This document shows, piece after piece, positions 1 to 64,000 of a stretch of DNA of 64,000 bases. The translations under genes were made by a program, and so were the position numbers. Each line of letters starts with the position of its first letter. The stretch's first letter is position 1. The notes below the pieces were generated by a model. It had not been told where the DNA came from, did no database searches, and saw only the letters and a list, made by a program, of their open reading frames with translations. The stretch is from Thiotrichales bacterium (lineage in GTDB: Bacteria; Pseudomonadota; Gammaproteobacteria; Thiomicrospirales; Thiomicrospiraceae): NCBI GenBank assembly GCA_016938655.1, contig JAFGUG010000057.1:1-64000 (forward strand), read 5' to 3'.

Positions 1-103
1 AGGCCTGCTGACTTTAACAATCTTTTTTATAAATTTTTAACCTCCCCTCTGTCTTGTTTGCCATTTATTAGGCATACTAGCCAAAAAAACGGAGCATCAA
101 ATT

Positions 104-949
104 ATGGCGAATATTCTTATTGCGGGTTGCGGCGGTATCGGCTGTGAACTGGGTGTAAAACTGGTCTCTCAAGGCCATACTGTCTATGGTTTGCGTCGTG
201 AAACCTCTGAGCTTCCAGAAGGCATTAAGGCCATTGAAGCCGACTTAGCCCACACACTAGATCCGCTTCCAGATAATTTAGATTACATTGTCTACAGTGC
301 TTCAGCAGGCAAATACAAAGACATCGCTTATTATCAGGCATACGTGTCAGGCGTAAAGCACGTTTTAGAGGCGGTCAAAGGGCAAGCGATTAAACGCTTC
401 TTTTTTGTTTCTAGCACATCCGTTTTTGGACAGTTTGAGGGGGAAGTGGTCACCGAAGAGAGCCCGACTTCTGACAGCACCTTCTCTACTCGTCGTTTAT
501 TAGAAGGTGAAAACTTAGTCAATGAGTGCCCGTTTGATAGCACCATTATTCGCTTTGGTGGCATCTACGGTCCAGGCAGAAATCATTTAATCAATTTAGT
601 ACTTGATGGCAAAGCACACTGTCTGGAGGGGGTTTACAGTAACCGCATTCACTCCAGTGATTGCGTTGGCATGTTGGCGCATTTGATTGATATGAGTGAA
701 CAAGGCAACAAAAATATTGAGTCACTCTATATTGGCGTGGACAATCAACCCACTTTGTCTTGTGAAGTGTATGAATGGTTGGCGGAGCAACTCAGTGTTT
801 CAGAAATTGAACACTCAGAACCTAAAGAACAAAGTCGCCTAATGAGTAGTAACAAACAACTTTCTAACGCCAGAATTCGCAGTACTGGCTATGAATTACT
901 TTATCCAAATTACCAAGATGGTTATAGTGAGTTAATACAAGACTTATAG
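104..949 (+). CDS. NAD(P)-binding SDR-family epimerase (YeeZ-like)
   Basis: This 281-residue protein begins with a Rossmann dinucleotide-binding motif (AGCGGIGCELG, residues 7-17). An SSTSVFGQ segment near residue 103 matches the Ser region of extended short-chain dehydrogenases. Length and layout fit the atypical SDR group that includes E. coli YeeZ, whose substrate is not established, so only a soluble NAD(P)-dependent epimerase/reductase is claimed. The ATG is preceded by GGAG at 91-94 with 9 bases spacing. The gene stands alone, converges on fxsA, and is followed by a terminator hairpin. The family is fairly sure; the substrate is unknown. Confidence 0.8.
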   Translation: MANILIAGCGGIGCELGVKLVSQGHTVYGLRRETSELPEGIKAIEADLAHTLDPLPDNLDYIVYSASAGKYKDIAYYQAYVSGVKHVLEAVKGQAIKRFFFVSSTSVFGQFEGEVVTEESPTSDSTFSTRRLLEGENLVNECPFDSTIIRFGGIYGPGRNHLINLVLDGKAHCLEGVYSNRIHSSDCVGMLAHLIDMSEQGNKNIESLYIGVDNQPTLSCEVYEWLAEQLSVSEIEHSEPKEQSRLMSSNKQLSNARIRSTGYELLYPNYQDGYSELIQDL

Positions 950-991
950 CGTTTCAGGTTTATTTCTTTAAGGGTTTATCGCTATTTAATA

Positions 992-1016
992 GAAGGGGTT
1001 ACAAGAACCCTTTTTT
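992..1016 (+). terminator. Intrinsic terminator after the SDR gene
   Basis: The stem AAGGGGTT / AACCCTT has a one-base bulge and a short loop, followed by a run of six T. It lies between the convergent SDR gene and fxsA. Confidence 0.75.
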
Positions 1017-1068
1017 ACATTGCTGGGTTTAAGCGTTTTAGTAACGATTCATATCTTTACCAGAAAGA

Positions 1069-1569
1069 CTATTTCGGTTGATTCTTATCTGAATCAATTA
1101 CTTCACCTTCAATGACTTCTTGATTATTCAATGAACGAGGTTGTTTTGGCTGCGCTTCCGACCACTCACCTTCGTAGTAATCACCTTTGTTATTCTTGTA
1201 TTGGTAGCCGCCACGCATTGCGGTGCCTTTTAAACTCTGTTTAATCAAAAACTGACGAACAAACGGAATTAAAAACATCAGTCCGATTGCATCGCTAATC
1301 AAACCCGGTACAAACAGAAACACCCCGCCTAAAAATATAAACACCCCTTCCATCAACTCCATCTGCGGTGGCGTACCGGCATTCATGGCCACTTGTGCTT
1401 TTTGCATCGTCGCCAAACCTTGTGTTCGCATCAAGACAACACCTGCCAGTGCGGTCGCTATCGTCAATAAAACGGTTGGCAAGGCACCAATCACACTGCC
1501 CACTTGAATCAGCACATACAGTTCAACAAGTGGAATTAATAAAAACAGTAGAAAGAAAACTTTTAACAT
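1069..1569 (-). CDS. fxsA: FxsA family inner-membrane protein
   Basis: This 166-residue protein has a hydrophobic N-terminus (VFFLLFLLIPLVELYVLIQVG) and more membrane segments to about residue 110, including the GVFIFLGGVFLFVPGLISD stretch typical of FxsA. A hydrophilic tail follows. In E. coli, FxsA overproduction relieves F-plasmid exclusion of phage T7; the normal cellular role is not known. The tail (YKNNKGDYYEGEW) is a common feature of the family. The gene converges on the SDR gene and is divergent from dsbD. The 298 bases between fxsA and dsbD contain no other gene I can see. Confidence 0.85.
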   Translation of the reverse strand: MLKVFFLLFLLIPLVELYVLIQVGSVIGALPTVLLTIATALAGVVLMRTQGLATMQKAQVAMNAGTPPQMELMEGVFIFLGGVFLFVPGLISDAIGLMFLIPFVRQFLIKQSLKGTAMRGGYQYKNNKGDYYEGEWSEAQPKQPRSLNNQEVIEGEVIDSDKNQPK

Positions 1570-1867
1570 ACAGGTCTCATTTATAAGTAGGCGATTATCG
1601 TGTTCTTTTAAGGCACAAATTGATTGCCAACTTAAAAGAAGTTAACTAATCATTTCACGCTTCAAGCTCAAAATGGTTGAAACAACATGAATACCCTACA
1701 TAAAGCTCAACACGCTCTACTAAGTGGTATAAAATCTATCAACGTTTTAAATACGACATCATAAAGAACATTGGGGTTCGAAATTACACTCTTGCCCGCC
1801 GGATGTTATTGTTTATAACGTCAAAATAATACTTTTCAAGTAATGATGATTAAAAGAGAGATAAACC

Positions 1868-4108
1868 ATGCAAACTTGGCCAAAATTCAAAACATTTTGC
1901 ACCTTACTATTTAGCTTATCGCTGCTCTTTACCCTGCCCTCGGTTCACGCTGAAGACTTGCTAGACGTTGATGATGCATTTCAACTGCAAACACCGAGCG
2001 TTGAAAACGGCAAAATCGTCATTAACTGGAAAATTGCCGACGACTATAAACTCTATAAAGACAAAATGTCCGTCACGGCAGATTCAGCGACTCTGCAAGC
2101 CCCTGAGTACTCTAAAGCCAAAATGGTGGATGACGCCTTATTTGGTAAAACCGAAGTGTATAGCAAAAGTGCTGAAATCAAAGTGGGTTATACATCCAGT
2201 TCAAACAGCACCAATTTAACGGTTAAGTACCAAGGCTGTGCCGATAAGATTGGCGTGTGCTACCCGCCACAAACTCGTAACTTTACCATCGATTTACCTG
2301 CTGTCGCTTCTGCACAAGCCAATACAAATTCTGCAAGCGCAGAAACCCCCTTTAATGCCTTAGCTGGTTTAAATGACCTGTTAGTAGAGAGCAATGGTGA
2401 ACCTGAGCTATTAGAAGCGAACGATGCGTTTAAGTTTTCAACGGAAGTCGTGAATGGCGAAATTATTGCCAATTGGGTCGTTGCACCCGATTACCACCTC
2501 TACCAAGACAAAATTAAAGTTAAGGTTGTAGATGGTAATGCAACCCTAGCGAGCTTACAACTGCCTCAAGCGGAACAAATTGATGATCCGCTTTTTGGGC
2601 AAACCATGGTTTATCACGGTCAATTTCAAGCCACGTTACCCATTACCAGCATCACAGGCTCGGCAACCATTGAATTTGAATTTCAAGGCTGTTCAGCCTC
2701 TGCGGGTGTGTGTTACCCACCGATGCAAAAAACCGTTAGCGTAAATGCGGCCGACATTAATGTTGCAAGTACCGCTACCGCATCTTTAGCAAGCGCCACC
2801 GTTAACAATCCTGAACGCTCTGAAACCGATCAAATTACCGACACACTTAAAAACAGCAGCGTGTGGATTGTGATCGCCACCTTCTTTGTGTTTGGACTGC
2901 TACTGGCTCTAACCCCTTGCGTCTTCCCAATGATTCCGATTCTATCCAGCATCATTGTTGGCCAAGGTGACCAAATAACCACGCGACGTGCCTTTGTGAT
3001 GTCGTTGGTCTATGTCCTAGCCATGTCGATTACTTATACGGTAGCCGGTGTGTTGGCAGGCCTGTTCGGTGAAAACCTACAGGCCGCCTTCCAGAACCCA
3101 TGGATCATCGGTAGTTTTGTTGCCATCTTTATTGCGCTGGCGTTCTCAATGTTTGGTTTTTACGAACTGCAACTACCAGCCAAATTGCAAACCAAACTGA
3201 CTAACCTATCCAATAAACAGCAAGGGGGTACCTTGGTGGGTGTGGGCATCATGGGCTTCTTGTCCGCACTGATTGTTGGGCCTTGTGTTGCTCCGCCACT
3301 GGCCGGTGCATTAATTTACATTGGTCAAACCGGCGATGCTCTTCTGGGGGGTACCGCACTCTTTGCTATGAGTATGGGGATGGGTCTTCCATTGCTTCTA
3401 CTTGGAACCTCAGCCGGTAAGTTCCTACCACGCGCTGGCGCTTGGATGGACAACGTTAAAGCCGTGTTTGGTGTAATGTTAATAGGTATTGCCATCTGGA
3501 TGGCGGAGCGCATTCTGCCTGCAGAAATCACGCTACTTAGCTGGGCGCTTCTATTCATCATCTCAGCGGTGTACTTAGGGGCATTTGAAAGCACCGCCGA
3601 TAAGTCAGGTTGGGTTAAACTCTTTAAAGGCTTTGGACTGGCATTAGCCCTCTATGGCGCGATGATTTTAGTTGGCCTTTTAGGCGGCAGCAATCAACTG
3701 CTTCAGCCACTAAAAGTCTTCCAAGGCGGCGGCAATGGTCAACAAGTTCAATCTGAAAAACTGAACTTCACCATTATCAAAAGCATCGAAGACCTGGACG
3801 CTGAACTGGCCAAAGGTCAACCAGTCATGCTCGATTTTTATGCTGACTGGTGTGTGAGCTGTAAAGAGATGGAAGCGTTAACCTTTAGCCAACCCATGGT
3901 GCATGACGCCCTGAAAGGGGTGACCCTTTTGAAAGCAGACGTCACTAAAAACGACGACATTGATAAAGCCTTAATGAAAAAGTTTGGCATTATTGGGCCA
4001 CCTGCGATTCTATTCTTTAAAGATCAGCAAGAGCAGAAAGCACAACGTGTGGTTGGCTTTAAAAATGCCACCGAGTTTACGGCAAACATTCAAAAATCTT
4101 TCCAATAA
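1868..4108 (+). CDS. dsbD: Thiol:disulfide interchange protein DsbD with two N-terminal domains
   Basis: DsbD carries reducing power from cytoplasmic thioredoxin across the inner membrane to periplasmic partners such as DsbC and cytochrome c maturation proteins. A signal peptide covers about residues 1-28. Two tandem copies of the periplasmic N-terminal domain follow, at about 30-145 and 180-293, each with a Cys pair (C124/C131 and C275/C282) in a QGC...VCYPP motif. The membrane domain begins near 332 and has its redox cysteines in LTPCVFP (C351) and VGPCVAPP (C473). The C-terminal thioredoxin domain has DWCVSC (C662/C665). At 746 residues it is longer than the roughly 560 of E. coli DsbD because of the extra domain. 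GAGAG lies upstream of the ATG. Confidence 0.95.
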   Translation: MQTWPKFKTFCTLLFSLSLLFTLPSVHAEDLLDVDDAFQLQTPSVENGKIVINWKIADDYKLYKDKMSVTADSATLQAPEYSKAKMVDDALFGKTEVYSKSAEIKVGYTSSSNSTNLTVKYQGCADKIGVCYPPQTRNFTIDLPAVASAQANTNSASAETPFNALAGLNDLLVESNGEPELLEANDAFKFSTEVVNGEIIANWVVAPDYHLYQDKIKVKVVDGNATLASLQLPQAEQIDDPLFGQTMVYHGQFQATLPITSITGSATIEFEFQGCSASAGVCYPPMQKTVSVNAADINVASTATASLASATVNNPERSETDQITDTLKNSSVWIVIATFFVFGLLLALTPCVFPMIPILSSIIVGQGDQITTRRAFVMSLVYVLAMSITYTVAGVLAGLFGENLQAAFQNPWIIGSFVAIFIALAFSMFGFYELQLPAKLQTKLTNLSNKQQGGTLVGVGIMGFLSALIVGPCVAPPLAGALIYIGQTGDALLGGTALFAMSMGMGLPLLLLGTSAGKFLPRAGAWMDNVKAVFGVMLIGIAIWMAERILPAEITLLSWALLFIISAVYLGAFESTADKSGWVKLFKGFGLALALYGAMILVGLLGGSNQLLQPLKVFQGGGNGQQVQSEKLNFTIIKSIEDLDAELAKGQPVMLDFYADWCVSCKEMEALTFSQPMVHDALKGVTLLKADVTKNDDIDKALMKKFGIIGPPAILFFKDQQEQKAQRVVGFKNATEFTANIQKSFQ

Positions 4109-4150
4109 CCGATTAGCAATGCGCTGTAACCGGCGCTCGACTCAAACCTT

Positions 4151-4181
4151 AAGCCCAGTTAATTGCACACTGGGCTTTTTT
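4151..4181 (+). terminator. Intrinsic terminator after dsbD
   Basis: A stem AAGCCCAGT / ACTGGGCTT-like hairpin with an AT-rich loop is followed by a T run. It is 42 bases after the dsbD stop. Confidence 0.85.
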
Positions 4182-4286
4182 CGTTAAAGATGAAGTTTTC
4201 AGCTAACTTCAAAACAAAACGCCGCATTTCATGCAAAAACCCTCAAAAACTCCCCCACTCACATAGAGTTATCCCAACAGTTAGGC

Positions 4287-4292
4287 TATAAT
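4287..4292 (+). promoter_or_regulatory. Possible sigma-70 -10 box upstream of aroQ
   Basis: A perfect TATAAT lies 33 bases before the aroQ start codon. I see no convincing -35 hexamer at the usual distance, so this is a weak call based on the -10 box alone. It would drive aroQ and possibly accB-accC. Confidence 0.4.
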
Positions 4293-4324
4293 CACGACAC
4301 GAATTAACTGCGGATTTCTAGAAT

Positions 4325-4762
4325 ATGTCGAGCATACTGGTGATTAATGGTCCTAACTTAAATATGTTAGGTAAACGAGAACCCGAGATTTACGGACATC
4401 AAACCCTTGCTGACATTACCGAACAACTCGAGTTAATGGCGGATGAATACAATGTTCGCCTGCATCACTTCCAAAGTAATGCCGAGCATGAACTGATTAA
4501 TCGAATCCACAAAACGATGAATGATGGCACTGAATTTATCATTATTAATCCCGCCGCATTTACCCATACTAGCGTTGCTCTGCGTGATGCGATTGCCACG
4601 GTTAACTTACCGTTTATTGAAGTGCACCTTTCCAATATCCACAAACGCGAAGCATTTCGAGCGCACTCCTACTTTTCGGATTTAGCGGTAGGCGTGATAG
4701 CTGGACTGGGCACGATTGGATATGAACTCGCTCTGCAAGCTGCAGTAGAAAGAATTAAATAA
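4325..4762 (+). CDS. aroQ: 3-dehydroquinate dehydratase, type II
   Basis: AroQ converts 3-dehydroquinate to 3-dehydroshikimate in the shikimate pathway. The 145-residue length is normal for the type II enzyme. Family motifs are visible: [18 protein letters not shown] at the N-terminus with the catalytic Tyr, [11 protein letters not shown] mid-protein, and [17 protein letters not shown] with the catalytic His region. It lies just upstream of accB-accC, an arrangement common in gammaproteobacteria. Confidence 0.96.
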
Positions 4763-4865
4763 ATGTGACTCTAGACAACGCTTGTTAGTCTTACTGAAGT
4801 CTTATCAAATTAACACCCCAAAACGCCTTAGCAATGAAGATAAGGCAAAGAAAAAGGATAGAAAT

Positions 4866-5321
4866 ATGGATATTCGTTCAATTCGCAAACTAATTGAAAT
4901 TGTTGAAGAATCAAACATCGCTGAGATTGAAATTAAAGAAGGCGAGCACAATATTCGCATTACTCGTAGCCGTGAGCCAGTGATGATGGCCGCCCCGATG
5001 CAACAGCAAGTACCAATGCAACAAGCCCCTGCTGCGGCTGCGGCTCCAATGGGTACCGAAGCACCCGCCGCCGCGCCAGAAATCAGCGGCCATAAAGTCA
5101 CATCACCGATGGTTGGAACCTTCTACGCATCACCGTCACCCGATGCAGGTGCATTTGTGAAAGTAGGCGATAAGGTTGCAGAAGGCGACACCCTTTGTAT
5201 TATTGAAGCGATGAAAATCATGAACCCTATCGAATCGGATGTTGCCGGAACGGTTAAGCAGATTTTAGGTGTTAACGGTGATCCAGTTGAATTTGGTCAA
5301 CCACTATTCGTTATTGAATAA
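4866..5321 (+). CDS. accB: Biotin carboxyl carrier protein of acetyl-CoA carboxylase
   Basis: AccB carries biotin for acetyl-CoA carboxylase, the first committed step of fatty acid synthesis. The frame is open from 4782, but family homology starts at [15 protein letters not shown], and AAGGATA lies just upstream of the ATG at 4866; I therefore use 4866 (151 residues). An Ala/Pro/Gln-rich linker covers about residues 40-75. The biotinyl domain follows, with the biotin-accepting Lys in EAMKIMN. It is followed 12 bases later by accC, so the two are co-transcribed. Confidence 0.95.
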
Positions 5322-5333
5322 GGATAACCAACC

Positions 5334-6683
5334 ATGATTGAAAAAATCTTAATTGCAAACCGTGGTGAAATTGCCCTACGCGTATTGCGTGCCTGTAAAG
5401 AGCTTGGAATTAAAACCGTTGCGGTGCACTCTACCGCCGATGCGGACTTAAAGCACGTTCTGTTAGCTGATGAGTCGGTTTGTATCGGCCCAGCCGCTTC
5501 ATCTGAAAGTTACCTAAACGTACCTGCGATTATTGCTGCCGCAGAAATTACCGATGCGGGTGCCATTCACCCAGGTTACGGTTTTTTATCGGAAAACGCG
5601 GACTTTGCAGAACGCGTGGAAGAGAGTGGCTTTGCGTTTATTGGCCCTAAAGCTGAAACCATTCGTATTATGGGTGACAAGGTTCAAGCGATTCGCGCTA
5701 TGAAAGCTGCAGGTGTCCCAACCGTTCCAGGTTCAGGGGGCCCACTGGGTGATAACGATGAAGAGAATCATCGTATTGCTAAAGAGATTGGTTATCCAAT
5801 TATCATCAAAGCCTCTGGTGGTGGCGGTGGTCGTGGGATGCGCGTGGTGCACACAGAAGGCAGCTTACTTAAGTCTATTCAGCTTACTAAGTCGGAAGCC
5901 GGTAGCTTTTTTGGTAACCCAGAAGTCTACATGGAAAAATTCTTAGAAAACCCACGACATGTTGAGATTCAAGTTCTAGCTGACGGCCAAGGCAATGCCA
6001 TTCATTTAGGTGAACGTGATTGCTCAATGCAACGCCGCCATCAAAAAGTGGTTGAAGAAGCGCCGGCACCGGGTGTCACCGAAGAGCAACGCGCACGCAT
6101 TGGAGCCGCTTGTGTCAAAGCCTGTATCGACATCAACTACCGTGGTGCAGGCACGTTCGAATTCTTATATGAAAAAGGTGAGTTCTTCTTTATTGAGATG
6201 AACACCCGTTTGCAAGTCGAACATTGTGTGACCGAAATGGTGACTGGCGTTGACTTGGTTAAAGCACAAATCGAAATCGCTTCTGGCATTCCATTACGCT
6301 TAAAACAAGAAGACATTAAAATGACCGGTCACGCCATAGAGTGTCGTATTAATGCGGAAAATCCGTCGAAGAACTTTATGCCTTCGCCAGGTAAACTGGA
6401 ACGCTTGCACCTAGCAGGTGGATTAGGCGTTCGTTGGGATTCTCATATCTATACCGGTTACAGCATTCCGCCACACTACGACTCAATGATTGGTAAGCTC
6501 ATCTGTTTTGGTAACGATCGTCACACTGCCATTCGCAGAATGGACGTTGCTTTGAATGAGATGGTGATTAAAGGGATTGACACCAACATCCACCTGCAAC
6601 GTGAAATCATGAACGATCATGGCTTTATTGAAGGTGGCGTTAACATTCACTACTTAGAGCATCGCTTAGAACATTTGGTTTAA
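5334..6683 (+). CDS. accC: Biotin carboxylase subunit of acetyl-CoA carboxylase
   Basis: AccC uses ATP and bicarbonate to carboxylate the biotin on AccB. The 449 residues match the usual length. Visible landmarks are the N-terminal [20 protein letters not shown], the glycine-rich ATP-grasp loop [14 protein letters not shown] near residue 160, the [17 protein letters not shown] segment, and [12 protein letters not shown] in the active site. AAGGA lies before the start. It is the last gene of the accBC operon. Confidence 0.97.
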
Positions 6684-6704
6684 GCTATTTGTGTCATGTG
6701 ACTG

Positions 6705-6849
6705 AACCACGAAGACACGAAGGCACGAAGATAGACGTTACCTTCAAAGCCTTAAAAGTGAGCAGGCCTGCTTACTTTTAAAACGGTTTTAAAGACAAAC
6801 GTTAATAAAGAGCAATCTTTTAACTTAGTGCCTTCGTGTCTTCGTGGTT
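6705..6849. repeat. Inverted repeat element bounded by CACGAAG arrays
   Basis: The left arm is three copies of an 8-base unit (CACGAAG plus A or G) after AAC. The right arm, ending at 6849, is the reverse complement (CCTTCGTGTCTTCGTGGTT). The roughly 100-base interior contains the palindrome AGCAGGCCTGCT at 6761-6772. It sits between accC and prmA. Similar arms occur at 38.35, 38.47, 38.93, 39.35, 51.5 and 60.2-60.35 kb. Whether it is a mobile miniature element or a transcription signal cannot be told here. Confidence 0.7.
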
Positions 6850-6898
6850 TTAAATATTAAAAAGCCCGAATAAACACAACTTAAACACAGGAAACAAC

Positions 6899-7777
6899 AT
6901 GGCTTGGATTCAAATTAATATCATCGTCGAAGAAGCACTTGCTGAGCCCTTATCAGATGCCTTTATGGACGTGGGTGCCAGCTCAGTGACCTTTGAAGAT
7001 GCCAAAGACCAACCCATTTATGAACCCGAAATTGGCACCACCCCTATTTGGAATCAAACCAAGGTTATTGGCCTGTTTGACGCCGAAATGGACAGTAAAA
7101 ACATCATTGATATTTTATGTCTGCTGCACCCTAGTTTAGACAAAGAAACATTTAAGGTGGAACAGCTTGAAGATAAAGATTGGATTCGTGCGTGGATGGA
7201 CCAATTTAAACCCATGCAATTTGGCGAACGCTTATGGATTGTGCCTAGCTGGACCCAACCGCCCGAACCGAATGCTGTTAACTTAATGCTCGACCCGGGC
7301 ATGGCTTTTGGAACCGGTACGCACCCTACTACGGCACAATGTTTAACTTGGCTCGATAACCATACGCCCACCAACTTAACCGTGATTGATTATGGTTGTG
7401 GCTCTGGTGTGCTCGCCTTAGCCGCCAGTAAACTGGGAGCTAAAAGCGTTTCGGGGACCGACATCGACCCACAAGCCATTCTCGCTAGCAATCAAAATGC
7501 CGAACGAAACAACGCCGACATCCACTTTAAATTAGTCAAGGATTTTGACTCAGAACCGGTCGACCTGCTGATTGCCAATATCTTAGCGGGCCCTTTAAAA
7601 GAGCTGGCCGAAGAGTTTGATCGCTTACTTAAACCAGGCGGTACTTTGGTTTTATCAGGCCTGCTAACTTCTCAAGCAAAAGAGTTACAGGAGCACTATC
7701 AAGCTTATAATATCCACTTAGATACCTCCCTTTCGCAAGACGAATGGGGCTTATTGGCTGGTAAAAAACACGTTTAA
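6899..7777 (+). CDS. prmA: Ribosomal protein L11 methyltransferase
   Basis: PrmA trimethylates ribosomal protein L11 using S-adenosylmethionine. The 292-residue length is standard. The N-terminal L11-recognition domain (about 1-100) begins AWIQINI. The methyltransferase domain carries the PrmA signature DPGMAFGTGTHPTT, the SAM-binding motif VIDYGCGSGVLALAA, and NILAGPL. The ATG is preceded by AGGAAAC. The gene lies between accC and dusB, a common gammaproteobacterial order. Confidence 0.95.
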   Translation: MAWIQINIIVEEALAEPLSDAFMDVGASSVTFEDAKDQPIYEPEIGTTPIWNQTKVIGLFDAEMDSKNIIDILCLLHPSLDKETFKVEQLEDKDWIRAWMDQFKPMQFGERLWIVPSWTQPPEPNAVNLMLDPGMAFGTGTHPTTAQCLTWLDNHTPTNLTVIDYGCGSGVLALAASKLGAKSVSGTDIDPQAILASNQNAERNNADIHFKLVKDFDSEPVDLLIANILAGPLKELAEEFDRLLKPGGTLVLSGLLTSQAKELQEHYQAYNIHLDTSLSQDEWGLLAGKKHV

Positions 7778-7848
7778 TCGATTGATTGTGTTTTAACACA
7801 GGCATTATCGCAACATCAGAATCCGGCCTACTCGTAGTTTAAAAACTC

Positions 7849-7860
7849 AGCAGGCCTGCT
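7849..7860. repeat. GCAGGCCTGC palindrome between prmA and dusB
   Basis: A perfect 12-base AGCAGGCCTGCT palindrome, 72 bases after the prmA stop and flanked by AAAAACTC. It is a member of the iterated palindrome family described in the findings. Confidence 0.85.
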
Positions 7861-7904
7861 TATTTCTTGCCGTGTTTACAAGGCTAAAGGCTCAGTAATT
7901 TTTT

Positions 7905-8876
7905 ATGCTCAAAATTGGCCCCTATCAGTTTGAACACAACTTGGTGCTCGCCCCGATGGCTGGGGTAACCGATGCCGTATATCGAAAAATCTGCCGCCAA
8001 TATGGTGCAAGCTACACCCTCTCTGAAATGGTCGCCTCACAAAAGCACTTGTGGGATTCTAAAAAATCGTCCACGCGCCATGTTGACCTCAACGACCCCG
8101 AACCCAGAGCGGTTCAGCTGCTCGGCACCAATGCCCAAGAACTGGCGCAAGCTGCACTTTGGCAACAACAAAATGGCGCACAAATTATCGATTTAAATTT
8201 GGGCTGCCCCGCCAAAAAAGTGTGCAGTGTGGCGGCAGGCTCTGCACTGATGGGCACCCCAGAAACGGTCGCCGAAATATTTGATGCGGTGATCGCCGCT
8301 GTGGACATTCCGGTTACCGTTAAAATGCGCACCGGCACCGACATTGAAAATAAAAATGCCTTGCAGATTGCCCAACTTGCAGAACAAAAAGGCCTGCAAG
8401 CGGTCACCATTCATGGGCGCACGCGTGACGATAAATTCAACGGCAAAGCCGAGTATGAAACCATTCGCACCGTAAAACAAAACGTGGCGATTCCTGTGAT
8501 TGCAAATGGTGATATTAACACCCCCGAACAGGCACAATTTGTATTAGAATATACCCTTGCTGATGGCATCATGATTGGACGCGCAACGCAGGGCTATCCT
8601 TGGCTATTTAATGAGATAAATCATTACCTTGATACCGGCTCGCACCTTGCAGCGCCCACAATGGAAACGTTCTTTCAAACCATGATGGAACACACCTCTG
8701 GATTGCATCAGTTATACGGTGAGATGTTAGGCGTAAGAATCGCCCGCAAGCACATTGGATGGTATAGCCAACACCTGCCACAAGGAAAAATCCTGCGCAG
8801 GGAATTCAATCAACTCACCGACCCCAATAAACAACTGTTACTCATTAAGCGATATTTTGCCGATCTAAGCTTATAA
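7905..8876 (+). CDS. dusB: tRNA-dihydrouridine synthase B
   Basis: DusB is an FMN enzyme that reduces uridine to dihydrouridine in tRNA. The 323-residue protein shows family motifs: LAPMAGVTDAVYRKIC at the N-terminus, IDLNLGCPAKKVC with the catalytic Cys, VKMRTG, AVTIHGRTR and GDINTPEQA. The downstream gene is fis; dusB-fis is a well-known operon in gammaproteobacteria. A CAGGCCTGC site (8888-8896) lies in the 85-base gap between the two. Confidence 0.95.
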   Translation: MLKIGPYQFEHNLVLAPMAGVTDAVYRKICRQYGASYTLSEMVASQKHLWDSKKSSTRHVDLNDPEPRAVQLLGTNAQELAQAALWQQQNGAQIIDLNLGCPAKKVCSVAAGSALMGTPETVAEIFDAVIAAVDIPVTVKMRTGTDIENKNALQIAQLAEQKGLQAVTIHGRTRDDKFNGKAEYETIRTVKQNVAIPVIANGDINTPEQAQFVLEYTLADGIMIGRATQGYPWLFNEINHYLDTGSHLAAPTMETFFQTMMEHTSGLHQLYGEMLGVRIARKHIGWYSQHLPQGKILRREFNQLTDPNKQLLLIKRYFADLSL

Positions 8877-8961
8877 ACCTAAGCTAACAGGCCTGCCAAC
8901 TTTAAATGGGTTAGCAAAACATGAATAAAAAACATACTTAACAAGCACGCTGAACAATCGA

Positions 8962-9207
8962 ATGACAAAATTAATCAACCATCCCTCACTCAGCAAGCAA
9001 GTCACCATTACGCTTGAGAGCTACTTTGCAACCTTGGATACCGAATCGGCCACCGATGTTTACGAAATGGTCATTCAACAGGTTGAAAAGCCGATGATTG
9101 AATTTGTGCTTGCGCAAACCGAACAAAATCAAACCAAAAGTGCAGAGATATTAGGCATAAACCGCAATACTTTGCGAAAAAAAATGCAAATGTATGACCT
9201 GATATAA
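8962..9207 (+). CDS. fis: DNA-binding protein Fis
   Basis: Fis is a nucleoid-associated protein that bends DNA and regulates rRNA and many other promoters. The 81-residue protein has the C-terminal helix-turn-helix (QTKSAEILGINRNTLRKKM) and the preceding helices of the dimer core. It is slightly shorter than the 98-residue E. coli protein at the N-terminus, as is usual in this part of the gammaproteobacteria. I see no strong ribosome-binding site before the ATG, so translation may be coupled to dusB or the start may be weak. Confidence 0.92.
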   Translation: MTKLINHPSLSKQVTITLESYFATLDTESATDVYEMVIQQVEKPMIEFVLAQTEQNQTKSAEILGINRNTLRKKMQMYDLI

Positions 9208-9297
9208 GCCACATTTCGGCTAACCCACGCAGCTAACACCCTTATTTTTATAGTTTTTTTAATTTTTAGTTTTATATTTTTTTGGAGAACGCCCCAC

Positions 9298-10860
9298 ATG
9301 AAACCAGTACGTCGCGCGCTAATCAGTGTTTCTGATAAGACAGGTATTTTAGAATTTGCCGAATCGTTAACTGCAATGAACGTTGCCATCCTGTCTACAG
9401 GCGGAACTTACAAAGTGCTTTCTGAAGCAGGCCTACCGGTTACTGAGGTTTCAGAATACACCGGTTTTCCAGAGATGATGGACGGACGTGTTAAAACTCT
9501 TCACCCTAAGATTCACGGTGGACTTTTAGGGCGTCGTGGAACCGATGATGCCATTATGGCGGAACACGGTATTGATGCGATTGACATGGTGGTGGTGAAC
9601 CTTTATCCATTTGAAGCAACGGTTGCAAACCCAAACTGCAAACTAGAAGACGCCGTTGAAAACATCGATATCGGTGGACCAACCATGCTTCGTTCTGCTG
9701 CTAAAAACCATAAAGACGTGGCTGTTGTTACTGATCCAGCAGATTACTCGCGCATTCTTGAAGAGATGCAAGCCAACAACGGTCAACTTGCACACGCAAC
9801 CCGTTTTGATTTAGCCATCAAAACATTTGAACAAACCTCACGTTATGACGGTGCCATCTCAAACTACTTCGGCAAGATGTTTAGCACAGATGAAGCGGAT
9901 ACTTTCCCACGTACCTACAACACCCAGTTTGTTAAAAAACAGACCATGCGTTACGGTGAAAACCCCCATCAAAATGCTGCATTCTATACCGAGCGTAACC
10001 CTTCTGAAGCCTCTATTTCAACGGCTACTCAGCTGCAAGGTAAAGAACTGTCTTTCAACAACATCGCTGATACGGATGCGGCCTTAGAGTTAGTTAAAAC
10101 GTTTTCTGAAACCGCCTGCGTCATCGTTAAACACGCTAACCCATGTGGTGTTTCAATTGGTGCGACGCAATTTGAAGCCTATGACCGTGCTTACAAAACC
10201 GATCCTACCTCTGCATTTGGTGGCATTATCGCTTTCAACACCGAACTTGATGCTCAAACCGCACAAGCCATTGTTGACCGTCAATTTGTTGAAGTCATCA
10301 TTGCCCCAACGGTTTCTGCTGAAGCGGTCGCGATTGTTGAGGCCAAGAAAAATGTTCGTTTATTAGCGTGCGGTGAACTCGGCGCACAACAAACTGCACA
10401 CGACTTTAAACGTGTCACCGGCGGCTTATTGGTGCAAGACCGTGATTTAGGCATGGTCGCTGAAGCCGATCTTAAAGTGGTCACTAAAAAGTCGCCCACT
10501 GCCGAACAGATGAAAGATTTGATGTTTGCTTGGAAAGTGGCTAAATTTGTGAAATCTAACGCCATTGTTTACGTTAAGGACGGTATGACCATTGGGGTGG
10601 GTGCAGGCCAAATGAGCCGTGTTTACTCAGCCAAAATTGCAGGAATCAAAGCATCAGACGAAGGCTTAGAAGTACCAGGTTCGGTCATGGCATCGGATGC
10701 GTTCTTCCCATTCCGTGACGGAATTGATGCCGCGGCTGAAGCGGGTATTACCGCTGTGATTCACCCGGGTGGCTCCATGCGTGACCAAGAAGTGATTGAT
10801 GCCGCAGATGAACACGGTATCGCGATGGTGTTTACAGGAATGCGCCACTTCAAACACTAA
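9298..10860 (+). CDS. purH: Bifunctional AICAR transformylase / IMP cyclohydrolase
   Basis: PurH performs the last two steps of IMP synthesis. The 520-residue length is typical. The N-terminal IMP cyclohydrolase/MGS-like domain includes [16 protein letters not shown] and [16 protein letters not shown]. The C-terminal transformylase domain includes the KHANPCGVS motif with the catalytic Lys-His, RYGENPHQ and [16 protein letters not shown] lies 10 bases before the ATG. The gene is followed by two palindromic elements and then purD, as in many gammaproteobacteria. Confidence 0.96.
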
Positions 10861-10880
10861 AAAACGACCGTAATGGCTTG

Positions 10881-10975
10881 TTTACTCAATTTCTGCGTTG
10901 GTTAAAAGCTTCCGATGCTCACGTACATTAGTACGCTGCGCTTCGGTTCTTTTACCCGCCTTGAACTTGAGTAAA
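10881..10975. repeat. Intergenic palindromic element, copy 1 (variable core)
   Basis: Outer arms TTTACTCAA / TTGAGTAAA flank GCGTTGGTTAAAAG and CTTTTACCCGCCTTGAA. The core contains the stem CCGATGC...GCGCTTCGG around GTACATTAGTAC. Read on the minus strand, the arms match the other copies (TCAAGGCGG then an A-rich run; a T-rich run then AACGC). The element lies between purH and purD. Confidence 0.65.
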
Positions 10976-11041
10976 ACGCTCATTACTCTTATGGAGTTAT
11001 TCCAAACAGTTTAGATATTAATAACTTTTAAACTGGCTTTT

Positions 11042-11120
11042 GAAACTATTCAAATCAAGGCAAAAAATGTGAGCTGACACCTGTCAGTGACCATTTTTAA
11101 ACGCCGAGTTGGACAGTTTC
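11042..11120. repeat. Intergenic palindromic element, copy 2 (variable core)
   Basis: Arms GAAACT / AGTTTC enclose TCAAGGCAAAAAATG, a core stem CTGACACCTGTCAG, and CATTTTTAAACGCC. It has the same layout as copies 1, 3 and 4 with a different core. It sits immediately before the purD ribosome-binding region and could affect purD expression. Confidence 0.65.
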
Positions 11121-11155
11121 AGGAGTCAGTTTAAAAGTTACCCCAAGGAAAAATG

Positions 11156-12448
11156 ATGAAAGTACTAATTATTGGTGGCGGCGGTCGCGAACACGCCTTA
11201 GCTTGGAAAACGGCTCAAGCAACAGACGTAACCGAGGTGTTTGTTGCACCAGGAAATGCGGGGACGGCAATTGAACCCAACCTAACGAACGTCGACATTA
11301 AAGTGGAAGACATAGCAGGCCTGGTCACTTTTGCCAAAGAAAATGCCATTGATTTAGCGATTGTGGGCCCTGAAGTGCCGTTAGTTTTAGGTGTGGTTGA
11401 TGCATTCTCTGAAGCTGGACTCAAGTGTTTTGGTCCAACGGCAGGTGCGGCACAACTGGAAGGTTCCAAAGCGTTTTCTAAAGACTTTTTAGCCAAGCAC
11501 AGTATCCCAACTGCAGCCTACGACGTATTCACAGAAATAGAACCCGCACACGCTTACTTAGAAAAAGTCGGCGTACCGATTGTGATCAAAGCGGATGGAT
11601 TAGCCGCTGGTAAAGGCGTTATTCTTGCCGATACCATGCAAGAAGCGAAAGACGCTGTCACGGATATGCTAGCGGGTAACAAGTTTGGTTCGGCGGGCGC
11701 TCGTGTCGTCATTGAGGAGTTCTTAGTCGGTGAAGAAGCCAGCTTTATTGTCATGGCAGACGGTAAAAACGTTCTTCCAATGGCCACCTCACAAGACCAT
11801 AAAGCGCGCAATAATGGTGATACGGGGCCGAATACTGGCGGCATGGGCGCTTATACCCCTGCGCCAGTAGTCACGCAAGAGATTCACGATCGTATTATGC
11901 AAACGGTTATCTACCCAACCATCGAAGGGATGGCAAAAGACGGTTTACCTTATACTGGCTTTTTATATGCCGGTGTCATGATTGATGCCAATGGTGTACC
12001 AAAAGTTCTGGAATTTAACTGTCGATTTGGCGATCCAGAAACGCAACCTATTATGATGCGTTTGCAATCCGATTTAGCCACGCTTTGTTTAGCCGCCATT
12101 GATGGCAAACTTGACACCGTGACTGCCCAATGGGATTCTCGAGCCGCTTTAGGCGTAGTAATGGCAGCAGGCGGTTACCCTGATGAATACCGTAAAGCGG
12201 ATGTCATTCATGGGTTAGACAGTGTGAATGCTGACGATCTAAAAGTATTTCACGCGGGCACGGCGTTAAACGACAAAAATGAAGTCATTACGTCGGGTGG
12301 CCGAGTGCTTTGTGTCACCGCATTAGGAAACAGCGTATCAGAAGCTCAAAAACGTGCTTATGAAGGCGTTAAAGCGGTTAACTGGGAACAGGTCTATTAT
12401 CGAACAGATATTGGTCACAGAGCAGTCAGTCGCGAACTCGCTAAATAA
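11156..12448 (+). CDS. purD: Phosphoribosylamine--glycine ligase
   Basis: PurD is the GAR synthetase of purine synthesis, an ATP-grasp enzyme. It has KVLIIGGGGREHALAWK at the N-terminus, VIKADGLAAGKGV in the ATP-grasp core, RNNGDTGPNTGGMGAYTPAP, and LEFNCRFGDPETQ with metal-binding residues. Two ATGs lie in tandem at 11153 and 11156; AAGGA at 11143-11147 is better spaced for 11156, and the family usually begins MKVLV, so I use 11156 (431 residues from the earlier start). Regulation by PurR is not visible. Confidence 0.95.
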   Translation: MKVLIIGGGGREHALAWKTAQATDVTEVFVAPGNAGTAIEPNLTNVDIKVEDIAGLVTFAKENAIDLAIVGPEVPLVLGVVDAFSEAGLKCFGPTAGAAQLEGSKAFSKDFLAKHSIPTAAYDVFTEIEPAHAYLEKVGVPIVIKADGLAAGKGVILADTMQEAKDAVTDMLAGNKFGSAGARVVIEEFLVGEEASFIVMADGKNVLPMATSQDHKARNNGDTGPNTGGMGAYTPAPVVTQEIHDRIMQTVIYPTIEGMAKDGLPYTGFLYAGVMIDANGVPKVLEFNCRFGDPETQPIMMRLQSDLATLCLAAIDGKLDTVTAQWDSRAALGVVMAAGGYPDEYRKADVIHGLDSVNADDLKVFHAGTALNDKNEVITSGGRVLCVTALGNSVSEAQKRAYEGVKAVNWEQVYYRTDIGHRAVSRELAK

Positions 12449-12475
12449 ACATCGCTTTGTTTTACTGCACATACT

Positions 12476-12502
12476 AAAAAGCACCTTTATGGTGCTTTTT
12501 TT
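12476..12502 (+). terminator. Intrinsic terminator after purD
   Basis: AAAAAGCACC TTTAT GGTGCTTTTTTT forms a stem with a small loop and a T run, 28 bases after the purD stop. Confidence 0.9.
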
Positions 12503-12518
12503 ATCTCTAAAGTTTAGG

Positions 12519-12524
12519 TATAGT
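12519..12524 (+). promoter_or_regulatory. Possible -10 box upstream of the ComFB-like gene
   Basis: TATAGT lies 35 bases before the ATG, just after the purD terminator, so an independent promoter is expected here. No clear -35 box was seen. Confidence 0.35.
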
Positions 12525-12558
12525 GATTGTCTAACCATTGTGTTAATAAGGAAAGACC

Positions 12559-12849
12559 ATGTCATTTGATACCGTACACAACTATTATGATCGTTTAGTT
12601 TTTAATGAAATCAACGAGCACTACAAAGAGAAAAACTTAAGTGCTCACCAACTCGAAGATATGGCCTGCATCGCATTGAACCGCCTTCCCCCACGCTATA
12701 TTCGATTTGATATTGACATGTCTTTTTACCTATCTACCGATGAGCATTTTGAAATTCAGAATAAAGTCGCTAAGGCCGTTCGCAAAGCATATAAAAAGAT
12801 AATCAAATTAGACGGCATCAAAGGACATCACGAAAGCGAAGACGCCTAA
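12559..12849 (+). CDS. Late competence development protein ComFB family
   Basis: This 96-residue protein matches the ComFB family: IHNYYD-like start, LEDMACIALNRLPPRYIRFDIDM in the middle, and a charged C-terminal helix. In Bacillus subtilis comFB lies in a competence operon but its function is not firmly established; homologues in other bacteria bind cyclic dinucleotides, which would fit the c-di-GMP genes downstream, though that link is inference. It is a single gene with its own promoter candidate, and shares a bidirectional terminator with fccB. Confidence 0.75.
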   Translation: MSFDTVHNYYDRLVFNEINEHYKEKNLSAHQLEDMACIALNRLPPRYIRFDIDMSFYLSTDEHFEIQNKVAKAVRKAYKKIIKLDGIKGHHESEDA

Positions 12850-12891
12850 AACCTTAACCTAGGGTTAAAACGCACACCGTTTTTGAAGACA

Positions 12892-12921
12892 TAAAAAAAC
12901 CCGCTTTTAAGCGGGTTTTTT
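12892..12921. terminator. Bidirectional intrinsic terminator between comFB-like gene and fccB
   Basis: AAAAAACCCGCTTTTAAGCGGGTTTTTT has an A run on one side and a T run on the other, so it can stop transcription from both convergent genes. Confidence 0.9.
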
Positions 12922-12943
12922 ATTACATATTTAGAAAACTAAA

Positions 12944-14254
12944 TTAGCTCTGCCAAATATCTGCGGCGATACTTGTGTACCAACCACGTGCATAGTTTGC
13001 TTCCATTTTACGGTAAGCAGCATCTGCACCTGTATCACTCACACCGCCAGCACCTTTAACACCTTGAATTGTACCGTCTTTCATCTCGTAAACCGCAACA
13101 ACAGAGATACCATAGTCACCACTTACAAGTGAGTAGCAAGTATTGGTATTTTTAGGGCGAGGCATTGCTGTATTGTGGATTGAAGATACAATCCCAGCCG
13201 CACACATCTTAGCTTGAGATGACGCTGAGTGACCTGACTTAGGCATTTTGCCTGCAATCGCAGCATCACCAATGACGTAAACACTTGGGTGAATCTTAGA
13301 TTCAAACGTTTCTTGGTTAACCGGACACCAACCAGACGCATCAGTCAGACCCGCATCAAATGCTAGCTTGCCTGCTTTTTGGTTAGGGATAATATTCATA
13401 ACGTCCGCTTTGATGTTTTCATAGTCAGAATAAACCATCATAGAATTTGCATCAATCTTGGTAACCTTACCGCCATCAATCGCCGGAATGACTTCAATCA
13501 TACCAGGATAAAGTTTCTTCCAACCTTCTTTAAACAAGCCAGCTTTAGAAAATTTATTTTTTTGATCTAAGCAAACAATCTTCGCTGTTGGGTTATTCTT
13601 TTTAAAGTACTCAGCAACCATAGAGATACGCTCATATGGCCCAGGAGGACAACGGAACGGGTTACCAGGAGGTGCAATTACAAATGTACCACCTTGCTTC
13701 ATGTCACGAATCTGCTTGTACAGCAATTCTGTTTGAGGACCTGCTTGGTAAGCGTGAGGAATTTTCTCAGCAACTTCTGCTGAATACCCTTCTATTTCTT
13801 CGTATTTAAAGTCAATACCTGGAGAAACAATCAACTTGTCATAACCCAAAACTGAACCACCAGCCAACATAACTTCTTTGTTACCCGCAGAAATACCTGT
13901 AACGGTGTCGTGAATCACACGAACGCCATGCTTGTTTTTCAAAGTGTCGTAGTTTTGAGTGATTTTCTCACCTTCAATCAAACCTGCTAGGTACCAGTTA
14001 GAACCTGGGCAAGTCATGTAAGTTTCTTTCTTTTCAACTAAAGTGACGTCAATGTTGTTATCAAAACGTTTTAGATATTTTGCAGCCGTTGCACCACCAA
14101 AACCACCACCAATAACGACCACACGTGGCTTACCAGCAGTTGCAGGATTCGCTTGCGCTTTAGCAGCCGTTGCACAGCCTGTTAAAGAAGAGACTAAAGG
14201 TGTTGCAACACCCGCGGCGGCCATTGCTTTTATAAGTGTTCTACGATTCATCAT
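12944..14254 (-). CDS. fccB: Flavocytochrome c sulfide dehydrogenase, flavoprotein subunit
   Basis: FccB oxidises sulfide in the periplasm with FAD and passes electrons to the cytochrome subunit FccA. The 436-residue protein has a twin-arginine signal (NRRTLIK), the FAD motif VVVIGGGFGGATAAKYLKR, the redox-active Cys segments YMTCPGSNWYLAGLIEG and NPFRCPPGPYERISMVAEY, and a C-terminal FCSD flavin-binding region. Its start is the ATG at 14254 (AGGGAG upstream). The signal ends with SSLTGC (C27), which looks like a lipobox, so the protein may be lipid-anchored. It follows fccA by 15 bases. Confidence 0.92.
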   Translation of the reverse strand: MMNRRTLIKAMAAAGVATPLVSSLTGCATAAKAQANPATAGKPRVVVIGGGFGGATAAKYLKRFDNNIDVTLVEKKETYMTCPGSNWYLAGLIEGEKITQNYDTLKNKHGVRVIHDTVTGISAGNKEVMLAGGSVLGYDKLIVSPGIDFKYEEIEGYSAEVAEKIPHAYQAGPQTELLYKQIRDMKQGGTFVIAPPGNPFRCPPGPYERISMVAEYFKKNNPTAKIVCLDQKNKFSKAGLFKEGWKKLYPGMIEVIPAIDGGKVTKIDANSMMVYSDYENIKADVMNIIPNQKAGKLAFDAGLTDASGWCPVNQETFESKIHPSVYVIGDAAIAGKMPKSGHSASSQAKMCAAGIVSSIHNTAMPRPKNTNTCYSLVSGDYGISVVAVYEMKDGTIQGVKGAGGVSDTGADAAYRKMEANYARGWYTSIAADIWQS

Positions 14255-14269
14255 TTTTTTATGTCTCCC

Positions 14270-14575
14270 TTATGGCTTTAACGTACCGAAATAGTTTGCG
14301 ATATCGGTTAGCTCTTGGTCTGTGTAACCTTTAACGTGACGTGGCATCATAGTGCCAGCACGCGTTCCATTTTTATAGGCGATTAATTGAGTAGCCATAA
14401 CAGAAGCTGGGTAGCCAGCAAGTGGAGGAATGGTTCCACCAACATATTTGCCTTCTGGACCGTGACAAGAAAAACACGTTGTTGCAGACATCTCTGCGTT
14501 GGTAATTGTTTTTGAATGAGAAACAGCTGGTAACGCGACCAATGCTGCTAATACAAAAAGACCCTTTAGTTTCAT
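14270..14575 (-). CDS. fccA: Monohaem cytochrome c subunit of flavocytochrome c
   Basis: FccA is the electron acceptor of FccB. I start it at the ATG at 14575 (MKLKGLFVLAALVALPAVSHS), which has AGGGAG upstream; the frame is open further but without a sensible signal peptide. The mature protein of about 80 residues has one haem site, TTCFSCHG, and a likely Met axial ligand in GTMMPRH. The best-studied Allochromatium FccA has two haems; single-haem FccA is known in other sulfur oxidisers. The pair fccA-fccB is a compact operon. Confidence 0.88.
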   Translation of the reverse strand: MKLKGLFVLAALVALPAVSHSKTITNAEMSATTCFSCHGPEGKYVGGTIPPLAGYPASVMATQLIAYKNGTRAGTMMPRHVKGYTDQELTDIANYFGTLKP

Positions 14576-14845
14576 CTGTGAAACTCCCTCTTCTTTTTTA
14601 AAAATGATCAAACACGATCATCTTTTGCTTAAATAAACTGTTCGAACACGTATTTTAAATACTTCTATAAAAATTACTAATCAAAAGAACTTAGGCTCCA
14701 TAGAGTTTCCTTTTTTTAGAAAACGCTTATATAACTAACAGATACGTCTTACAGCCTTGGTATAATGCAGAATATAATTTATTTTATAGGCTTATCAATT
14801 AGTTATATCTAATCAATTCATTTTATAAGGTTTTTATTTTTAGCC
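14576..14845. other. AT-rich upstream region of fccA, no gene seen
   Basis: The stretch before fccA is AT-rich and has no convincing coding frame. It must contain the fccAB promoter. I could not identify a specific regulator site. Confidence 0.5.
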
Positions 14846-14872
14846 AAAAAAAAACCCTCTAACAAAGAGGGC
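14846..14872 (-). terminator. Intrinsic terminator after clpB
   Basis: On the minus strand GCCCTCTTTGTTAGAGGG is followed by nine T. It is 28 bases past the clpB stop. Confidence 0.88.
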
Positions 14873-14899
14873 TTATAGGGACATAGAAAGATTCAATAT

Positions 14900-17467
14900 T
14901 TAAAGGAAGGTTAACCCATTATCGTCAGTATCCATGCTAATAGTAGAGTTACTTAAAAACTCACCTTTAAGTATTTTTTGCGCCAATGGATTTTCAACTT
15001 TTTGCTGGATGACTCGTTTTAAAGGTCTGGCACCGTAAACCGGATCAAACCCCACTTCGCCTAATAAATCCAATGCGTTATCTGAAATCGTCAAATCCAA
15101 ATCGGCATGTTGCAAGCGTTTACGCAAGCCTTCAAGCTGAATCGCCGTGATCGCACGAATCTGCTCACGACCTAACGGATGGAACACCACAATTTCATCA
15201 ATTCGGTTAATGAATTCGGGTCGAAAATGACCGCCTACCACCTCCATGACATCGGCTTTCATCTCTTCGTAACTGGCCACGCCGGCTTTTTCTTGAATAA
15301 TCTGCGAGCCTAAGTTCGAGGTCATCACAATCACGGTGTTTTTAAAGTCCACCGTACGCCCTTGCCCATCGGTCAATCGCCCATCGTCTAACACTTGTAA
15401 CAAAATATTAAAGACATCAGGATGTGCCTTCTCGACCTCATCCAACAAAATAACCGAATACGGTTTACGGCGCACGGCTTCGGTTAAATAACCACCTTGT
15501 TCATAACCCACATAGCCCGGAGGCGCACCAATCAAACGGGCGACCGAATGTTTCTCCATAAACTCAGACATATCTAATCGAACAATCGACTCTTGGGTGT
15601 CAAATAGGAAGTCCGCTAAGGCTTTAGTTAGTTCCGTTTTACCGACACCCGTAGGCCCTAAGAACAAGAAAGATCCATTCGGGCGATTGGGTTCTGACAG
15701 GCCTGCTCGTGAGCGACGAATGGCATCCGAAACCGCCGTCACCGCTTCTTGCTGACCGACTACCTGTTTTTGCAAAACCTCTTCCATGCGCAATAACTTT
15801 TCACGTTCGCCCTCTAACATTCTAGAAACCGGAATCCCTGTCCACTTAGCAACCACTTCCGCAATTTCTTCTTCGGTTACCTTATTACGAAGTAAATGAA
15901 GGGTTTGTCCCTCGTCATCCACTTCGGCCAATTCTGCGGCTTTAATTTTGCCTTCCAGCTCTGGAATCGTACCGTATTGCAACTCCGACATTTTGGCCAG
16001 ATTACCTTCACGTCTTGCCGCTTCCATCTCTATGCGAGCATGATCGAGTGCTTCTTTATATTGCTGAGCCCCTTGCAGAGCGGCCTTGTCTTTTTTCCAA
16101 ATCTCATCGTAGTCGGAGTACTCTTTTTCAAGCAGTGCAATTTGATCTTTTAAATCTTCCAACCGTTTTTTAGAGGCCGCATCTTTCTCTTTCTTAAGCG
16201 CTTCACGCTCAATTTTCAGTTGAATCAGACGACGATCTAACTTATCCATCTCTTCAGGTTTAGAGTCAATCTCCATACGAATACGTGACGCCGCTTCATC
16301 AATCAGATCAATTGCTTTATCGGGCAACTGGCGATCGGAGATATAACGCTGCGATAACTGAACCGCGGCCACAATCGCCGGGTCGGTAATGTCCACCCCA
16401 TGATGCACTTCGTAACGCTCTTTTAAACCACGTAAAATGGCCACGGTATCCTCTTCGGTGGGTTCATCCACTAGAACCTTTTGAAAACGTCTTTCTAAGG
16501 CGGCATCTTTTTCAATGTATTGACGATACTCATCCAGCGTAGTTGCCCCCAAACAATGCAACTCACCGCGTGCCAACGCGGGTTTAAGCATATTACCGGC
16601 GTCCATTGCACCATCCGATTTACCGGCGCCGACCATGGTGTGAATTTCATCAATAAACAGAATCACCTGACCTTCATTTTTAGCTAAGTCACTCAATACC
16701 GCTTTTAATCGCTCTTCAAACTCGCCACGGTATTTTGCACCCGCTAACAGCGCACCTAAATCTAACGACAAAACACGCTTATTACGCAGACCTTCCGGCA
16801 CCTCACCATTCACAATACGTTGTGCAAGCCCTTCCACAATTGCGGTTTTACCGACACCTGGTTCACCAATCAGCACGGGGTTATTTTTAGTACGGCGCTG
16901 TAAAACTTGAATCGCACGACGAATTTCATCGTCACGTCCAATCACAGGGTCTAACTTACCTTGCTCAGCACGTTCGGTCAGGTCAATGGTATATTTTTCT
17001 AACGCTTGACGTGTCTCTTCTGCATTTTGATTCATCACGTTTTCATCTCCACGGACTTTTTGAATGGCTTGTTCCAAGGCTGTTTTATTGGCTCCGGCCT
17101 GTTTTAATAAATCAGCCACGGTGTCATTGGATTCCAGTGCCGCCACAAAAAACAGTTCACTGGCGATATACGCATCGCCCTGTTTCTGTGCAGCCTTATC
17201 CATTAAGTTTAAAATCTGTCCCGATTTTTGCGACAGCTGAACATCGCCCGCGTTGCCGCTTACCTTCGGCATAGTTTGCAATTTAGCTTGAACAGCGGTG
17301 CGTAATGTCGAGACATTCACTTGGGCTAACTGCAAAAGTTGCGATTGCTCTTCTAACAATGCCGCCAAGATATGCACCGGCTCAATAAACTGATTGTCTT
17401 GACCGACCGCAATCGATTGCGCTTTGCCTAAGACCGACTGAAACTGGGTAGTAAATTTATCCATCAT
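14900..17467 (-). CDS. clpB: ATP-dependent disaggregase ClpB
   Basis: ClpB pulls proteins out of aggregates together with DnaK. The 855-residue protein has the Clp N-domain (1-150), first AAA domain with Walker [10 protein letters not shown] (201-209), the coiled middle domain (about 410-530), and the second AAA domain with Walker [10 protein letters not shown] (about 600). The C-terminal end ([13 protein letters not shown]) is normal. AGGAG lies 9 bases before the ATG. It is monocistronic, with a heat-shock-like promoter candidate upstream. Confidence 0.97.
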
Positions 17468-17504
17468 AATGTTGAACTCCTAAATTCTTATATAGATACC
17501 CTAC

Positions 17505-17532
17505 ATATGGTGACGATTATCAGAATTGGAAG
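17505..17532 (-). promoter_or_regulatory. Candidate sigma-32 heat-shock promoter of clpB
   Basis: On the minus strand CTTCCA is followed after 14 bases by CACCATAT. This resembles the sigma-32 consensus (CTTGAA, 13-15 bases, CCCCAT-T). It lies 38 bases before the clpB start. Both boxes have mismatches, so the call is moderate. Confidence 0.45.
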
Positions 17533-17715
17533 TGTTTTTATGTATTTAGATGAAAATATTCGTTCCAAAATAAAAAGACCTTGCCAAAAATAAATAGCAA
17601 AACCTGCAAGAAAAATGGTAGATTTATTTCTTAAATAGCGTATAGTTAATTGGTAATTTAACACCCCTTAAGCTATTAAAATTTAAATTCACAAACCTAG
17701 AACCGTTGAAACCTT

Positions 17716-19014
17716 ATGCCTAAAGACTTTCATACACTCAATCCAGAAATCTTGTTTAATCATATGCAAGATGCCGTTTACGTGATTGACCCTGAAAGTT
17801 CAAACATTCTCTGGTGTAACCGCCCTGCCTATGAAGAACTCGGTTATGAAAAAGAGGAGATACTCAATCATTCCGTTCTAAGCCTGCAAAAACACGTGGT
17901 TGGTTTACCCCACTGGCAAGAGGTGGCGGCCGTTATTCGTGAAAATAAGTCGTTTACGTTTATAGGCAATCATCAGCATAAAAACGGTGGCGATATCTCG
18001 GTTGAAATTGTCACCACCGTTTTTGAGCATCTTGAAGCCGAGTATTTTCTTTCCATCGCCCGTAATATCGGCAAGCGTATTCAACACGACCAAGCGTTAC
18101 ACTCTCGAAATCATCGTATCTCGTTTGCACTGAATGAGGCTTCCGATGGCCTTTGGGAGTGGGAAATTGACACTGGAAAGGTGTTTTTTAGCCCGCAACT
18201 CAAAAAGATGTTGGGTTATGGTCCAGATGAAATGCCGCCCACCATTGAAACGTGGAGCGATAACATTCATCCGGATGACTTAGTATCGGTAATGAAACAT
18301 ATTAACCGTCACCTAGCGGATGAATACTCACATTATGAAGATGAATACCGCCTAAAAAATCGAAATGGCGAATACCTTTGGGTACACGATAAAGGCAAAA
18401 TCTGCGAACGCGATGCATCCGGAAAACCGTCCATGATGGTCGGCATGGTTCGCAATATCAATAAAACCAAACTGCTCGAACAGCAGCTTGAGAGCTTAGC
18501 CTCTGAAGATTTTTTAACCAAACTTCCCAACCGTCGTTGCGGTGAACACAAAGCCAAAGATTTAATAAATAAGGCGATTGAACTTAAACAACCGTTGTGT
18601 GTTGCTATGTTGGATTTGGATGATTTTAAAACGATTAATGACCAATATGGCCATGCTAAAGGCGATGAGGTGCTGGCGTTTTGCGCCAGTATCCTAAAAG
18701 ATTTTCAGCGTGAGTCAGACTTGATTTATCGCTGGGGCGGTGAAGAGTTTGTTTGTGTGCTTCCCAATACCAGCTTACAGGTTATTGAAAAGGTGAGTGC
18801 GCAGATGCATCAGCACTTTAAAGATGCCAACTGGCAAGAAATTGGCATTCCCAGACAAACCGTTAGCATTGGTTTAGCCTGCACCACCGAGTCTTTTTTA
18901 GAAGATTTTGAGACCCTGTTCAAACAAGCCGACTCCGCCGTTTACGCTGCAAAAAACAACGGTCGAAATCAATCGATCATTGCAGATAAAACCAACTGCC
19001 AGTATTGTCCCTAA
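17716..19014 (+). CDS. PAS-PAS-GGDEF diguanylate cyclase
   Basis: This 432-residue protein should make cyclic-di-GMP. An N-terminal PAS domain (about 10-120: AVYVIDPESSNILWCN) and a second PAS_3-type domain with PAC (about 135-250: GLWEWEIDTGKVFFSP and EYRLKNRNGEYLWVHDKG) precede a GGDEF domain (about 258-425). The active site is WGGEEF (341-345). An inhibitory I-site RESD (332-335) lies five residues before it, so product inhibition is expected. No membrane segments are visible. It is a single gene converging on hemN. Confidence 0.9.
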   Translation: MPKDFHTLNPEILFNHMQDAVYVIDPESSNILWCNRPAYEELGYEKEEILNHSVLSLQKHVVGLPHWQEVAAVIRENKSFTFIGNHQHKNGGDISVEIVTTVFEHLEAEYFLSIARNIGKRIQHDQALHSRNHRISFALNEASDGLWEWEIDTGKVFFSPQLKKMLGYGPDEMPPTIETWSDNIHPDDLVSVMKHINRHLADEYSHYEDEYRLKNRNGEYLWVHDKGKICERDASGKPSMMVGMVRNINKTKLLEQQLESLASEDFLTKLPNRRCGEHKAKDLINKAIELKQPLCVAMLDLDDFKTINDQYGHAKGDEVLAFCASILKDFQRESDLIYRWGGEEFVCVLPNTSLQVIEKVSAQMHQHFKDANWQEIGIPRQTVSIGLACTTESFLEDFETLFKQADSAVYAAKNNGRNQSIIADKTNCQYCP

Positions 19015-19052
19015 CGCATCGCGAAAACTTCCGCGCAATGATCGACCTAATC

Positions 19053-19076
19053 AAACTTAGCAGGCCTGCTAAGTTT
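19053..19076. repeat. Perfect 24-bp palindrome centred on GCAGGCCTGC
   Basis: The core GCAGGCCTGC at 19060-19069 is extended by AAACTTA / TAAGTTT. As RNA it would form a 10-bp stem with a GGCC loop followed by a T-rich run, so it can be a terminator for either convergent gene. Confidence 0.85.
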
Positions 19077-19121
19077 TAAAACCTTTGAATTAACATCCCT
19101 CAATGGCTTAAAAAATGGCAT

Positions 19122-19150
19122 AAAAAAACCAGAACACGTCTGGTTTTGTT
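19122..19150. terminator. Intrinsic terminator between the PAS-GGDEF gene and hemN
   Basis: AAAACCAGA ACACG TCTGGTTTT with A/T runs on both sides; most likely the hemN terminator on the minus strand. Confidence 0.8.
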
Positions 19151-19192
19151 TGCTAAATCCACGTTTAAAAATGCAGCCAGAAAAGCAAAAAC

Positions 19193-20575
19193 TTAAATCA
19201 CTTTAGAGAAGCGGTTTTGCATCCCCTCTTTAATGTAAGCATCAAATACCATACAGATATTGCGAATTAATAAACGGCCTTTGGCGGACACGTAAATATC
19301 GTTTTCGGTCATGCTGATTAAACCATCTTCAATCATCGGCGCTAACTGAGTTAACTCTTTGGCAAAATACTCTTTAAAACGAATCTGCCATTGAGCATCA
19401 ATTTTAGAGAAGTTTAAATGGAAATGGCTAATCAAACGAGTGATCACATCGCGACGCAGTTCATCGTCTTCCGATAGTTCCACGCCTCTAAACACCGCTA
19501 AATCGCCCGCATCAATTGCCGCATAATACTCATCCAAGCCTTTACGGTTTTGTGCATAGGTGTTATTAATTAAAGAGATAGAGGTCGCCCCCATGCCCAC
19601 CAAATCGCAATCGGCATGGGTTGAATAACCTTGGAAATTGCGGTACAGCGTTTCATCACGCTGCGCAATCGCCAACTCATCGTCCGGTTTAGCAAAGTGG
19701 TCCATCCCAATATAAACATACCCTGCTTGCAGCAAGCGTTCAGTAGTCGAATGCAATATAGCCAACTTCTCATCTGCAGACGGCATATCCGCTTCGTTTA
19801 ATTTCTTTTGCGTTGGGAACATGCTCGGCATGTGCGCATAGTTAAAAATTGAGAAGCGGTCGGGCTCGGCTTCTAACACACGGTCTAAGGTTTGGATAAA
19901 GCCTTTTTCAGTTTGTAACGGCAGCCCATAAATCAAGTCCACGTTCACTGACATAAAGCCCGCTTCACGCGCGCCTTCTAACACTTCAAAGGTTTCCGAT
20001 TGGGTTTGAATACGGTTCACCGCTTTTTGCACCGCAGGGTCAAAATCTTGCACCCCCAAACTCATGCGGTTAAAACCGAGTTCACGCAACAGTTTGACCG
20101 ATTCACGATTCGCTTCACGCGGGTCAATCTCTATGGAGTATTCACCGGAGTCATCATCGTACAAGTTAAAGTGCTGACGCGTTTTTTCCATTAACTGACG
20201 CATTTCGTCGTTGTTAATAAAGGTGGGCGTCCCGCCCCCTAAATGCAACTGTTCAACTTTACGAGATGAATCAAACAGTGCTGATTGCATCTCAATCTCT
20301 TTAAACAGTCGCTCTAAATAAGGGGTGGTTTTTGAACGGTCGCGTGTCCAAACTTTGTTGCAAGCGCAAAAAAAGCAAACGGTATCGCAAAACGGAATGT
20401 GGTAGTACAACGATAAGCCACGCCCAGAGTCGTTGCTGCGTGCGGCAGCCTCTTTGTAGTCGGCCACACCAAAGGCTTCATCAAACTGAATGGCGGTTGG
20501 GTAAGAGGTGTAACGCGGGCCGGTTTGGTTGTAGCGTTTAATCAAGGCTTGGTCGAACTGAATACTTTGTTCCAT
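19193..20575 (-). CDS. hemN: Oxygen-independent coproporphyrinogen III oxidase
   Basis: HemN is a radical SAM enzyme that converts coproporphyrinogen III to protoporphyrinogen IX without oxygen. The 460-residue length fits true HemN rather than the shorter HemW group. The N-terminus PRYTSYPTA and the iron-sulfur motif CDTVCFFCACNK (CxxxCxxC plus the extra Cys seen in HemN) are present, with LGGGTPTF and LIYGLPLQT further on. No FNR-type inverted repeat is visible in the 64 bases before the next gene. Confidence 0.95.
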   Translation of the reverse strand: MEQSIQFDQALIKRYNQTGPRYTSYPTAIQFDEAFGVADYKEAAARSNDSGRGLSLYYHIPFCDTVCFFCACNKVWTRDRSKTTPYLERLFKEIEMQSALFDSSRKVEQLHLGGGTPTFINNDEMRQLMEKTRQHFNLYDDDSGEYSIEIDPREANRESVKLLRELGFNRMSLGVQDFDPAVQKAVNRIQTQSETFEVLEGAREAGFMSVNVDLIYGLPLQTEKGFIQTLDRVLEAEPDRFSIFNYAHMPSMFPTQKKLNEADMPSADEKLAILHSTTERLLQAGYVYIGMDHFAKPDDELAIAQRDETLYRNFQGYSTHADCDLVGMGATSISLINNTYAQNRKGLDEYYAAIDAGDLAVFRGVELSEDDELRRDVITRLISHFHLNFSKIDAQWQIRFKEYFAKELTQLAPMIEDGLISMTENDIYVSAKGRLLIRNICMVFDAYIKEGMQNRFSKVI

Positions 20576-20639
20576 ACGTTTTCCAATGGGTTACTTTTTA
20601 AAACGGCGCCTAGCATACCTGATAACTGCCAATAAGAAG

Positions 20640-21989
20640 TTATTCTGCCTCAAGTGTGCAATAACTTACCTGATTACGGCCGTTATTTTTTGATCGGTAC
20701 AACTGATCATCCACGGCCGCGAAGAGTTGGTCTTCAGTAGCTTTAGAAGCAGACGGCACACTGATTGCGCCGCAACTTACCGTAAGCTTAAGGTTTGGGT
20801 TGCATTCAAAAACATGTTTCTCAACTCTCTGTCTAATACGCTCGGCCAATTGCCCGCCCTCTGGTTCTTTATCCAGGCTTAAAATGGCAAACTCTTCACC
20901 GCCCCAGCGATAGACCAAATCCTCTTGACGCACCGTGTCGTTTAGTAACGTGGCAATCTCTTTTAAAACCTTATCACCAGACGCATGGCCATGCTCATCA
21001 TTCACCGCTTTGAAATAATCGATGTCCACTAACAACATGCCAACCCAAAAATCGTGGCGTTGCGAAAAGGCGATATTCTTTTGTAGCTTGGCATCAAAGG
21101 CTCTTCGGGTTGGTAGATCGGTTAAGGTATCCAGAGTGGCTAAACGAATAAACTCAGCCTCGATTAAGTCAAGTAATACACGCCCTACTTCATCGGAGGC
21201 TAATTCCATCTCGACTAAAAACTCAATAATGCGTTCTGGATGGTGTGCCAGTGCCTCGGTTAGAGCCAAATGACCCAAACGGTGGACTTTTTCATGAGCT
21301 TGATTAAAGCTTTCTCGGTCGCTCTCTGGAATGCTCTCTAGGCCGCCGGAGTTTAACCACTGCCCTAACAAACAGTCGCTCGTTGAATACGGAAAATGCC
21401 CCTCTTCAACCTCTCCCAATGCCAAGGAATAGGCACGAACTTTCCAGTCTTGATGGTCGATGTAGGCTTGAATCAAGTCTTCAGGTGCGGCGGCGGAAAT
21501 CACTTGAAAAGAGCGACGCATGCGTCCCACTTCATCACTCGATTTACGCTTCATATGCTGCATCGCTTCGTGCATAAAATACACCGAAGAGACAATCGAC
21601 TGCCCCAAATCAATCGCATGACACAAAGCACGCGCTAACGAGGTGTTATTGCGTTTTTCAGAGATATTAATAAACAGTTGGCGGCACTGACTCAATAACA
21701 GCATGACCTGACTTTGAGAAAGCCCTAACTTATGCCAAATAATCGCTTGGTGATAGTTGGTCACATAAAACAGTTCGCTAAACTCACCACTCACTAATAC
21801 ATCGTAAAAATCATCCACCAACAGAGCATTTAAATCGTTTTCTGGAAAATCGAACTTCTCTAACCACGCCGATAAGTCGGCTAAAAAGTCTGCTTTTTGT
21901 TCACCTAAATAATCAACGTGGTCTTGAATTTCAATGCACTCACGAAAACTCAAACCCAACATCTCATGCATCGTTGCAATATTGATCAC
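20640..21989 (-). CDS. Zinc-sensing-type (CZB) GGDEF diguanylate cyclase
   Basis: This 449-residue protein has an all-helical N-terminal region (about 1-150) that I do not recognise with confidence; it may be globin-like. A chemoreceptor zinc-binding (CZB) region follows (about 175-240), with H179 in DHQDW, C206 in DCLLGQWL, and H232/H236 in AHEKVH. The GGDEF domain runs from about 285 with RWGGEEF (363-367) and an I-site RQED. In E. coli DgcZ a CZB domain binds zinc and represses cyclase activity; a similar role is inferred. It lies between hemN and rlmL on the same strand. Confidence 0.82.
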   Translation of the reverse strand: MINIATMHEMLGLSFRECIEIQDHVDYLGEQKADFLADLSAWLEKFDFPENDLNALLVDDFYDVLVSGEFSELFYVTNYHQAIIWHKLGLSQSQVMLLLSQCRQLFINISEKRNNTSLARALCHAIDLGQSIVSSVYFMHEAMQHMKRKSSDEVGRMRRSFQVISAAAPEDLIQAYIDHQDWKVRAYSLALGEVEEGHFPYSTSDCLLGQWLNSGGLESIPESDRESFNQAHEKVHRLGHLALTEALAHHPERIIEFLVEMELASDEVGRVLLDLIEAEFIRLATLDTLTDLPTRRAFDAKLQKNIAFSQRHDFWVGMLLVDIDYFKAVNDEHGHASGDKVLKEIATLLNDTVRQEDLVYRWGGEEFAILSLDKEPEGGQLAERIRQRVEKHVFECNPNLKLTVSCGAISVPSASKATEDQLFAAVDDQLYRSKNNGRNQVSYCTLEAE

Positions 21990-22016
21990 AGAAAATCCTT
22001 TTAAGTTGTTGACTGT

Positions 22017-24221
22017 TTAAACCGACTTGATAATTGACCAGGCCTGGTGAATTTTAGTGTTACGCTGAAAATCTTTTGGCATCGTTTTATGGGTCAAGTC
22101 CGACAGTTCGTAGGCTTCCAACGCCGCTTTATCCAACTTAAACTTTCGCAAATTGGTTGAAAAAATAAGCTCGCCACCGTTTTTCAAAAGTTTTAAGGTT
22201 TTGTTGATCAGCTCAACATGGTCGCGCTGAATATCCAACGTGCCTTCCATACGTTTAGAGGTAGAGAACGACGGCGGATCTAAAAAGATCACGTCAAATT
22301 GACCTTGCTGAGTCTCAGAGGCTTCATCTAACCACTCCAACACATTCTCTTGCAGTAAACGGTGCTTGGATTCGTCGCAACCGTTAATCATTAGGTTGTG
22401 TTTCGCCCAATACAAATACGTTTTTGACATATCGACACTTAAACTGCTGCTTGCGCCTTGCACGGCCGCTTGTGCCGTGGCTGTTGCGGTGTAACAAAAT
22501 AGGTTCAACAGGCGTTTACCACGTGACTGTTTGGCCACATAGGCTCGTACATCTCGGTGGTCTAAAAACAGGCCGGTATCGAGGTAATCGGTAAAGTTAA
22601 CGCGCAACTTCACACCGTTTTCCATGACCGTAAAATACTGTTTATTCTCGTCTAGCTTCTCATATTGCGAACTGCCTTTTTGGCGTTCACGAATTTTGAA
22701 AATAATGTGGTCGGGGGCTAAATCAAACACGCTCGGCAGAACCGAGATGGCTTCATGTAAACGACGTTTGGCGGCACCACGATCCACCGTTTTAGGTGCG
22801 GCATACTCATTCACCACCACCCATTCACCGCCTTCCAGCGTATGATAGTAGTCAACAGCTAAGGAATACTCGGGCATATCGGCATCGTACACTCGGTACG
22901 CCATAATTTGATTGCTCTTGGCCCATTTACGCAACGGTTTTAAGTTCTTTTTCAGGCGGTTAGAGAACATTTTCGCGCCGTCACTTTGCTCCATTTCTGG
23001 CAAGGCATTTCGCACCTCTTCAGCCAAGTTGGCACCGCCGCGCACCGCTGGTTCACGGTGGTACGCTTCCTCTACCTCAAAACGGAACAACTTACACTCA
23101 AGCGCGGCGTTGTTAAAGTTGTGACTGCGCACCGCTTTTAAACCAATGTACATACCCAATTCTGGGTTACACGTTAGAACCGCCGCCTTCCAGCCATCAA
23201 ATTCGGTTTTAAGGTAGTGTCCCAATGCCGAATAGATGATTTTAACTTCGTCGACCTCCCCCAATCGTTCGCCATAAGGTGGGTTGGTAATAATCAAGCC
23301 CGGCATCCAATCGCCCCAGCGACGACCTTGTTCCACCGACATCTGTTTAATTTCAATCGAGTCTTCATAACCGGCTGCAGCAATCGCTTCTTCGGCAATA
23401 TCCAATGACTTATGCGATACATCCGATCCGTAAATCGCTGGCAAAGTGCGCAGGCCTGCTGCTTCTCGCGCTTCGGCTTCTACCAACAAGCTCTCCCACA
23501 AATCTTCGTCGTGCTTTTTCCAGGTAATAAAGCCCATTTTGTCGGCTTTATCCATACCCGGAGCTAAGTCCGATGCCATCATCGCCGCTTCAATTAAGAA
23601 CGTACCCGAACCACACATTGGGTCGTATAAAGCCCCCCCCTGCTTGGCAATCTCTGGCCAACCAGCACGCATTAACAAGGCGGCTGCCACGTTCTCTTTT
23701 AACGGTGCAGTCACTTGCTGACCTTCGCGGTAACCACGTTGGTGCAAGCTGTAGCCGACTAAATCGATACTTAAGGTCAACTGGTTACGGTTTAAATGAC
23801 CGTGCACCCGTAACTCTGGGTTCTGCTTCTCAACAATCGGGCGTTCGCCACCATTGTTGCGAAAGTGATCCACAATGCCGTCTTTGATTTTTAACGCACC
23901 GTAATGGCTGTGGTCAATGCCCATGCCTTTACCAGAAAACGATACCGAAAACGTCCCAAACGCATCCATGTGCTCAGACCAATCAATGCGCTCTACTTCG
24001 GCGGTTAAATCCTCTTGGGTTTCAAGTTCGGTCTCTAACACCGTTAAAAAGATGCGGTTTGCCAAACGCGACCACAAGCAAGCCCGGTACGCGATCTCTA
24101 AGTTGCCTTCAAAACTCACCCCTCTTGGCTGGGCTTTGACATTTTTGGCACCCAAAGACATTAACTCTTCACGTAACAACTCACTTAATCCACCGGCAGC
24201 GGTAGCAAACAACTTCAACAT
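22017..24221 (-). CDS. rlmL: 23S rRNA guanine methyltransferase RlmKL (m2G2445 / m7G2069)
   Basis: This large dual methyltransferase modifies two 23S rRNA guanines. The N-terminal half has a THUMP domain and the RlmL catalytic domain (YDPMCGSGTFLIEAAMMA and TNPPYGERLG). The C-terminal half is the RlmK domain (LNLFCYTATATAQAA, DVIFLDPPSFSTSK). The frame is open from a TTG at 24233, but I choose the ATG at 24221 (734 residues), since family members begin near LKLFATAAGG and GGAA sits 8 bases upstream. It is 27 bases upstream of the CZB-GGDEF gene. Confidence 0.94.
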   Translation of the reverse strand: MLKLFATAAGGLSELLREELMSLGAKNVKAQPRGVSFEGNLEIAYRACLWSRLANRIFLTVLETELETQEDLTAEVERIDWSEHMDAFGTFSVSFSGKGMGIDHSHYGALKIKDGIVDHFRNNGGERPIVEKQNPELRVHGHLNRNQLTLSIDLVGYSLHQRGYREGQQVTAPLKENVAAALLMRAGWPEIAKQGGALYDPMCGSGTFLIEAAMMASDLAPGMDKADKMGFITWKKHDEDLWESLLVEAEAREAAGLRTLPAIYGSDVSHKSLDIAEEAIAAAGYEDSIEIKQMSVEQGRRWGDWMPGLIITNPPYGERLGEVDEVKIIYSALGHYLKTEFDGWKAAVLTCNPELGMYIGLKAVRSHNFNNAALECKLFRFEVEEAYHREPAVRGGANLAEEVRNALPEMEQSDGAKMFSNRLKKNLKPLRKWAKSNQIMAYRVYDADMPEYSLAVDYYHTLEGGEWVVVNEYAAPKTVDRGAAKRRLHEAISVLPSVFDLAPDHIIFKIRERQKGSSQYEKLDENKQYFTVMENGVKLRVNFTDYLDTGLFLDHRDVRAYVAKQSRGKRLLNLFCYTATATAQAAVQGASSSLSVDMSKTYLYWAKHNLMINGCDESKHRLLQENVLEWLDEASETQQGQFDVIFLDPPSFSTSKRMEGTLDIQRDHVELINKTLKLLKNGGELIFSTNLRKFKLDKAALEAYELSDLTHKTMPKDFQRNTKIHQAWSIIKSV

Positions 24222-24436
24222 AGTTTTTTCCAAATTTGGTTACAAAACAAAAACATAAACCTTAAAAGAACCGTTCTTTCAAAGGCGGTCTTTGCCCTAG
24301 CCATATAAAATTTTAATCCGCATATTTTACTGTTTTAATGCGCACATGATGTAAGTTTCTGTAAAATGGAAAATCTTCTTTAAAGCACCCTCGTACAACG
24401 CTAAACTGGGTACTGAAATAACCAACGGTAAATTTA

Positions 24437-25648
24437 ATGACGACTCCCTTTCGTAAAACGCGACTATTCTTGTGCTTACTTGCCTTGCTGATTCCAGCAA
24501 CCGGTTACAGCCAAACCCAAGCTGAGTTTGAAACTTGGTTAACTGACTTTAAAGCGCAAGCATTGCAAAAAGGCATTGCGCAAAGCACCTTAGATGCAGC
24601 TTTCAAGGAAGTTACGCTAAATGAAAAGGTGTTAGAACTGGATCGTCGTCAGCCGGAATTTACCCGAACCTTTTGGCAATACTTTAATAAAGCGGTTACC
24701 GACTGGCGTATTCAAAAAGGTCAAGAACTCTATAAAAAACACCGTCCGCTTTTGGATCAAGTCACCAAAAAAACCGGGGTTCCTGGGCGCTATTTGGTGG
24801 CTTTTTGGGGCATGGAAACCAACTACGGCGGTTACACCGGTAACATTCCGGTTATAGAGTCTTTATCTACCCTTGCCTACGACCCAAGACGCAGTGAATT
24901 CTTTACCGGTGAATTATTTTCTGCGTTAACGGTACTTAACGAAGGTCATGTCCAGTTAGAACAGATGAAGGGGTCTTGGGCGGGCGCGATGGGGCAGTGC
25001 CAGTTTATGCCATCTAACTACCTGCGTTACGCGGTGGACGGCGACCAAGATGGTAAAAAAGATTTGTGGGGCAGCCTGCCTGATGTTTTCTTTTCGGCAG
25101 GTCACTTTTTAAAGGAACTCGGCTGGCAAGAGAAGGAGAACTGGGGACGTGAAGTCGCCTTACCGAAAGGGTTTGATTACGCCCTAGCCGATGGTAAAAG
25201 CGCTAAATCGCTAGCTGACTGGGGTAAGTTAGGGCTTAAGCTAGCGGATGGCCGTGCTCTGCCAAAAGAGGAGATGGATGCAAAATTGATTCTACCAAGC
25301 GATTATCGTGGCCCTGCGTTTCTAGTGTTCGATAACTTCAGAGTCATTAAACGTTGGAATAACTCGAATAACTATGCCTTAGCGGTGGGCAATTTAGCCG
25401 ATCGAATCGTCGGCAGAAGTGGCCTCTCAAAATCGCAACCAGCAGACGACGAAGCGATGAGCAAAGCAGACATGAAAGCGATTCAAGAACGCCTAAACTG
25501 GTTGGGGTACGAGGCTGGCAAGCCAGATGGCATTGCCGGAAGTAAAACCCGTGCCGCCCTACGCGCCTTTCAAGTTGCTCAAAACTTACCTGCAGACGGT
25601 CACCCATCTGCACGGATGCTTAAACACTTGAATGCAACGCATCGTTAA
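24437..25648 (+). CDS. Membrane-bound lytic murein transglycosylase B family
   Basis: MltB-type enzymes cleave peptidoglycan glycan strands in the periplasm. The 403-residue protein has a signal peptide (about 1-25, cleaved after GYSQ region) without a lipobox, so it is a soluble form. The catalytic Glu is in WGMETNYGG (E127). AGAMGQCQFMPSNY is the substrate-groove motif. A C-terminal peptidoglycan-binding domain (about 335-400: IQERLNWLGYEAGKPDG) follows. The MltB/Slt35 group is clear, but the exact paralogue is not. Confidence 0.92.
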   Translation: MTTPFRKTRLFLCLLALLIPATGYSQTQAEFETWLTDFKAQALQKGIAQSTLDAAFKEVTLNEKVLELDRRQPEFTRTFWQYFNKAVTDWRIQKGQELYKKHRPLLDQVTKKTGVPGRYLVAFWGMETNYGGYTGNIPVIESLSTLAYDPRRSEFFTGELFSALTVLNEGHVQLEQMKGSWAGAMGQCQFMPSNYLRYAVDGDQDGKKDLWGSLPDVFFSAGHFLKELGWQEKENWGREVALPKGFDYALADGKSAKSLADWGKLGLKLADGRALPKEEMDAKLILPSDYRGPAFLVFDNFRVIKRWNNSNNYALAVGNLADRIVGRSGLSKSQPADDEAMSKADMKAIQERLNWLGYEAGKPDGIAGSKTRAALRAFQVAQNLPADGHPSARMLKHLNATHR

Positions 25649-25671
25649 CAATAAAATTACGACATTCAATC

Positions 25672-25872
25672 ATGAACCGCTCCAATCAAATACCGCCAAC
25701 CCCATCTAAACCAAACCACCTTGAACATTTGGAACATTCGGTTTGGATGGTTGGCAGTAAAACCACCTGTGATTATCCAGGTTACCTGTTTTGGAAATTA
25801 CAAAGCCAATTGACGAAACTCAACAACCGATTGAATCATGCGCAAAGAAGTGCTCAGCAGAAAGAGTCTTAA
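25672..25872 (+). CDS. Small hypothetical protein
   Basis: A 66-codon frame starts 24 bases after the transglycosylase stop. The product is hydrophilic, with Pro/Asn-rich start and a Gln/Asn-rich C-terminus, and no recognised domain. There is no clear ribosome-binding site. It is kept only because it fills an otherwise empty gap on the coding strand; it may not be a gene. Confidence 0.35.
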   Translation: MNRSNQIPPTPSKPNHLEHLEHSVWMVGSKTTCDYPGYLFWKLQSQLTKLNNRLNHAQRSAQQKES

Positions 25873-25981
25873 GCATAGCAAAATTAGGGCAACATAGTAC
25901 CTTTGTACAATAGCCACTCAGCTGAAAAACTCTACAATACTCCGATTTAACTCATACCATAACGATACAAAGCGAGCGCAT

Positions 25982-27235
25982 TTGTTTTCTTATCTTAATA
26001 AGCTCTTTCATTTTGAACGATTAGCTTCCATCAACACAAACAATCGTGCCCACATTCTAAAGGCGTTGGGGGTCATTATGATTCTCACCTCCTTTTTGTT
26101 CTCTTTACTGCACTTTAGTTACGGAGACCAAAATGGTGCGCTGTTTTTGCTTAGCATTGCCCTACTTGGCATCTTCGTTATTAAACTGACACCTTTTCTC
26201 GGCCATGCAATCTCAAGCCATCTATACAGCAGCATCATGGCGCTGACCATCTTCTACTTTTACATCAGTTTAGACTATGCCATGGCCGCTTGGTTACCGC
26301 TGATTCCAGTTGCCGGATTACTCAGTCACGGCTGGCGTGCTGGGTTCACTTGGCTAGTGATCACCCTAGTAATAACGACGCTTCTTTTTCTATTTCCGAT
26401 TGATAAAACACACACCTTTGTTGGTTTATGGGCAGACGTTCCTCCGGCTTACCAAACATTGGATGCCTTTATTGTCGCAATTGGTGCCGTTATCATCATC
26501 ACACTACTCATGCAATATGTTGAAATGGCTCGAATTTTGGCGTTTAACCACCTTGAAGAACATAAACAAAACCTAGAAGAGCAGGTGAAACAAGAGGTCG
26601 AACGTCGACTAGCGGAAACGTCGGCGTATGAGCAAGAGATTGAACTGGCGCAGAAAGAGCTGATTGTGACCATGGGCACGCTATTAGAAACCCGCTCAAA
26701 TGAGACCGGTAACCACGTGCAACGAGTTTGTGAATACTCGGCTCTTCTCGCTAAATTGCTCGGGTTAGATAACAAGGAACAAGACCTCATTTTTATTGCC
26801 GCCTCAATGCACGACATTGGTAAAGTCGCCATTGCGGACAACATCTTGCACAAACCAGGCAAGCTGAGTCCATCCGAATATGACACGATGCAACAGCATG
26901 CTGAAATCGGTTATCAAATTCTTAAAAGCTCCAAACGCCCGATTATTCAAACAGCGGCAGAGATTGCGCGTTACCATCATGAGTGGTGGAATGGCGAGGG
27001 TTACCCAAAGCAACTTAAAGGTGAAGAAATTCCACTTTATGCACGTATTGTCGCAATCGCTGATGTATTCGATGCGTTAGGCAGTGAACGTGCTTATAAA
27101 CAGCATTGGCCATTAGACGATGTTTTTGAGTATCTAAAATCCGGCTCTGGCAAGCAATTTGACCCAAAACTCATCGATCTGGTCGTTAATAACGCCGAAT
27201 CCTTCCTAAAAATTCGCAATCAACGTTTCGATTAA
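25982..27235 (+). CDS. Membrane-anchored HD-GYP phosphodiesterase
   Basis: HD-GYP proteins hydrolyse cyclic-di-GMP. This 417-residue protein has five or six hydrophobic segments in residues 30-180, a coiled coil (185-230), and an HD-GYP domain (235-400). The HD motif MHDIGK (H277/D278) and the signature HHEWWNGEGYP (332-342) are complete, so activity is expected. The start is a TTG with a weak upstream site; an ATG at codon 33 would remove only pre-membrane residues, so the start is uncertain. It converges on the CheB-CheR-GGDEF-EAL gene. Confidence 0.88.
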   Translation: MFSYLNKLFHFERLASINTNNRAHILKALGVIMILTSFLFSLLHFSYGDQNGALFLLSIALLGIFVIKLTPFLGHAISSHLYSSIMALTIFYFYISLDYAMAAWLPLIPVAGLLSHGWRAGFTWLVITLVITTLLFLFPIDKTHTFVGLWADVPPAYQTLDAFIVAIGAVIIITLLMQYVEMARILAFNHLEEHKQNLEEQVKQEVERRLAETSAYEQEIELAQKELIVTMGTLLETRSNETGNHVQRVCEYSALLAKLLGLDNKEQDLIFIAASMHDIGKVAIADNILHKPGKLSPSEYDTMQQHAEIGYQILKSSKRPIIQTAAEIARYHHEWWNGEGYPKQLKGEEIPLYARIVAIADVFDALGSERAYKQHWPLDDVFEYLKSGSGKQFDPKLIDLVVNNAESFLKIRNQRFD

Positions 27236-27310
27236 CAACACAGGTAAAGCTCCACACTTAACATTGACCGAAGGGGCTTGCTAGGTGTAAAGAAAATTGA
27301 GGTTCACGTC

Positions 27311-27336
27311 TAAAACAAGCAGGCCTGCTTGTTTTA
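27311..27336. repeat. Perfect 26-bp palindrome centred on GCAGGCCTGC
   Basis: Core at 27319-27328 with arms TAAAACAA / TTGTTTTA. It is the longest perfect member of the family here. It lies between the convergent HD-GYP and CheB-CheR genes, and its T-rich ends suit a bidirectional terminator. Confidence 0.88.
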
Positions 27337-27417
27337 AGTTTGCGCTTAATGCGTGCTTAATTTTTTAGCTAAAAACGAGATTAAATTAATTAAAACAGCC
27401 ACTCATAAGGTTACGCT

Positions 27418-30400
27418 CTAACCCGATTGCTTTAAAAAGTGACAAATTTTCTTTAAACTTTGCGGGGGTGAGAACAAATAGCCTTGCGCATATGAACAGC
27501 CATTTTGCTTTAGGAAATCAAACTGTGCTTGCGTCTCAACCCCCTCGGCAACTACCCCAAGTTGTAACGCATTGGCCATAGCAATCGTCGCTTTAATAAT
27601 CTCTTCTGAGGTGCCACCCTCTACGCCTATTTCTTGCACAAAACACATATCTATTTTTAAGGCTTTTATGGGTATACTTCTTAAGTATTTAAGATTGGAA
27701 TAGCCGGTACCAAAATCATCAATAATAAACTCAAAACCTAAAGACTGAATCTGCTCTATACGATTTTTTAAATTATCGCCATCCGGCATGATTAAGCGTT
27801 CGGTAATCTCAAACTGAAGACTCTCCGATGAGATTTTTCTTTGTTGGTGCAGCGTTTTCAGATTTTGCACAAACGCATCATTTTCAAATTCCCTTACCGA
27901 AAGGTTTATGGCAACCTTACCTAAAAAGCCATTCTCCTCTCTTAAAAAAGTCACCGCGGCAATGGCTTCTTGAATCACAAAATTTGAAATCTCGACAATT
28001 AAATCCGACTCTTCAGCAATTGGGATAAATTTATTCGGTGAAATCAAACCCAATTTAGGGTGATTCCAACGTATCAATGCCTCTAATGACACCACTTGCT
28101 GTGTTTCAAAACTGACAATGGGTTGGTAATAAACCTCAAACTCTCGTTTGGCCAAACCTTCCTGAATCGCATGTTCCAATGTCACTTTTTCAAAGGCATT
28201 ATTAGACAAGTCTTCAGAAGCAAATCGGAAGGTATTTCGGCCTTGATCTTTGGCTAAATACATCGCTAAATCGGCTTTTCGTAGTAGGTTTTCAAAATCC
28301 GCACCGTCGTTTGGGTAAACGCTAATACCCACACTGGCTCCAGTTTTTATAAAGTCGCCGCCAATACTCAGAGGCTGTGAAACCGCTTGAATCACTTTAT
28401 TCGCAATATTAGAAGCCGACAATGGCGAATCTAAGCCTTCTACAATGGCCACAAATTCATCACCTCCTAAACGGGCAATCGTATCTTGCTCCCTAAAAAT
28501 CGTCTGTAAACGATTCGCCACTTCCACTAAAACTTTGTCGCCAACCGTGTGACCAAGACCATCATTAATCACTTTAAAGCGGTCAAGATCGATAAAGAAG
28601 AGTGCTAAATCGGTTTGATTTCGTTTGGCAATCGAGAGTGCATGATCTAAACGTTCAATGCATAATGCTCTATTTGGTAACCCCGTTAAGGTGTCATGGT
28701 AAGCTAAGAAAGTCGTCTCTTCTTGGGCATTTTTTAAAGACGAAATGTCGGTCAAAACACCTACATATTGAAGTACCTCGCCATCGGCGTTTTTAACCGC
28801 ATTGACATTCAAATAAACAGAATAAAAATCGCCATTTTTATATTGATTAATCACCTCTCCAGACCAACTTCCAGAGGCTTTAATGGTCTTTTTCATATTA
28901 TGAAAAAACGCGTTAGTATGCTGATTGGTTTTTAGGATATTAACGTTTTGCCCAAGCACTTCATGTTCGGAGAAGCCGGTTAATGTTCCAAAGGCGCGAT
29001 TTACTCGCATGATAATAAAATCACTGTCGGTAACAATAATCGCCTCTTGGGTACTTTCAAAAACAACGTAGGCCTGCTCAAGTTTTAATAGGTTGTTTTT
29101 TGCTTCGGTTATGTCTTCAATAATCGAAACAAAATAGAGCGGATTGCCTTCTAAGTCACGCACTAAACCAACGGACAGATTGCCCCAAACAATCTGTCCA
29201 TTTTTATGAAAGTAGCGTTTTTCTAATTTATACTCGTCAATCTCACCTGACAACATTTGCTCAACCAAAGCCAGATCTGTACCTAAGTCTTCCGGGTGGC
29301 TAATATCCTGAAAGGTTTTCGACATTAACTCTTGTTCAGAATAGCCCAGAATCTCAAGCAACGCTCTATTCACCAACAACCAGTCCCCACTCAATGACAC
29401 ATGGGCAATCCCAATATTGGCCTGTTCAAACGTTTGTTGGTATTTTTTCTCGCTGAGCTGAGAGTCTTGTTTAGCGCGATACTCTTGCGTCATATCCCGC
29501 ACAAAACTCCATATTTTCACCGAGCCGTCTTTGTCGCGCGTAACATATTCTTGAACATGAGTGATTCTGATATCTTGATTTTTAGTCACTAAATTTAAGG
29601 TATACGGGTCTGCTCCGCCTTCGTTGACGACTCGGTGAAAATGTTCGGTCATCTCTTCTGGCGTGAAATTACTGACTAAATCAGACCATTTTTTGGTGAG
29701 TAACTGTTTTTTTGTGTAGCCGGTAATCAACTTCATCGCATGGTTGACGCTCATTAAACAGCCATCAACATCACTGATGACCACTGCATCGTTAATATTT
29801 TCCAATAGCGAGTCATAACGATAATTCAATCTCTCTAAGGCTTTTTGAGCGATGTCTTTTTGTGCATACATCTCTTTAAGTTCAGAATAAGCGGTTTCAA
29901 GCTCCTCATTGGTCGATTGCAACTCTTCAATGCTGGTTTCTAGTTCTTCATTAGTCGACTGAAACTCTTCATTAGAACTTTGTAACTCTTCATTCAAGAT
30001 CTGGTATTGAGCATTAGTAGACTCCAATTCGTCCACTAAAAACTGCATATTCTTTTTAGTGTTTTTTAACTCAACCGATAACACCGACTGCTTATCAATC
30101 GATTCATCAAATTGACTGTAAGAGGTGAGTAAACTTAACTCACTCATAGCCACCTGTTCAAACACGAAAACAAACATCTCTTCGCTGTTAAACACTAAAG
30201 GCGTGACGGAGACCTTAATAAGATAGGGTTGATCCTCTTCATTTGAGATTAAAACAAATTTGGTAGAAACCTTCTTTTGCTCTTTTTGCGCTTTTATCAC
30301 CGCCTTTCTTATCTCAATCGATAAATTCGGGTTCACCATTTTATAAAGGTTATAAGAGATAAAACCGTCGGGCATCGATAGGTATTTGAAGTCGCCTCTT

Positions 30401-32028
30401 TTATAGATCACCTCCATCTTAGAGTTGGTTACCAACAACTGCGGCAAAAATAAATTTACGGACTCGTTAGCGATCACCTCATTAAGGCTAAGAGGTTGCT
30501 CACTTTTTTCATTGACCGTTCCACCTTTAAAACTCGATTTTTTAGGCGATTTCAAAAGCGCATAAGCTTTTTTAGCTTGAGCGGAAGGAATGTGTTTAAA
30601 GAGTTTATTTTTAGCATCTACCTCAATAAACCAGTCATCATAGTAAGCTGAGTTTTCTGATTTACCTAAGAACAGTAAACCGTTTGGGCGTAACGACTTA
30701 TGAAACAACGGCATCACATAATTTTGAGCCTCCACCTTAAAGTAGATGAGTAAATTACGACAGGCAATTAAATCCAAGTCACTAAAAGGCGGATCGGATA
30801 ACAAGTTATGGAAAGCGAACACCACCTCTTCTCTTAGGCTTTTGTTCACCACATAGGCACCGTCTTGCAAAGTGAAGTACTTTTTAATGAGTTTCGCGTC
30901 AATTAAATCCAGAGAATTAAGTGCGTAAGCACCTTTTCTAGCGACGCTAATTGACTCTTCATTAATGTCGGTTGCAAACAGCCTCAAACGAATAGTGTGA
31001 TTACTTTTTTCTAAACGCTCTTTAATGGTAATCAGTACCGAATACACCTCCTCACCGGTTGAACAACCGGGAATCCAAACGCGCAACTCCTCGCGATCTG
31101 GATTCTTTTCCAGATATTGTTCAATCGCTTTTGAAAGAGCCTGAAACGCTTCGGGGTCTCTAAAAAACTCGGTCACGCCAATCAGCATATCGTCATACAG
31201 CATCTCCACTTCTTTTGGGTTTGATTCCAATAAAACCAGATACTCTTGTAATGTTTGTGACTTGGTATTCATCATTCGGCGCTCAATACGGCGATTAATG
31301 GTGGTCTCTTTATACGCCGAAAAATCGACCTTTTTGTACTTATACAAACTCTCTAGCACGCGCTCTCGGTAATTAAGCGGTTTACTGATTTTTTCATGTT
31401 GGGCAATCAGTTCTTTAACGGAGTATTTCTCGATTAACCTAAGTTCGTCACTCATCTCTTCGGGTGCAAGAATGGCATTAACCGCACAATCTTTAATTGA
31501 TGAAAGTGGCATGCCATCAAATTTAGCCGTCGTGGGATCTTGCACAATGGTGTAACCACCGTAGGTTTGAATTTCTTGCATGCCGTGAATGCCATCATGC
31601 CCAGTGCCAGACATAATAATACCCACACAATCCTCTTTAAATTGGTGGGCAATGGATGTGAATAATCGATCAATCGAGGGCGAAGGCTTTGAATCTGTTT
31701 CACTAAACGGCGTCAATACAATCCGCTTTTCTTTATCGACTTCAATATTTTTACCCTGCGGAACAATGTAAATTGCATCTCGTTTGATTTGGGTACCTTC
31801 TGTCGCTTGGATCACTTTTAATGTGGTCAGTTTTTGCAGAAGCTCGGGAAGTAAAGTCGGACGATTGGGGCTGAGGTGTTGAGCAATGAGATAGGCAAAA
31901 GCACTCTTTTTGGGCAGCATTGACACAAAATCGGATAAAGGTCCTAACCCACCTGCGCTCGTACCAATGGCCACTAAAATGAATGATTGATCATCTTGTA
32001 AACTCGGACTTTGCTGAATCTTACTCAT
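27418..32028 (-). CDS. CheB-CheR-PAS-GGDEF-EAL hybrid signalling protein
   Basis: This 1536-residue protein joins chemotaxis-type methylation enzymes to c-di-GMP turnover. The CheB methylesterase domain (about 15-200) keeps the catalytic Ser (GTSAGG), His (IAQHLSP) and Asp (GTGHDG). The CheR methyltransferase domain (about 215-490) has PGCSTGEEVYS. A long coiled coil of repeated STNEELE-type heptads (about 660-730) follows, then three or four PAS domains. GGDEF (RLGGDEF near 1188, I-site REQD) and EAL (SLEALIRW near 1310, DDFGTGYSNL) complete it. All catalytic motifs look intact. No signal peptide or membrane segment is visible. Confidence 0.92.
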   Translation of the reverse strand: MSKIQQSPSLQDDQSFILVAIGTSAGGLGPLSDFVSMLPKKSAFAYLIAQHLSPNRPTLLPELLQKLTTLKVIQATEGTQIKRDAIYIVPQGKNIEVDKEKRIVLTPFSETDSKPSPSIDRLFTSIAHQFKEDCVGIIMSGTGHDGIHGMQEIQTYGGYTIVQDPTTAKFDGMPLSSIKDCAVNAILAPEEMSDELRLIEKYSVKELIAQHEKISKPLNYRERVLESLYKYKKVDFSAYKETTINRRIERRMMNTKSQTLQEYLVLLESNPKEVEMLYDDMLIGVTEFFRDPEAFQALSKAIEQYLEKNPDREELRVWIPGCSTGEEVYSVLITIKERLEKSNHTIRLRLFATDINEESISVARKGAYALNSLDLIDAKLIKKYFTLQDGAYVVNKSLREEVVFAFHNLLSDPPFSDLDLIACRNLLIYFKVEAQNYVMPLFHKSLRPNGLLFLGKSENSAYYDDWFIEVDAKNKLFKHIPSAQAKKAYALLKSPKKSSFKGGTVNEKSEQPLSLNEVIANESVNLFLPQLLVTNSKMEVIYKRGDFKYLSMPDGFISYNLYKMVNPNLSIEIRKAVIKAQKEQKKVSTKFVLISNEEDQPYLIKVSVTPLVFNSEEMFVFVFEQVAMSELSLLTSYSQFDESIDKQSVLSVELKNTKKNMQFLVDELESTNAQYQILNEELQSSNEEFQSTNEELETSIEELQSTNEELETAYSELKEMYAQKDIAQKALERLNYRYDSLLENINDAVVISDVDGCLMSVNHAMKLITGYTKKQLLTKKWSDLVSNFTPEEMTEHFHRVVNEGGADPYTLNLVTKNQDIRITHVQEYVTRDKDGSVKIWSFVRDMTQEYRAKQDSQLSEKKYQQTFEQANIGIAHVSLSGDWLLVNRALLEILGYSEQELMSKTFQDISHPEDLGTDLALVEQMLSGEIDEYKLEKRYFHKNGQIVWGNLSVGLVRDLEGNPLYFVSIIEDITEAKNNLLKLEQAYVVFESTQEAIIVTDSDFIIMRVNRAFGTLTGFSEHEVLGQNVNILKTNQHTNAFFHNMKKTIKASGSWSGEVINQYKNGDFYSVYLNVNAVKNADGEVLQYVGVLTDISSLKNAQEETTFLAYHDTLTGLPNRALCIERLDHALSIAKRNQTDLALFFIDLDRFKVINDGLGHTVGDKVLVEVANRLQTIFREQDTIARLGGDEFVAIVEGLDSPLSASNIANKVIQAVSQPLSIGGDFIKTGASVGISVYPNDGADFENLLRKADLAMYLAKDQGRNTFRFASEDLSNNAFEKVTLEHAIQEGLAKREFEVYYQPIVSFETQQVVSLEALIRWNHPKLGLISPNKFIPIAEESDLIVEISNFVIQEAIAAVTFLREENGFLGKVAINLSVREFENDAFVQNLKTLHQQRKISSESLQFEITERLIMPDGDNLKNRIEQIQSLGFEFIIDDFGTGYSNLKYLRSIPIKALKIDMCFVQEIGVEGGTSEEIIKATIAMANALQLGVVAEGVETQAQFDFLKQNGCSYAQGYLFSPPQSLKKICHFLKQSG

Positions 32029-32245
32029 ACGACAGGCTCTTAAGGGACTTATGTTAGATAATCTTAACGAATAAACCGACCATTTACATTAAATTAAATA
32101 AGGATTTTATAATGAACAAAGAACAGAAGATCATTCAAACCAGTTTAAATAAGCCACACATAAGCATTAGCTAAAAATCGTGTTACTTTAGGTTGAGCCA
32201 GCCTTTTAAAATCTAAACCTTAAGGGTATACTGCATTGGCAACAT

Positions 32246-32331
32246 TGTCGGAGTGCCTAGACTTAAAGGCTGAGATCGCATTACGCGGGATCCGTAGAAC
32301 CTGATCTGGTTAGTACCAGCGAAGGGAACAT
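32246..32331 (+). ncRNA. TPP (THI element) riboswitch
   Basis: The conserved TPP aptamer pieces are all present in order: GGAGTGCC, GGCTGAGATC, then AACCTGATCTGGTTAGTACC and AGCGAAGGGAA. It lies about 200 bases before thiC on the same strand and should repress the thiamine operon when thiamine diphosphate is plentiful. A TATACT at 32227-32232 is a possible -10 box. Confidence 0.97.
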
Positions 32332-34512
<2,181 letters not shown>

Positions 34513-34513
<1 letters not shown>

Positions 34514-35721
34514 TGGACACCCCAAAAAACGACTCCAAACCCAGTCGCGTTGCCATTCTGGGCGCGGGTTTAATGGGCAGAATGTTGGCGGTGGCCTTGA
34601 CTCAAAAAAACCTAGCCGATGAATATAATGTGGTTCTGTTTGACCAAGACAACGAACACGGTCATGACAGTGCGGCCTATTTGGCCGCTGCGATGCTAGC
34701 GCCGTTGGCAGAATCCGCTGAAGCGTCAAAAAACATTATGCGCATGGGCGAACAAAGTCTCAATTTATGGCCTGAGTTTTTAGAGACTCTGGAAGCGCCG
34801 GTGTTTTTTCAACAACAAGGGAGCTTGATTTTGTCGCACGACCAAGATCGCGCTTACCTTCTGGACTTTCAACGCCGACTCAAACGCCATAATAATCAGA
34901 GTGTCAAAGCCTTGAATAAAGACGCGATTGAACAGCTTGAACCAAGTTTAGCCAATCAATCGAAATACTTTATGAATGGTCTGTTTCTGCCCAACGAAGG
35001 GCAACTGGATAACCGAGAGTTGTTGAGCAGTTTGGCGCTGACCATTAAAAAACGTAATATCGCATGGTTCCGCAATACTGCGGTGGAGCACCATGGTAAT
35101 GAGGTCATCTTTAATAACCAAAGTACAAAATTTGATTGGGTAATTGACTGTCGAGGCCTTGGCGCTAAAACCGTTAATGCTAATTTACGAGGAGTGCGTG
35201 GTGAGGTCATTCGTGTGCATGCGCCCGAAGTAGACCTTAGCCGACCCGTGCGTTTAATGCATCCGCGCTACCCCATTTACATCGCACCCAAACGCAACTA
35301 TCACTTTGTGATTGGTGCCACGCAAATAGAGTCCGAAGACCGCCGTCAACCGACCATTCGCTCGGCACTAGAGTTACTCTCTAGCTGTTACAGCGTGCAT
35401 AAAGGTTTTGCCGAAGCGGAGATTTTAGAGATGAAAGCGGGGTTACGCCCTGCTCTACCCGATAACGAACCCAAAATTACCGTGGATGGTCAGAGCATTC
35501 AGGTCAACGGACTTTTTCGCCACGGCTATCTGTTAGCGCCCGTTTTGGTGGAACAGTGTTTAGCGGTTATTCAACAAACGCAAACCGCATTAAAACCGAA
35601 AAAGACGCTTAAAAACTCAGCAGGTCTGCCAAATATTCAATTAAGCAGCTCACATGAAACAGATTCAAACTGTGTTCCGCCACCGTTTTTTGAACAACTA
35701 GTGGAGCACGCCCATGTCTGA
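34513..35721 (+). CDS. thiO: Glycine oxidase ThiO-like FAD oxidoreductase
   Basis: ThiO oxidises glycine to iminoglycine for the thiamine thiazole ring in organisms that use the oxygen-dependent route instead of ThiH. The 402-residue protein starts with an FAD motif (VAILGAGLMGRMLAVAL) and has the DAO-type C-terminal (MKAGLRPALPDNEPKI and NGLFRHGYLLAP). It overlaps thiC by one base and thiS by 8. A degenerate palindrome site (GCAGGTCTGC) lies in its 3' end. Position between thiC and thiS-thiG supports the role. Confidence 0.88.
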
Positions 35722-35923
35722 AACGTTTGATGTTTTGATTAACAATATGCCCTGCACCATTCAAACCAATATGCCGTTATCAAAGGTTTTGGCGCTGTTT
35801 GGTGCGCAACAACCGTATGCGCTGTTGATTAACCATCAATTTGTGCCCAGTTCGCAACACGACTCGGTCATGCTTAAACCGGATGACAAGATTGATGTTA
35901 TTTCAGCGATTCAAGGAGGTTAA
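35714..35923 (+). CDS. thiS: Sulfur carrier protein ThiS
   Basis: ThiS carries sulfur as a C-terminal thiocarboxylate for thiazole synthesis. The 69-residue ubiquitin-like protein ends with the required Gly-Gly (VISAIQGG). It overlaps the end of thiO by 8 bases and its stop directly abuts the thiG ATG. The activating enzyme ThiF is not in the window and must come from elsewhere if the pathway is complete. Confidence 0.92.
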   Translation: MSETFDVLINNMPCTIQTNMPLSKVLALFGAQQPYALLINHQFVPSSQHDSVMLKPDDKIDVISAIQGG

Positions 35924-36763
35924 ATGCACACTTCATTTCATACCGAAAACGTGTCCACCGAAACAAACCAAGACACGTTTAATATTTACGGCACTCAACT
36001 AACCAGCCGACTGCTGATTGGCAGTGCGCTGTACCCTTCGCCACAGAGCATGCAGCAGTCCATTCAAGCCTCAGGTGCGCAAGTGGTGACCCTGTCGCTA
36101 AGCAGACAAAACCCACAAGCCAATGGGGGCGAAACGTTTTGGCAACTGATTCAATCGCTCGGTTTGCATTTACTTCCCAATACCGCGGGTTGTCACAGCG
36201 TGAATGAGGCGGTGAACATGGCGAAGATGAGTCGAGAACTGTTTCAAACCGACTGGGTAAAACTGGAACTGGTGGGCGATGATTACAATCTGCAACCCGA
36301 CCCCATCGACTTAGTGAAAGCCACCGAAATGTTATTAAACGATGGTTTTAAAGTATTGCCCTACTGCACCGATGACTTAGTGATTGCACGTCATCTAGTG
36401 GAATTAGGTTGCGAAGTCATTATGCCATGGGGATCGCCCATTGGCACCGGCAAAGGCATTATGAACCCGTATGCAATTCAAGCCATTCGCGACCGTTTTC
36501 CAGAAGTGACCTTGATTATTGACTCGGGCATTGGCAAACCGTCGCATGCCACGCAAGCGATGGAGATGGGAGTGGATGGCATATTGCTGAACACCGCCAT
36601 TGCTCATGCTAATCAACCGGAAATGATGGCGCAAGCCTTTGCGCAGAGCATTCAGGCTGGACGATTAGCGTATTTAAGTGGTTTAATGACCGAGCGTTCA
36701 ACAGCCAGCCCAAGCACGCCCACGCTAGACACCCCTTTCTGGCATCAGATACAGTATGGATAA
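35924..36763 (+). CDS. thiG: Thiazole synthase ThiG
   Basis: ThiG assembles the thiazole from deoxyxylulose phosphate, iminoglycine and ThiS-thiocarboxylate. The 279-residue protein has the active-site Lys in [42 protein letters not shown], and [11 protein letters not shown]. It is about 20 residues longer at the N-terminus than E. coli ThiG, with a polar start ([10 protein letters not shown]) before the conserved [20 protein letters not shown] lies just before the ATG. Confidence 0.95.
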
Positions 36764-36777
36764 AATGGATACCTAGC

Positions 36778-38310
36778 ATGATTAAACAGATGCAACATCA
36801 AACAACCGAACGCCCCATTATCTGGAGTATTGCTGGCTCCGACTGCAGTGGCGGTGCGGGCATTCAGGCGGACATTAAAACCGGCCACGCGCTGGGCTGT
36901 GAAGTGTGTACGATTATTACCGCCAACACGGTACAAAACTCGCAAACCTTAATCGCCATTCACCCCGTTGAAGTCAGCTTATTGCAAGAGCAGTTTGACT
37001 GCTTACTGGCTGATAAACCCCCCAAGGTCATTAAGATTGGTCTGATTGCCAATAATGCTCAACTGCAATGGCTTATTGAACGTCTTACTTTTTTAAAACA
37101 GCACCCCAATCACGCAGATCTAAAAATTGTTCTAGACCCCATCATGAAAGCCAGCATCGGTAAAGATTTAGTGGCCGAAGAGATAGAGCAACCGCTATTG
37201 GATAGACTCATAAACCTAACCGAGGTGATTACCCCAAATATTTCAGAAGCCGCTCGATTAGCGCAAGACCCAAAACAACAACTTACTCTAGAAACCTGGG
37301 CAGAACGAATTGCTGATAAAGGCTGTAAAACGGTCGTGGTTACGGGTGGCCACTCCGAACACCCAGAATCCGTTATCGACCACTGCTTTTGTGGTGACTT
37401 AACGTTTAAGCTCAGTTCGCCCCGCATTGAAACCAGTTACGGGCATGGCAGCGGCTGTACCTTTTCCACCGCTTACGCCAGTTTTTTAGCGCACGGTTAT
37501 TTAGACCGCGACGCCTTTATACAGAGTAAAGCCTTTATTAATAAAGCCTTTCAACTGTCGGCAGATCACAGCGATTACTACGGTGCGCTGATTCAACCCA
37601 GCTGGCCGGTCGATAAAAATTGTTATCCACAGGTTGTTAGCAACGACGGTTTAGCCATGCAAAGTGGCTTAACCTTTCCATCGTTAGGCACCACCCAACT
37701 TGGACTGTACCCAGTTATCGATTCAATCGAGTGGTTGACCCAACTGCTGCCAATGGGCTTAGAGGTTATTCAACTGCGCCTTAAAAATCGCACTCAAGCA
37801 GAACTCGCCCCGCTCATACAACAAGCGGTTGAACTGGCTAAAGCCTACCCAAGAACGCGTCTGTTTATTAACGACCATTGGCAGTTAGCCATTCAATTTG
37901 GCGCTTATGGGGTGCATTTAGGGCAAGAAGATATTCAAGCCGCCGACCTGAAAGCGATTCATCAAAGTGGTTTACGCTTGGGCATTAGCACCCATGGCAG
38001 TTATGAATTTATTTTGGCCGAACAGGCACAACCAAGTTATTTGGCGGTGGGCGCAGTGTTTGAAACCCAAACCAAAGACATGACCGGGCAGATTCAGGGC
38101 GTGAACAATCTACAGAAATTGGTTAATTTAAATGGCATCATTCCACTGGTGGCAATTGGTGGCATTACCTTAGAAAATGCCACGCCAGTCATTAAAACCG
38201 GTGTGAATAGCATTGCGGTTGTAACCGCCATTACCAAAGCAAACAACCCCGAAAAAGTGGTTCAAACCTTTCAAAGGCTGTTCTCTAAACTGGTGAATAC
38301 TCGGGATTAA
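36778..38310 (+). CDS. thiDE: Fused HMP-P kinase / thiamine phosphate synthase (ThiD-ThiE)
   Basis: The N-terminal half (about 1-260) is ThiD: IWSIAGSDCSGGAGIQADIK at the start, VLDPIMKAS, and the catalytic loop YGHGSGCTFSTAYA. The C-terminal half (about 300-510) is ThiE: YPVIDSIEWL, QLRLKNRTQ, FINDHWQLAIQFGAYGVHLGQEDI, and LVAIGGI. The fusion joins pyrimidine phosphorylation to coupling with the thiazole. It is the last gene of the riboswitch-controlled operon, 14 bases after thiG. Confidence 0.94.
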   Translation: MIKQMQHQTTERPIIWSIAGSDCSGGAGIQADIKTGHALGCEVCTIITANTVQNSQTLIAIHPVEVSLLQEQFDCLLADKPPKVIKIGLIANNAQLQWLIERLTFLKQHPNHADLKIVLDPIMKASIGKDLVAEEIEQPLLDRLINLTEVITPNISEAARLAQDPKQQLTLETWAERIADKGCKTVVVTGGHSEHPESVIDHCFCGDLTFKLSSPRIETSYGHGSGCTFSTAYASFLAHGYLDRDAFIQSKAFINKAFQLSADHSDYYGALIQPSWPVDKNCYPQVVSNDGLAMQSGLTFPSLGTTQLGLYPVIDSIEWLTQLLPMGLEVIQLRLKNRTQAELAPLIQQAVELAKAYPRTRLFINDHWQLAIQFGAYGVHLGQEDIQAADLKAIHQSGLRLGISTHGSYEFILAEQAQPSYLAVGAVFETQTKDMTGQIQGVNNLQKLVNLNGIIPLVAIGGITLENATPVIKTGVNSIAVVTAITKANNPEKVVQTFQRLFSKLVNTRD

Positions 38311-38524
38311 CGTTTAGGAAAATGGTTTAGGTGAGTTGTTTAGATGAGTTAACCACGAAGGCACGAAGACACGAAGAAAAGCACTTTGGGAAGCTTAATT
38401 TTGAATAGTTAGTTTGCTGACTCAGTTTTAAAAAACAAGTATTAAGCAACCTTCCCTATTTAAACCTTCGTGTCTTCGTGGTTCAAATAAAAAATCAGCA
38501 GGCCTGCTTGGTTTTTAACGATTG
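38311..38524. repeat. CACGAAG inverted repeat and GCAGGCCTGC palindrome after thiDE
   Basis: AACCACGAAGGCACGAAGACACGAAG (in parts) near 38350 is paired with CCTTCGTGTCTTCGTGGTT at 38465-38483, bounding an unrelated interior. AGCAGGCCTGCT follows at 38497-38508. The last 44 bases of this block (38466-38509) recur at 38972-39010 and 39346-39389 as direct repeats. Confidence 0.75.
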
Positions 38525-39296
38525 TTGAGAAGCCTTTTTATTACTCTCTTTTTTCATTGATTCAGTGCATTGGCTTCCCGTTACTATTTTTGCGTGTCCA
38601 AAAATAGTAACCACAAAAAGGACACCCCGCTCCATAAATTGGAAAGTTCTAAACGAAGAACTCGGCTGAAGCGAAGCGGAGAGACGAGAAACTCATTCGC
38701 TGAAATCCCATAACTCGCTCCGCAAGCTACGCTCAAACAAATGGGATTCTTAATCGCTCATTTCGTTAAGACCTTTGCACAATTTATTCCAAGGGGTTTT
38801 AAACGTGCAAACCAGAAATGGTCTTTTTAAACTTTGCAGACTAAATTCTGCGCCCCCTTTGCCAAAACTGCAAAATTAAGCGTTAACAGCAACCAAAAAC
38901 ACAAAAGGACCAAAGCTTTAGCCTTCATTTAAAAGTCTTCGTGTCTTCGTGGTTAACTTGCTCTATATGCTTGTCTTCGTGGTTCAAATAAAAAATCAGC
39001 AGGCCTGCTTACTTTGTAAACGTTAAAGCTCGGGACAATTTAGCATTTTTTGCACACATCATTGCCCTTTGAAAAGGCTCGTTCGTTCCCTTAATGAAAT
39101 GAACGATAAAAAATTTGTGCTGTTTGAGGCGAACTTGTTCGGCGAGTTCACAAATTTCAGTGAATGAGTTTAGGGAACTTCGAGGATTTGAGCAGGGTTG
39201 CCTTTTGTGGTTACTATTTTGGCAACGCAAAATAGTAACGGGAAGCCGATGCACTCAACAAAATTAAAAACCGAAATAATCAAAAAGGCTTCTCAA
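38525..39296. repeat. Composite element: two inverted copies of a structured repeat
   Basis: About 96 bases at 38525-38620 match, in inverted orientation, 39201-39296; both start TTGAGAAGCCTTTTT and contain GGCTTCCCGTTACTATTTT with its own hairpin GTTACTATTTT / AAAATAGTAAC. The homology goes further inward through AAACTCATTC-CTGAAAT and CTCAAACA. There a stem is kept with different bases in each copy. The middle (about 38790-39030) holds a CACGAAG-type arm and AGCAGGCCTGCT at 38998-39009. No intact transposase gene is visible. The 81-codon minus-strand frame inside (39009-39254) is judged to be repeat sequence. Confidence 0.75.
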
Positions 39297-39392
39297 TAAA
39301 CCCAAAAGGGCCAAAGCTTTAGCCTTCATTTAAAAAACTTCGTACCTTCGTGTCTTCGTGGTTCAAATAAAAAATCAGCAGGCCTGCTTGAA
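39297..39392. repeat. Direct repeat of the flank, with GCAGGCCTGC palindrome
   Basis: CCAAAGCTTTAGCCTTCATT followed by AAAA and CTTCGTG arrays matches 38914-38960. The block CTTCGTGTCTTCGTGG to GCAGGCCTGCTT (39346-39389) is the third direct copy. AGCAGGCCTGCT is at 39377-39388, immediately downstream of the pqiA-like gene. Confidence 0.75.
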
Positions 39393-40013
39393 TTACTGAG
39401 TCGGTTGCTTACCACTTGCTAACAACTGACTACCGGCAATCGACAGTAAACAGTAACCTAGAAAGTAATAAAAACCGTCTTCAAAGGTGATGCTGGTTTC
39501 CACTAACGCAGAGGTGCCGGCGCTGGCTTTAATCGCTAAAAAGGCAATAATCAATGCCATCACAAACACGTCCGCCATTGACCATTTACTTAGAGCACCG
39601 CTGATTTTACCCGCGCTTTTTGCCCAACTAAAACTTGAAAAACCGTAGTGTAAAATCAACAGGCCTGCTTTAATAGCCGGCACCATCACACTGAAAAACA
39701 GAATCATCGCCGCCACCGTGCGATTGCCCTCATTCCACAAGGCTTGCGAAGCGCCTAAAATGCTTTTTGCAGAGTCTTGAATGACCACAGTGCCATTGAC
39801 CGTGACATTGTTAAACAACTCGTTGGCCATTGACTTGATAAACCCAGGAATCTCTGAGCTGCCAAGCAAAGCCTCTTTGCCTAAATTGGCCAGCTCGGCC
39901 TTATCAAGCGTGGTCACAATGTGCAACACCGGCTCGGTCAGCCCAGGAATTAAAACGCCATAGGCCGCAGCCAATAATAAAAAGCCCAAAAAAGATCGGT
40001 TTAACATAGCCAT
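39393..40013 (-). CDS. Paraquat-inducible protein A family membrane protein
   Basis: This 206-residue protein has an N-terminal membrane segment (FLGFLLLAAAYGVLIPGL), a periplasmic loop to about residue 105, and three further membrane segments. KWSMADVFVMALIIAFLAIKA matches the conserved W-S-M-x-D-V-F block of PqiA proteins. PqiA partners with PqiB/PqiC in envelope lipid transport in E. coli; neither partner is present here, so the role is uncertain. A CAGGCCTGC site lies inside the gene at 39660. Confidence 0.78.
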   Translation of the reverse strand: MAMLNRSFLGFLLLAAAYGVLIPGLTEPVLHIVTTLDKAELANLGKEALLGSSEIPGFIKSMANELFNNVTVNGTVVIQDSAKSILGASQALWNEGNRTVAAMILFFSVMVPAIKAGLLILHYGFSSFSWAKSAGKISGALSKWSMADVFVMALIIAFLAIKASAGTSALVETSITFEDGFYYFLGYCLLSIAGSQLLASGKQPTQ

Positions 40014-40190
40014 TCCAGTGGTAAAAAAGTGCTTGAAATTATACGCTGATTACCCGCAAAACCCCACGTTTAAAATGGCTTATTGTGCCCTTTTAAGCCG
40101 ATTGCCTTACCCTTTATTCATCAATTACATTGGGTGTGAATAGTGCTAATATAGCGCCCATATTTATCTAAAAATGACATTGAGACCCCT

Positions 40191-41609
40191 GTGCTTAAAC
40201 CCATCCTACTCATGGCTGTTTCAACCCTTCTATTATCGGGCTGTACGACTTTTGGGGCGATCACCAATACCGCCAAAACACTCAATCACGCAGATATTAC
40301 CGCGCCCTCATCGGACAACGATATTCTCAATATCAGCCCATCACAAAGTAGCTCAGCACGCCAAACCAATCCACCAAAAGCTTACTCCATTGAGTCGGTG
40401 ATGATTCAAAAACCACTGGGCAAAGCGACTCTGATGTTGGCGTTTTCGGGTGGAGGTTCACGTGCATCGGCCTTGGCCTATGGCGTATTACAAGAGCTCC
40501 GCGACACCCCCATTCAACGTAACGGTCAAACCACCCGTTTGTTGGATGAGGTGGATGTCATTAGCTCGGTGTCGGGGGGCAGTTTTACCGCCGCTTATTA
40601 CGGTTTGCATGGCGATAAAACCTTTCAAAAATTTGAAGGGGTCTTTCTGCGCAAGAACATTGAAGGGCTGTTAATTGAACAAGCGCTCAGCCCGTGGATG
40701 TGGTTTTCAGATATTACGCGCACCGATCGTGCGGTCGCCTTTTATGAGAATGCGGTGTTTAAAGGTGCGACTTATGCCGATATGCAAAAACGTAACGGCC
40801 CGCTCATTGTCATTAACGCCTCCGATTTAGGCAGTGGCATTCGCTTCTCTTTTACCCAAGAGTATTTTGATCTGCTGTGCTCGGACCTCAATAACTTCCC
40901 AGTGGCGCGCGCGGTCACCGCCTCCTCTTCGGTGCCAGTGGTGTTTAACCCAGTGGTGCTTAAAAAATACCGAAACTGCTCGCCACACTCAAATAACTTA
41001 CTGTTTAGTCATCGTGATGAGGCTCACAAAAGTTATGAAGTCAGTTCACTACAGCAAGGGTTAATTGGGTATTTAAATCCCGACGATAAACGCGATTACG
41101 TGCACTTAGTGGACGGCGGCATTACCGACAACTTAGGCTTACGCGCTATTTACGATGTCATGGAACTGGCCGGTGGCGCTAAGGCCATTCTTAAAAAGGT
41201 CGAACAAAAACCGGTTGGCCATTTTGCGGTGATTGCGGTTAACGCCTCCACCAAATCCAGTGGCTATATTGGCTTAAGCAATCAAGTGCCCAATATTGAA
41301 ACCACCATTAATGCGGTCTCAGACATTCAACTGCACCGTTACAATGCCGCCACTATTGAGCTGTTTCAACAAGGCTTAAAGCGCTGGACTCAAGCGCTCT
41401 CCACCGAAAACAAAGTGGTGCAAGACTATTTTATTGAGGTGGGTTTTAAGGATGTGATAGAGCCCGAAAAGCGTGAGTTTTTTAACCGAATCCCCACCTC
41501 GTTTGTGCTCGACACGCAACAAGTTGACGAACTGATTAATGCGGGCCGAACCTTACTAAGACAACATCCGGTTTATCAGCAACTTATCACCAATCTAAAT
41601 GGCCAATAA
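40191..41609 (+). CDS. Patatin-like phospholipase lipoprotein
   Basis: The protein (472 residues from a GTG) has a lipoprotein signal with lipobox LLSGC (C18). The patatin catalytic features are present: oxyanion loop AFSGGGSRA, nucleophile elbow SSVSGGSFTA, and the catalytic Asp in LVDGGITDN. It should be a membrane-attached acyl hydrolase. Start choice rests on the lipoprotein signal; there is no strong ribosome-binding site. It converges on the alpha/beta hydrolase, with CAGGCCTGC in the 18-base gap. Confidence 0.87.
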   Translation: MLKPILLMAVSTLLLSGCTTFGAITNTAKTLNHADITAPSSDNDILNISPSQSSSARQTNPPKAYSIESVMIQKPLGKATLMLAFSGGGSRASALAYGVLQELRDTPIQRNGQTTRLLDEVDVISSVSGGSFTAAYYGLHGDKTFQKFEGVFLRKNIEGLLIEQALSPWMWFSDITRTDRAVAFYENAVFKGATYADMQKRNGPLIVINASDLGSGIRFSFTQEYFDLLCSDLNNFPVARAVTASSSVPVVFNPVVLKKYRNCSPHSNNLLFSHRDEAHKSYEVSSLQQGLIGYLNPDDKRDYVHLVDGGITDNLGLRAIYDVMELAGGAKAILKKVEQKPVGHFAVIAVNASTKSSGYIGLSNQVPNIETTINAVSDIQLHRYNAATIELFQQGLKRWTQALSTENKVVQDYFIEVGFKDVIEPEKREFFNRIPTSFVLDTQQVDELINAGRTLLRQHPVYQQLITNLNGQ

Positions 41610-41627
41610 CCAACAGGCCTGCCAAGT

Positions 41628-42509
41628 TTATTTGGCAGTCTTTAAATGGCTTTTAATAAAGTCATGCAATTCACTAAAATGCGCCTCAATTTTATCAATG
41701 GAGTCGTGGTCGGCATCCGCAATCTCTAAGCACGCAATATTACGATTGTGCTCACTTTTATCTTTTGCTTCACACAGCAAATGGAAATCACTCATGGGAA
41801 TCACACTATCCGCAGAGCCGTGCACCAATAAGGTTGGTTGTTGAAGTTTGGTAATGCTGGTCAAAGGTGCAATATCATCAAACTGATGGCCAATCACCCA
41901 CTGCACATAATTTGAAATCAAGCGCACCAAACCGGGCACACCCGCCACCTTTTGCAAGCTACGTTGCATCATCAATTTAGGGTGCACAAAGCTGGCAATG
42001 GCAATCACCACATTCACTTTTAAACCCTTGGCCGCCGCCAATAACACCGCCGCTGCACCTACCGAATGCCCCACCACAACCACTTGTTTACTGTCGTTTG
42101 TTTGGTGTTGATGCAACCAATCCACCGCAGAGGTGACATCTTCGGCAAATTTGGGCATGGTCGATACGCCTCGTTTTTGGCTGTCGCCATGGTTATGTGC
42201 GTCCAATAACAGGACATTGTAACCCTTGTTATGAAACGGCTTTGCCAACGGCAACAGTAAACTTTTATTCGCGCCCCAACCATGCAAAATCACCACCGTG
42301 GTGTCACTTGGTAGTTCAGCTTGCAGCCACCAAACCGAAAGTTGCGAACCTTGTTGCCCCTGTATTTGATGAGTTTGATAGGCCATGGCGTATTCGGCTG
42401 GGGTCTGGTCATTACTTAAACGAGGCGCTCGAAAACTAAGGTGAATCGCCACCACAAACAGCAAGATAAGAATTACGGGTAACAGCAGTAATAAAAGAAA
42501 ATAACTCAT
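41628..42509 (-). CDS. Membrane-anchored alpha/beta hydrolase
   Basis: An N-terminal membrane segment (YFLLLLLLPVILILLFVVAIH) is followed by an alpha/beta hydrolase fold: VVILHGWGANKSLLLPLA, the nucleophile elbow VVGHSVGAA, and LVHGSADSVIPM before the catalytic Asp, with DADHDS holding the His. The substrate is unknown. The frame is open from a TTG at 42608, but the extra 33 residues are polar and unconvincing; I choose the ATG at 42509 although no clear ribosome-binding site precedes it. Confidence 0.82.
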   Translation of the reverse strand: MSYFLLLLLLPVILILLFVVAIHLSFRAPRLSNDQTPAEYAMAYQTHQIQGQQGSQLSVWWLQAELPSDTTVVILHGWGANKSLLLPLAKPFHNKGYNVLLLDAHNHGDSQKRGVSTMPKFAEDVTSAVDWLHQHQTNDSKQVVVVGHSVGAAAVLLAAAKGLKVNVVIAIASFVHPKLMMQRSLQKVAGVPGLVRLISNYVQWVIGHQFDDIAPLTSITKLQQPTLLVHGSADSVIPMSDFHLLCEAKDKSEHNRNIACLEIADADHDSIDKIEAHFSELHDFIKSHLKTAK

Positions 42510-42917
42510 AATGGGGTTGTTGATTGCCTGATTCGTTGAATTGAAATGTGTCGTCGTGTTTAAGCTTGTGTTGATTTTATGTTCATTTTCGAGCGCTAGT
42601 GTAATCAATTCCAGTTAATTTACCTTTGAATAAAGGTTGAGTTGCGTTGAGAAGCGCTGAGTTAAGTTTATTTCAGATTGGTCTTAGAAATCGACAGGCC
42701 TGTTGATTTTAAAAAAAACTTCAATCATTTAAACAAATTCAAGTACTTATAAAATAACCAAGCAAAAGAGTTGGTTATTTATTTACACAATCGATTTAGC
42801 TTGGTAGTATCTATAAAAATTATTAATGAAATACCGGTTCAAACCCCACTATACAACGCACGTAAAACCCTTCGCCCTTTAAACAATCGGCGATCACGTA
42901 ACCTGAGGCAAGTACGA

Positions 42918-45674
42918 ATGCAAATGCTAAAAACCGATGCATCTCCAGTACGATATGTGAATGTTTGGCTTTGGCTAGCCATGTTTGCGTTTGCCCTATT
43001 TTCTGCTTTAATTTTTGCCCTACTTCAAATTGAACTGCCCTGGCGCTTAACTCTTCCGTGGATTCCCAGCTTAGGCATTGAATTGCGTTTTCGGGTGGAT
43101 GCCTTTAGCGCCCTCATGATTTTACTGATTACCGGCATAGGCAGTATGGTGTTTTTATACTCCGCCGGCTACTTTAAACACACTCCCGACCATCAACGTC
43201 TGCTAATAACTCTACCGCTGTTTATGCTCGCCATGATTGGCGTGGTCTCCTCTGACGATATTATTTTGCTGTTTGTTTTTTGGGAGCTGACCAGCATCAC
43301 CTCCTTCTTAATGGTGGGCTTTAAACATCAAGACCCCAAAGCGCGCTACTTTGCCAGACAAGCCCTGTTTGTCTCCATGGGCGGCGGCATGGCGTTATTG
43401 GGCGGTCTGATTATTATGGGGCAGTTAGCCAATAGCTGGTCACTTACCGAAATCATTCAAGCCGCACCGGGGTTTATTGACCACCCCGCGTTAACGATTG
43501 CCATTATTCTGATTTTGCTCGGAACCTTCACTAAATCTGCGCAGTTCCCGTTTCACTTCTGGTTACCCAATGCCATGGCCGCACCCACGCCAGTGAGTGC
43601 TTACCTGCACTCCGCGACCATGGTCAAACTTGGCATCTACTTAATGGCACGCTTTGATACGGCGTTTAATTACGTCTTGTTATGGGAAGTACTGCTAATC
43701 AGTACCGGTATGGTCACCGCTATTTGGGCGGCGCTGCTGGCGTTAAGAGAGCGTGATTTAAAACGCATTCTGGCCAGAACCACCCTTTCGGCACTCGGCA
43801 TTTTAACGCTACTGATTGGTTTACCCAGCCCCAACGCCGGCTTAGCGGTGGTGGCCTTTTTATTTGCGCACGCGGTTTATAAAGCGCCGCTGTTTATGGT
43901 GGCCGGTAACATTGACCATGCCACAGGAACACGCATCATTGATGATTTAAGAGGCCTTAGAAAGAAGATGCCGTTTACTGCGGCGGCGGCGATTATTGCA
44001 GGCCTGTCAATGGCCGGACTGCCATTAGCGTATGGGTTTGTGGCCAAAGACATGGTGAGTGCGGCCAAAGACCAGTCTGATCTGATTCTGTTTGCCAGCT
44101 ATGGGTTGATGTTTGTCAACGCAGCGGCTATTGCGGTGGCGGCGGTAGCGGCGATTCGCATATTCTGGGGGCCTATCAAGCAGTCCATGGAAAAAGTCAA
44201 AGAGGTGCCGTGGACCATGTTTGTACCACCGCTTATTTTGGTTATTTTTGGCATTGAGTTTGACGCCCTCCCCAACTACCGTGATCCTTTATTGTTAAGC
44301 GCCGCCCAAAGTATTTCACCGGCCTTGTCGATGAGTAATATTGAAACCGAATACTCCAGTGATTTGTTGGTGGCCACCAGTGTGACCCTGTTTATTGGGA
44401 TTGTGCTGTTTATGGCGTGGGATAAAATTCATGATGGTTTACAACGCATCAAACTGCTCAACAAGCTCGACCCCGAAATTTATTACGATAAAAGTTTAAA
44501 GGGCTTGCAGTGGCTGGCCGCTAAACACACTCAAACACTGCAAAATGGATTCTTGAGTCACTATTTAACCCTGACCCTCATCAGCTTTTTACTGTTTGCC
44601 AGCTATCTGTTTATCAATAGCAAAACCGCTTGGCAATTTCAGTTTCACTTTCCAGAACAAGCTGTTTACTGGGCAGTAGCGGCCGCCTTAATGGCCATTG
44701 CAGCCTTTGCCAGTTTGCGTTTAAAAAACAACTTAGCCACACTGATGGCCAGCGGCATTGTGGGCTATGGGGCGGCGATTCTATTTCTGTTTTCCGGTGC
44801 GCCCGACTTGGCCTTTACCCAGTTTATGATGGAGACCATCTTGGTGGTGGTCATCGCGTCTTCTTTACCGTTGTTTAAACACTCCAACACGCTAATCGAC
44901 CAAGGCGCAAATTTTTCTAGAGTAGCCATTGCCCTGCTTTCGGGTGCGGGGATGTTTGTGTTGCTATTAGCCATGCCTTTGCACACCGCAGACCCTTCTG
45001 TCGCCAACTGGTTATCCAGTAACAGTTTGCCGCTGGCCAATGGGCATAATGTGGTGAATGTGATTATTGTGGACTTTAGAGCGCTGGATACGTTTGGGGA
45101 AATTGTGGTGGTGGTGTTCTCACTGATTGCCGCCATTCCACTGTTAAAACAGCTTGCTCAAAACCAGCAAGCCAATGCGTTTACTTCGCAACCTGCTAAC
45201 CCACAAAGTTTTATCCTTGAAAAAATGGCGCTGCCCATCTACTGGTTGCTGTTTGTGGCCAGCTTAATTGTGGTGTTGCGCGGTCACAATGACCCCGGTG
45301 GCGGCTTTATTGGCGGATTAATGGCCGTAGCCGCCAGCAGTTGGTTGGCCATACAACACTCGCCTAAATTGGCGCTTAAACTGCAAGTGCTCGACCCCGT
45401 TAAACTCGCTTTACTGGGTGTGGCACTGGCGCTGTTATCGGGGTTAATTGGTCTGTTTGCCAGTGGTGAGTTTTTACAGCACTATTGGGCTGGCGGACTG
45501 TCCACCGTTATTCTGTTTGATATTGGAGTTTTCTTGGCGGTTTGGGGTGGCCTGAGTGGGTATGTGTACGGATTAGTTTCTGCACCCGCACCTCAAGCAT
45601 CCTCTGAACAGACTGAAGCCCGCACACCAATTAAAACCGTTACCCCCTCTTCAAACACAGGAGGTCAAGCATGA
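42918..45674 (+). CDS. mrpA: Mrp Na+/H+ antiporter subunit A (with fused MrpB-type C-terminus)
   Basis: MrpA is the largest membrane subunit of the multi-subunit Na+/H+ antiporter and is related to respiratory complex I NuoL. The frame is open from 42771, but I choose the ATG at 42918 (918 residues) since GAGG sits 10 bases upstream and the first 49 residues are not membrane-like. Key blocks are visible: FWELTSITSFLMVGF, TKSAQFPFHFWLPNAMAAPTPVSAYLHSATMVK, and HNDPGGGFIGGLMAVAA, which belongs to the MrpB-like C-terminal part. It heads a tightly overlapped operon. A CAGGCCTG site is inside. Confidence 0.94.
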   Translation: MQMLKTDASPVRYVNVWLWLAMFAFALFSALIFALLQIELPWRLTLPWIPSLGIELRFRVDAFSALMILLITGIGSMVFLYSAGYFKHTPDHQRLLITLPLFMLAMIGVVSSDDIILLFVFWELTSITSFLMVGFKHQDPKARYFARQALFVSMGGGMALLGGLIIMGQLANSWSLTEIIQAAPGFIDHPALTIAIILILLGTFTKSAQFPFHFWLPNAMAAPTPVSAYLHSATMVKLGIYLMARFDTAFNYVLLWEVLLISTGMVTAIWAALLALRERDLKRILARTTLSALGILTLLIGLPSPNAGLAVVAFLFAHAVYKAPLFMVAGNIDHATGTRIIDDLRGLRKKMPFTAAAAIIAGLSMAGLPLAYGFVAKDMVSAAKDQSDLILFASYGLMFVNAAAIAVAAVAAIRIFWGPIKQSMEKVKEVPWTMFVPPLILVIFGIEFDALPNYRDPLLLSAAQSISPALSMSNIETEYSSDLLVATSVTLFIGIVLFMAWDKIHDGLQRIKLLNKLDPEIYYDKSLKGLQWLAAKHTQTLQNGFLSHYLTLTLISFLLFASYLFINSKTAWQFQFHFPEQAVYWAVAAALMAIAAFASLRLKNNLATLMASGIVGYGAAILFLFSGAPDLAFTQFMMETILVVVIASSLPLFKHSNTLIDQGANFSRVAIALLSGAGMFVLLLAMPLHTADPSVANWLSSNSLPLANGHNVVNVIIVDFRALDTFGEIVVVVFSLIAAIPLLKQLAQNQQANAFTSQPANPQSFILEKMALPIYWLLFVASLIVVLRGHNDPGGGFIGGLMAVAASSWLAIQHSPKLALKLQVLDPVKLALLGVALALLSGLIGLFASGEFLQHYWAGGLSTVILFDIGVFLAVWGGLSGYVYGLVSAPAPQASSEQTEARTPIKTVTPSSNTGGQA

Positions 45675-46069
45675 ACTTAATTCTGATTACCATCATCAGT
45701 TTATTAGTGAGTGCAGGCGTTTATTTAGTGCTCTCTAAAGACCTGCTCAGAACCATTATTGGCTTGGCCATTCTAGGAACGGCGGCTAATTTAGTGATGT
45801 TTTATGCCGGTCAACCCAACAGCATGACCTCAGCGATTATTGACCAAGGGCTCAGCGCACTCTCGGCGGATGCCGCCAACCCACTGCCGCAAGCACTGGT
45901 GTTAACCGCCATTGTCATTGGCTTTGCGCTACTGTGTTTTGCCTTAGTGCTGATGGTGGTGATTGCGCAACAAACAAACACACGCAATAGCGACTCGTTA
46001 ACCCATAACGAACCAAAACCGAACCCAGCTATCGACCCCCTTAAACCAACCCAAATGGATTTCGAATGA
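45671..46069 (+). CDS. mrpC: Mrp antiporter subunit C
   Basis: This 132-residue NuoK-like membrane protein has three hydrophobic segments (LILITIISLLVSAGVYLVLS; IIGLAILGTAANLVMFY; ALVLTAIVIGFALLCFALVL). DPLPQALVLTAIVIGFA-type sequence (here NPLPQALVLTAIVIGFA) is the MrpC signature. Its ATG overlaps the mrpA stop (ATGA), showing translational coupling. The C-terminal tail after residue 105 is hydrophilic. Confidence 0.94.
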   Translation: MNLILITIISLLVSAGVYLVLSKDLLRTIIGLAILGTAANLVMFYAGQPNSMTSAIIDQGLSALSADAANPLPQALVLTAIVIGFALLCFALVLMVVIAQQTNTRNSDSLTHNEPKPNPAIDPLKPTQMDFE

Positions 46070-47502
46070 ACGCGATTTTAGTCACATTGCTGATACCCAT
46101 TACCCTGGCACTGCTCAGTGGGTTTGTGGCTGAGCGCCGTTTAAAAGCACTCAACCTGGCCGGAAGTGTTGCACTGTTAATCAGCGCGGTTGTGCTGTTG
46201 ATGAGTGTAGCGCAACAAGGCACATTAAGCTTAAACTTTGGGGCGTGGCCAGTGCCCTTCGGTATTCGTTTTGAGGCCGATGGCTTAAGCGCCTTAATGA
46301 TTACGGTGATTGCGTTGGTATTCTTCTGTGTCTTGCTTATCTCATTAAGTTGGCGCAATGCCCAGTATCAAGCCAACCAGTTTATTTTGATGCAAGGGCT
46401 CATCACCTCGGCCATTGCGGTCACCTTAACGGTCGATCTATTCAACTTGTATGTGTGGTTTGAACTGATGCTGATGAGCGTGCTTGGCTTAATGGTCATT
46501 AACGCCAAACTGCCCAATTACGAAGCCGCTATTAAGTACTTCACCATCAATATGCTCGGTACGTTGTTAATGTTGGCGATGGTGGGGCTTATCTACGGCT
46601 CCAGCGGACACCTTAACTTTCAAGCGTTAGGCGAAGCGTCACAACAACCTGAACTGGCCTCTTCGTTGAGTTTGTATGGTGCGTTATTGTTTATTGCCCT
46701 ACTCATGAAAATGGGCACCTTCCCGCTGTTTATTTGGTTACCTGCCAGCTATCACGCTTTACCCTTGCCACTATTGGCGTTAATTGGTGGCCTACTCACC
46801 AAAATAACCGCTTACGTTCTTCTGCGTTTGAGTGGCCAAGTGTTTAACATTGAAGCCTTTTACGATGCGCTCGGTTGGTTGGCGGTATTAACTATGTTAA
46901 GCGGCGTAATTGGTGCGGCTTATCACTGGGATTTACGGCGTATTTTGGCGTTTCATATTATCAGTCAGGTCGGGTTTATCCTCTTAGGGATTGCGCTTGC
47001 CAGCCAAGCGGCAGCCGTCGGAACCACCATTTTCTTAATTCATAACATCTTGGTCAAAACCAACCTGTTCTTAATTGCTGGCGCAATTTGGTTAGCAGTA
47101 AGACATTACGACCTTAGAAATTTAGGCGGACTGTACCCTGCCAAAACCTTGTTGGCCATTCTATTCTTAATTAATGCCATGGCTTTAGTCGGCGTACCAC
47201 CCACCAGCGGTTTTTGGGGCAAGTTCTTAATTCTAAAAGAGGCGTTTATTCAAGAACATTTTATTTGGGCGATTGCCGCACTGGTGACAGGCCTGTTAAC
47301 ACTCTACTCCATGAGTAAAATCTGGTTAGAAGCCTTCTGGAAACCCGCTACCGAAGCGCAAACGGTTGAACCGATTCCACTCACCGTTTATGCGCCCATT
47401 ATTTTACTCACGCTGGTTGTCGCCTTTATTGGACTCTACCCAGAACCGTTAATTGTGTTTTTAGAACCCCTGTTTAATGACTTTTATGGAGGTGTTAAAT
47501 GA
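46066..47502 (+). CDS. mrpD: Mrp antiporter subunit D
   Basis: MrpD is a NuoM/N-like membrane protein (478 residues, about 14 hydrophobic segments). Conserved features include YVWFELMLMSVLGLMV with the key Glu, MKMGTFPLFIWLPASYHALP, and IHNILVKTNLFLIAGAIW. It overlaps mrpC by 4 bases (ATGA) and mrpE by 4 bases. A CAGGCCTG site lies near 47289 inside the gene. Confidence 0.95.
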   Translation: MNAILVTLLIPITLALLSGFVAERRLKALNLAGSVALLISAVVLLMSVAQQGTLSLNFGAWPVPFGIRFEADGLSALMITVIALVFFCVLLISLSWRNAQYQANQFILMQGLITSAIAVTLTVDLFNLYVWFELMLMSVLGLMVINAKLPNYEAAIKYFTINMLGTLLMLAMVGLIYGSSGHLNFQALGEASQQPELASSLSLYGALLFIALLMKMGTFPLFIWLPASYHALPLPLLALIGGLLTKITAYVLLRLSGQVFNIEAFYDALGWLAVLTMLSGVIGAAYHWDLRRILAFHIISQVGFILLGIALASQAAAVGTTIFLIHNILVKTNLFLIAGAIWLAVRHYDLRNLGGLYPAKTLLAILFLINAMALVGVPPTSGFWGKFLILKEAFIQEHFIWAIAALVTGLLTLYSMSKIWLEAFWKPATEAQTVEPIPLTVYAPIILLTLVVAFIGLYPEPLIVFLEPLFNDFYGGVK

Positions 47503-47871
47503 AAACCGTTTTAGCGCTGTTTTGGCTCAGTTTTTATTTTGTAAAATCGGCGGTTCAGTCGGGTTTTGATACCGCCAAGCTTATCGTTTTTATGCCCAAA
47601 AACCTGCAAAGTGGTCTGTGCACCATGCCCTATCAAAACATAAATGGTTATCCGTTGGCGATTTTAGGCATGATGATTACCCTCACCCCCGGCACCACCT
47701 TAATTGAGATTGACCAAGAAAAAAAACTGATGATGGCTAAGGTCATAAATACCATTACACCTTCTGGACTTAAACGATGAACAAAAAGTGCTCAAGCAAA
47801 TTGAAAACGAATACATCGCTTACTTAAAACAATTGAGTGCCCCAGCTCAACCAAACAAGGAGGCGGTGTAA
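47499..47871 (+). pseudogene. mrpE: Mrp antiporter subunit E, broken by an inverted copy of the mrpF start
   Basis: MrpE-like sequence runs from the ATG at 47499 to residue 74 (LGMMITLTPGTTLIEIDQE). From 47721 to 47761 the DNA is the exact reverse complement of 47865-47905, the start of mrpF. After it, MrpE coding resumes in the +1 frame at 47764 as LDLNDEQKVLKQIENEYIAY, ending at a TAA (47869-47871) that overlaps the mrpF ATG just as an intact gene would. The present frame stops at 47780 after 93 codons. The intact gene would have encoded about 123 residues, a short-type MrpE. A sequencing or assembly artefact cannot be excluded. Confidence 0.85.
47721..47761. repeat. Left arm of a perfect 41-bp inverted repeat
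   Basis: This arm lies within mrpE and is identical to the reverse complement of 47865-47905. The arms are 103 bases apart. The right arm is the native end of mrpE and start of mrpF, so the left arm is the derived copy. Confidence 0.95.
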
Positions 47872-47905
47872 TGGTATTTATGACCTTAGCCATCATCAGT
47901 TTTTT
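47865..47905. repeat. Right arm of a perfect 41-bp inverted repeat
   Basis: This arm contains the last codons of the ancestral mrpE frame and the first 35 bases of mrpF. Pairing with the left arm in mRNA would bury the mrpF start codon but not all of its GGAGG-type site at 47858-47863. Confidence 0.95.
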
Positions 47906-48164
47906 GTGTTCACTGGCCGGTTTATACCGTCTGCTGGTGGGGCCCAGCATGACCGACCGCATTATTGGTTTGGATTTAATCTTTGCCATCGGCGTCCTGT
48001 TTTGTCTGCTCAGTGCGTGGATTAACCAAAACTCACTCTACTTAGACGTGGCAATTGGTTTGGCGTTAACTGGGTTTATCGCCACTTTAGCGTGGAGCAA
48101 ACTGATTCAACAACACAAACAGCAACCGAACCTTGAAACTGAGTCAGAGAAGGAGGGATTGTGA
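47871..48164 (+). CDS. mrpF: Mrp antiporter subunit F
   Basis: This 97-residue protein has three hydrophobic segments and the MrpF block YRLLVGPSMTDRIIGLDLI. AAGGAGG lies just upstream of the ATG. Its first 35 bases are part of the inverted repeat shared with mrpE, so its mRNA start could be sequestered. The stop overlaps mrpG. Confidence 0.93.
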   Translation: MVFMTLAIISFLCSLAGLYRLLVGPSMTDRIIGLDLIFAIGVLFCLLSAWINQNSLYLDVAIGLALTGFIATLAWSKLIQQHKQQPNLETESEKEGL

Positions 48165-48469
48165 TTATGATGGTGCTTATTATTGTAATGACGGTGCTCT
48201 CGTTTAGCCTGTTAATCATCTCCGCCATCGGCGTTTTAAGATTGCCCAGTGCACTGGCCAGACAGCACGCGGTTACCAAAGCGGCAACCTTATCGTTGAG
48301 TTTACTGATTATTGGGATGATGCTTTATGCCGTGCACATGGAATGGTCTGCCGAATGGCTGATTAAGCTTTCGTTATTACTGATTTTTTTATTGCTGACC
48401 CTGCCATTAGCATCGCACGCTTTGGCACGCAGCAGTCTGTATGAAACCGATTCCGATAACACGCATTAA
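48161..48469 (+). CDS. mrpG: Mrp antiporter subunit G
   Basis: This protein of about 100 residues has three hydrophobic segments and the MrpG block LLIISAIGVLRLPSALARQHAVTKAATL. AGGAGG at 48151-48156 precedes a GTG at 48161 that overlaps the mrpF stop; an ATG at 48167 is better spaced. Either start gives the same membrane protein. It is the last gene of the Mrp operon. Confidence 0.92.
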   Translation: MIMMVLIIVMTVLSFSLLIISAIGVLRLPSALARQHAVTKAATLSLSLLIIGMMLYAVHMEWSAEWLIKLSLLLIFLLLTLPLASHALARSSLYETDSDNTH

Positions 48470-48476
48470 ATCTCTT

Positions 48477-48510
48477 TTTTAAAAGTCAGCAGGCCTGCTT
48501 ACATTTAAAA
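48477..48510. terminator. GCAGGCCTGC-centred hairpin between mrpG and the COG0523 gene
   Basis: TTTTAAAAGTCAGCAGG is roughly mirrored by CCTGCTTACATTTAAAA, with core GCAGGCCTGC at 48489-48498. It is the only hairpin in the 57-base convergent gap, so it is the likely bidirectional terminator. Confidence 0.65.
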
Positions 48511-48526
48511 TACAATCAGAACACGG

Positions 48527-49741
48527 TTATGATTTTGAATGCTTAACAATCATGATGTTTTTGGGCCATGGATCTTCAAACGGTTGGCCAGCAAACCATT
48601 GCTGTATTTCGGCATCCGTTAAAAAACAGGATTTTAGTGCGTTAGTAAATTCGTCGACTTGGGTTTTATCACCAATTACGGTTAGGTCGCAATGACGGTC
48701 ACCAAAGCGGCCAGAATACTGCGCCACTTTCTGCTTTAAATCTTCTATCTCTATTTGCGTCAGGCCATTATTCGGGTCTTCAATCACACTGCTGCGCCAA
48801 GTGCCATTAATCTCCAAATTAATATCACCCGCCGCTTGATTCCATAACAGCGCATGCCCACCTCGGCTGGCCAACCAAAAGAATCCCTTGCTGCGATACA
48901 CTTTATCACCAAGGTATTGACGACAAACGGTCCACAGACGCTGTGGATGAAAGGGACGGTCATCTTGGATAACACGCGTGACCAAATTATATGGCTGTTG
49001 ATGTTGCGTCTCTGAAGCTAAAAGCGGCTTCAGCTCTTTAACAAGCTGAGCCACCTTGAAGTAATCATACTCTGGTAACGCAAAAAGAGACTCAATCGGT
49101 AAATTACCAAACCGCACGGAATGCGCCGGAACCGATGGGTTAATCGATTGAATAGAAGCGGCTATCTCTTCGAGCTTGCCTTCGCCTAAACGATCGGCTT
49201 TGGTAAAGAATAAATGGCTACAGAATAAAATCTGTTCCACTAATAGATTGGTGGTATCTCGTTGCCCCTGCGCCATATTTTGTTGCATCCTAGAAATGAG
49301 GTTTTGACCATAATCGTAGTCATGCGCCAACATTAAACTGTCAACCAATGCGAACAGACCAATAAGCGTAACCTGCGATTGACGCTGCAAGTACTCAACC
49401 AGTGGCAAGGGGTGCGTGCTACCGGATGTTTCAATAATCACCAGTTCGGGGGTTTGGTTGGCTAAAAGGCCATTTAACGCATCATTGAGCGCCCCAATGC
49501 CTTTCTCACTGCTTAGAACACAGGCGGGAATGGAGGCGAAGATGCTTTCGTTTTCTTCAACCATCTCGGTGTTACTAATGAGTTCACCATCAATATCCAA
49601 TGCACTCATGTCATTCACAATCGCACAAACAGAGATACCTTTATTAAGCGCCTGACTGAGCAGACTGCGAAACAGAGTCGTTTTACCAGAGCCAAGAAAG
49701 CCATTTAGGATGACAACGCGGATTTTTGGGGATGTGTGCAT
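48527..49741 (-). CDS. COG0523 (CobW/YjiA-type) GTPase without the CxCC motif
   Basis: This 404-residue G3E-family GTPase has Walker A GFLGSGKTTLFRSLL, the switch region with NDMSALDID, ETSGSTHPLPLVEYL, and FTKADRL for guanine recognition. The C-terminal CobW_C-type domain includes RPFHPQRLW. Members usually carry a metal-binding CxCC after the Glu loop; here that position reads ACVLSSEKG, with a single Cys. Metal insertion or zinc homeostasis is the usual role; whether this one binds metal is unclear. Confidence 0.85.
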   Translation of the reverse strand: MHTSPKIRVVILNGFLGSGKTTLFRSLLSQALNKGISVCAIVNDMSALDIDGELISNTEMVEENESIFASIPACVLSSEKGIGALNDALNGLLANQTPELVIIETSGSTHPLPLVEYLQRQSQVTLIGLFALVDSLMLAHDYDYGQNLISRMQQNMAQGQRDTTNLLVEQILFCSHLFFTKADRLGEGKLEEIAASIQSINPSVPAHSVRFGNLPIESLFALPEYDYFKVAQLVKELKPLLASETQHQQPYNLVTRVIQDDRPFHPQRLWTVCRQYLGDKVYRSKGFFWLASRGGHALLWNQAAGDINLEINGTWRSSVIEDPNNGLTQIEIEDLKQKVAQYSGRFGDRHCDLTVIGDKTQVDEFTNALKSCFLTDAEIQQWFAGQPFEDPWPKNIMIVKHSKS

Positions 49742-50018
49742 GAGAACAGCTTTAATATATTGAGTCTAATAAATAATGGAAAAACAGTTTAGCACATCCC
49801 ACTTTTTTGTTATTTAACGTTACTTTGGTTTACGAGAAAGTGAGCAGGCCTGCTGTCTTTAAAAAAGTGGCTGCGTAAATCTTTATTACTGGGGAAATGC
49901 CCCTTTTGTAAGGAAATCTTGATTTCTCTTACCGTAGGAAGCGGCCGGGGTAATGCTTGAGGGTATAAATACAGAAATTTGAGAGGCTTTGAAATCAGAA
50001 ATAAAAGCCATTTAATTA
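49742..50018. other. Upstream region of the COG0523 gene, no gene seen
   Basis: This region holds one AGCAGGCCTGCT palindrome (49843-49854) and no convincing coding frame. No zinc-regulator (Zur) box was recognised. Confidence 0.45.
49843..49854. repeat. GCAGGCCTGC palindrome upstream of the COG0523 gene
   Basis: A perfect 12-base AGCAGGCCTGCT flanked by AAAGTG / GTCTTT. Confidence 0.85.
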
Positions 50019-50069
50019 GGGTCAGGACTATTAATAAGGGTTCAAAGCCAAATCAATCGAGTCTGACCC
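50019..50069. repeat. REP-like inverted repeat GGGTCAG / CTGACCC
   Basis: GGGTCAG at 50019-50025 is complementary to CTGACCC at 50063-50069. ATCAATCGAGTCTGACCCC resembles intergenic REP-type repeats common in gammaproteobacteria. No associated transposase is present. Confidence 0.35.
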
Positions 50070-50099
50070 CATTGATTCACATTTGCCTTGTTATGTGCC

Positions 50100-50599
50100 T
50101 TACTTAGCAGCATCTTTGATGTCATATTTTTGCCTAATATTCTTGTAAATAAAATCTGCACTGTAAGTAAAGACTGATTCAGGCTTTTCTTTGAAACATA
50201 CAATTGTATTTGATGAGCTTGGTTTGGAAATATTGTATGTTTGCCCACCCGTCGTTCTGGTTGTTGCGCTACCATAGGCGTAATTTCCATAGCCATAAGC
50301 ACTTCCAGTTGTATGTGATGTTGTTGGTGTTGTGTAGGTGCTATTTGATGTATAGCTGTTTGCATCAATTATTGCGAAAATTTATAACCATTTTCTAAAG
50401 CTAACTCAGCACTCCGCAAAAGAGTGAAATCAGCTACCCTTTCTCGGCGTGTATAGCCGTTACCACCGAAAGAAACAGTAAAAACATTTTAGTCTAGCTG
50501 GGTTTCAGAATACCCGCCACTAAACCCAGATTTTTGATATGCGGTCGCACAACCTTGAAGAATTAAGACGACAACGCTGATTGTAATGAGGTTCTTCAT
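50100..50599 (-). pseudogene. Pseudogene of a CC0125/CC1285-family lipoprotein
   Basis: From the ATG at 50599 (AAGGATA upstream) the frame reads MKNLITISVVVLILQGC, a lipoprotein signal with a lipobox, then QKSGFSGGYSETQLD before a TAA at 50489-50491. The same frame continues NVFTVSFGGNGYTRRERVADFTLLRSAE. A one-base loss near 50375-50380 shifts it, after which AIIDANSYTSNSTYTT and CFKEKPESVFTYSADF continue to a stop at 50100. One nonsense codon and one frameshift mean it is not functional. The family has no known activity. Confidence 0.75.
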
Positions 50600-50860
50600 A
50601 TTTTATCCTTTTGCACATAACTATTATTAGACATCCTAATCACCCTAAATAACGTATTTAAAGTGTGTATAAACATGCCGTTTAACAATGTTTATTATGA
50701 ACGTTTTTATTATGTGACTCTATTTAACTGGAAGCCTGCAAGGCTTGTAGCTTTGCATTTAGACTGCCTAAAGTAAGACCGTAAACACTAGGCAAAACAT
50801 CACAAGCGTTGATTATAAATAAAAAGACGTAGATATACGAATTAAATGAGTAGAAATAAA

Positions 50861-50904
50861 AAACGAGCAGGCCTTTATACCCCCTTGCGGGGTGAGCTCG
50901 TTTT
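50861..50904. terminator. Terminator-like hairpin after lspA
   Basis: AAACGAGC pairs with GCTCGTTT around an inner CCCC...GGGG hairpin, with T and A runs. The left half contains GAGCAGGCCT, a half site of the iterated palindrome. On the minus strand it lies 30 bases past the lspA stop. Confidence 0.65.
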
Positions 50905-50933
50905 AAAAAGGTTTAAAGCCGTTTAGTAAACGG

Positions 50934-51458
50934 TTATTTGGCTTCTTCTGCCTGCTTGGCTTTCTTCAACGCACGCGGTTTCAAAACCAACTCGGACAAA
51001 ATCAACAGGCCTGCTCCGGCGGTAATGGCCATGTCGGCCACGTTAAACGTGGCGTAGTGCCAAGTGCCGATGTAGAAGTCCACAAAGTCGGTGACGCGCC
51101 CCTCTAGCACTCGGTCGATGACGTTTCCTATGGCGCCCCCTAACACCAAGTTAATGCCGATGGTTTCCACATTGAGTTTATTGGGTAACTTTTTAAGCCA
51201 CCAGACTAAAATCACGGTCACAAAGGTGGCCAGTGCGGTAAAGAACCAACGCTGCCAACCGCCCATATCGGCCAAAAAGCTAAAGGCTGCACCGTAGTTG
51301 AAGGCCAACGTCCAGTTTAGGTTGGGCATAACCGCAACCGGCTCGCCAAACACCAAGGTATCGACCGCCCACATTTTAGTCAGCTGATCAATAATAATGA
51401 CGATGACCGCTAACCAAAGGGTTTTAACGGCGGTTGAACTTAATGTATTTTCTGACAT
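50934..51458 (-). CDS. lspA: Lipoprotein signal peptidase
   Basis: LspA cuts the signal peptide from diacylglyceryl-prolipoproteins in the inner membrane. The 174-residue protein has four hydrophobic segments and the two catalytic Asp in GNVIDRVLEGRVTDFVDFY. The substrates in this window would include the patatin lipoprotein. It follows ileS at a distance of 234 bases that hold two hairpin elements, which is unusually long for this normally tight operon. Confidence 0.95.
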   Translation of the reverse strand: MSENTLSSTAVKTLWLAVIVIIIDQLTKMWAVDTLVFGEPVAVMPNLNWTLAFNYGAAFSFLADMGGWQRWFFTALATFVTVILVWWLKKLPNKLNVETIGINLVLGGAIGNVIDRVLEGRVTDFVDFYIGTWHYATFNVADMAITAGAGLLILSELVLKPRALKKAKQAEEAK

Positions 51459-51508
51459 GCTATTTCCAATGGTATTTACAACGAATCAATCTAACAGGTA
51501 GATAAAAA

Positions 51509-51556
51509 AACACGAAGATCAAAGTTCTTAGATTAAAAACTTTGTATCTTCGTGTT
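51509..51556. repeat. Hairpin with CACGAAG arms between ileS and lspA
   Basis: AACACGAAGATCAAAGTT pairs with AACTTTGTATCTTCGTGTT with one unpaired base. The arms resemble the CACGAAG elements elsewhere, but this one is compact and could form a strong RNA hairpin in the ileS-lspA transcript. Confidence 0.65.
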
Positions 51557-51592
51557 ATAAATCTTCAATATTTGCTTTTCAGGTTGCCTTTA

Positions 51593-51670
51593 AAACTCGT
51601 CAATTCAAGGCGGAAAATTAGAGTTTACAACTGTAAACGACCATTTTACAACGCCTAAGTGGCGGGTTTT
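51593..51670. repeat. Intergenic palindromic element, copy 3 (variable core)
   Basis: Arms AAAACTCG / CGGGTTTT enclose TCAAGGCGGAAAATT, the core stem GTTTACAACTGTAAAC, and CATTTTACAACGCC. It lies immediately after the ileS stop codon. Confidence 0.7.
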
Positions 51671-51692
51671 AGAGGTGAACTGAGTCTGCAAA

Positions 51693-54527
51693 TTAGGCAA
51701 AGTGTCTAACTTCACCCTCTCCAGACTCATCAATGTTATCCACACAACGCTGACAAAGTTCTGGATGCTCGGCAATCTGCCCCACCTCTTCACGATGATG
51801 CCAACAACGGGCACACTTGGTTTTTTCGGTGGCACCAGCCGAAATCCACAGGCCTGCTAACTCTGACTGAACCGCATCATCGGCTTTTTCAGACAGTGGC
51901 TTTAAGGCTGCATCCGAGGTAATCAACACGAAACGCAGTTCGTCTTGCAGTGCGTTGAGGTTGTTAAACAAACCATCATCACAGTACAAGGTGACTTCGG
52001 CGGTTAATGAGCCTTTAATGACTTTGTCGTTACGTAACTGTTCAAGCTGTTTTGACACCGCAGAACGCACGGCAATTAACTGATCCCAATAGGCGGAGTT
52101 CATTTCCACGCTTTCGTCTAATTCGGTTAGACCTTCGTACCACGTTGAAACAAAGATGGTTTTGTCATGCTCACCGGGAATATCCACCCAAATTTCTTCA
52201 GCGGTAAAGCTTAGAATTGGGGCAATCCAACGGGTTAAGGCTTCCACAATGTGATACAACGCCGTTTGCGCCGAACGACGTGCCAAGCCTTCGGTTTTGC
52301 AGGTGTATTGACGGTCTTTAATCACGTCTAAATAGAACGAGCCTAACTCAACCGAACAGAAGTGCGTGACCGCTTGGTAGATGGCATGAAAATTGTATTC
52401 GTCATACGCCGCTAAGACCTCTTTCTGGATTTTAGCCGCGTGACCAATCGCCCATTTATCTAAGGGTAACAGGTCTTCATACGCCACTGCATCGGTGGCT
52501 GGGTTAAAGCCGTTTAAGTTAGCCAATAAGAAACGTGCGGTGTTACGAATACGACGATACGAATCCGCAGTTCGGCTGATGATTTCGTCCGACACGGTCA
52601 TCTCATAACGGTAGTCGGCAGCAGAGATCCACAGACGTAAAATATCTGCGCCGTACTTGTTGGCAATCTCTTGCGGCGCAACCACGTTGCCTTTTGATTT
52701 AGACATTTTTTTACCGTCTTTATCAACCGTAAAACCGTGGGTTAGCACTTGTTTGTAAGGCGCTTCGCCTGATGTAGCAAGCGCGGTTAACAGTGAAGAC
52801 TGGAACCAACCACGGTGCTGATCCGACCCTTCTAAATAGAGGTCAGCGGGTGAATGCAACTCTTCACGCTCGTCTAGCACGGTGAAGTGTGAGATGCCCG
52901 AATCAAACCAAACATCAAGAATATCGGTGACTTGTTCGTAGTCGTCGGCTTCGTCGCCCAACAGACTTTCTACGTCTAGGTCGTACCAAGCATCAATGGA
53001 GTTGACCTCCACTAACTTAGCCACTTCTTCCATTAACTCAATGGTACGTGGGTGCATCTCTTGGGTGACTTTGTGTACAAAAATGGTAATTGGCACACCC
53101 CAGAAACGCTGACGTGAAATACACCAATCCGGACGCCCTTCAATCATGCCTTCAATACGGTTTTGACCCCACTCTGGAATCCACTCGACATTTGGTATCG
53201 CCTTAGTCGCTTTATCGCGCAGACCGGCTTCGGTCATGGAAATAAACCACTGTGGCGTGGCGCGGAAAATCAAGGGGGTTTTCGTACGCCAGCAGTGTGG
53301 GTAGCTGTGCTCGATAATTTCGATGTGCACCAGCGCGTTGTGTTCTTTTAACACTTCAAGCACGTGGTCATCGACCTTAAGCACGTTTTCGCCTTCAAAA
53401 ATCGGCGTGCCAGCGACGTAGTTACCGTTACCGTCAACAGGGCAATCGATGTCTAAGTCGTAAAGTTTACCGACGTTAAAGTCGTCAACCCCGTGCGCCG
53501 GTGCGGTGTGTACACAACCCGTACCGGCTTCAGTGGTGACGTGTTCACCTAAAATAATTGGCACAATACGCTCGTAAAAAGGGTGTTGTAAACGAATCAA
53601 ATCAAACTGCTCACCGCGCCCGTAAGCTATAACCTGATATTTATCAAAGCCCCATTTGTCCATGGTGTCTTTTATCATCGCTTCGGCAATAAACAGACGC
53701 TCAGGACCGTTTTCGCCTTCCACTTGCACCACAGAGTATTCCAGTTCTGGGTTAATGGAAACCGCTTGGTTAGCCGGTAACGTCCAAGGCGTGGTTGTCC
53801 AGATGACCACCGATAATGGGCCTTCACCGGTGTGGTCTTCAACATGATGACAACGCTTAAAGAACTGTTCTTCGTCAAGCACTTTAAAACGCACATCAAT
53901 CGATTTTGAGCGTTTGTTTTCGTATTCCACTTCGGCTTCGGCCAAGGCAGAACGCCCGCCAACTGACCAGTAAACCGGCTTGGTGCCTTTTACCAAGTGA
54001 CCATTTTGGATGATTTTAGCCAGCGCACGAATCTCGTTGGCTTCAAATTTAAAGTCTTTGGTTAGGTAGGGGTTTTCCCAGTCGGCCATAATACCCAAAC
54101 GTTGGAAGTCGGCCATCTGCCCTTCTACTTGCGTTTGCGCGTATTTACGGCACTCTTCACGGAATTCTGTGGCACCAATTTTTTGACCGACCTTGCCTTT
54201 TTTCTTCTCTACGTTCAGTTCAATCGGCAGACCGTGACAATCCCAACCCGGCACAAAGGGGGCATCAAACCCGCTTAGGCCTTTTGACTTAACGATCATG
54301 TCTTTTAGGACTTTGTTAACCGCATGCCCAATGTGAATGTTACCGTTTGCGTAAGGAGGACCATCATGCAAAATAAACTTAGGGCGACCGGCCATGTGCT
54401 CGCGCACGGTTTGGTAAAGGCCTTGCGCTTGCCAATCGGCAACTTGCTTAGGCTCACGGTTTGGCAAGCTTCCACGCATTGGAAAGTCGGTTTCAGGTAA
54501 GTTTAAAGTGGGTTTATAGTCAGTCAT
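51693..54527 (-). CDS. ileS: Isoleucyl-tRNA synthetase
   Basis: IleS charges tRNA-Ile. The protein (944 residues from 54527) has the HIGH motif in [13 protein letters not shown], the KMSKS motif in [10 protein letters not shown], the editing domain around [15 protein letters not shown], and a C-terminal zinc site ([10 protein letters not shown]...CQRC). The frame extends to 54596, but [19 protein letters not shown] is the family N-terminus and GAAGAG precedes that ATG, so I use 54527. ribF, ileS and lspA are in the conserved order. Confidence 0.97.
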
Positions 54528-54561
54528 GCTCTTCTCTTCGTTGGAGATTAACGGGAAACGT

Positions 54562-55515
54562 TTAAATATTAAAAAATTGTTTTGCGGTTTCGGCATCGAG
54601 TTGTATTTGGTTTTTCAACATCTCAAGGCCATCAAATTTCATCTCTGGGCGAATGTGTTTTTCTAAAGTTACATCCACATGTTTGCCGTATAGGTCTTGG
54701 TTCCAGTTAAACAGATGCACCTCTATCGAAGGTCTTACTCCGTCTACCGTTGGGCGTAATCCTAAATTAGCCACGCCCGGCCAAGGTTGCTCAGCAATGC
54801 CATCGACGGTCACGGCATACACACCCATCACCGGCATTTGCAACCGTTTTGGGTTTAGGTTTAAGGTTGGAAAGCCGATGGTTCGGCCTAATTTTTGGCC
54901 GTGAATCACCCGCCCATTAAACTTAAACGGTTTGCCCAATAAATCTTGTGCTTCATCTAAATCGGGCTTTGCTAAGGCAGCGCGAACTCGAGTACTGCTG
55001 ACACGATGCCTAAAGTTTTCACTGCACTCCACGCCATAGGTTGGCATATCAGTCACGCTAAATCCATGCTGTTGACCTTGCTGATTTAGGTAAGCAAAAT
55101 CGCCTTTGCGCTGCTTGCCAAAACGGAAATCGTCACCCACCACCAAGTGCTTAACATTCAATCCGTCCAACAGCACCTGCTCAACAAATTGCTGTGCACT
55201 GAGGCCTGCGAATTTTGCATTAAAACGAACCAGCAACACATAGTCAATGTCTGTGGTTTGAAAGGCCTGCAATTTCTCACGCAGATTCATCAAACGCACA
55301 GGGGCTTGGTTGGGCGCAAAAAACTCAATCGGCAAGGGTTCAAACATCATCACAACGCTAGGTAAATTGCGCTTTTTGGCCTCGGATATCACGGCCTGCA
55401 ACACCTGCTGATGGCCTAAGTGCAGACCATCAAAGTTACCAATGGTTAGCACACAGCCTTTTGACCGCGCTTGCTTAACCAAATCCAAGTTGTGTAAACC
55501 GCGAATTAACTGCAT
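54562..55515 (-). CDS. ribF: Bifunctional riboflavin kinase / FAD synthetase
   Basis: RibF makes FMN and FAD from riboflavin. The 317-residue protein has the nucleotidyltransferase motif [39 protein letters not shown], and the kinase domain [20 protein letters not shown]. It is the first gene of the ribF-ileS-lspA cluster; murJ, often adjacent, is separated from it here by a PEP-CTERM gene on the other strand. Confidence 0.95.
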
Positions 55516-55813
55516 TTGCTAACGTAAACTTACCTAAAAATTAGCCGTGAATTATAGCTTATTCAAGTGCTTAAGACTTTGTAAAAACTTAAAAAGTTAT
55601 AAAGAAACCAAAATAAACAATCAGTTTTTATAAATCCTATTTTTAACGCCTATTTTTGACAGATATTACCAATATTTTAAATAAATTATCGATAAGTATT
55701 TTCTATTACAAAAAAAATTTACCTACAAAATAAAAGGTAGAATAGTAGGTGAAGGTTACTTAATTTTACTTAAATAAAGATAACTAATAAAAAACTAAAA
55801 AAGGAATGGATGC
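55516..55813. other. AT-rich divergent region between ribF and the PEP-CTERM gene
   Basis: This stretch is very AT-rich and carries promoters for both directions in all likelihood. CTACAAAATAAAAGGTAG forms a small inverted repeat near 55723. No gene was seen. Confidence 0.45.
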
Positions 55814-56575
55814 ATGAATAAATATAAAATACTAACGGGGGCAATAGCTCTATCTTTAAGCTCTTTTGCAAGTGCGAGTACTTACACAACCACTTCCGCC
55901 ACTTCTAAAGGTGAAATTACTGCTGCAATTACCGAAGTAGGTGGTGTAGTGGTTGATTTAGTTGGCTTAAATGGTACTCGAGTTACCTCTCAACTATCGG
56001 CAAGTTCTCTATTTGAGGGATACTCTGGGTCTTCCAATCCACTACTAATCGGAACCCAAACTGGTTTTGATAACAGTATTACTGGCTTGCTAGGCGGCGG
56101 CCTTTCGGAAGCAGCGTTTCGATTCACTTTAGATGATGGTGACTCAGCGCCAGGTAACTTTGATGACGCTCAGCAAAACGAACTATTAGTAAACGGCATT
56201 AGTTTTGGTTATTGGGGTGAAACACTCACTCAACACACTGACTCAGTCGGAAATGAATTAGATGGTGGTGCATTAAGCCTAGGCTTTAGTAATAATGAAC
56301 TCGACACCGGTTGGTTTTATTCCAACGAAACGACGACACTTTCGAGCTTGTTCAGCAACATTACTTCAACCGAAGCCATTAGTTTTGCGTTATTAGATGT
56401 TGACCCAAATGACAACTACTATGACTTTACTGGTGGTATAGATGGTAGCTTAATTAATATTGATTCTGGTCCTGTTATCACCTCAGCAGTGCCGGAACCT
56501 TCAACTTACGCATTGATGTTAGCAGGGTTAGGTTTAATCGGTTTTATGGCAAGACGTCGTAAACAAAATATTTAA
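55814..56575 (+). CDS. PEP-CTERM sorting domain protein 1
   Basis: This 253-residue secreted protein has a signal peptide (about 1-21, ending SFASAS) and a C-terminal sorting signal: VPEPSTYALMLAGLGL, a hydrophobic segment, then RRRKQ. Such proteins are cut and processed by an exosortase, which is not in this window. The middle is acidic, rich in Gly/Ser/Asn/Thr, and I recognise no enzyme domain. AGGA lies before the ATG, and a terminator follows. Confidence 0.88.
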   Translation: MNKYKILTGAIALSLSSFASASTYTTTSATSKGEITAAITEVGGVVVDLVGLNGTRVTSQLSASSLFEGYSGSSNPLLIGTQTGFDNSITGLLGGGLSEAAFRFTLDDGDSAPGNFDDAQQNELLVNGISFGYWGETLTQHTDSVGNELDGGALSLGFSNNELDTGWFYSNETTTLSSLFSNITSTEAISFALLDVDPNDNYYDFTGGIDGSLINIDSGPVITSAVPEPSTYALMLAGLGLIGFMARRRKQNI

Positions 56576-56600
56576 TCTCTATTACATTCAAACTGTATTG

Positions 56601-56630
56601 AAGCCAGTTACAGATTAACTGGCTTTTTTT
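56601..56630 (+). terminator. Intrinsic terminator after PEP-CTERM gene 1
   Basis: AAGCCAGTTA / TAACTGGCTT hairpin followed by seven T. Confidence 0.9.
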
Positions 56631-56720
56631 ATACCCTTTTAATACTATGAACCGACAATAAAAAACTTTCCAAAACGTAGCAGGCCTTTACCCCTTTTAA
56701 TTGGGTGTACTGACTTTAGA

Positions 56721-58253
56721 TTAGCCTTTTTTCAAAATCGATTTTGGATTCAAACCCACCAGCATTAACGACACTGCATACACCAAAATCGAGCCAAACA
56801 CCAAGCCCATTAACCAACTCATACGCTGCCAAACATCAAACCCTAGCCAATCGCTGATATTAGGGGAAACCATAATAATAAAGGCCACCAACAGTACATT
56901 TGCAAACGCAATTTGCAGAAGCAACTTAATCCAACCACCCATTGGGGCAAACACGCCCTGTTTAGTGATATACCAATACAGCAGGCCTGCATTGACAAAC
57001 GCCGAGATGGACGTTGCAGCGGCTAAGCCAACGTGCGCAAACGGGCCAATTAAAATCAAGTTCATAATAATATTCGTCACTAAGGCGATAATCGCCACTT
57101 TAACGGGTGTTTTCATGTCTTTGCGCGCGTAAAACGCCGGTGCAAGAATCTTAACTAAAATAAACCCAAGTAAGCCAAACGAGTAAGCCATTAAACTCAT
57201 ACCCGCCATATCGACATCGTGCGCCGTAAAAGCGCCATAATAGAACAAGCTAATAATTAACGGTTGTGCCAATAACAACAAACCTAAGGTCGCAGGCAGC
57301 GCAATAATAAACACCAAACGTAACGCCGAATCTAAGTCTTGTTGAAAGCCTTGCCAGTTTTCATTCGCCGCCTTTTTCGACAGGCCTGGTAACACCACGG
57401 TGGCCAAAGCCACGCCAAACACGCCTAATGGAAATTCCATTAATCGGTCGGAGTAGTACAACCAAGAGACCGAACCGGTCACCAAAAACGAAGCCAAAAT
57501 GGTGTCAACCAACAAGTTAATTTGCGCCACCGACACCCCAAATAGCGCCGGAATCATCAAACGTTTTACTTCGCCTACGCCCGGATCACTCTCACGTGTT
57601 GGACGTGGCAACAAGTCTAATTTATAAAGAAACGGCAGATGGAATAGTAGCTGCACCACACCCGCGACCAACACCCCCCAAGCCAGCGCCATAATAGGCA
57701 CATCCATCATTGGCGAAACCCAAACTGCAAAGGTAATCAGTACCAAGTTCAGAAACACTGGGGTAAACGCTGGCACGGCAAATTGATTGTAGGTGTTCAT
57801 AATGGCGGAGGATAACGCCACCAACGAAATAAGCATCAGATACGGAAAAGTAATCGCCAACATATCGGCGGCCAGGTTAAATTTTTCAGGGTCGTCAATA
57901 AAACCCGGTGCAAACACCATCATCCACAACGACGATCCAAACACCCCAAACGCGGTGAGCAACAAGAGAATACCGCCCAGCCGCAAGGTAATGGCGTTCA
58001 CCAAATGTTTAACGGCATCGTGACCCCGCTTCTCTTTGGCTTCCGCCAAAACCGGTACAAACGCTTGCGAAAACGCCCCCTCGGCAAACAATCTGCGGAA
58101 AAAGTTGGGGATTTTAAACGCCACAAAAAACGCATCTGCGCCCGTTCCCGCACCAAAGTAACGGGCAATAATCACATCACGGGCAAACCCTAAAATACGT
58201 GAAATCATGGTCATGCCACCGACGGTAACGGTGGCTTTAATTATTCTTTTCAA
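56721..58253 (-). CDS. murJ: Lipid II flippase MurJ
   Basis: MurJ moves lipid II across the inner membrane for peptidoglycan synthesis. The 510-residue protein has about 14 hydrophobic segments. The family start RIIKATVTVGGMTMISRILGFARDVIIARYFGAG, FRRLFAEGAFSQAFVPVLAE and the DTILASFL region are visible. Two sites of the palindrome family, a full GCAGGCCTGC at 56981 and CAGGCCTG near 57381, lie inside the coding region. Confidence 0.95.
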   Translation of the reverse strand: MKRIIKATVTVGGMTMISRILGFARDVIIARYFGAGTGADAFFVAFKIPNFFRRLFAEGAFSQAFVPVLAEAKEKRGHDAVKHLVNAITLRLGGILLLLTAFGVFGSSLWMMVFAPGFIDDPEKFNLAADMLAITFPYLMLISLVALSSAIMNTYNQFAVPAFTPVFLNLVLITFAVWVSPMMDVPIMALAWGVLVAGVVQLLFHLPFLYKLDLLPRPTRESDPGVGEVKRLMIPALFGVSVAQINLLVDTILASFLVTGSVSWLYYSDRLMEFPLGVFGVALATVVLPGLSKKAANENWQGFQQDLDSALRLVFIIALPATLGLLLLAQPLIISLFYYGAFTAHDVDMAGMSLMAYSFGLLGFILVKILAPAFYARKDMKTPVKVAIIALVTNIIMNLILIGPFAHVGLAAATSISAFVNAGLLYWYITKQGVFAPMGGWIKLLLQIAFANVLLVAFIIMVSPNISDWLGFDVWQRMSWLMGLVFGSILVYAVSLMLVGLNPKSILKKG

Positions 58254-58538
58254 GCTGTTTTCCTGCGACGCTTCGCATTAATTTTGCATTTAATCTGCAT
58301 TAAATATTGCATGGGTTTTGGTTAATTTTAGGGCATTGTACCAAAGCCCGCAGTGAACTGAATGGCTTAGGATATTAATGCTTCCTAATGGCAGTTTTTT
58401 TCCAGGGGGGATTGTGCCAAGATAACCTCATAAAAAGAGAAAAGTTTGAAACTTTTTCGCACGTATCCGTTCTTAATAAGTACCCCGTTAAGACAACACG
58501 ATTTCTACAACCCATCGTCTAAAAATGAGAGTAACGTC

Positions 58539-60170
58539 ATGAAAGCCGCTGAACTATTTGTGAAATGCCTAGAAAATGAGGAAGTTGAATATATTTTTGG
58601 CATCCCGGGTGAAGAGAACCTTGACCTAATGGATGCCCTCTTAGAGAGCAATATTAAATTTATTTTGACCCGCCATGAACAAGGTGCCGCTTTTATGGCG
58701 GATGTGTATGGCCGACTAACCGGTAAAGCGGGGGTTTGCTTATCCACCCTTGGGCCAGGTGCCACCAATTTAGTCACCGGGGTGGCCGATGCCAATATGG
58801 ATCGCGCACCGGTAGTGGCGATTGCCGGTCAAGCGGCCACCGACCGATTGCATAAAGAGAGTCATCAGGTGTTAGATTTAGTGAATCTGTTTGAGCCGAT
58901 TACCAAATACAGCACACAGATCTTAACCCCAAAAGTCATTCCAGAAGTGGTTCGTAAAGCCTTTAAAGTGTCCGAGTCCGAAAAACCCGGTTGTTGCTTT
59001 ATTGATTTTCCAGAGAACATCGCCGAGATGGAGGTGGATAAAAAACCACTCAAACGTCAGAGCCCCCTGCCCCCCGAACCCAATACCGAAAAGGTTCAGC
59101 AAGCCGCGCAAATTATTAGTAACGCCAAGTACCCCATTATTATGGCGGGTAACGGCGTGGTGCGTTCACGTGCCAGTGAAGCGCTTGAAGACTTTGCCTC
59201 TAAACTGAATATTCCCGTTGCCACCACTTTTATGGCCAAAGGTGTTCTACCTTGCAGAAATGAACTGTCTTTGGGTACCGTTGGCTTGCAAGCGCATGAC
59301 TATGTTTCCTGTGGGTTAGACCGCGCGGATGTGGTGATTTGTGTGGGGTATGACATTGTGGAATACCACCCTTACCTGTGGAACCATAATCCAGACTGTA
59401 AAATTATTCACATCGACACCCAACCCGCCGAAGTCGATGAGTTTTATATTGTTGAAGCCGGCTTGATTGGTAACATTGGGAAATCCCTTTCTGAGATTGC
59501 GGCCGTTAGCAAACGCCATCCACAACCTCACTATAAAAGCCTTAAAGACCATATCGACGCCAAGCTAAACGAACACAAAGACAGTACCGAGTTTCCGGTT
59601 AAACCGCAAAAAATTCTACACGATTTACGGAGTTGTCTTGATGCCAACGACATCATCATCTCCGATGTGGGCGCTCACAAAATGTGGATTGCGCGTATGT
59701 ACCAAACCCAAGCGCCCAACACCTGCATTATTTCCAATGGCTTTGCCTCAATGGGCATTGCTCTTCCTGGCGCGATTGCCGCTAAACTGGCAAAACCGCA
59801 ACAAGTCGCCGTGGCCGTTACTGGCGATGCGGGGTTCTTAATGAATGTGCAAGAGTTGGAAACCGCTGTGCGAATGAATATCCCTATTATTGTGTTAATT
59901 TGGAACGATTCGGAATACGGTTTAATAAAATGGAAACAAATGAATGAATTTGGCCGTGAAAGTAATATTCACTTTAGTAACCCAGACTTTGTCAAACTCG
60001 CAGAAGCGTTTGGAGCCAAAGGTTACCGAATTGAAACAACCGAAGACCTTAAACCCACCATCCAACAAGCGATTGCAGACAACACCGTGGTCTTAATAGA
60101 CTGCCAAGTGGATTATTCAGAGAACCTAAAGCTCACCGCCGAACTGGGTGAAATGATCTGCCCAACTTAA
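58539..60170 (+). CDS. Acetolactate synthase-like thiamine diphosphate enzyme
   Basis: The protein (543 residues from 58539) has three domains of a ThDP enzyme: the N-terminal PYR domain with FGIPGEENLDLMDAL and the cofactor-activating Glu in RHEQGAAFMAD; the middle domain; and the C-terminal PP domain with GDAGFLMNVQELETA. It resembles the single-subunit acetolactate synthase group; no regulatory subunit gene is next to it. The frame opens at 58446, but MKAAELFVKCLE is the family start and GAGAG precedes it. Substrate choice (pyruvate) is by homology only. Confidence 0.85.
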   Translation: MKAAELFVKCLENEEVEYIFGIPGEENLDLMDALLESNIKFILTRHEQGAAFMADVYGRLTGKAGVCLSTLGPGATNLVTGVADANMDRAPVVAIAGQAATDRLHKESHQVLDLVNLFEPITKYSTQILTPKVIPEVVRKAFKVSESEKPGCCFIDFPENIAEMEVDKKPLKRQSPLPPEPNTEKVQQAAQIISNAKYPIIMAGNGVVRSRASEALEDFASKLNIPVATTFMAKGVLPCRNELSLGTVGLQAHDYVSCGLDRADVVICVGYDIVEYHPYLWNHNPDCKIIHIDTQPAEVDEFYIVEAGLIGNIGKSLSEIAAVSKRHPQPHYKSLKDHIDAKLNEHKDSTEFPVKPQKILHDLRSCLDANDIIISDVGAHKMWIARMYQTQAPNTCIISNGFASMGIALPGAIAAKLAKPQQVAVAVTGDAGFLMNVQELETAVRMNIPIIVLIWNDSEYGLIKWKQMNEFGRESNIHFSNPDFVKLAEAFGAKGYRIETTEDLKPTIQQAIADNTVVLIDCQVDYSENLKLTAELGEMICPT

Positions 60171-60171
60171 T

Positions 60172-60199
60172 TAAAACCCAGCAGGCCTGCTGGTTTTTT
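60172..60199. terminator. GCAGGCCTGC-centred hairpin after the acetolactate synthase gene
   Basis: AAAACCCAGCAGG / CCTGCTGGTTTT with one unpaired base and a T run directly after the stop codon; core at 60181-60190. It has the form of an intrinsic terminator. Confidence 0.75.
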
Positions 60200-60219
60200 G
60201 TTTGCAGTTTTGGAAAATT

Positions 60220-60347
60220 AACCACGAAGACACGAAGACACGAAGTTTTTTGAGTTGATTTAAAATTAGACTTTAGCACTCATCAAGAACCGCTTTAAAG
60301 AAATGCCTCACTCGCCCAAATCGCTTTTCTTCGTGTCTTCGTGGTTA
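60220..60347. repeat. Inverted repeat element bounded by CACGAAG arrays
   Basis: AACCACGAAGACACGAAG plus a further ACACGAAG unit at the left, and CTTCGTGTCTTCGTGGTT at the right, enclose about 85 bases not related to the interior of the 6.7 kb copy. Confidence 0.7.
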
Positions 60348-60371
60348 AACTAAAATTTAAAGAGTAAAAAC

Positions 60372-60653
60372 CTAAGCAGGTGTTTTCTTCAACACTTTTG
60401 CTTTATACACAAAGGTACCAAATGGCACAAATGAGGCGATAAATCCTAAAAACCCTTGTACCTCAGAAAGCCGTCCTTTAAACACGTTATAAAACAACAC
60501 TGCGTTGAATGCCAAAAACAGTCCACCATGCGCACGTCCAACCCAACTGACCGCTTCTGGCATGCCGTAGCTGTATTTCAATGGCATCGCCACAAACAAT
60601 AGTAACAAAAGTGACGTTCCCTCTAACAACGCCATCCATTTCAAAAAGCCCAT
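60372..60653 (-). CDS. DUF3817 family small membrane protein
   Basis: This 93-residue protein has three hydrophobic segments: MALLEGTSLLLLLFVAMPLKY, GGLFLAFNAVLFYNVF and a C-terminal one with ASFVPFGTFVYK. GRAHG and FVPFGTFVYK match the DUF3817 family, whose function is unknown. AAGGAA lies before the ATG. It follows rpsT on the same strand after a terminator. Confidence 0.85.
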   Translation of the reverse strand: MGFLKWMALLEGTSLLLLLFVAMPLKYSYGMPEAVSWVGRAHGGLFLAFNAVLFYNVFKGRLSEVQGFLGFIASFVPFGTFVYKAKVLKKTPA

Positions 60654-60681
60654 TGTGTATTCCTTTACTAAATTTCAGACA

Positions 60682-60710
60682 TAAAAAAACCGGGATAAAA
60701 TCCCGGTCTC
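60682..60710 (-). terminator. Intrinsic terminator after rpsT
   Basis: On the minus strand GACCGGGATTTTATCCCGGTT is followed by a T run. Confidence 0.88.
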
Positions 60711-60742
60711 TCTTTAACACTCGCAATTTATCGAATTAGAGA

Positions 60743-60832
60743 GTTCAGAAAGCGTGTCGATTCGAGGCAGAAAATGAAAGTTTACATAAGTAAACGTCAT
60801 TTTCTAACAAAGAAGCGGCGTGCTTTATGAAC
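60743..60832. repeat. Intergenic palindromic element, copy 4 (variable core)
   Basis: Arms GTTC..GAAAGC / GCTTTATGAAC enclose TCGAGGCAGAAAATG, the core stem GTTTACATAAGTAAAC, and CATTTTCTAAC. It lies just past the rpsT stop and before its terminator. Confidence 0.65.
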
Positions 60833-60847
60833 AATCTAAGCGATAAA

Positions 60848-61111
60848 TTAAGCCATTGCTTTGATGCGAGCATTGATACGGCTTTTTGAACGCGCCGCTT
60901 TGTTCTTAGTGATAATGTTCTTACGAGCCATACCATCTAAGCTAGACTGTGCAACGCGGAATGCCGCGTTTGCTGCAGCTTGATCGCCAGAAGCGATTGC
61001 CACTTCAACTTTCTTTAAAGTGGTACGCATTGCTGAACGCATTGAAGCATTCTGTTGACGACTTTTTTCTGCCTGACGTGCGCGTTTTGCAGCTTGTGCT
61101 GAGTTTGCCAT
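60848..61111 (-). CDS. rpsT: 30S ribosomal protein S20
   Basis: The 87-residue basic protein [20 protein letters not shown]...[17 protein letters not shown] matches S20 throughout, and ends in [17 protein letters not shown]. It binds 16S rRNA early in 30S assembly. GGAGAAAG lies before the ATG. It is monocistronic or read through to the DUF3817 gene. Confidence 0.97.
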
Positions 61112-61281
61112 GTTACTTTCTCCAAGTTAGTTTTTACGTGTTAACGATCCGTAGACCTAGCATTAATTAACACAACATTGCCCATGCGTACACGAAACAA
61201 AGAATACAAAATAACTCAACACTAAATTTAGTGATGAATTTCAAGAATGTGGATTATAACCATTTGAAAACTTTAAGCAAT

Positions 61282-61306
61282 AAAAAAGCACCCTAAGGTG
61301 CTCTTT
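61282..61306 (-). terminator. Intrinsic terminator after PEP-CTERM gene 2
   Basis: On the minus strand AAGAGCACCTTAGGGTGCTTTTTT forms a stem with a short loop and T run, 25 bases past the stop. Confidence 0.88.
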
Positions 61307-61331
61307 TAATTCAAAAATTTAACGCGACTGA

Positions 61332-62180
61332 TTAAGCTTGTTTACGACGACGTGCCATAAACCCAACCAACCCTAAACCAGCTAGCATTAATGCATAAGT
61401 TGAAGGTTCTGGAACCGCAGAAATGTTTTCTATTGGAGAAATAGCCGACAGAACCATTGCTTCGTCATTCACACATGCCATTGTTAAGTAGGTTGCAATG
61501 TTTGCGCCCTCTTCAGCATTGAAACCGATACTTGCTAAGTCAAACTGACCTTCTAGAACATTATCATCGCTATTATCAAAATAGGTCCATAGACCGGAAA
61601 ATGAATCGACAACCGTTGCGTTAGTCATTTGGTAAGTTTGCGACACATGACCAGCAAGATTAGAGTAAATATTTGCTTCCGTCCAAGTGCCGCCGGTTAA
61701 TAAGTTGAATTCTGCAACCCCAGTCTGGTCATTCACACTCAAAAGCTCTATTGCGTAGTTAAATCCAGCAGAAGAGGTGGTTGGATCAGGTATACCTGCA
61801 TTTAAGTCAAAATCTTGAATGCTTAGAGCAATGTGCCCTAAATCAATTCCCTGAGAACGATCTTGACCACTTAGGATTGAACCGCCAACTAAACCAAACT
61901 GAAACATAGTATCGGTTACGCTTGTACCTAAATAGTTTATGTCCCAATCATCCCCAGTACTTGCATCATCGTACTCTTGGTTTTCACCGTTTGCATAGTC
62001 AATTGAATCAGGGTCGTTGGCATAGTTACCTTGGGTCATCCATTCAGAGGAACCTTCGGCACCATCAGTGCTCCAAGTATATTCACCGCCGCCAAGGGTA
62101 ATTTGACCATCAATGTCCGCGGCCATTGAGGTTGAAGAAAATAAAGCGCTTGCCGCCAAAATAAGGAGTGCATTTTTCAT
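61332..62180 (-). CDS. PEP-CTERM sorting domain protein 2
   Basis: This 282-residue secreted protein has a signal peptide (LLILAASALFSSTSMA, residues 4-20 or so) and a C-terminal sorting signal VPEPSTYALMLAGLGL followed by VGFMARRRKQ, almost identical to that of the protein at 55.8 kb. The middle is acidic and Gly/Asn/Asp-rich, with no recognised domain and no clear similarity to the other PEP-CTERM protein. AGGAA precedes the ATG. Confidence 0.87.
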   Translation of the reverse strand: MKNALLILAASALFSSTSMAADIDGQITLGGGEYTWSTDGAEGSSEWMTQGNYANDPDSIDYANGENQEYDDASTGDDWDINYLGTSVTDTMFQFGLVGGSILSGQDRSQGIDLGHIALSIQDFDLNAGIPDPTTSSAGFNYAIELLSVNDQTGVAEFNLLTGGTWTEANIYSNLAGHVSQTYQMTNATVVDSFSGLWTYFDNSDDNVLEGQFDLASIGFNAEEGANIATYLTMACVNDEAMVLSAISPIENISAVPEPSTYALMLAGLGLVGFMARRRKQA

Positions 62181-62446
62181 TTTAAAATTCCTGTATATAA
62201 ATATATGAATTTAAAAATGCAGTCCAGCCAACTCAGTTAAATCTGTAAACAAAGTTCTGTAACTTTCCGTCCCTTACTCACGCAAGGTTTAGCTTTCTTT
62301 TTAAAGTTGAGTGTATTTTAAGTGAGTCATAAAAATTAGATATTGTACGAAAGGACAATTTTGAGGGTTGGTGTCTTAAAAAGCGTTAACAGTTCTAAAT
62401 AAACTTTTAAATATTGGCCTACTCAAAGTGAGCAGGCCTGCTTAAT
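62181..62446. other. Upstream region of PEP-CTERM gene 2
   Basis: No gene was seen. It includes AGCAGGCCTGCT at 62431-62442, next to the universal stress gene stop, and must hold the promoter of PEP-CTERM gene 2. No shared promoter motif with PEP-CTERM gene 1 was recognised by eye. Confidence 0.4.
62431..62442. repeat. GCAGGCCTGC palindrome after the universal stress gene
   Basis: A perfect 12-base AGCAGGCCTGCT with AAAGTG / TAATTT flanks, 5 bases past the stop codon of the minus-strand gene. Confidence 0.85.
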
Positions 62447-63385
62447 TTATAGAATGGGGGATTTAAACGTGTTGGGTTTAATCGCCAATACCGAGCAATT
62501 AACCCGTTCTAATAAGTCTTCCGCGGTATTACCAATCAACAGGCCAGGGACCCCGCTTCTGCCTAATGTGCCCAACACCAATAAATCGATATTTTGCTCA
62601 AGCACGGTTGCTGCAACCGCATCGGCCGGATCGCCTTTTCGTAAAAAAACCTCTGCACTTGACGGCTCTAAACCATGCGCGGTAAGTTCTATACTCAAAG
62701 CCTGCTTATGTTCTAGATAGAGTTGTTCGCTTAGTTTAATCAACTCATCATCGGTTAAATCGGTATTCCAATGTCGTACGAGGTTTTCAACCTCCGACTG
62801 CCAAGCATGCACCACCTTAATAGGCTCGCTGCCTTTAAAATGCGTTGCCCAACCAAGGAGGCTTTGATTGAACTCGGATGACGAATACGGTGGTGCTTCA
62901 ATATCCACATCTAAACTTGCCATAATTCGCTCAAATGGCAGTGGCGTATTTTCTCGATACAACAAAAGCGGCACCGGGCTTTTTCTTAACAGGTGCCAAT
63001 CGACACTTTGAAACATTAAGTTTCCCTGATGCTTGATGTCGTCCGTTTGCTTAATCAACAATTCTACGTTTAGTTCGTGGGCCAGTTGAATGGTCTCATA
63101 AAAAAACTTCCCAAAACGCACCACAATGTTTAAATCAACTTGCGCGTTTTCTGCCATATCAAACCACTTTTGACGCCGTTGAGTTTCGTAGTCAATTTGC
63201 TCTTGCAAAATATTAGGATGATTCAACATTTCAAACCACTCAAATACCGAGTGACCCAACTTAGGTAGCACGGTTACCAAAGTGAGTTTAATGTTCTGTT
63301 GGCGACAACAGTCAATCGCCCACTCAAATAGTGCCGTTTCCTGATCAGGATGTAATGAAGCAAACAACCAAGTTTTATCAGTCAT
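62447..63385 (-). CDS. Tandem universal stress protein (UspA family)
   Basis: This 312-residue protein has two Usp domains (about 1-145 and 160-308). The second keeps the ATP-binding glycine motif LVLGTLGRSGVPGLLIGNTAEDLL; the first is degenerate. Tandem Usp proteins of the UspE kind act in stress survival. GGAGAG precedes the ATG. It lies 61 bases after the antiporter gene on the same strand, so the two may be co-expressed. Confidence 0.88.
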   Translation of the reverse strand: MTDKTWLFASLHPDQETALFEWAIDCCRQQNIKLTLVTVLPKLGHSVFEWFEMLNHPNILQEQIDYETQRRQKWFDMAENAQVDLNIVVRFGKFFYETIQLAHELNVELLIKQTDDIKHQGNLMFQSVDWHLLRKSPVPLLLYRENTPLPFERIMASLDVDIEAPPYSSSEFNQSLLGWATHFKGSEPIKVVHAWQSEVENLVRHWNTDLTDDELIKLSEQLYLEHKQALSIELTAHGLEPSSAEVFLRKGDPADAVAATVLEQNIDLLVLGTLGRSGVPGLLIGNTAEDLLERVNCSVLAIKPNTFKSPIL

Positions 63386-63446
63386 AAAGTGTCTCTCCAG
63401 ATTAACCGTTTATTGTTTAAAACTGAGTGTACGTTCTTCCACTAGC

Positions 63447-64000
63447 CTAATAATTTACAATTTTTTGCACCGCTTCAATCGCAGCGTCCTCATAGGGGAT
63501 CAGCACCAAGTCAGCCCCTTGACTTTTATAAAAATCCGCCTCAGTTTGATTTTTAGCCGCCACGGCCACTTTGCCTGCAAACCCCTCTTGTCGGAGCGTC
63601 TTTAACAACGCTAAATTAGTGTGCTTATCACGAATTGTGGCCACCACCCACTGAGCTTGATGCAGAGGTAAATGCGAAACAAACTCAGGGTCTTCGGCAT
63701 CCCCATAGCGTGTGTTTAAGTCATGATTAGCAACTTTCTCAACAAATTCAGGGTTAAAGTCCACACCTAAAATACTAAAATTCTTCTCTTGTAGATTATT
63801 GGCCATTACCAAACCAAACCGCCCTAAACCAAACAAAATAATATCGGTTTTCATGGTTGTATTTTCATGGTCCAATTCGGCTTCACGATACGGCACTTTT
63901 CGTTCAAAAATAGATAGGTAAGGCGCCAGACGTTCGTACAGCGGATACGAATATAAAATCATGTACGTAGAAACCGAAATGGTAATTAACCCAACCAACG
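63447..64000 (-). CDS. Cation:proton antiporter (CPA2 / Kef type), C-terminal part
   Basis: Only the C-terminal part is in the window; the gene runs off the right edge. The visible part starts in the last membrane segment (LITISVSTYMILYSYPLYERL) and continues into a TrkA-N (RCK) NAD-binding domain with DIILFGLGRFGLVMANNL. LGVDFNPEFVEK and ATIRDKHTNLALLK fit the domain. These transporters exchange K+ or Na+ for protons. The exact type (KefB, YbaL) cannot be told from this fragment. Confidence 0.82.
   Translation of the reverse strand, partial: LVGLITISVSTYMILYSYPLYERLAPYLSIFERKVPYREAELDHENTTMKTDIILFGLGRFGLVMANNLQEKNFSILGVDFNPEFVEKVANHDLNTRYGDAEDPEFVSHLPLHQAQWVVATIRDKHTNLALLKTLRQEGFAGKVAVAAKNQTEADFYKSQGADLVLIPYEDAAIEAVQKIVNY

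Follow-up and report, generated by a model that had tools for sequence, protein, structure and literature searches.

Why uptake signals arise is an old question, and to our knowledge signals of this kind with dialects have been described in only two bacterial families. These are the DUS of Neisseriaceae and the USS of Pasteurellaceae, which, in the sections of the literature that concern us here (PMC3630211, PMC5217627, PMC12616744, PMC1939737), are over-represented, lie both within and between genes, vary as dialects around a fixed inner core, and are reused in terminator hairpins; as treated in the relevant parts of PMC1939737 and PMC12616744, the described uptake sequences are not palindromes. 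HIP1 and the alternate HIPs of cyanobacteria are iterated short palindromes with species-specific replacement palindromes (PMC4390886). The motif reported here is like DUS and USS in its over-representation, its copies in and between genes, its family dialects with a fixed core, and its probable reuse in hairpins of the terminator type. It is unlike them in being palindromic in 33 of 35 carriers, in belonging to another family (Thiomicrospiraceae), and in being known from sequence, with no receptor found. The initial annotation of this DNA had compared it to HIP1, a likeness that holds in form (an iterated short palindrome with species-specific replacements); unlike HIP1, which is centered on GATC, it has a GGCC center, outer A-tracts in the species of the window, an asymmetric dialect, a gammaproteobacterial host family, and no constant methyltransferase partner found with PF00145 and PF01555.

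The window, i.e., the whole 64,000-nucleotide stretch analyzed, belongs to a genome (G000) that PurH places nearest to Thiomicrospira and Thiotrichales MAGs, not to cyanobacteria. The core unit is the 8-mer CAGGCCTG, present in 1,173 copies genome-wide and sitting inside a longer dyad, AAAnTnAGCAGGCCTGCTnAnTTT. The high iteration first noticed in the window extends to the genome, and the counts are not near expectation: the ten-mer GCAGGCCTGC occurs 596 times, and the reversed control words 0 (ten-mer) and 2 (8-mer) times. On the 279,554-base contig, 135 cores compare with ~3 expected from an order-2 Markov model, and among 48 palindromic 8-mers of similar composition, the runner-up has 10 copies; in the window, the shuffle mean for GCAGGCCTGC was 0.04, and none of 100 shuffles reached 14. 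Chance or base composition as the cause of this abundance is ruled out by the shuffles, the Markov model, and the control 8-mers.

The window contains 29 cores (Table 1). All 14 ten-mer starts given earlier are exact, as are the seven starts listed under "at least seven" copies of CAGGCCTGC, but an eighth such copy (7656) had been overlooked, together with three cores in the opposite orientation (3057, 11316, and 43999) and four cores lacking both extensions (22039, 42695, 47288, and 57381). Of the window cores, two can be aligned to L016, a near relative, and it has both. Dyad symmetry in G000 spans ~24 bp, with A-rich tracts 10–12 bases (about one helical turn) from the center, and the column profile contains little shared sequence beyond ~17 bases from it; the long perfect palindromes reported at 19.06 kb (24 bp) and 27.32 kb (26 bp) are present. 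As a gauge of even placement, the spacing of cores on the contig has a CV of 1.07 versus 0.98 (sd 0.08) under random placement, and the variance/mean in another carrier, G042, is 0.75 over ten stretches.

Table 1. Copies of the palindrome in the 64-kb window (core, CAGGCCTG; ten-mer, GCAGGCCTGC).
Feature	Position	Strand	Context
core	3057..3064	.	in dsbD-like gene 1868..4108
ten-mer	6762..6771	.	intergenic, past accC-like gene; complete extended dyad 6755-6778; -14.5 kcal/mol hairpin
core	7656..7663	.	in gene 6899..7777; kept at aligned place in relative L016
ten-mer	7850..7859	.	intergenic tandem
core	8888..8895	.	intergenic; center 15 bases past a stop
core	11316..11323	.	in purD; kept at aligned place in L016, L019; not in L017, L018
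core	15698..15705	.	in gene 14900..17467
ten-mer	19060..19069	.	convergent junction; 24-bp perfect palindrome; -10.9 kcal/mol hairpin
core	22039..22046	.	in rlmKL-like gene
ten-mer	23450..23459	.	in rlmKL-like gene; local RNA fold no better than shuffles
ten-mer	27319..27328	.	convergent junction; 26-bp perfect palindrome; -12.2 kcal/mol hairpin
core	32416..32423	.	divergent intergenic
ten-mer	32846..32855	.	in thiC; local RNA fold no better than shuffles
ten-mer	38498..38507	.	first of three, repeated block in convergent junction
ten-mer	38999..39008	.	second of three, same block
ten-mer	39378..39387	.	third of three, same block
core	39660..39667	.	in gene 39393..39989
core	41614..41621	.	convergent junction
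core	42695..42702	.	divergent intergenic
core	43999..44006	.	in gene 42918..45674
core	47288..47295	.	in NADH:quinone oxidoreductase/Mrp antiporter-like gene
ten-mer	48489..48498	.	convergent junction; hairpin -7.7 kcal/mol
ten-mer	49844..49853	.	intergenic tandem
core	51006..51013	.	in gene 50934..51458
core	51849..51856	.	in gene 51693..54596
ten-mer	56981..56990	.	in gene 56721..58214
core	57381..57388	.	in gene 56721..58214
ten-mer	60181..60190	.	convergent junction, just past stop; hairpin -9.8 kcal/mol, not better than 28/200 shuffles
ten-mer	62432..62441	.	intergenic tandem; dyad hairpin loses to another fold

The family-wide dialects, invisible from the window alone, change the picture drawn in the initial annotation. 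Among 62 Thiomicrospiraceae genomes, 32 have 236–1,173 copies of CAGGCCTG and 30 have 0–74, and all nine genomes of genus g5 carry 840–1,128 cores; in each of 365 gammaproteobacteria outside the family, ANCAGGCCTGNT reaches at most 22 copies. One species (G023) spells the motif ACCGGCCGGT, with 1,217 copies of its core CCGGCCGG, a word whose highest count in any other family genome is 159, and in that genome the control word reaches 148. Two further species use an asymmetric hybrid, AACAGGCCGG (659 copies in G020 and 383 in G004); CAGGCCGG is exactly one base change from either palindrome. A single genus holds all three spellings (CAGGCCTG, CCGGCCGG, and AACAGGCCGG) and also includes species without the motif. 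GGCC is common to the three, the base at position ±5 varies by species, and the outer AAAnT tract is present in the G000 species and some relatives but missing in G042. Counting any of the three spellings, 33 of 35 high-copy carriers are palindromic, with G020 and G004 the asymmetric pair; AACAGGCCGG occurs on both strands without preference (337 forward, 322 reverse) and does not follow gene direction (26 along, 31 against). Dialects of species sampled by one stretch rest on 1–14 sites each, with L203 (all N) left out of the dialect table; the low-count genomes were sampled for other words, except G029, G032, G041, G044, G048, G049, and G096, and <2 kb each was so sampled in G004, G037, and G038. 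Literature on CAGGCCTG, GCAGGCCTGC, and Thiomicrospira palindromes contained no description of the motif among the matches listed (mostly by title), and pairing DNA uptake sequence with Thiomicrospira gave no match.

Concentration at gene ends, also claimed at first, is a property of G000 but does not define the motif. With genes called by a simple script that scores hexamers rather than by a published gene finder, core densities per kb in G000 are 3.73 at convergent junctions, 1.33 in tandem and 0.98 in divergent intergenic DNA, and 0.29 in genes; cores are 5.6 times as dense between genes as within them (P 6e-21), and 26 of 66 intergenic sites lie at convergent junctions, on 17% of intergenic bases (P 1.4e-5). 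The window has the nine convergent junctions counted previously, and six hold a core (five the ten-mer and one the nine-mer), but adding a half site at a seventh was slightly high; the ten-mer at 56981 falls within a called gene. The enrichment is absent from two carriers that belong to another genus, with intergenic/genic density ratios of 1.10 and 1.19, although convergent junctions there, on just 4 and 5 sites, reach 1.60 and 1.88 per kb. Sites within genes number 69/135 in G000, 84/104 in G042, and 43/55 in G035, neither of the last two preferring intergenic DNA, and the genic share is half or more in these and G025, and 33/69 in G023. In three of the five species examined, the first 70 nt past a stop hold more intergenic sites than expected: 37/66 in G000 (expected 18.1), 14/25 in G025 (expected 4.2), and 17/36 in G023 (expected 6.3).

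The reported covariation of the arms is real in intergenic copies on the contig (380 pairs versus 346.8 expected, sd 8.2; 0/3,000 shuffles as high) but is not significant in genic copies (241 versus 231.4, sd 10.7; P 0.20), using the unpicked columns 5–14 with two of the three repeated-block copies left out. In the other species, columns 7, 9, 13, and 14, chosen beforehand from the G000 data, gave no significant covariation over all intergenic sites of G042, G025, G023, and G035 (P 0.18–0.68), in a test that likewise excluded two of the three block copies; the 14 sites near stops in G025 pair slightly above shuffles (P 0.039), as do its genic sites (P 0.035). Of the intergenic window sites, six were folded and five gave the dyad hairpin (-7.7 to -14.5 kcal/mol); for four of these five, no more than 10/200 shuffles did as well. 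Because the intergenic arms covary, intergenic copies in G000 probably double as RNA hairpins.

We tentatively read CAGGCCTG and its flanks, by analogy, as a genome-wide self-recognition signal of Thiomicrospiraceae that, among the functions weighed here, would most likely work like a DNA uptake sequence, though palindromic. The comparison draws on strong over-representation of a short word in the own and related genomes, dialects around a fixed inner GGCC, and coding and non-coding copies without strand bias (as gauged in the asymmetric dialect only), and the copy number and density fit uptake signals. A sequence-specific protein would read the signal as duplex DNA, and a receptor belonging to the type IV pilus/competence apparatus would prefer DNA bearing it; repeated uptake and recombination would then drive the signal, as molecular drive, to ~1 copy per 2 kb, genic and intergenic alike. 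Recognition would be built of half-sites around the fixed GGCC (CAGG on each side in most carriers, CCGG on both sides in one species, and one of each in two), and intergenic copies with complementary arms in the G000 species would be kept additionally as RNA hairpins.

Several results bear on this reading. ComEC is present in 31 of 32 CAGGCCTG carriers, but because it is also found in 25 of 30 genomes with <75 copies, it does not separate carriers from the others. Receptor searches of the 62 genomes gave GspH matches in three, all low-count; PilY1 had no match in any genome, controls included, and PilQ none above the curated cut-off, with weak matches in carriers G042 and G054 (best E 4.9e-17 and 1.6e-16) and none in carrier G009. 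Four loci were read, and in three of them the secretin has type II secretion-like genes around it, going by a visual reading of gene order and N-termini. A search on Hydrogenovibrio natural transformation found no transformation data for Thiomicrospiraceae among the matches listed. One-mismatch forms were counted with the motif masked in the expectation and a known uptake signal as control, HIP1 lying outside this comparison; those of the 8-mer core in G000 occur at 0.99–1.39 times expected, i.e., the core is sharp, and the same script gave 0.90–1.05 for the Haemophilus/Rodentibacter signal. The ten-mer spellings in G023 and G020 have 5.4- and 3.0-fold one-mismatch excesses, and one table of Bakkali (PMC1939737), under another expectation model, gives ~11-fold for an uptake word and the HIP1 ten-mer alike; given these figures, a sharp core does not single out uptake. 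The symmetric footprint, moreover, points to an intracellular homodimer no less than to a pilin.

The main rival is a chromosome protein: the dyad would be the binding site of an abundant dimeric protein, chromosome-organizing or regulatory, that has about a thousand such sites, the dialects following changes in the protein. We consider this unlikely, though the ~24-bp symmetry with A-tracts a helical turn from the center suits it, as does the post-stop enrichment, where supercoil or read-through control could act. Against it stand the predominantly genic sites of G042 and G035, the asymmetric hybrid, which is hard to reconcile with a homodimer, and the same-genus species that lack the motif. 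Phosphorothioate (Dnd) or another non-methyl modification at GGCC-centered sites, marking self DNA, is improbable: GGCC is a phosphorothioate core in Streptomyces, but phosphorothioate sites are not known to us to build up as long dyads in several dialects.

Still less probable is an orphan methyltransferase on GGCC or AGGCCT that, with methyl-directed repair, creates and keeps sites as proposed for HIP1-like words. G000 does have four PF00145 and two PF01555 matches. However, PF00145 is absent from 21 of 32 CAGGCCTG carriers, and 13 match neither profile (adenine-only families left out of the search), 11 of these being ≥99% complete and four on one contig, so HIP1-type methylation is disfavored; the motif does not need a detectable methyltransferase of either profile. 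G023 and G020 likewise match neither, the CCGGCCGG core has no adenine, and a type II enzyme is a poor match for an asymmetric spelling.

A primary role as bidirectional transcription terminators, with selection at gene ends spreading the sites, is equally hard to credit. The intergenic and convergent excesses, arm covariation, and hairpins of G000, and the slight pairing near stops in G025, are what terminators would produce, and gene ends in G000 have hairpins followed by T. These stems are weak, with few G-C pairs, and a consensus terminator scan of 18–28 kb lists none of the four cores there; half of the G000 sites and ~80% in G042 and G035 lie inside genes, and the other species show no significant covariation over all intergenic sites. 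The same scan lists another stem just beyond the 27.32-kb site. G000 intergenic hairpins with covarying arms also resemble REP/BIME, but the conserved unit is shorter and many copies are in genes; a REP or mobile element seems unlikely from the column profile, which has little shared flank, with one exception. That exception is the repeated block with three ten-mers in a convergent junction of the window. Chi and KOPS are polar, strand-biased short words that are likewise genome-wide, and such signals are ruled out by the symmetry here and the unbiased asymmetric dialect. Of the functions offered in the initial annotation, then, termination looks secondary, methylation is disfavored, and a protein-binding dyad is compatible but unspecific.

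It is possible, if somewhat doubtful, that a family-wide system of DNA uptake signals exists in Thiomicrospiraceae in addition to the Pasteurellaceae and Neisseriaceae systems, and that it is the first on a palindrome: half-sites around GGCC, with CAGG|CCGG as a living intermediate between CAGG|CCTG and CCGG|CCGG, in chemolithoautotrophic sulfur bacteria. Several carrier genomes are on single contigs and probably come from isolates, so the central claim should be directly testable. A chromosome protein as the reader would mean, instead, a new thousand-site architectural system. The host is a sulfur-oxidizing bacterium, and about half of its relatives share the motif in species-specific spellings; a palindrome spelled three ways within one genus, present in some congeners and absent from others, and including a hybrid form, offers a natural series for the co-evolution of recognition and thousand-copy signals.

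All 14 places at which the initial annotation had put the ten-mer GCAGGCCTGC do carry it, and this ten-mer is the commonest form, in the species of the window's own genome (G000), of a more general unit, the palindromic 8-mer core CAGGCCTG, of which the window holds 29. The genome-wide count agrees with a highly iterated palindrome: the 2.93-Mb G000 assembly contains 1,173 cores, 596 of them being ten-mers, versus 2 and 0 for the respective reversed control words. Counts on the contig of the window (279,554 bases) are 135 for the core, 78 for the ten-mer, and 53 for the twelve-mer AGCAGGCCTGCT, against ~3, 0.2, and 0.01 expected from an order-2 Markov model; among 48 palindromic 8-mers of similar composition, the runner-up occurs 10 times. 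The longest core-free gap (17.8 kb, P 0.019; C3 162757-180508, L100 and L101) lies across RuBisCO and carboxysome genes (CsoS2, CsoSCA, BMC shell genes) and their neighbours; it may have been acquired, or may be more strongly constrained. Elsewhere on the contig, window positions 27418-32028 encode a 1536-amino acid protein with CheB, CheR, PAS, GGDEF, and EAL domains.

Folded on its centre, the mean intergenic copy in G000 reads AAAnTnAGCAGGCCTGCTnAnTTT, a unit of ~24 bp in which A-rich tracts lie on both sides, at 10-12 bases from the centre; genic copies have the same outer preferences, but weaker. The tracts are also present in G025 and, one-sided, in G020, but are not general because they are absent from G042, a carrier of another genus. 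The full pattern is matched exactly by 13 copies on the contig, 4 of them inside the window. At 38310-39392, in one convergent junction 3' of a thiamine gene, a block ending in CTTCGTGGTTCAAATAAAAAATCAGCAGGCCTGCTT occurs three times, and other stretches of that junction recur within it too.

Across 62 Thiomicrospiraceae genomes, 32 carriers have 236-1,173 copies of CAGGCCTG and 30 have 0-74 (14 in G055, for example). Carriers make up 15 of 32 genomes in the window's genus, g1, 9/9 in g5, 7/11 in g6, 1/1 in g3, and 0/9 in the other three genera. The word ANCAGGCCTGNT is present 697 times in G000 and 522 times in G035, another carrier outside g1, whereas none of 365 gammaproteobacteria from other families has more than 22 copies; the same draw included two low-count members of the family, with 3 copies each. 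As a spelling, the ten-mer is local: it reaches at most 97 copies in the 31 other g1 genomes and at most 252 elsewhere among the family genomes drawn. In 15.9 kb, the locus from the closest named relative by PurH (95%), the MAG Thiomicrospira sp. WV30_bin5, contains 6 cores, none of them extended to the ten-mer.

With many species sampled by one stretch of 1-14 sites each, G predominates at ±5 in G000 (74% of half-sites); G042 and G035 have G and C there about equally, most other sampled carriers have C, and G025, G005, and G017 have A or a mixture. Seven contigs of a viral collection match a looser C-dialect pattern, and no contig of that collection matches the full dyad exactly. Genome G023 has 12 copies of CAGGCCTG versus 1,217 of CCGGCCGG, which in a sample is mostly ACCGGCCGGT (57/69). 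The asymmetric AACAGGCCGG has 659 copies in G020 and 383 in G004, and its fuller form in G020, AAAcTcAACAGGCCGGGT, couples the common dyad's left half to a right half resembling that of G023. Counting all three spellings, 35 of the 62 family genomes are carriers, and 27 have no spelling at high copy. Being one base change away from each of the two palindromes, CAGGCCGG looks like an intermediate of a dialect change, in one direction or the other. No comparable word was prominent in 120-140 kb each of G003, G013, G019, and G031, nor in samples of 4-20 kb from 14 further low-count genomes, so short that a weaker dialect could escape them; the strongest GGCC-holding word in those 14 was AAGGCCGC in G010 (9 versus 1.6 expected).

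Other words were also over-represented. In G042 (L110-L119), GGATATCC, unrelated to the dyad, is mildly enriched (8 sites versus ~1.4 expected), and C/G runs are in excess in G016 (L166; CCCCCCCC, 33 versus 2.5 expected in 20 kb) and G001 (L162; 7 versus 0.8 in 9.6 kb). A repeat with AGGCAGCTAAGAAA, at ~96-99 copies in 140 kb of G019 (L127-L129, L141-L144), resembles a type I-F CRISPR array, and AGACCTAGCC and neighbouring words, at 27-28 copies in 20 kb of G053 (L170), are probably a repeat array.

Counted over the whole G000 contig, window included, 66 of the 135 cores are intergenic, intergenic DNA being 14.7% of the total (P 6e-21); convergent junctions account for 26 of these 66 (P 1.4e-5), and 37 of the 66 are within 70 bases 3' of a stop (18.1 expected). 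The reported concentration at gene ends thus holds in G000, but not as a defining trait: intergenic preference is 4.1-fold in G023 and 2.7-fold in G025, and is lacking in G042 (1.1) and G035 (1.2), so that gene ends are a preference of some species only. Convergent sites in G042 (4) and G035 (5) are few, yet denser than genic ones.

Flanking arms were said to covary, and in G000 intergenic copies they do: opposite bases from ±5 to ±14 form 380 pairs versus 346.8 by shuffling (sd 8.2), with no excess from ±15 to ±24. Genic copies show no significant excess (241 versus 231.4, sd 10.7), nor do intergenic copies of four other species in the four columns tested; pairing in G025 is slightly high in 14 near-stop copies (P 0.039) and in genic copies (P 0.035). 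RNA folding covered six intergenic window sites (see table) and two genic ones, which folded no better than shuffles. Given the arm pairing and the window-site folds, the G000 intergenic copies therefore seem to be kept as RNA hairpins too. A consensus terminator scan of 18-28 kb placed none of the four cores there among predicted terminators.

Predicted RNA folds at intergenic window sites
Position (kb)	Energy (kcal/mol)	Shuffles as good	Remark
6.76	-14.5	0/200	
19.06	-10.9	0/200	
27.32	-12.2	5/200	
48.49	-7.7	10/200	
60.18	-9.8	28/200	
62.43			different fold beats dyad hairpin

Alignment with locus L016 showed both alignable window cores (7656 and 11316) to be retained there; three intergenic window cores are not alignable, and two L016 cores are missing at the aligned place in the window. 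Cores were kept at 1 of 2 places relative to L019, 0 of 1 to L017, and 0 of 3 to L018, whose 21.6 kb lack any core. Forms that differ from the 8-mer core by one base occur at about the background rate (0.99-1.39 times expected; 0.81 and 0.96 in two low-count genomes), and the same script gave 0.90-1.05 for the Pasteurellaceae uptake signal at five loci. The ten-mer spellings of G023 and G020 have looser outer bases, and their one-mismatch forms are 5.4 (G023) and 3.0 (G020) times expected.

An origin from a methyltransferase, in any simple way, is disfavoured: Elhai concluded that wherever a cyanobacterial genome has highly over-represented sequences, such as the HIP1 to which the motif had been likened, it also has a putative matching enzyme (PMC4390886), whereas PF00145 is absent from 21 of the 32 carriers, and both it and PF01555 from 13. 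G000 itself has four PF00145 and two PF01555 matches (contigs C11, C32, C75, C97, and C99), above most relatives, in a bin with 7.7% contamination. A polar signal is dismissed, as the motif is symmetric and the asymmetric form about equal on both strands.

An uptake signal is, tentatively, the most likely role, followed, at a lower probability, by the binding site of a chromosome protein. The machinery lends the uptake reading weak support: 31 of the 32 carriers have ComEC, but so do 25 of the 30 remaining genomes, and pilus-component searches of the family genomes found no receptor. It draws instead on the motif itself, with its roughly one thousand copies, restriction to one family, dialects round a fixed and sharp inner core, sites in genes as well as at gene ends, and reuse as hairpins. 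The same set of properties is described for uptake signals of Neisseriaceae (PMC3630211) and Pasteurellaceae (PMC5217627, PMC12616744); the Thiomicrospiraceae motif, which may serve this family likewise, is unlike them in its palindromic form.
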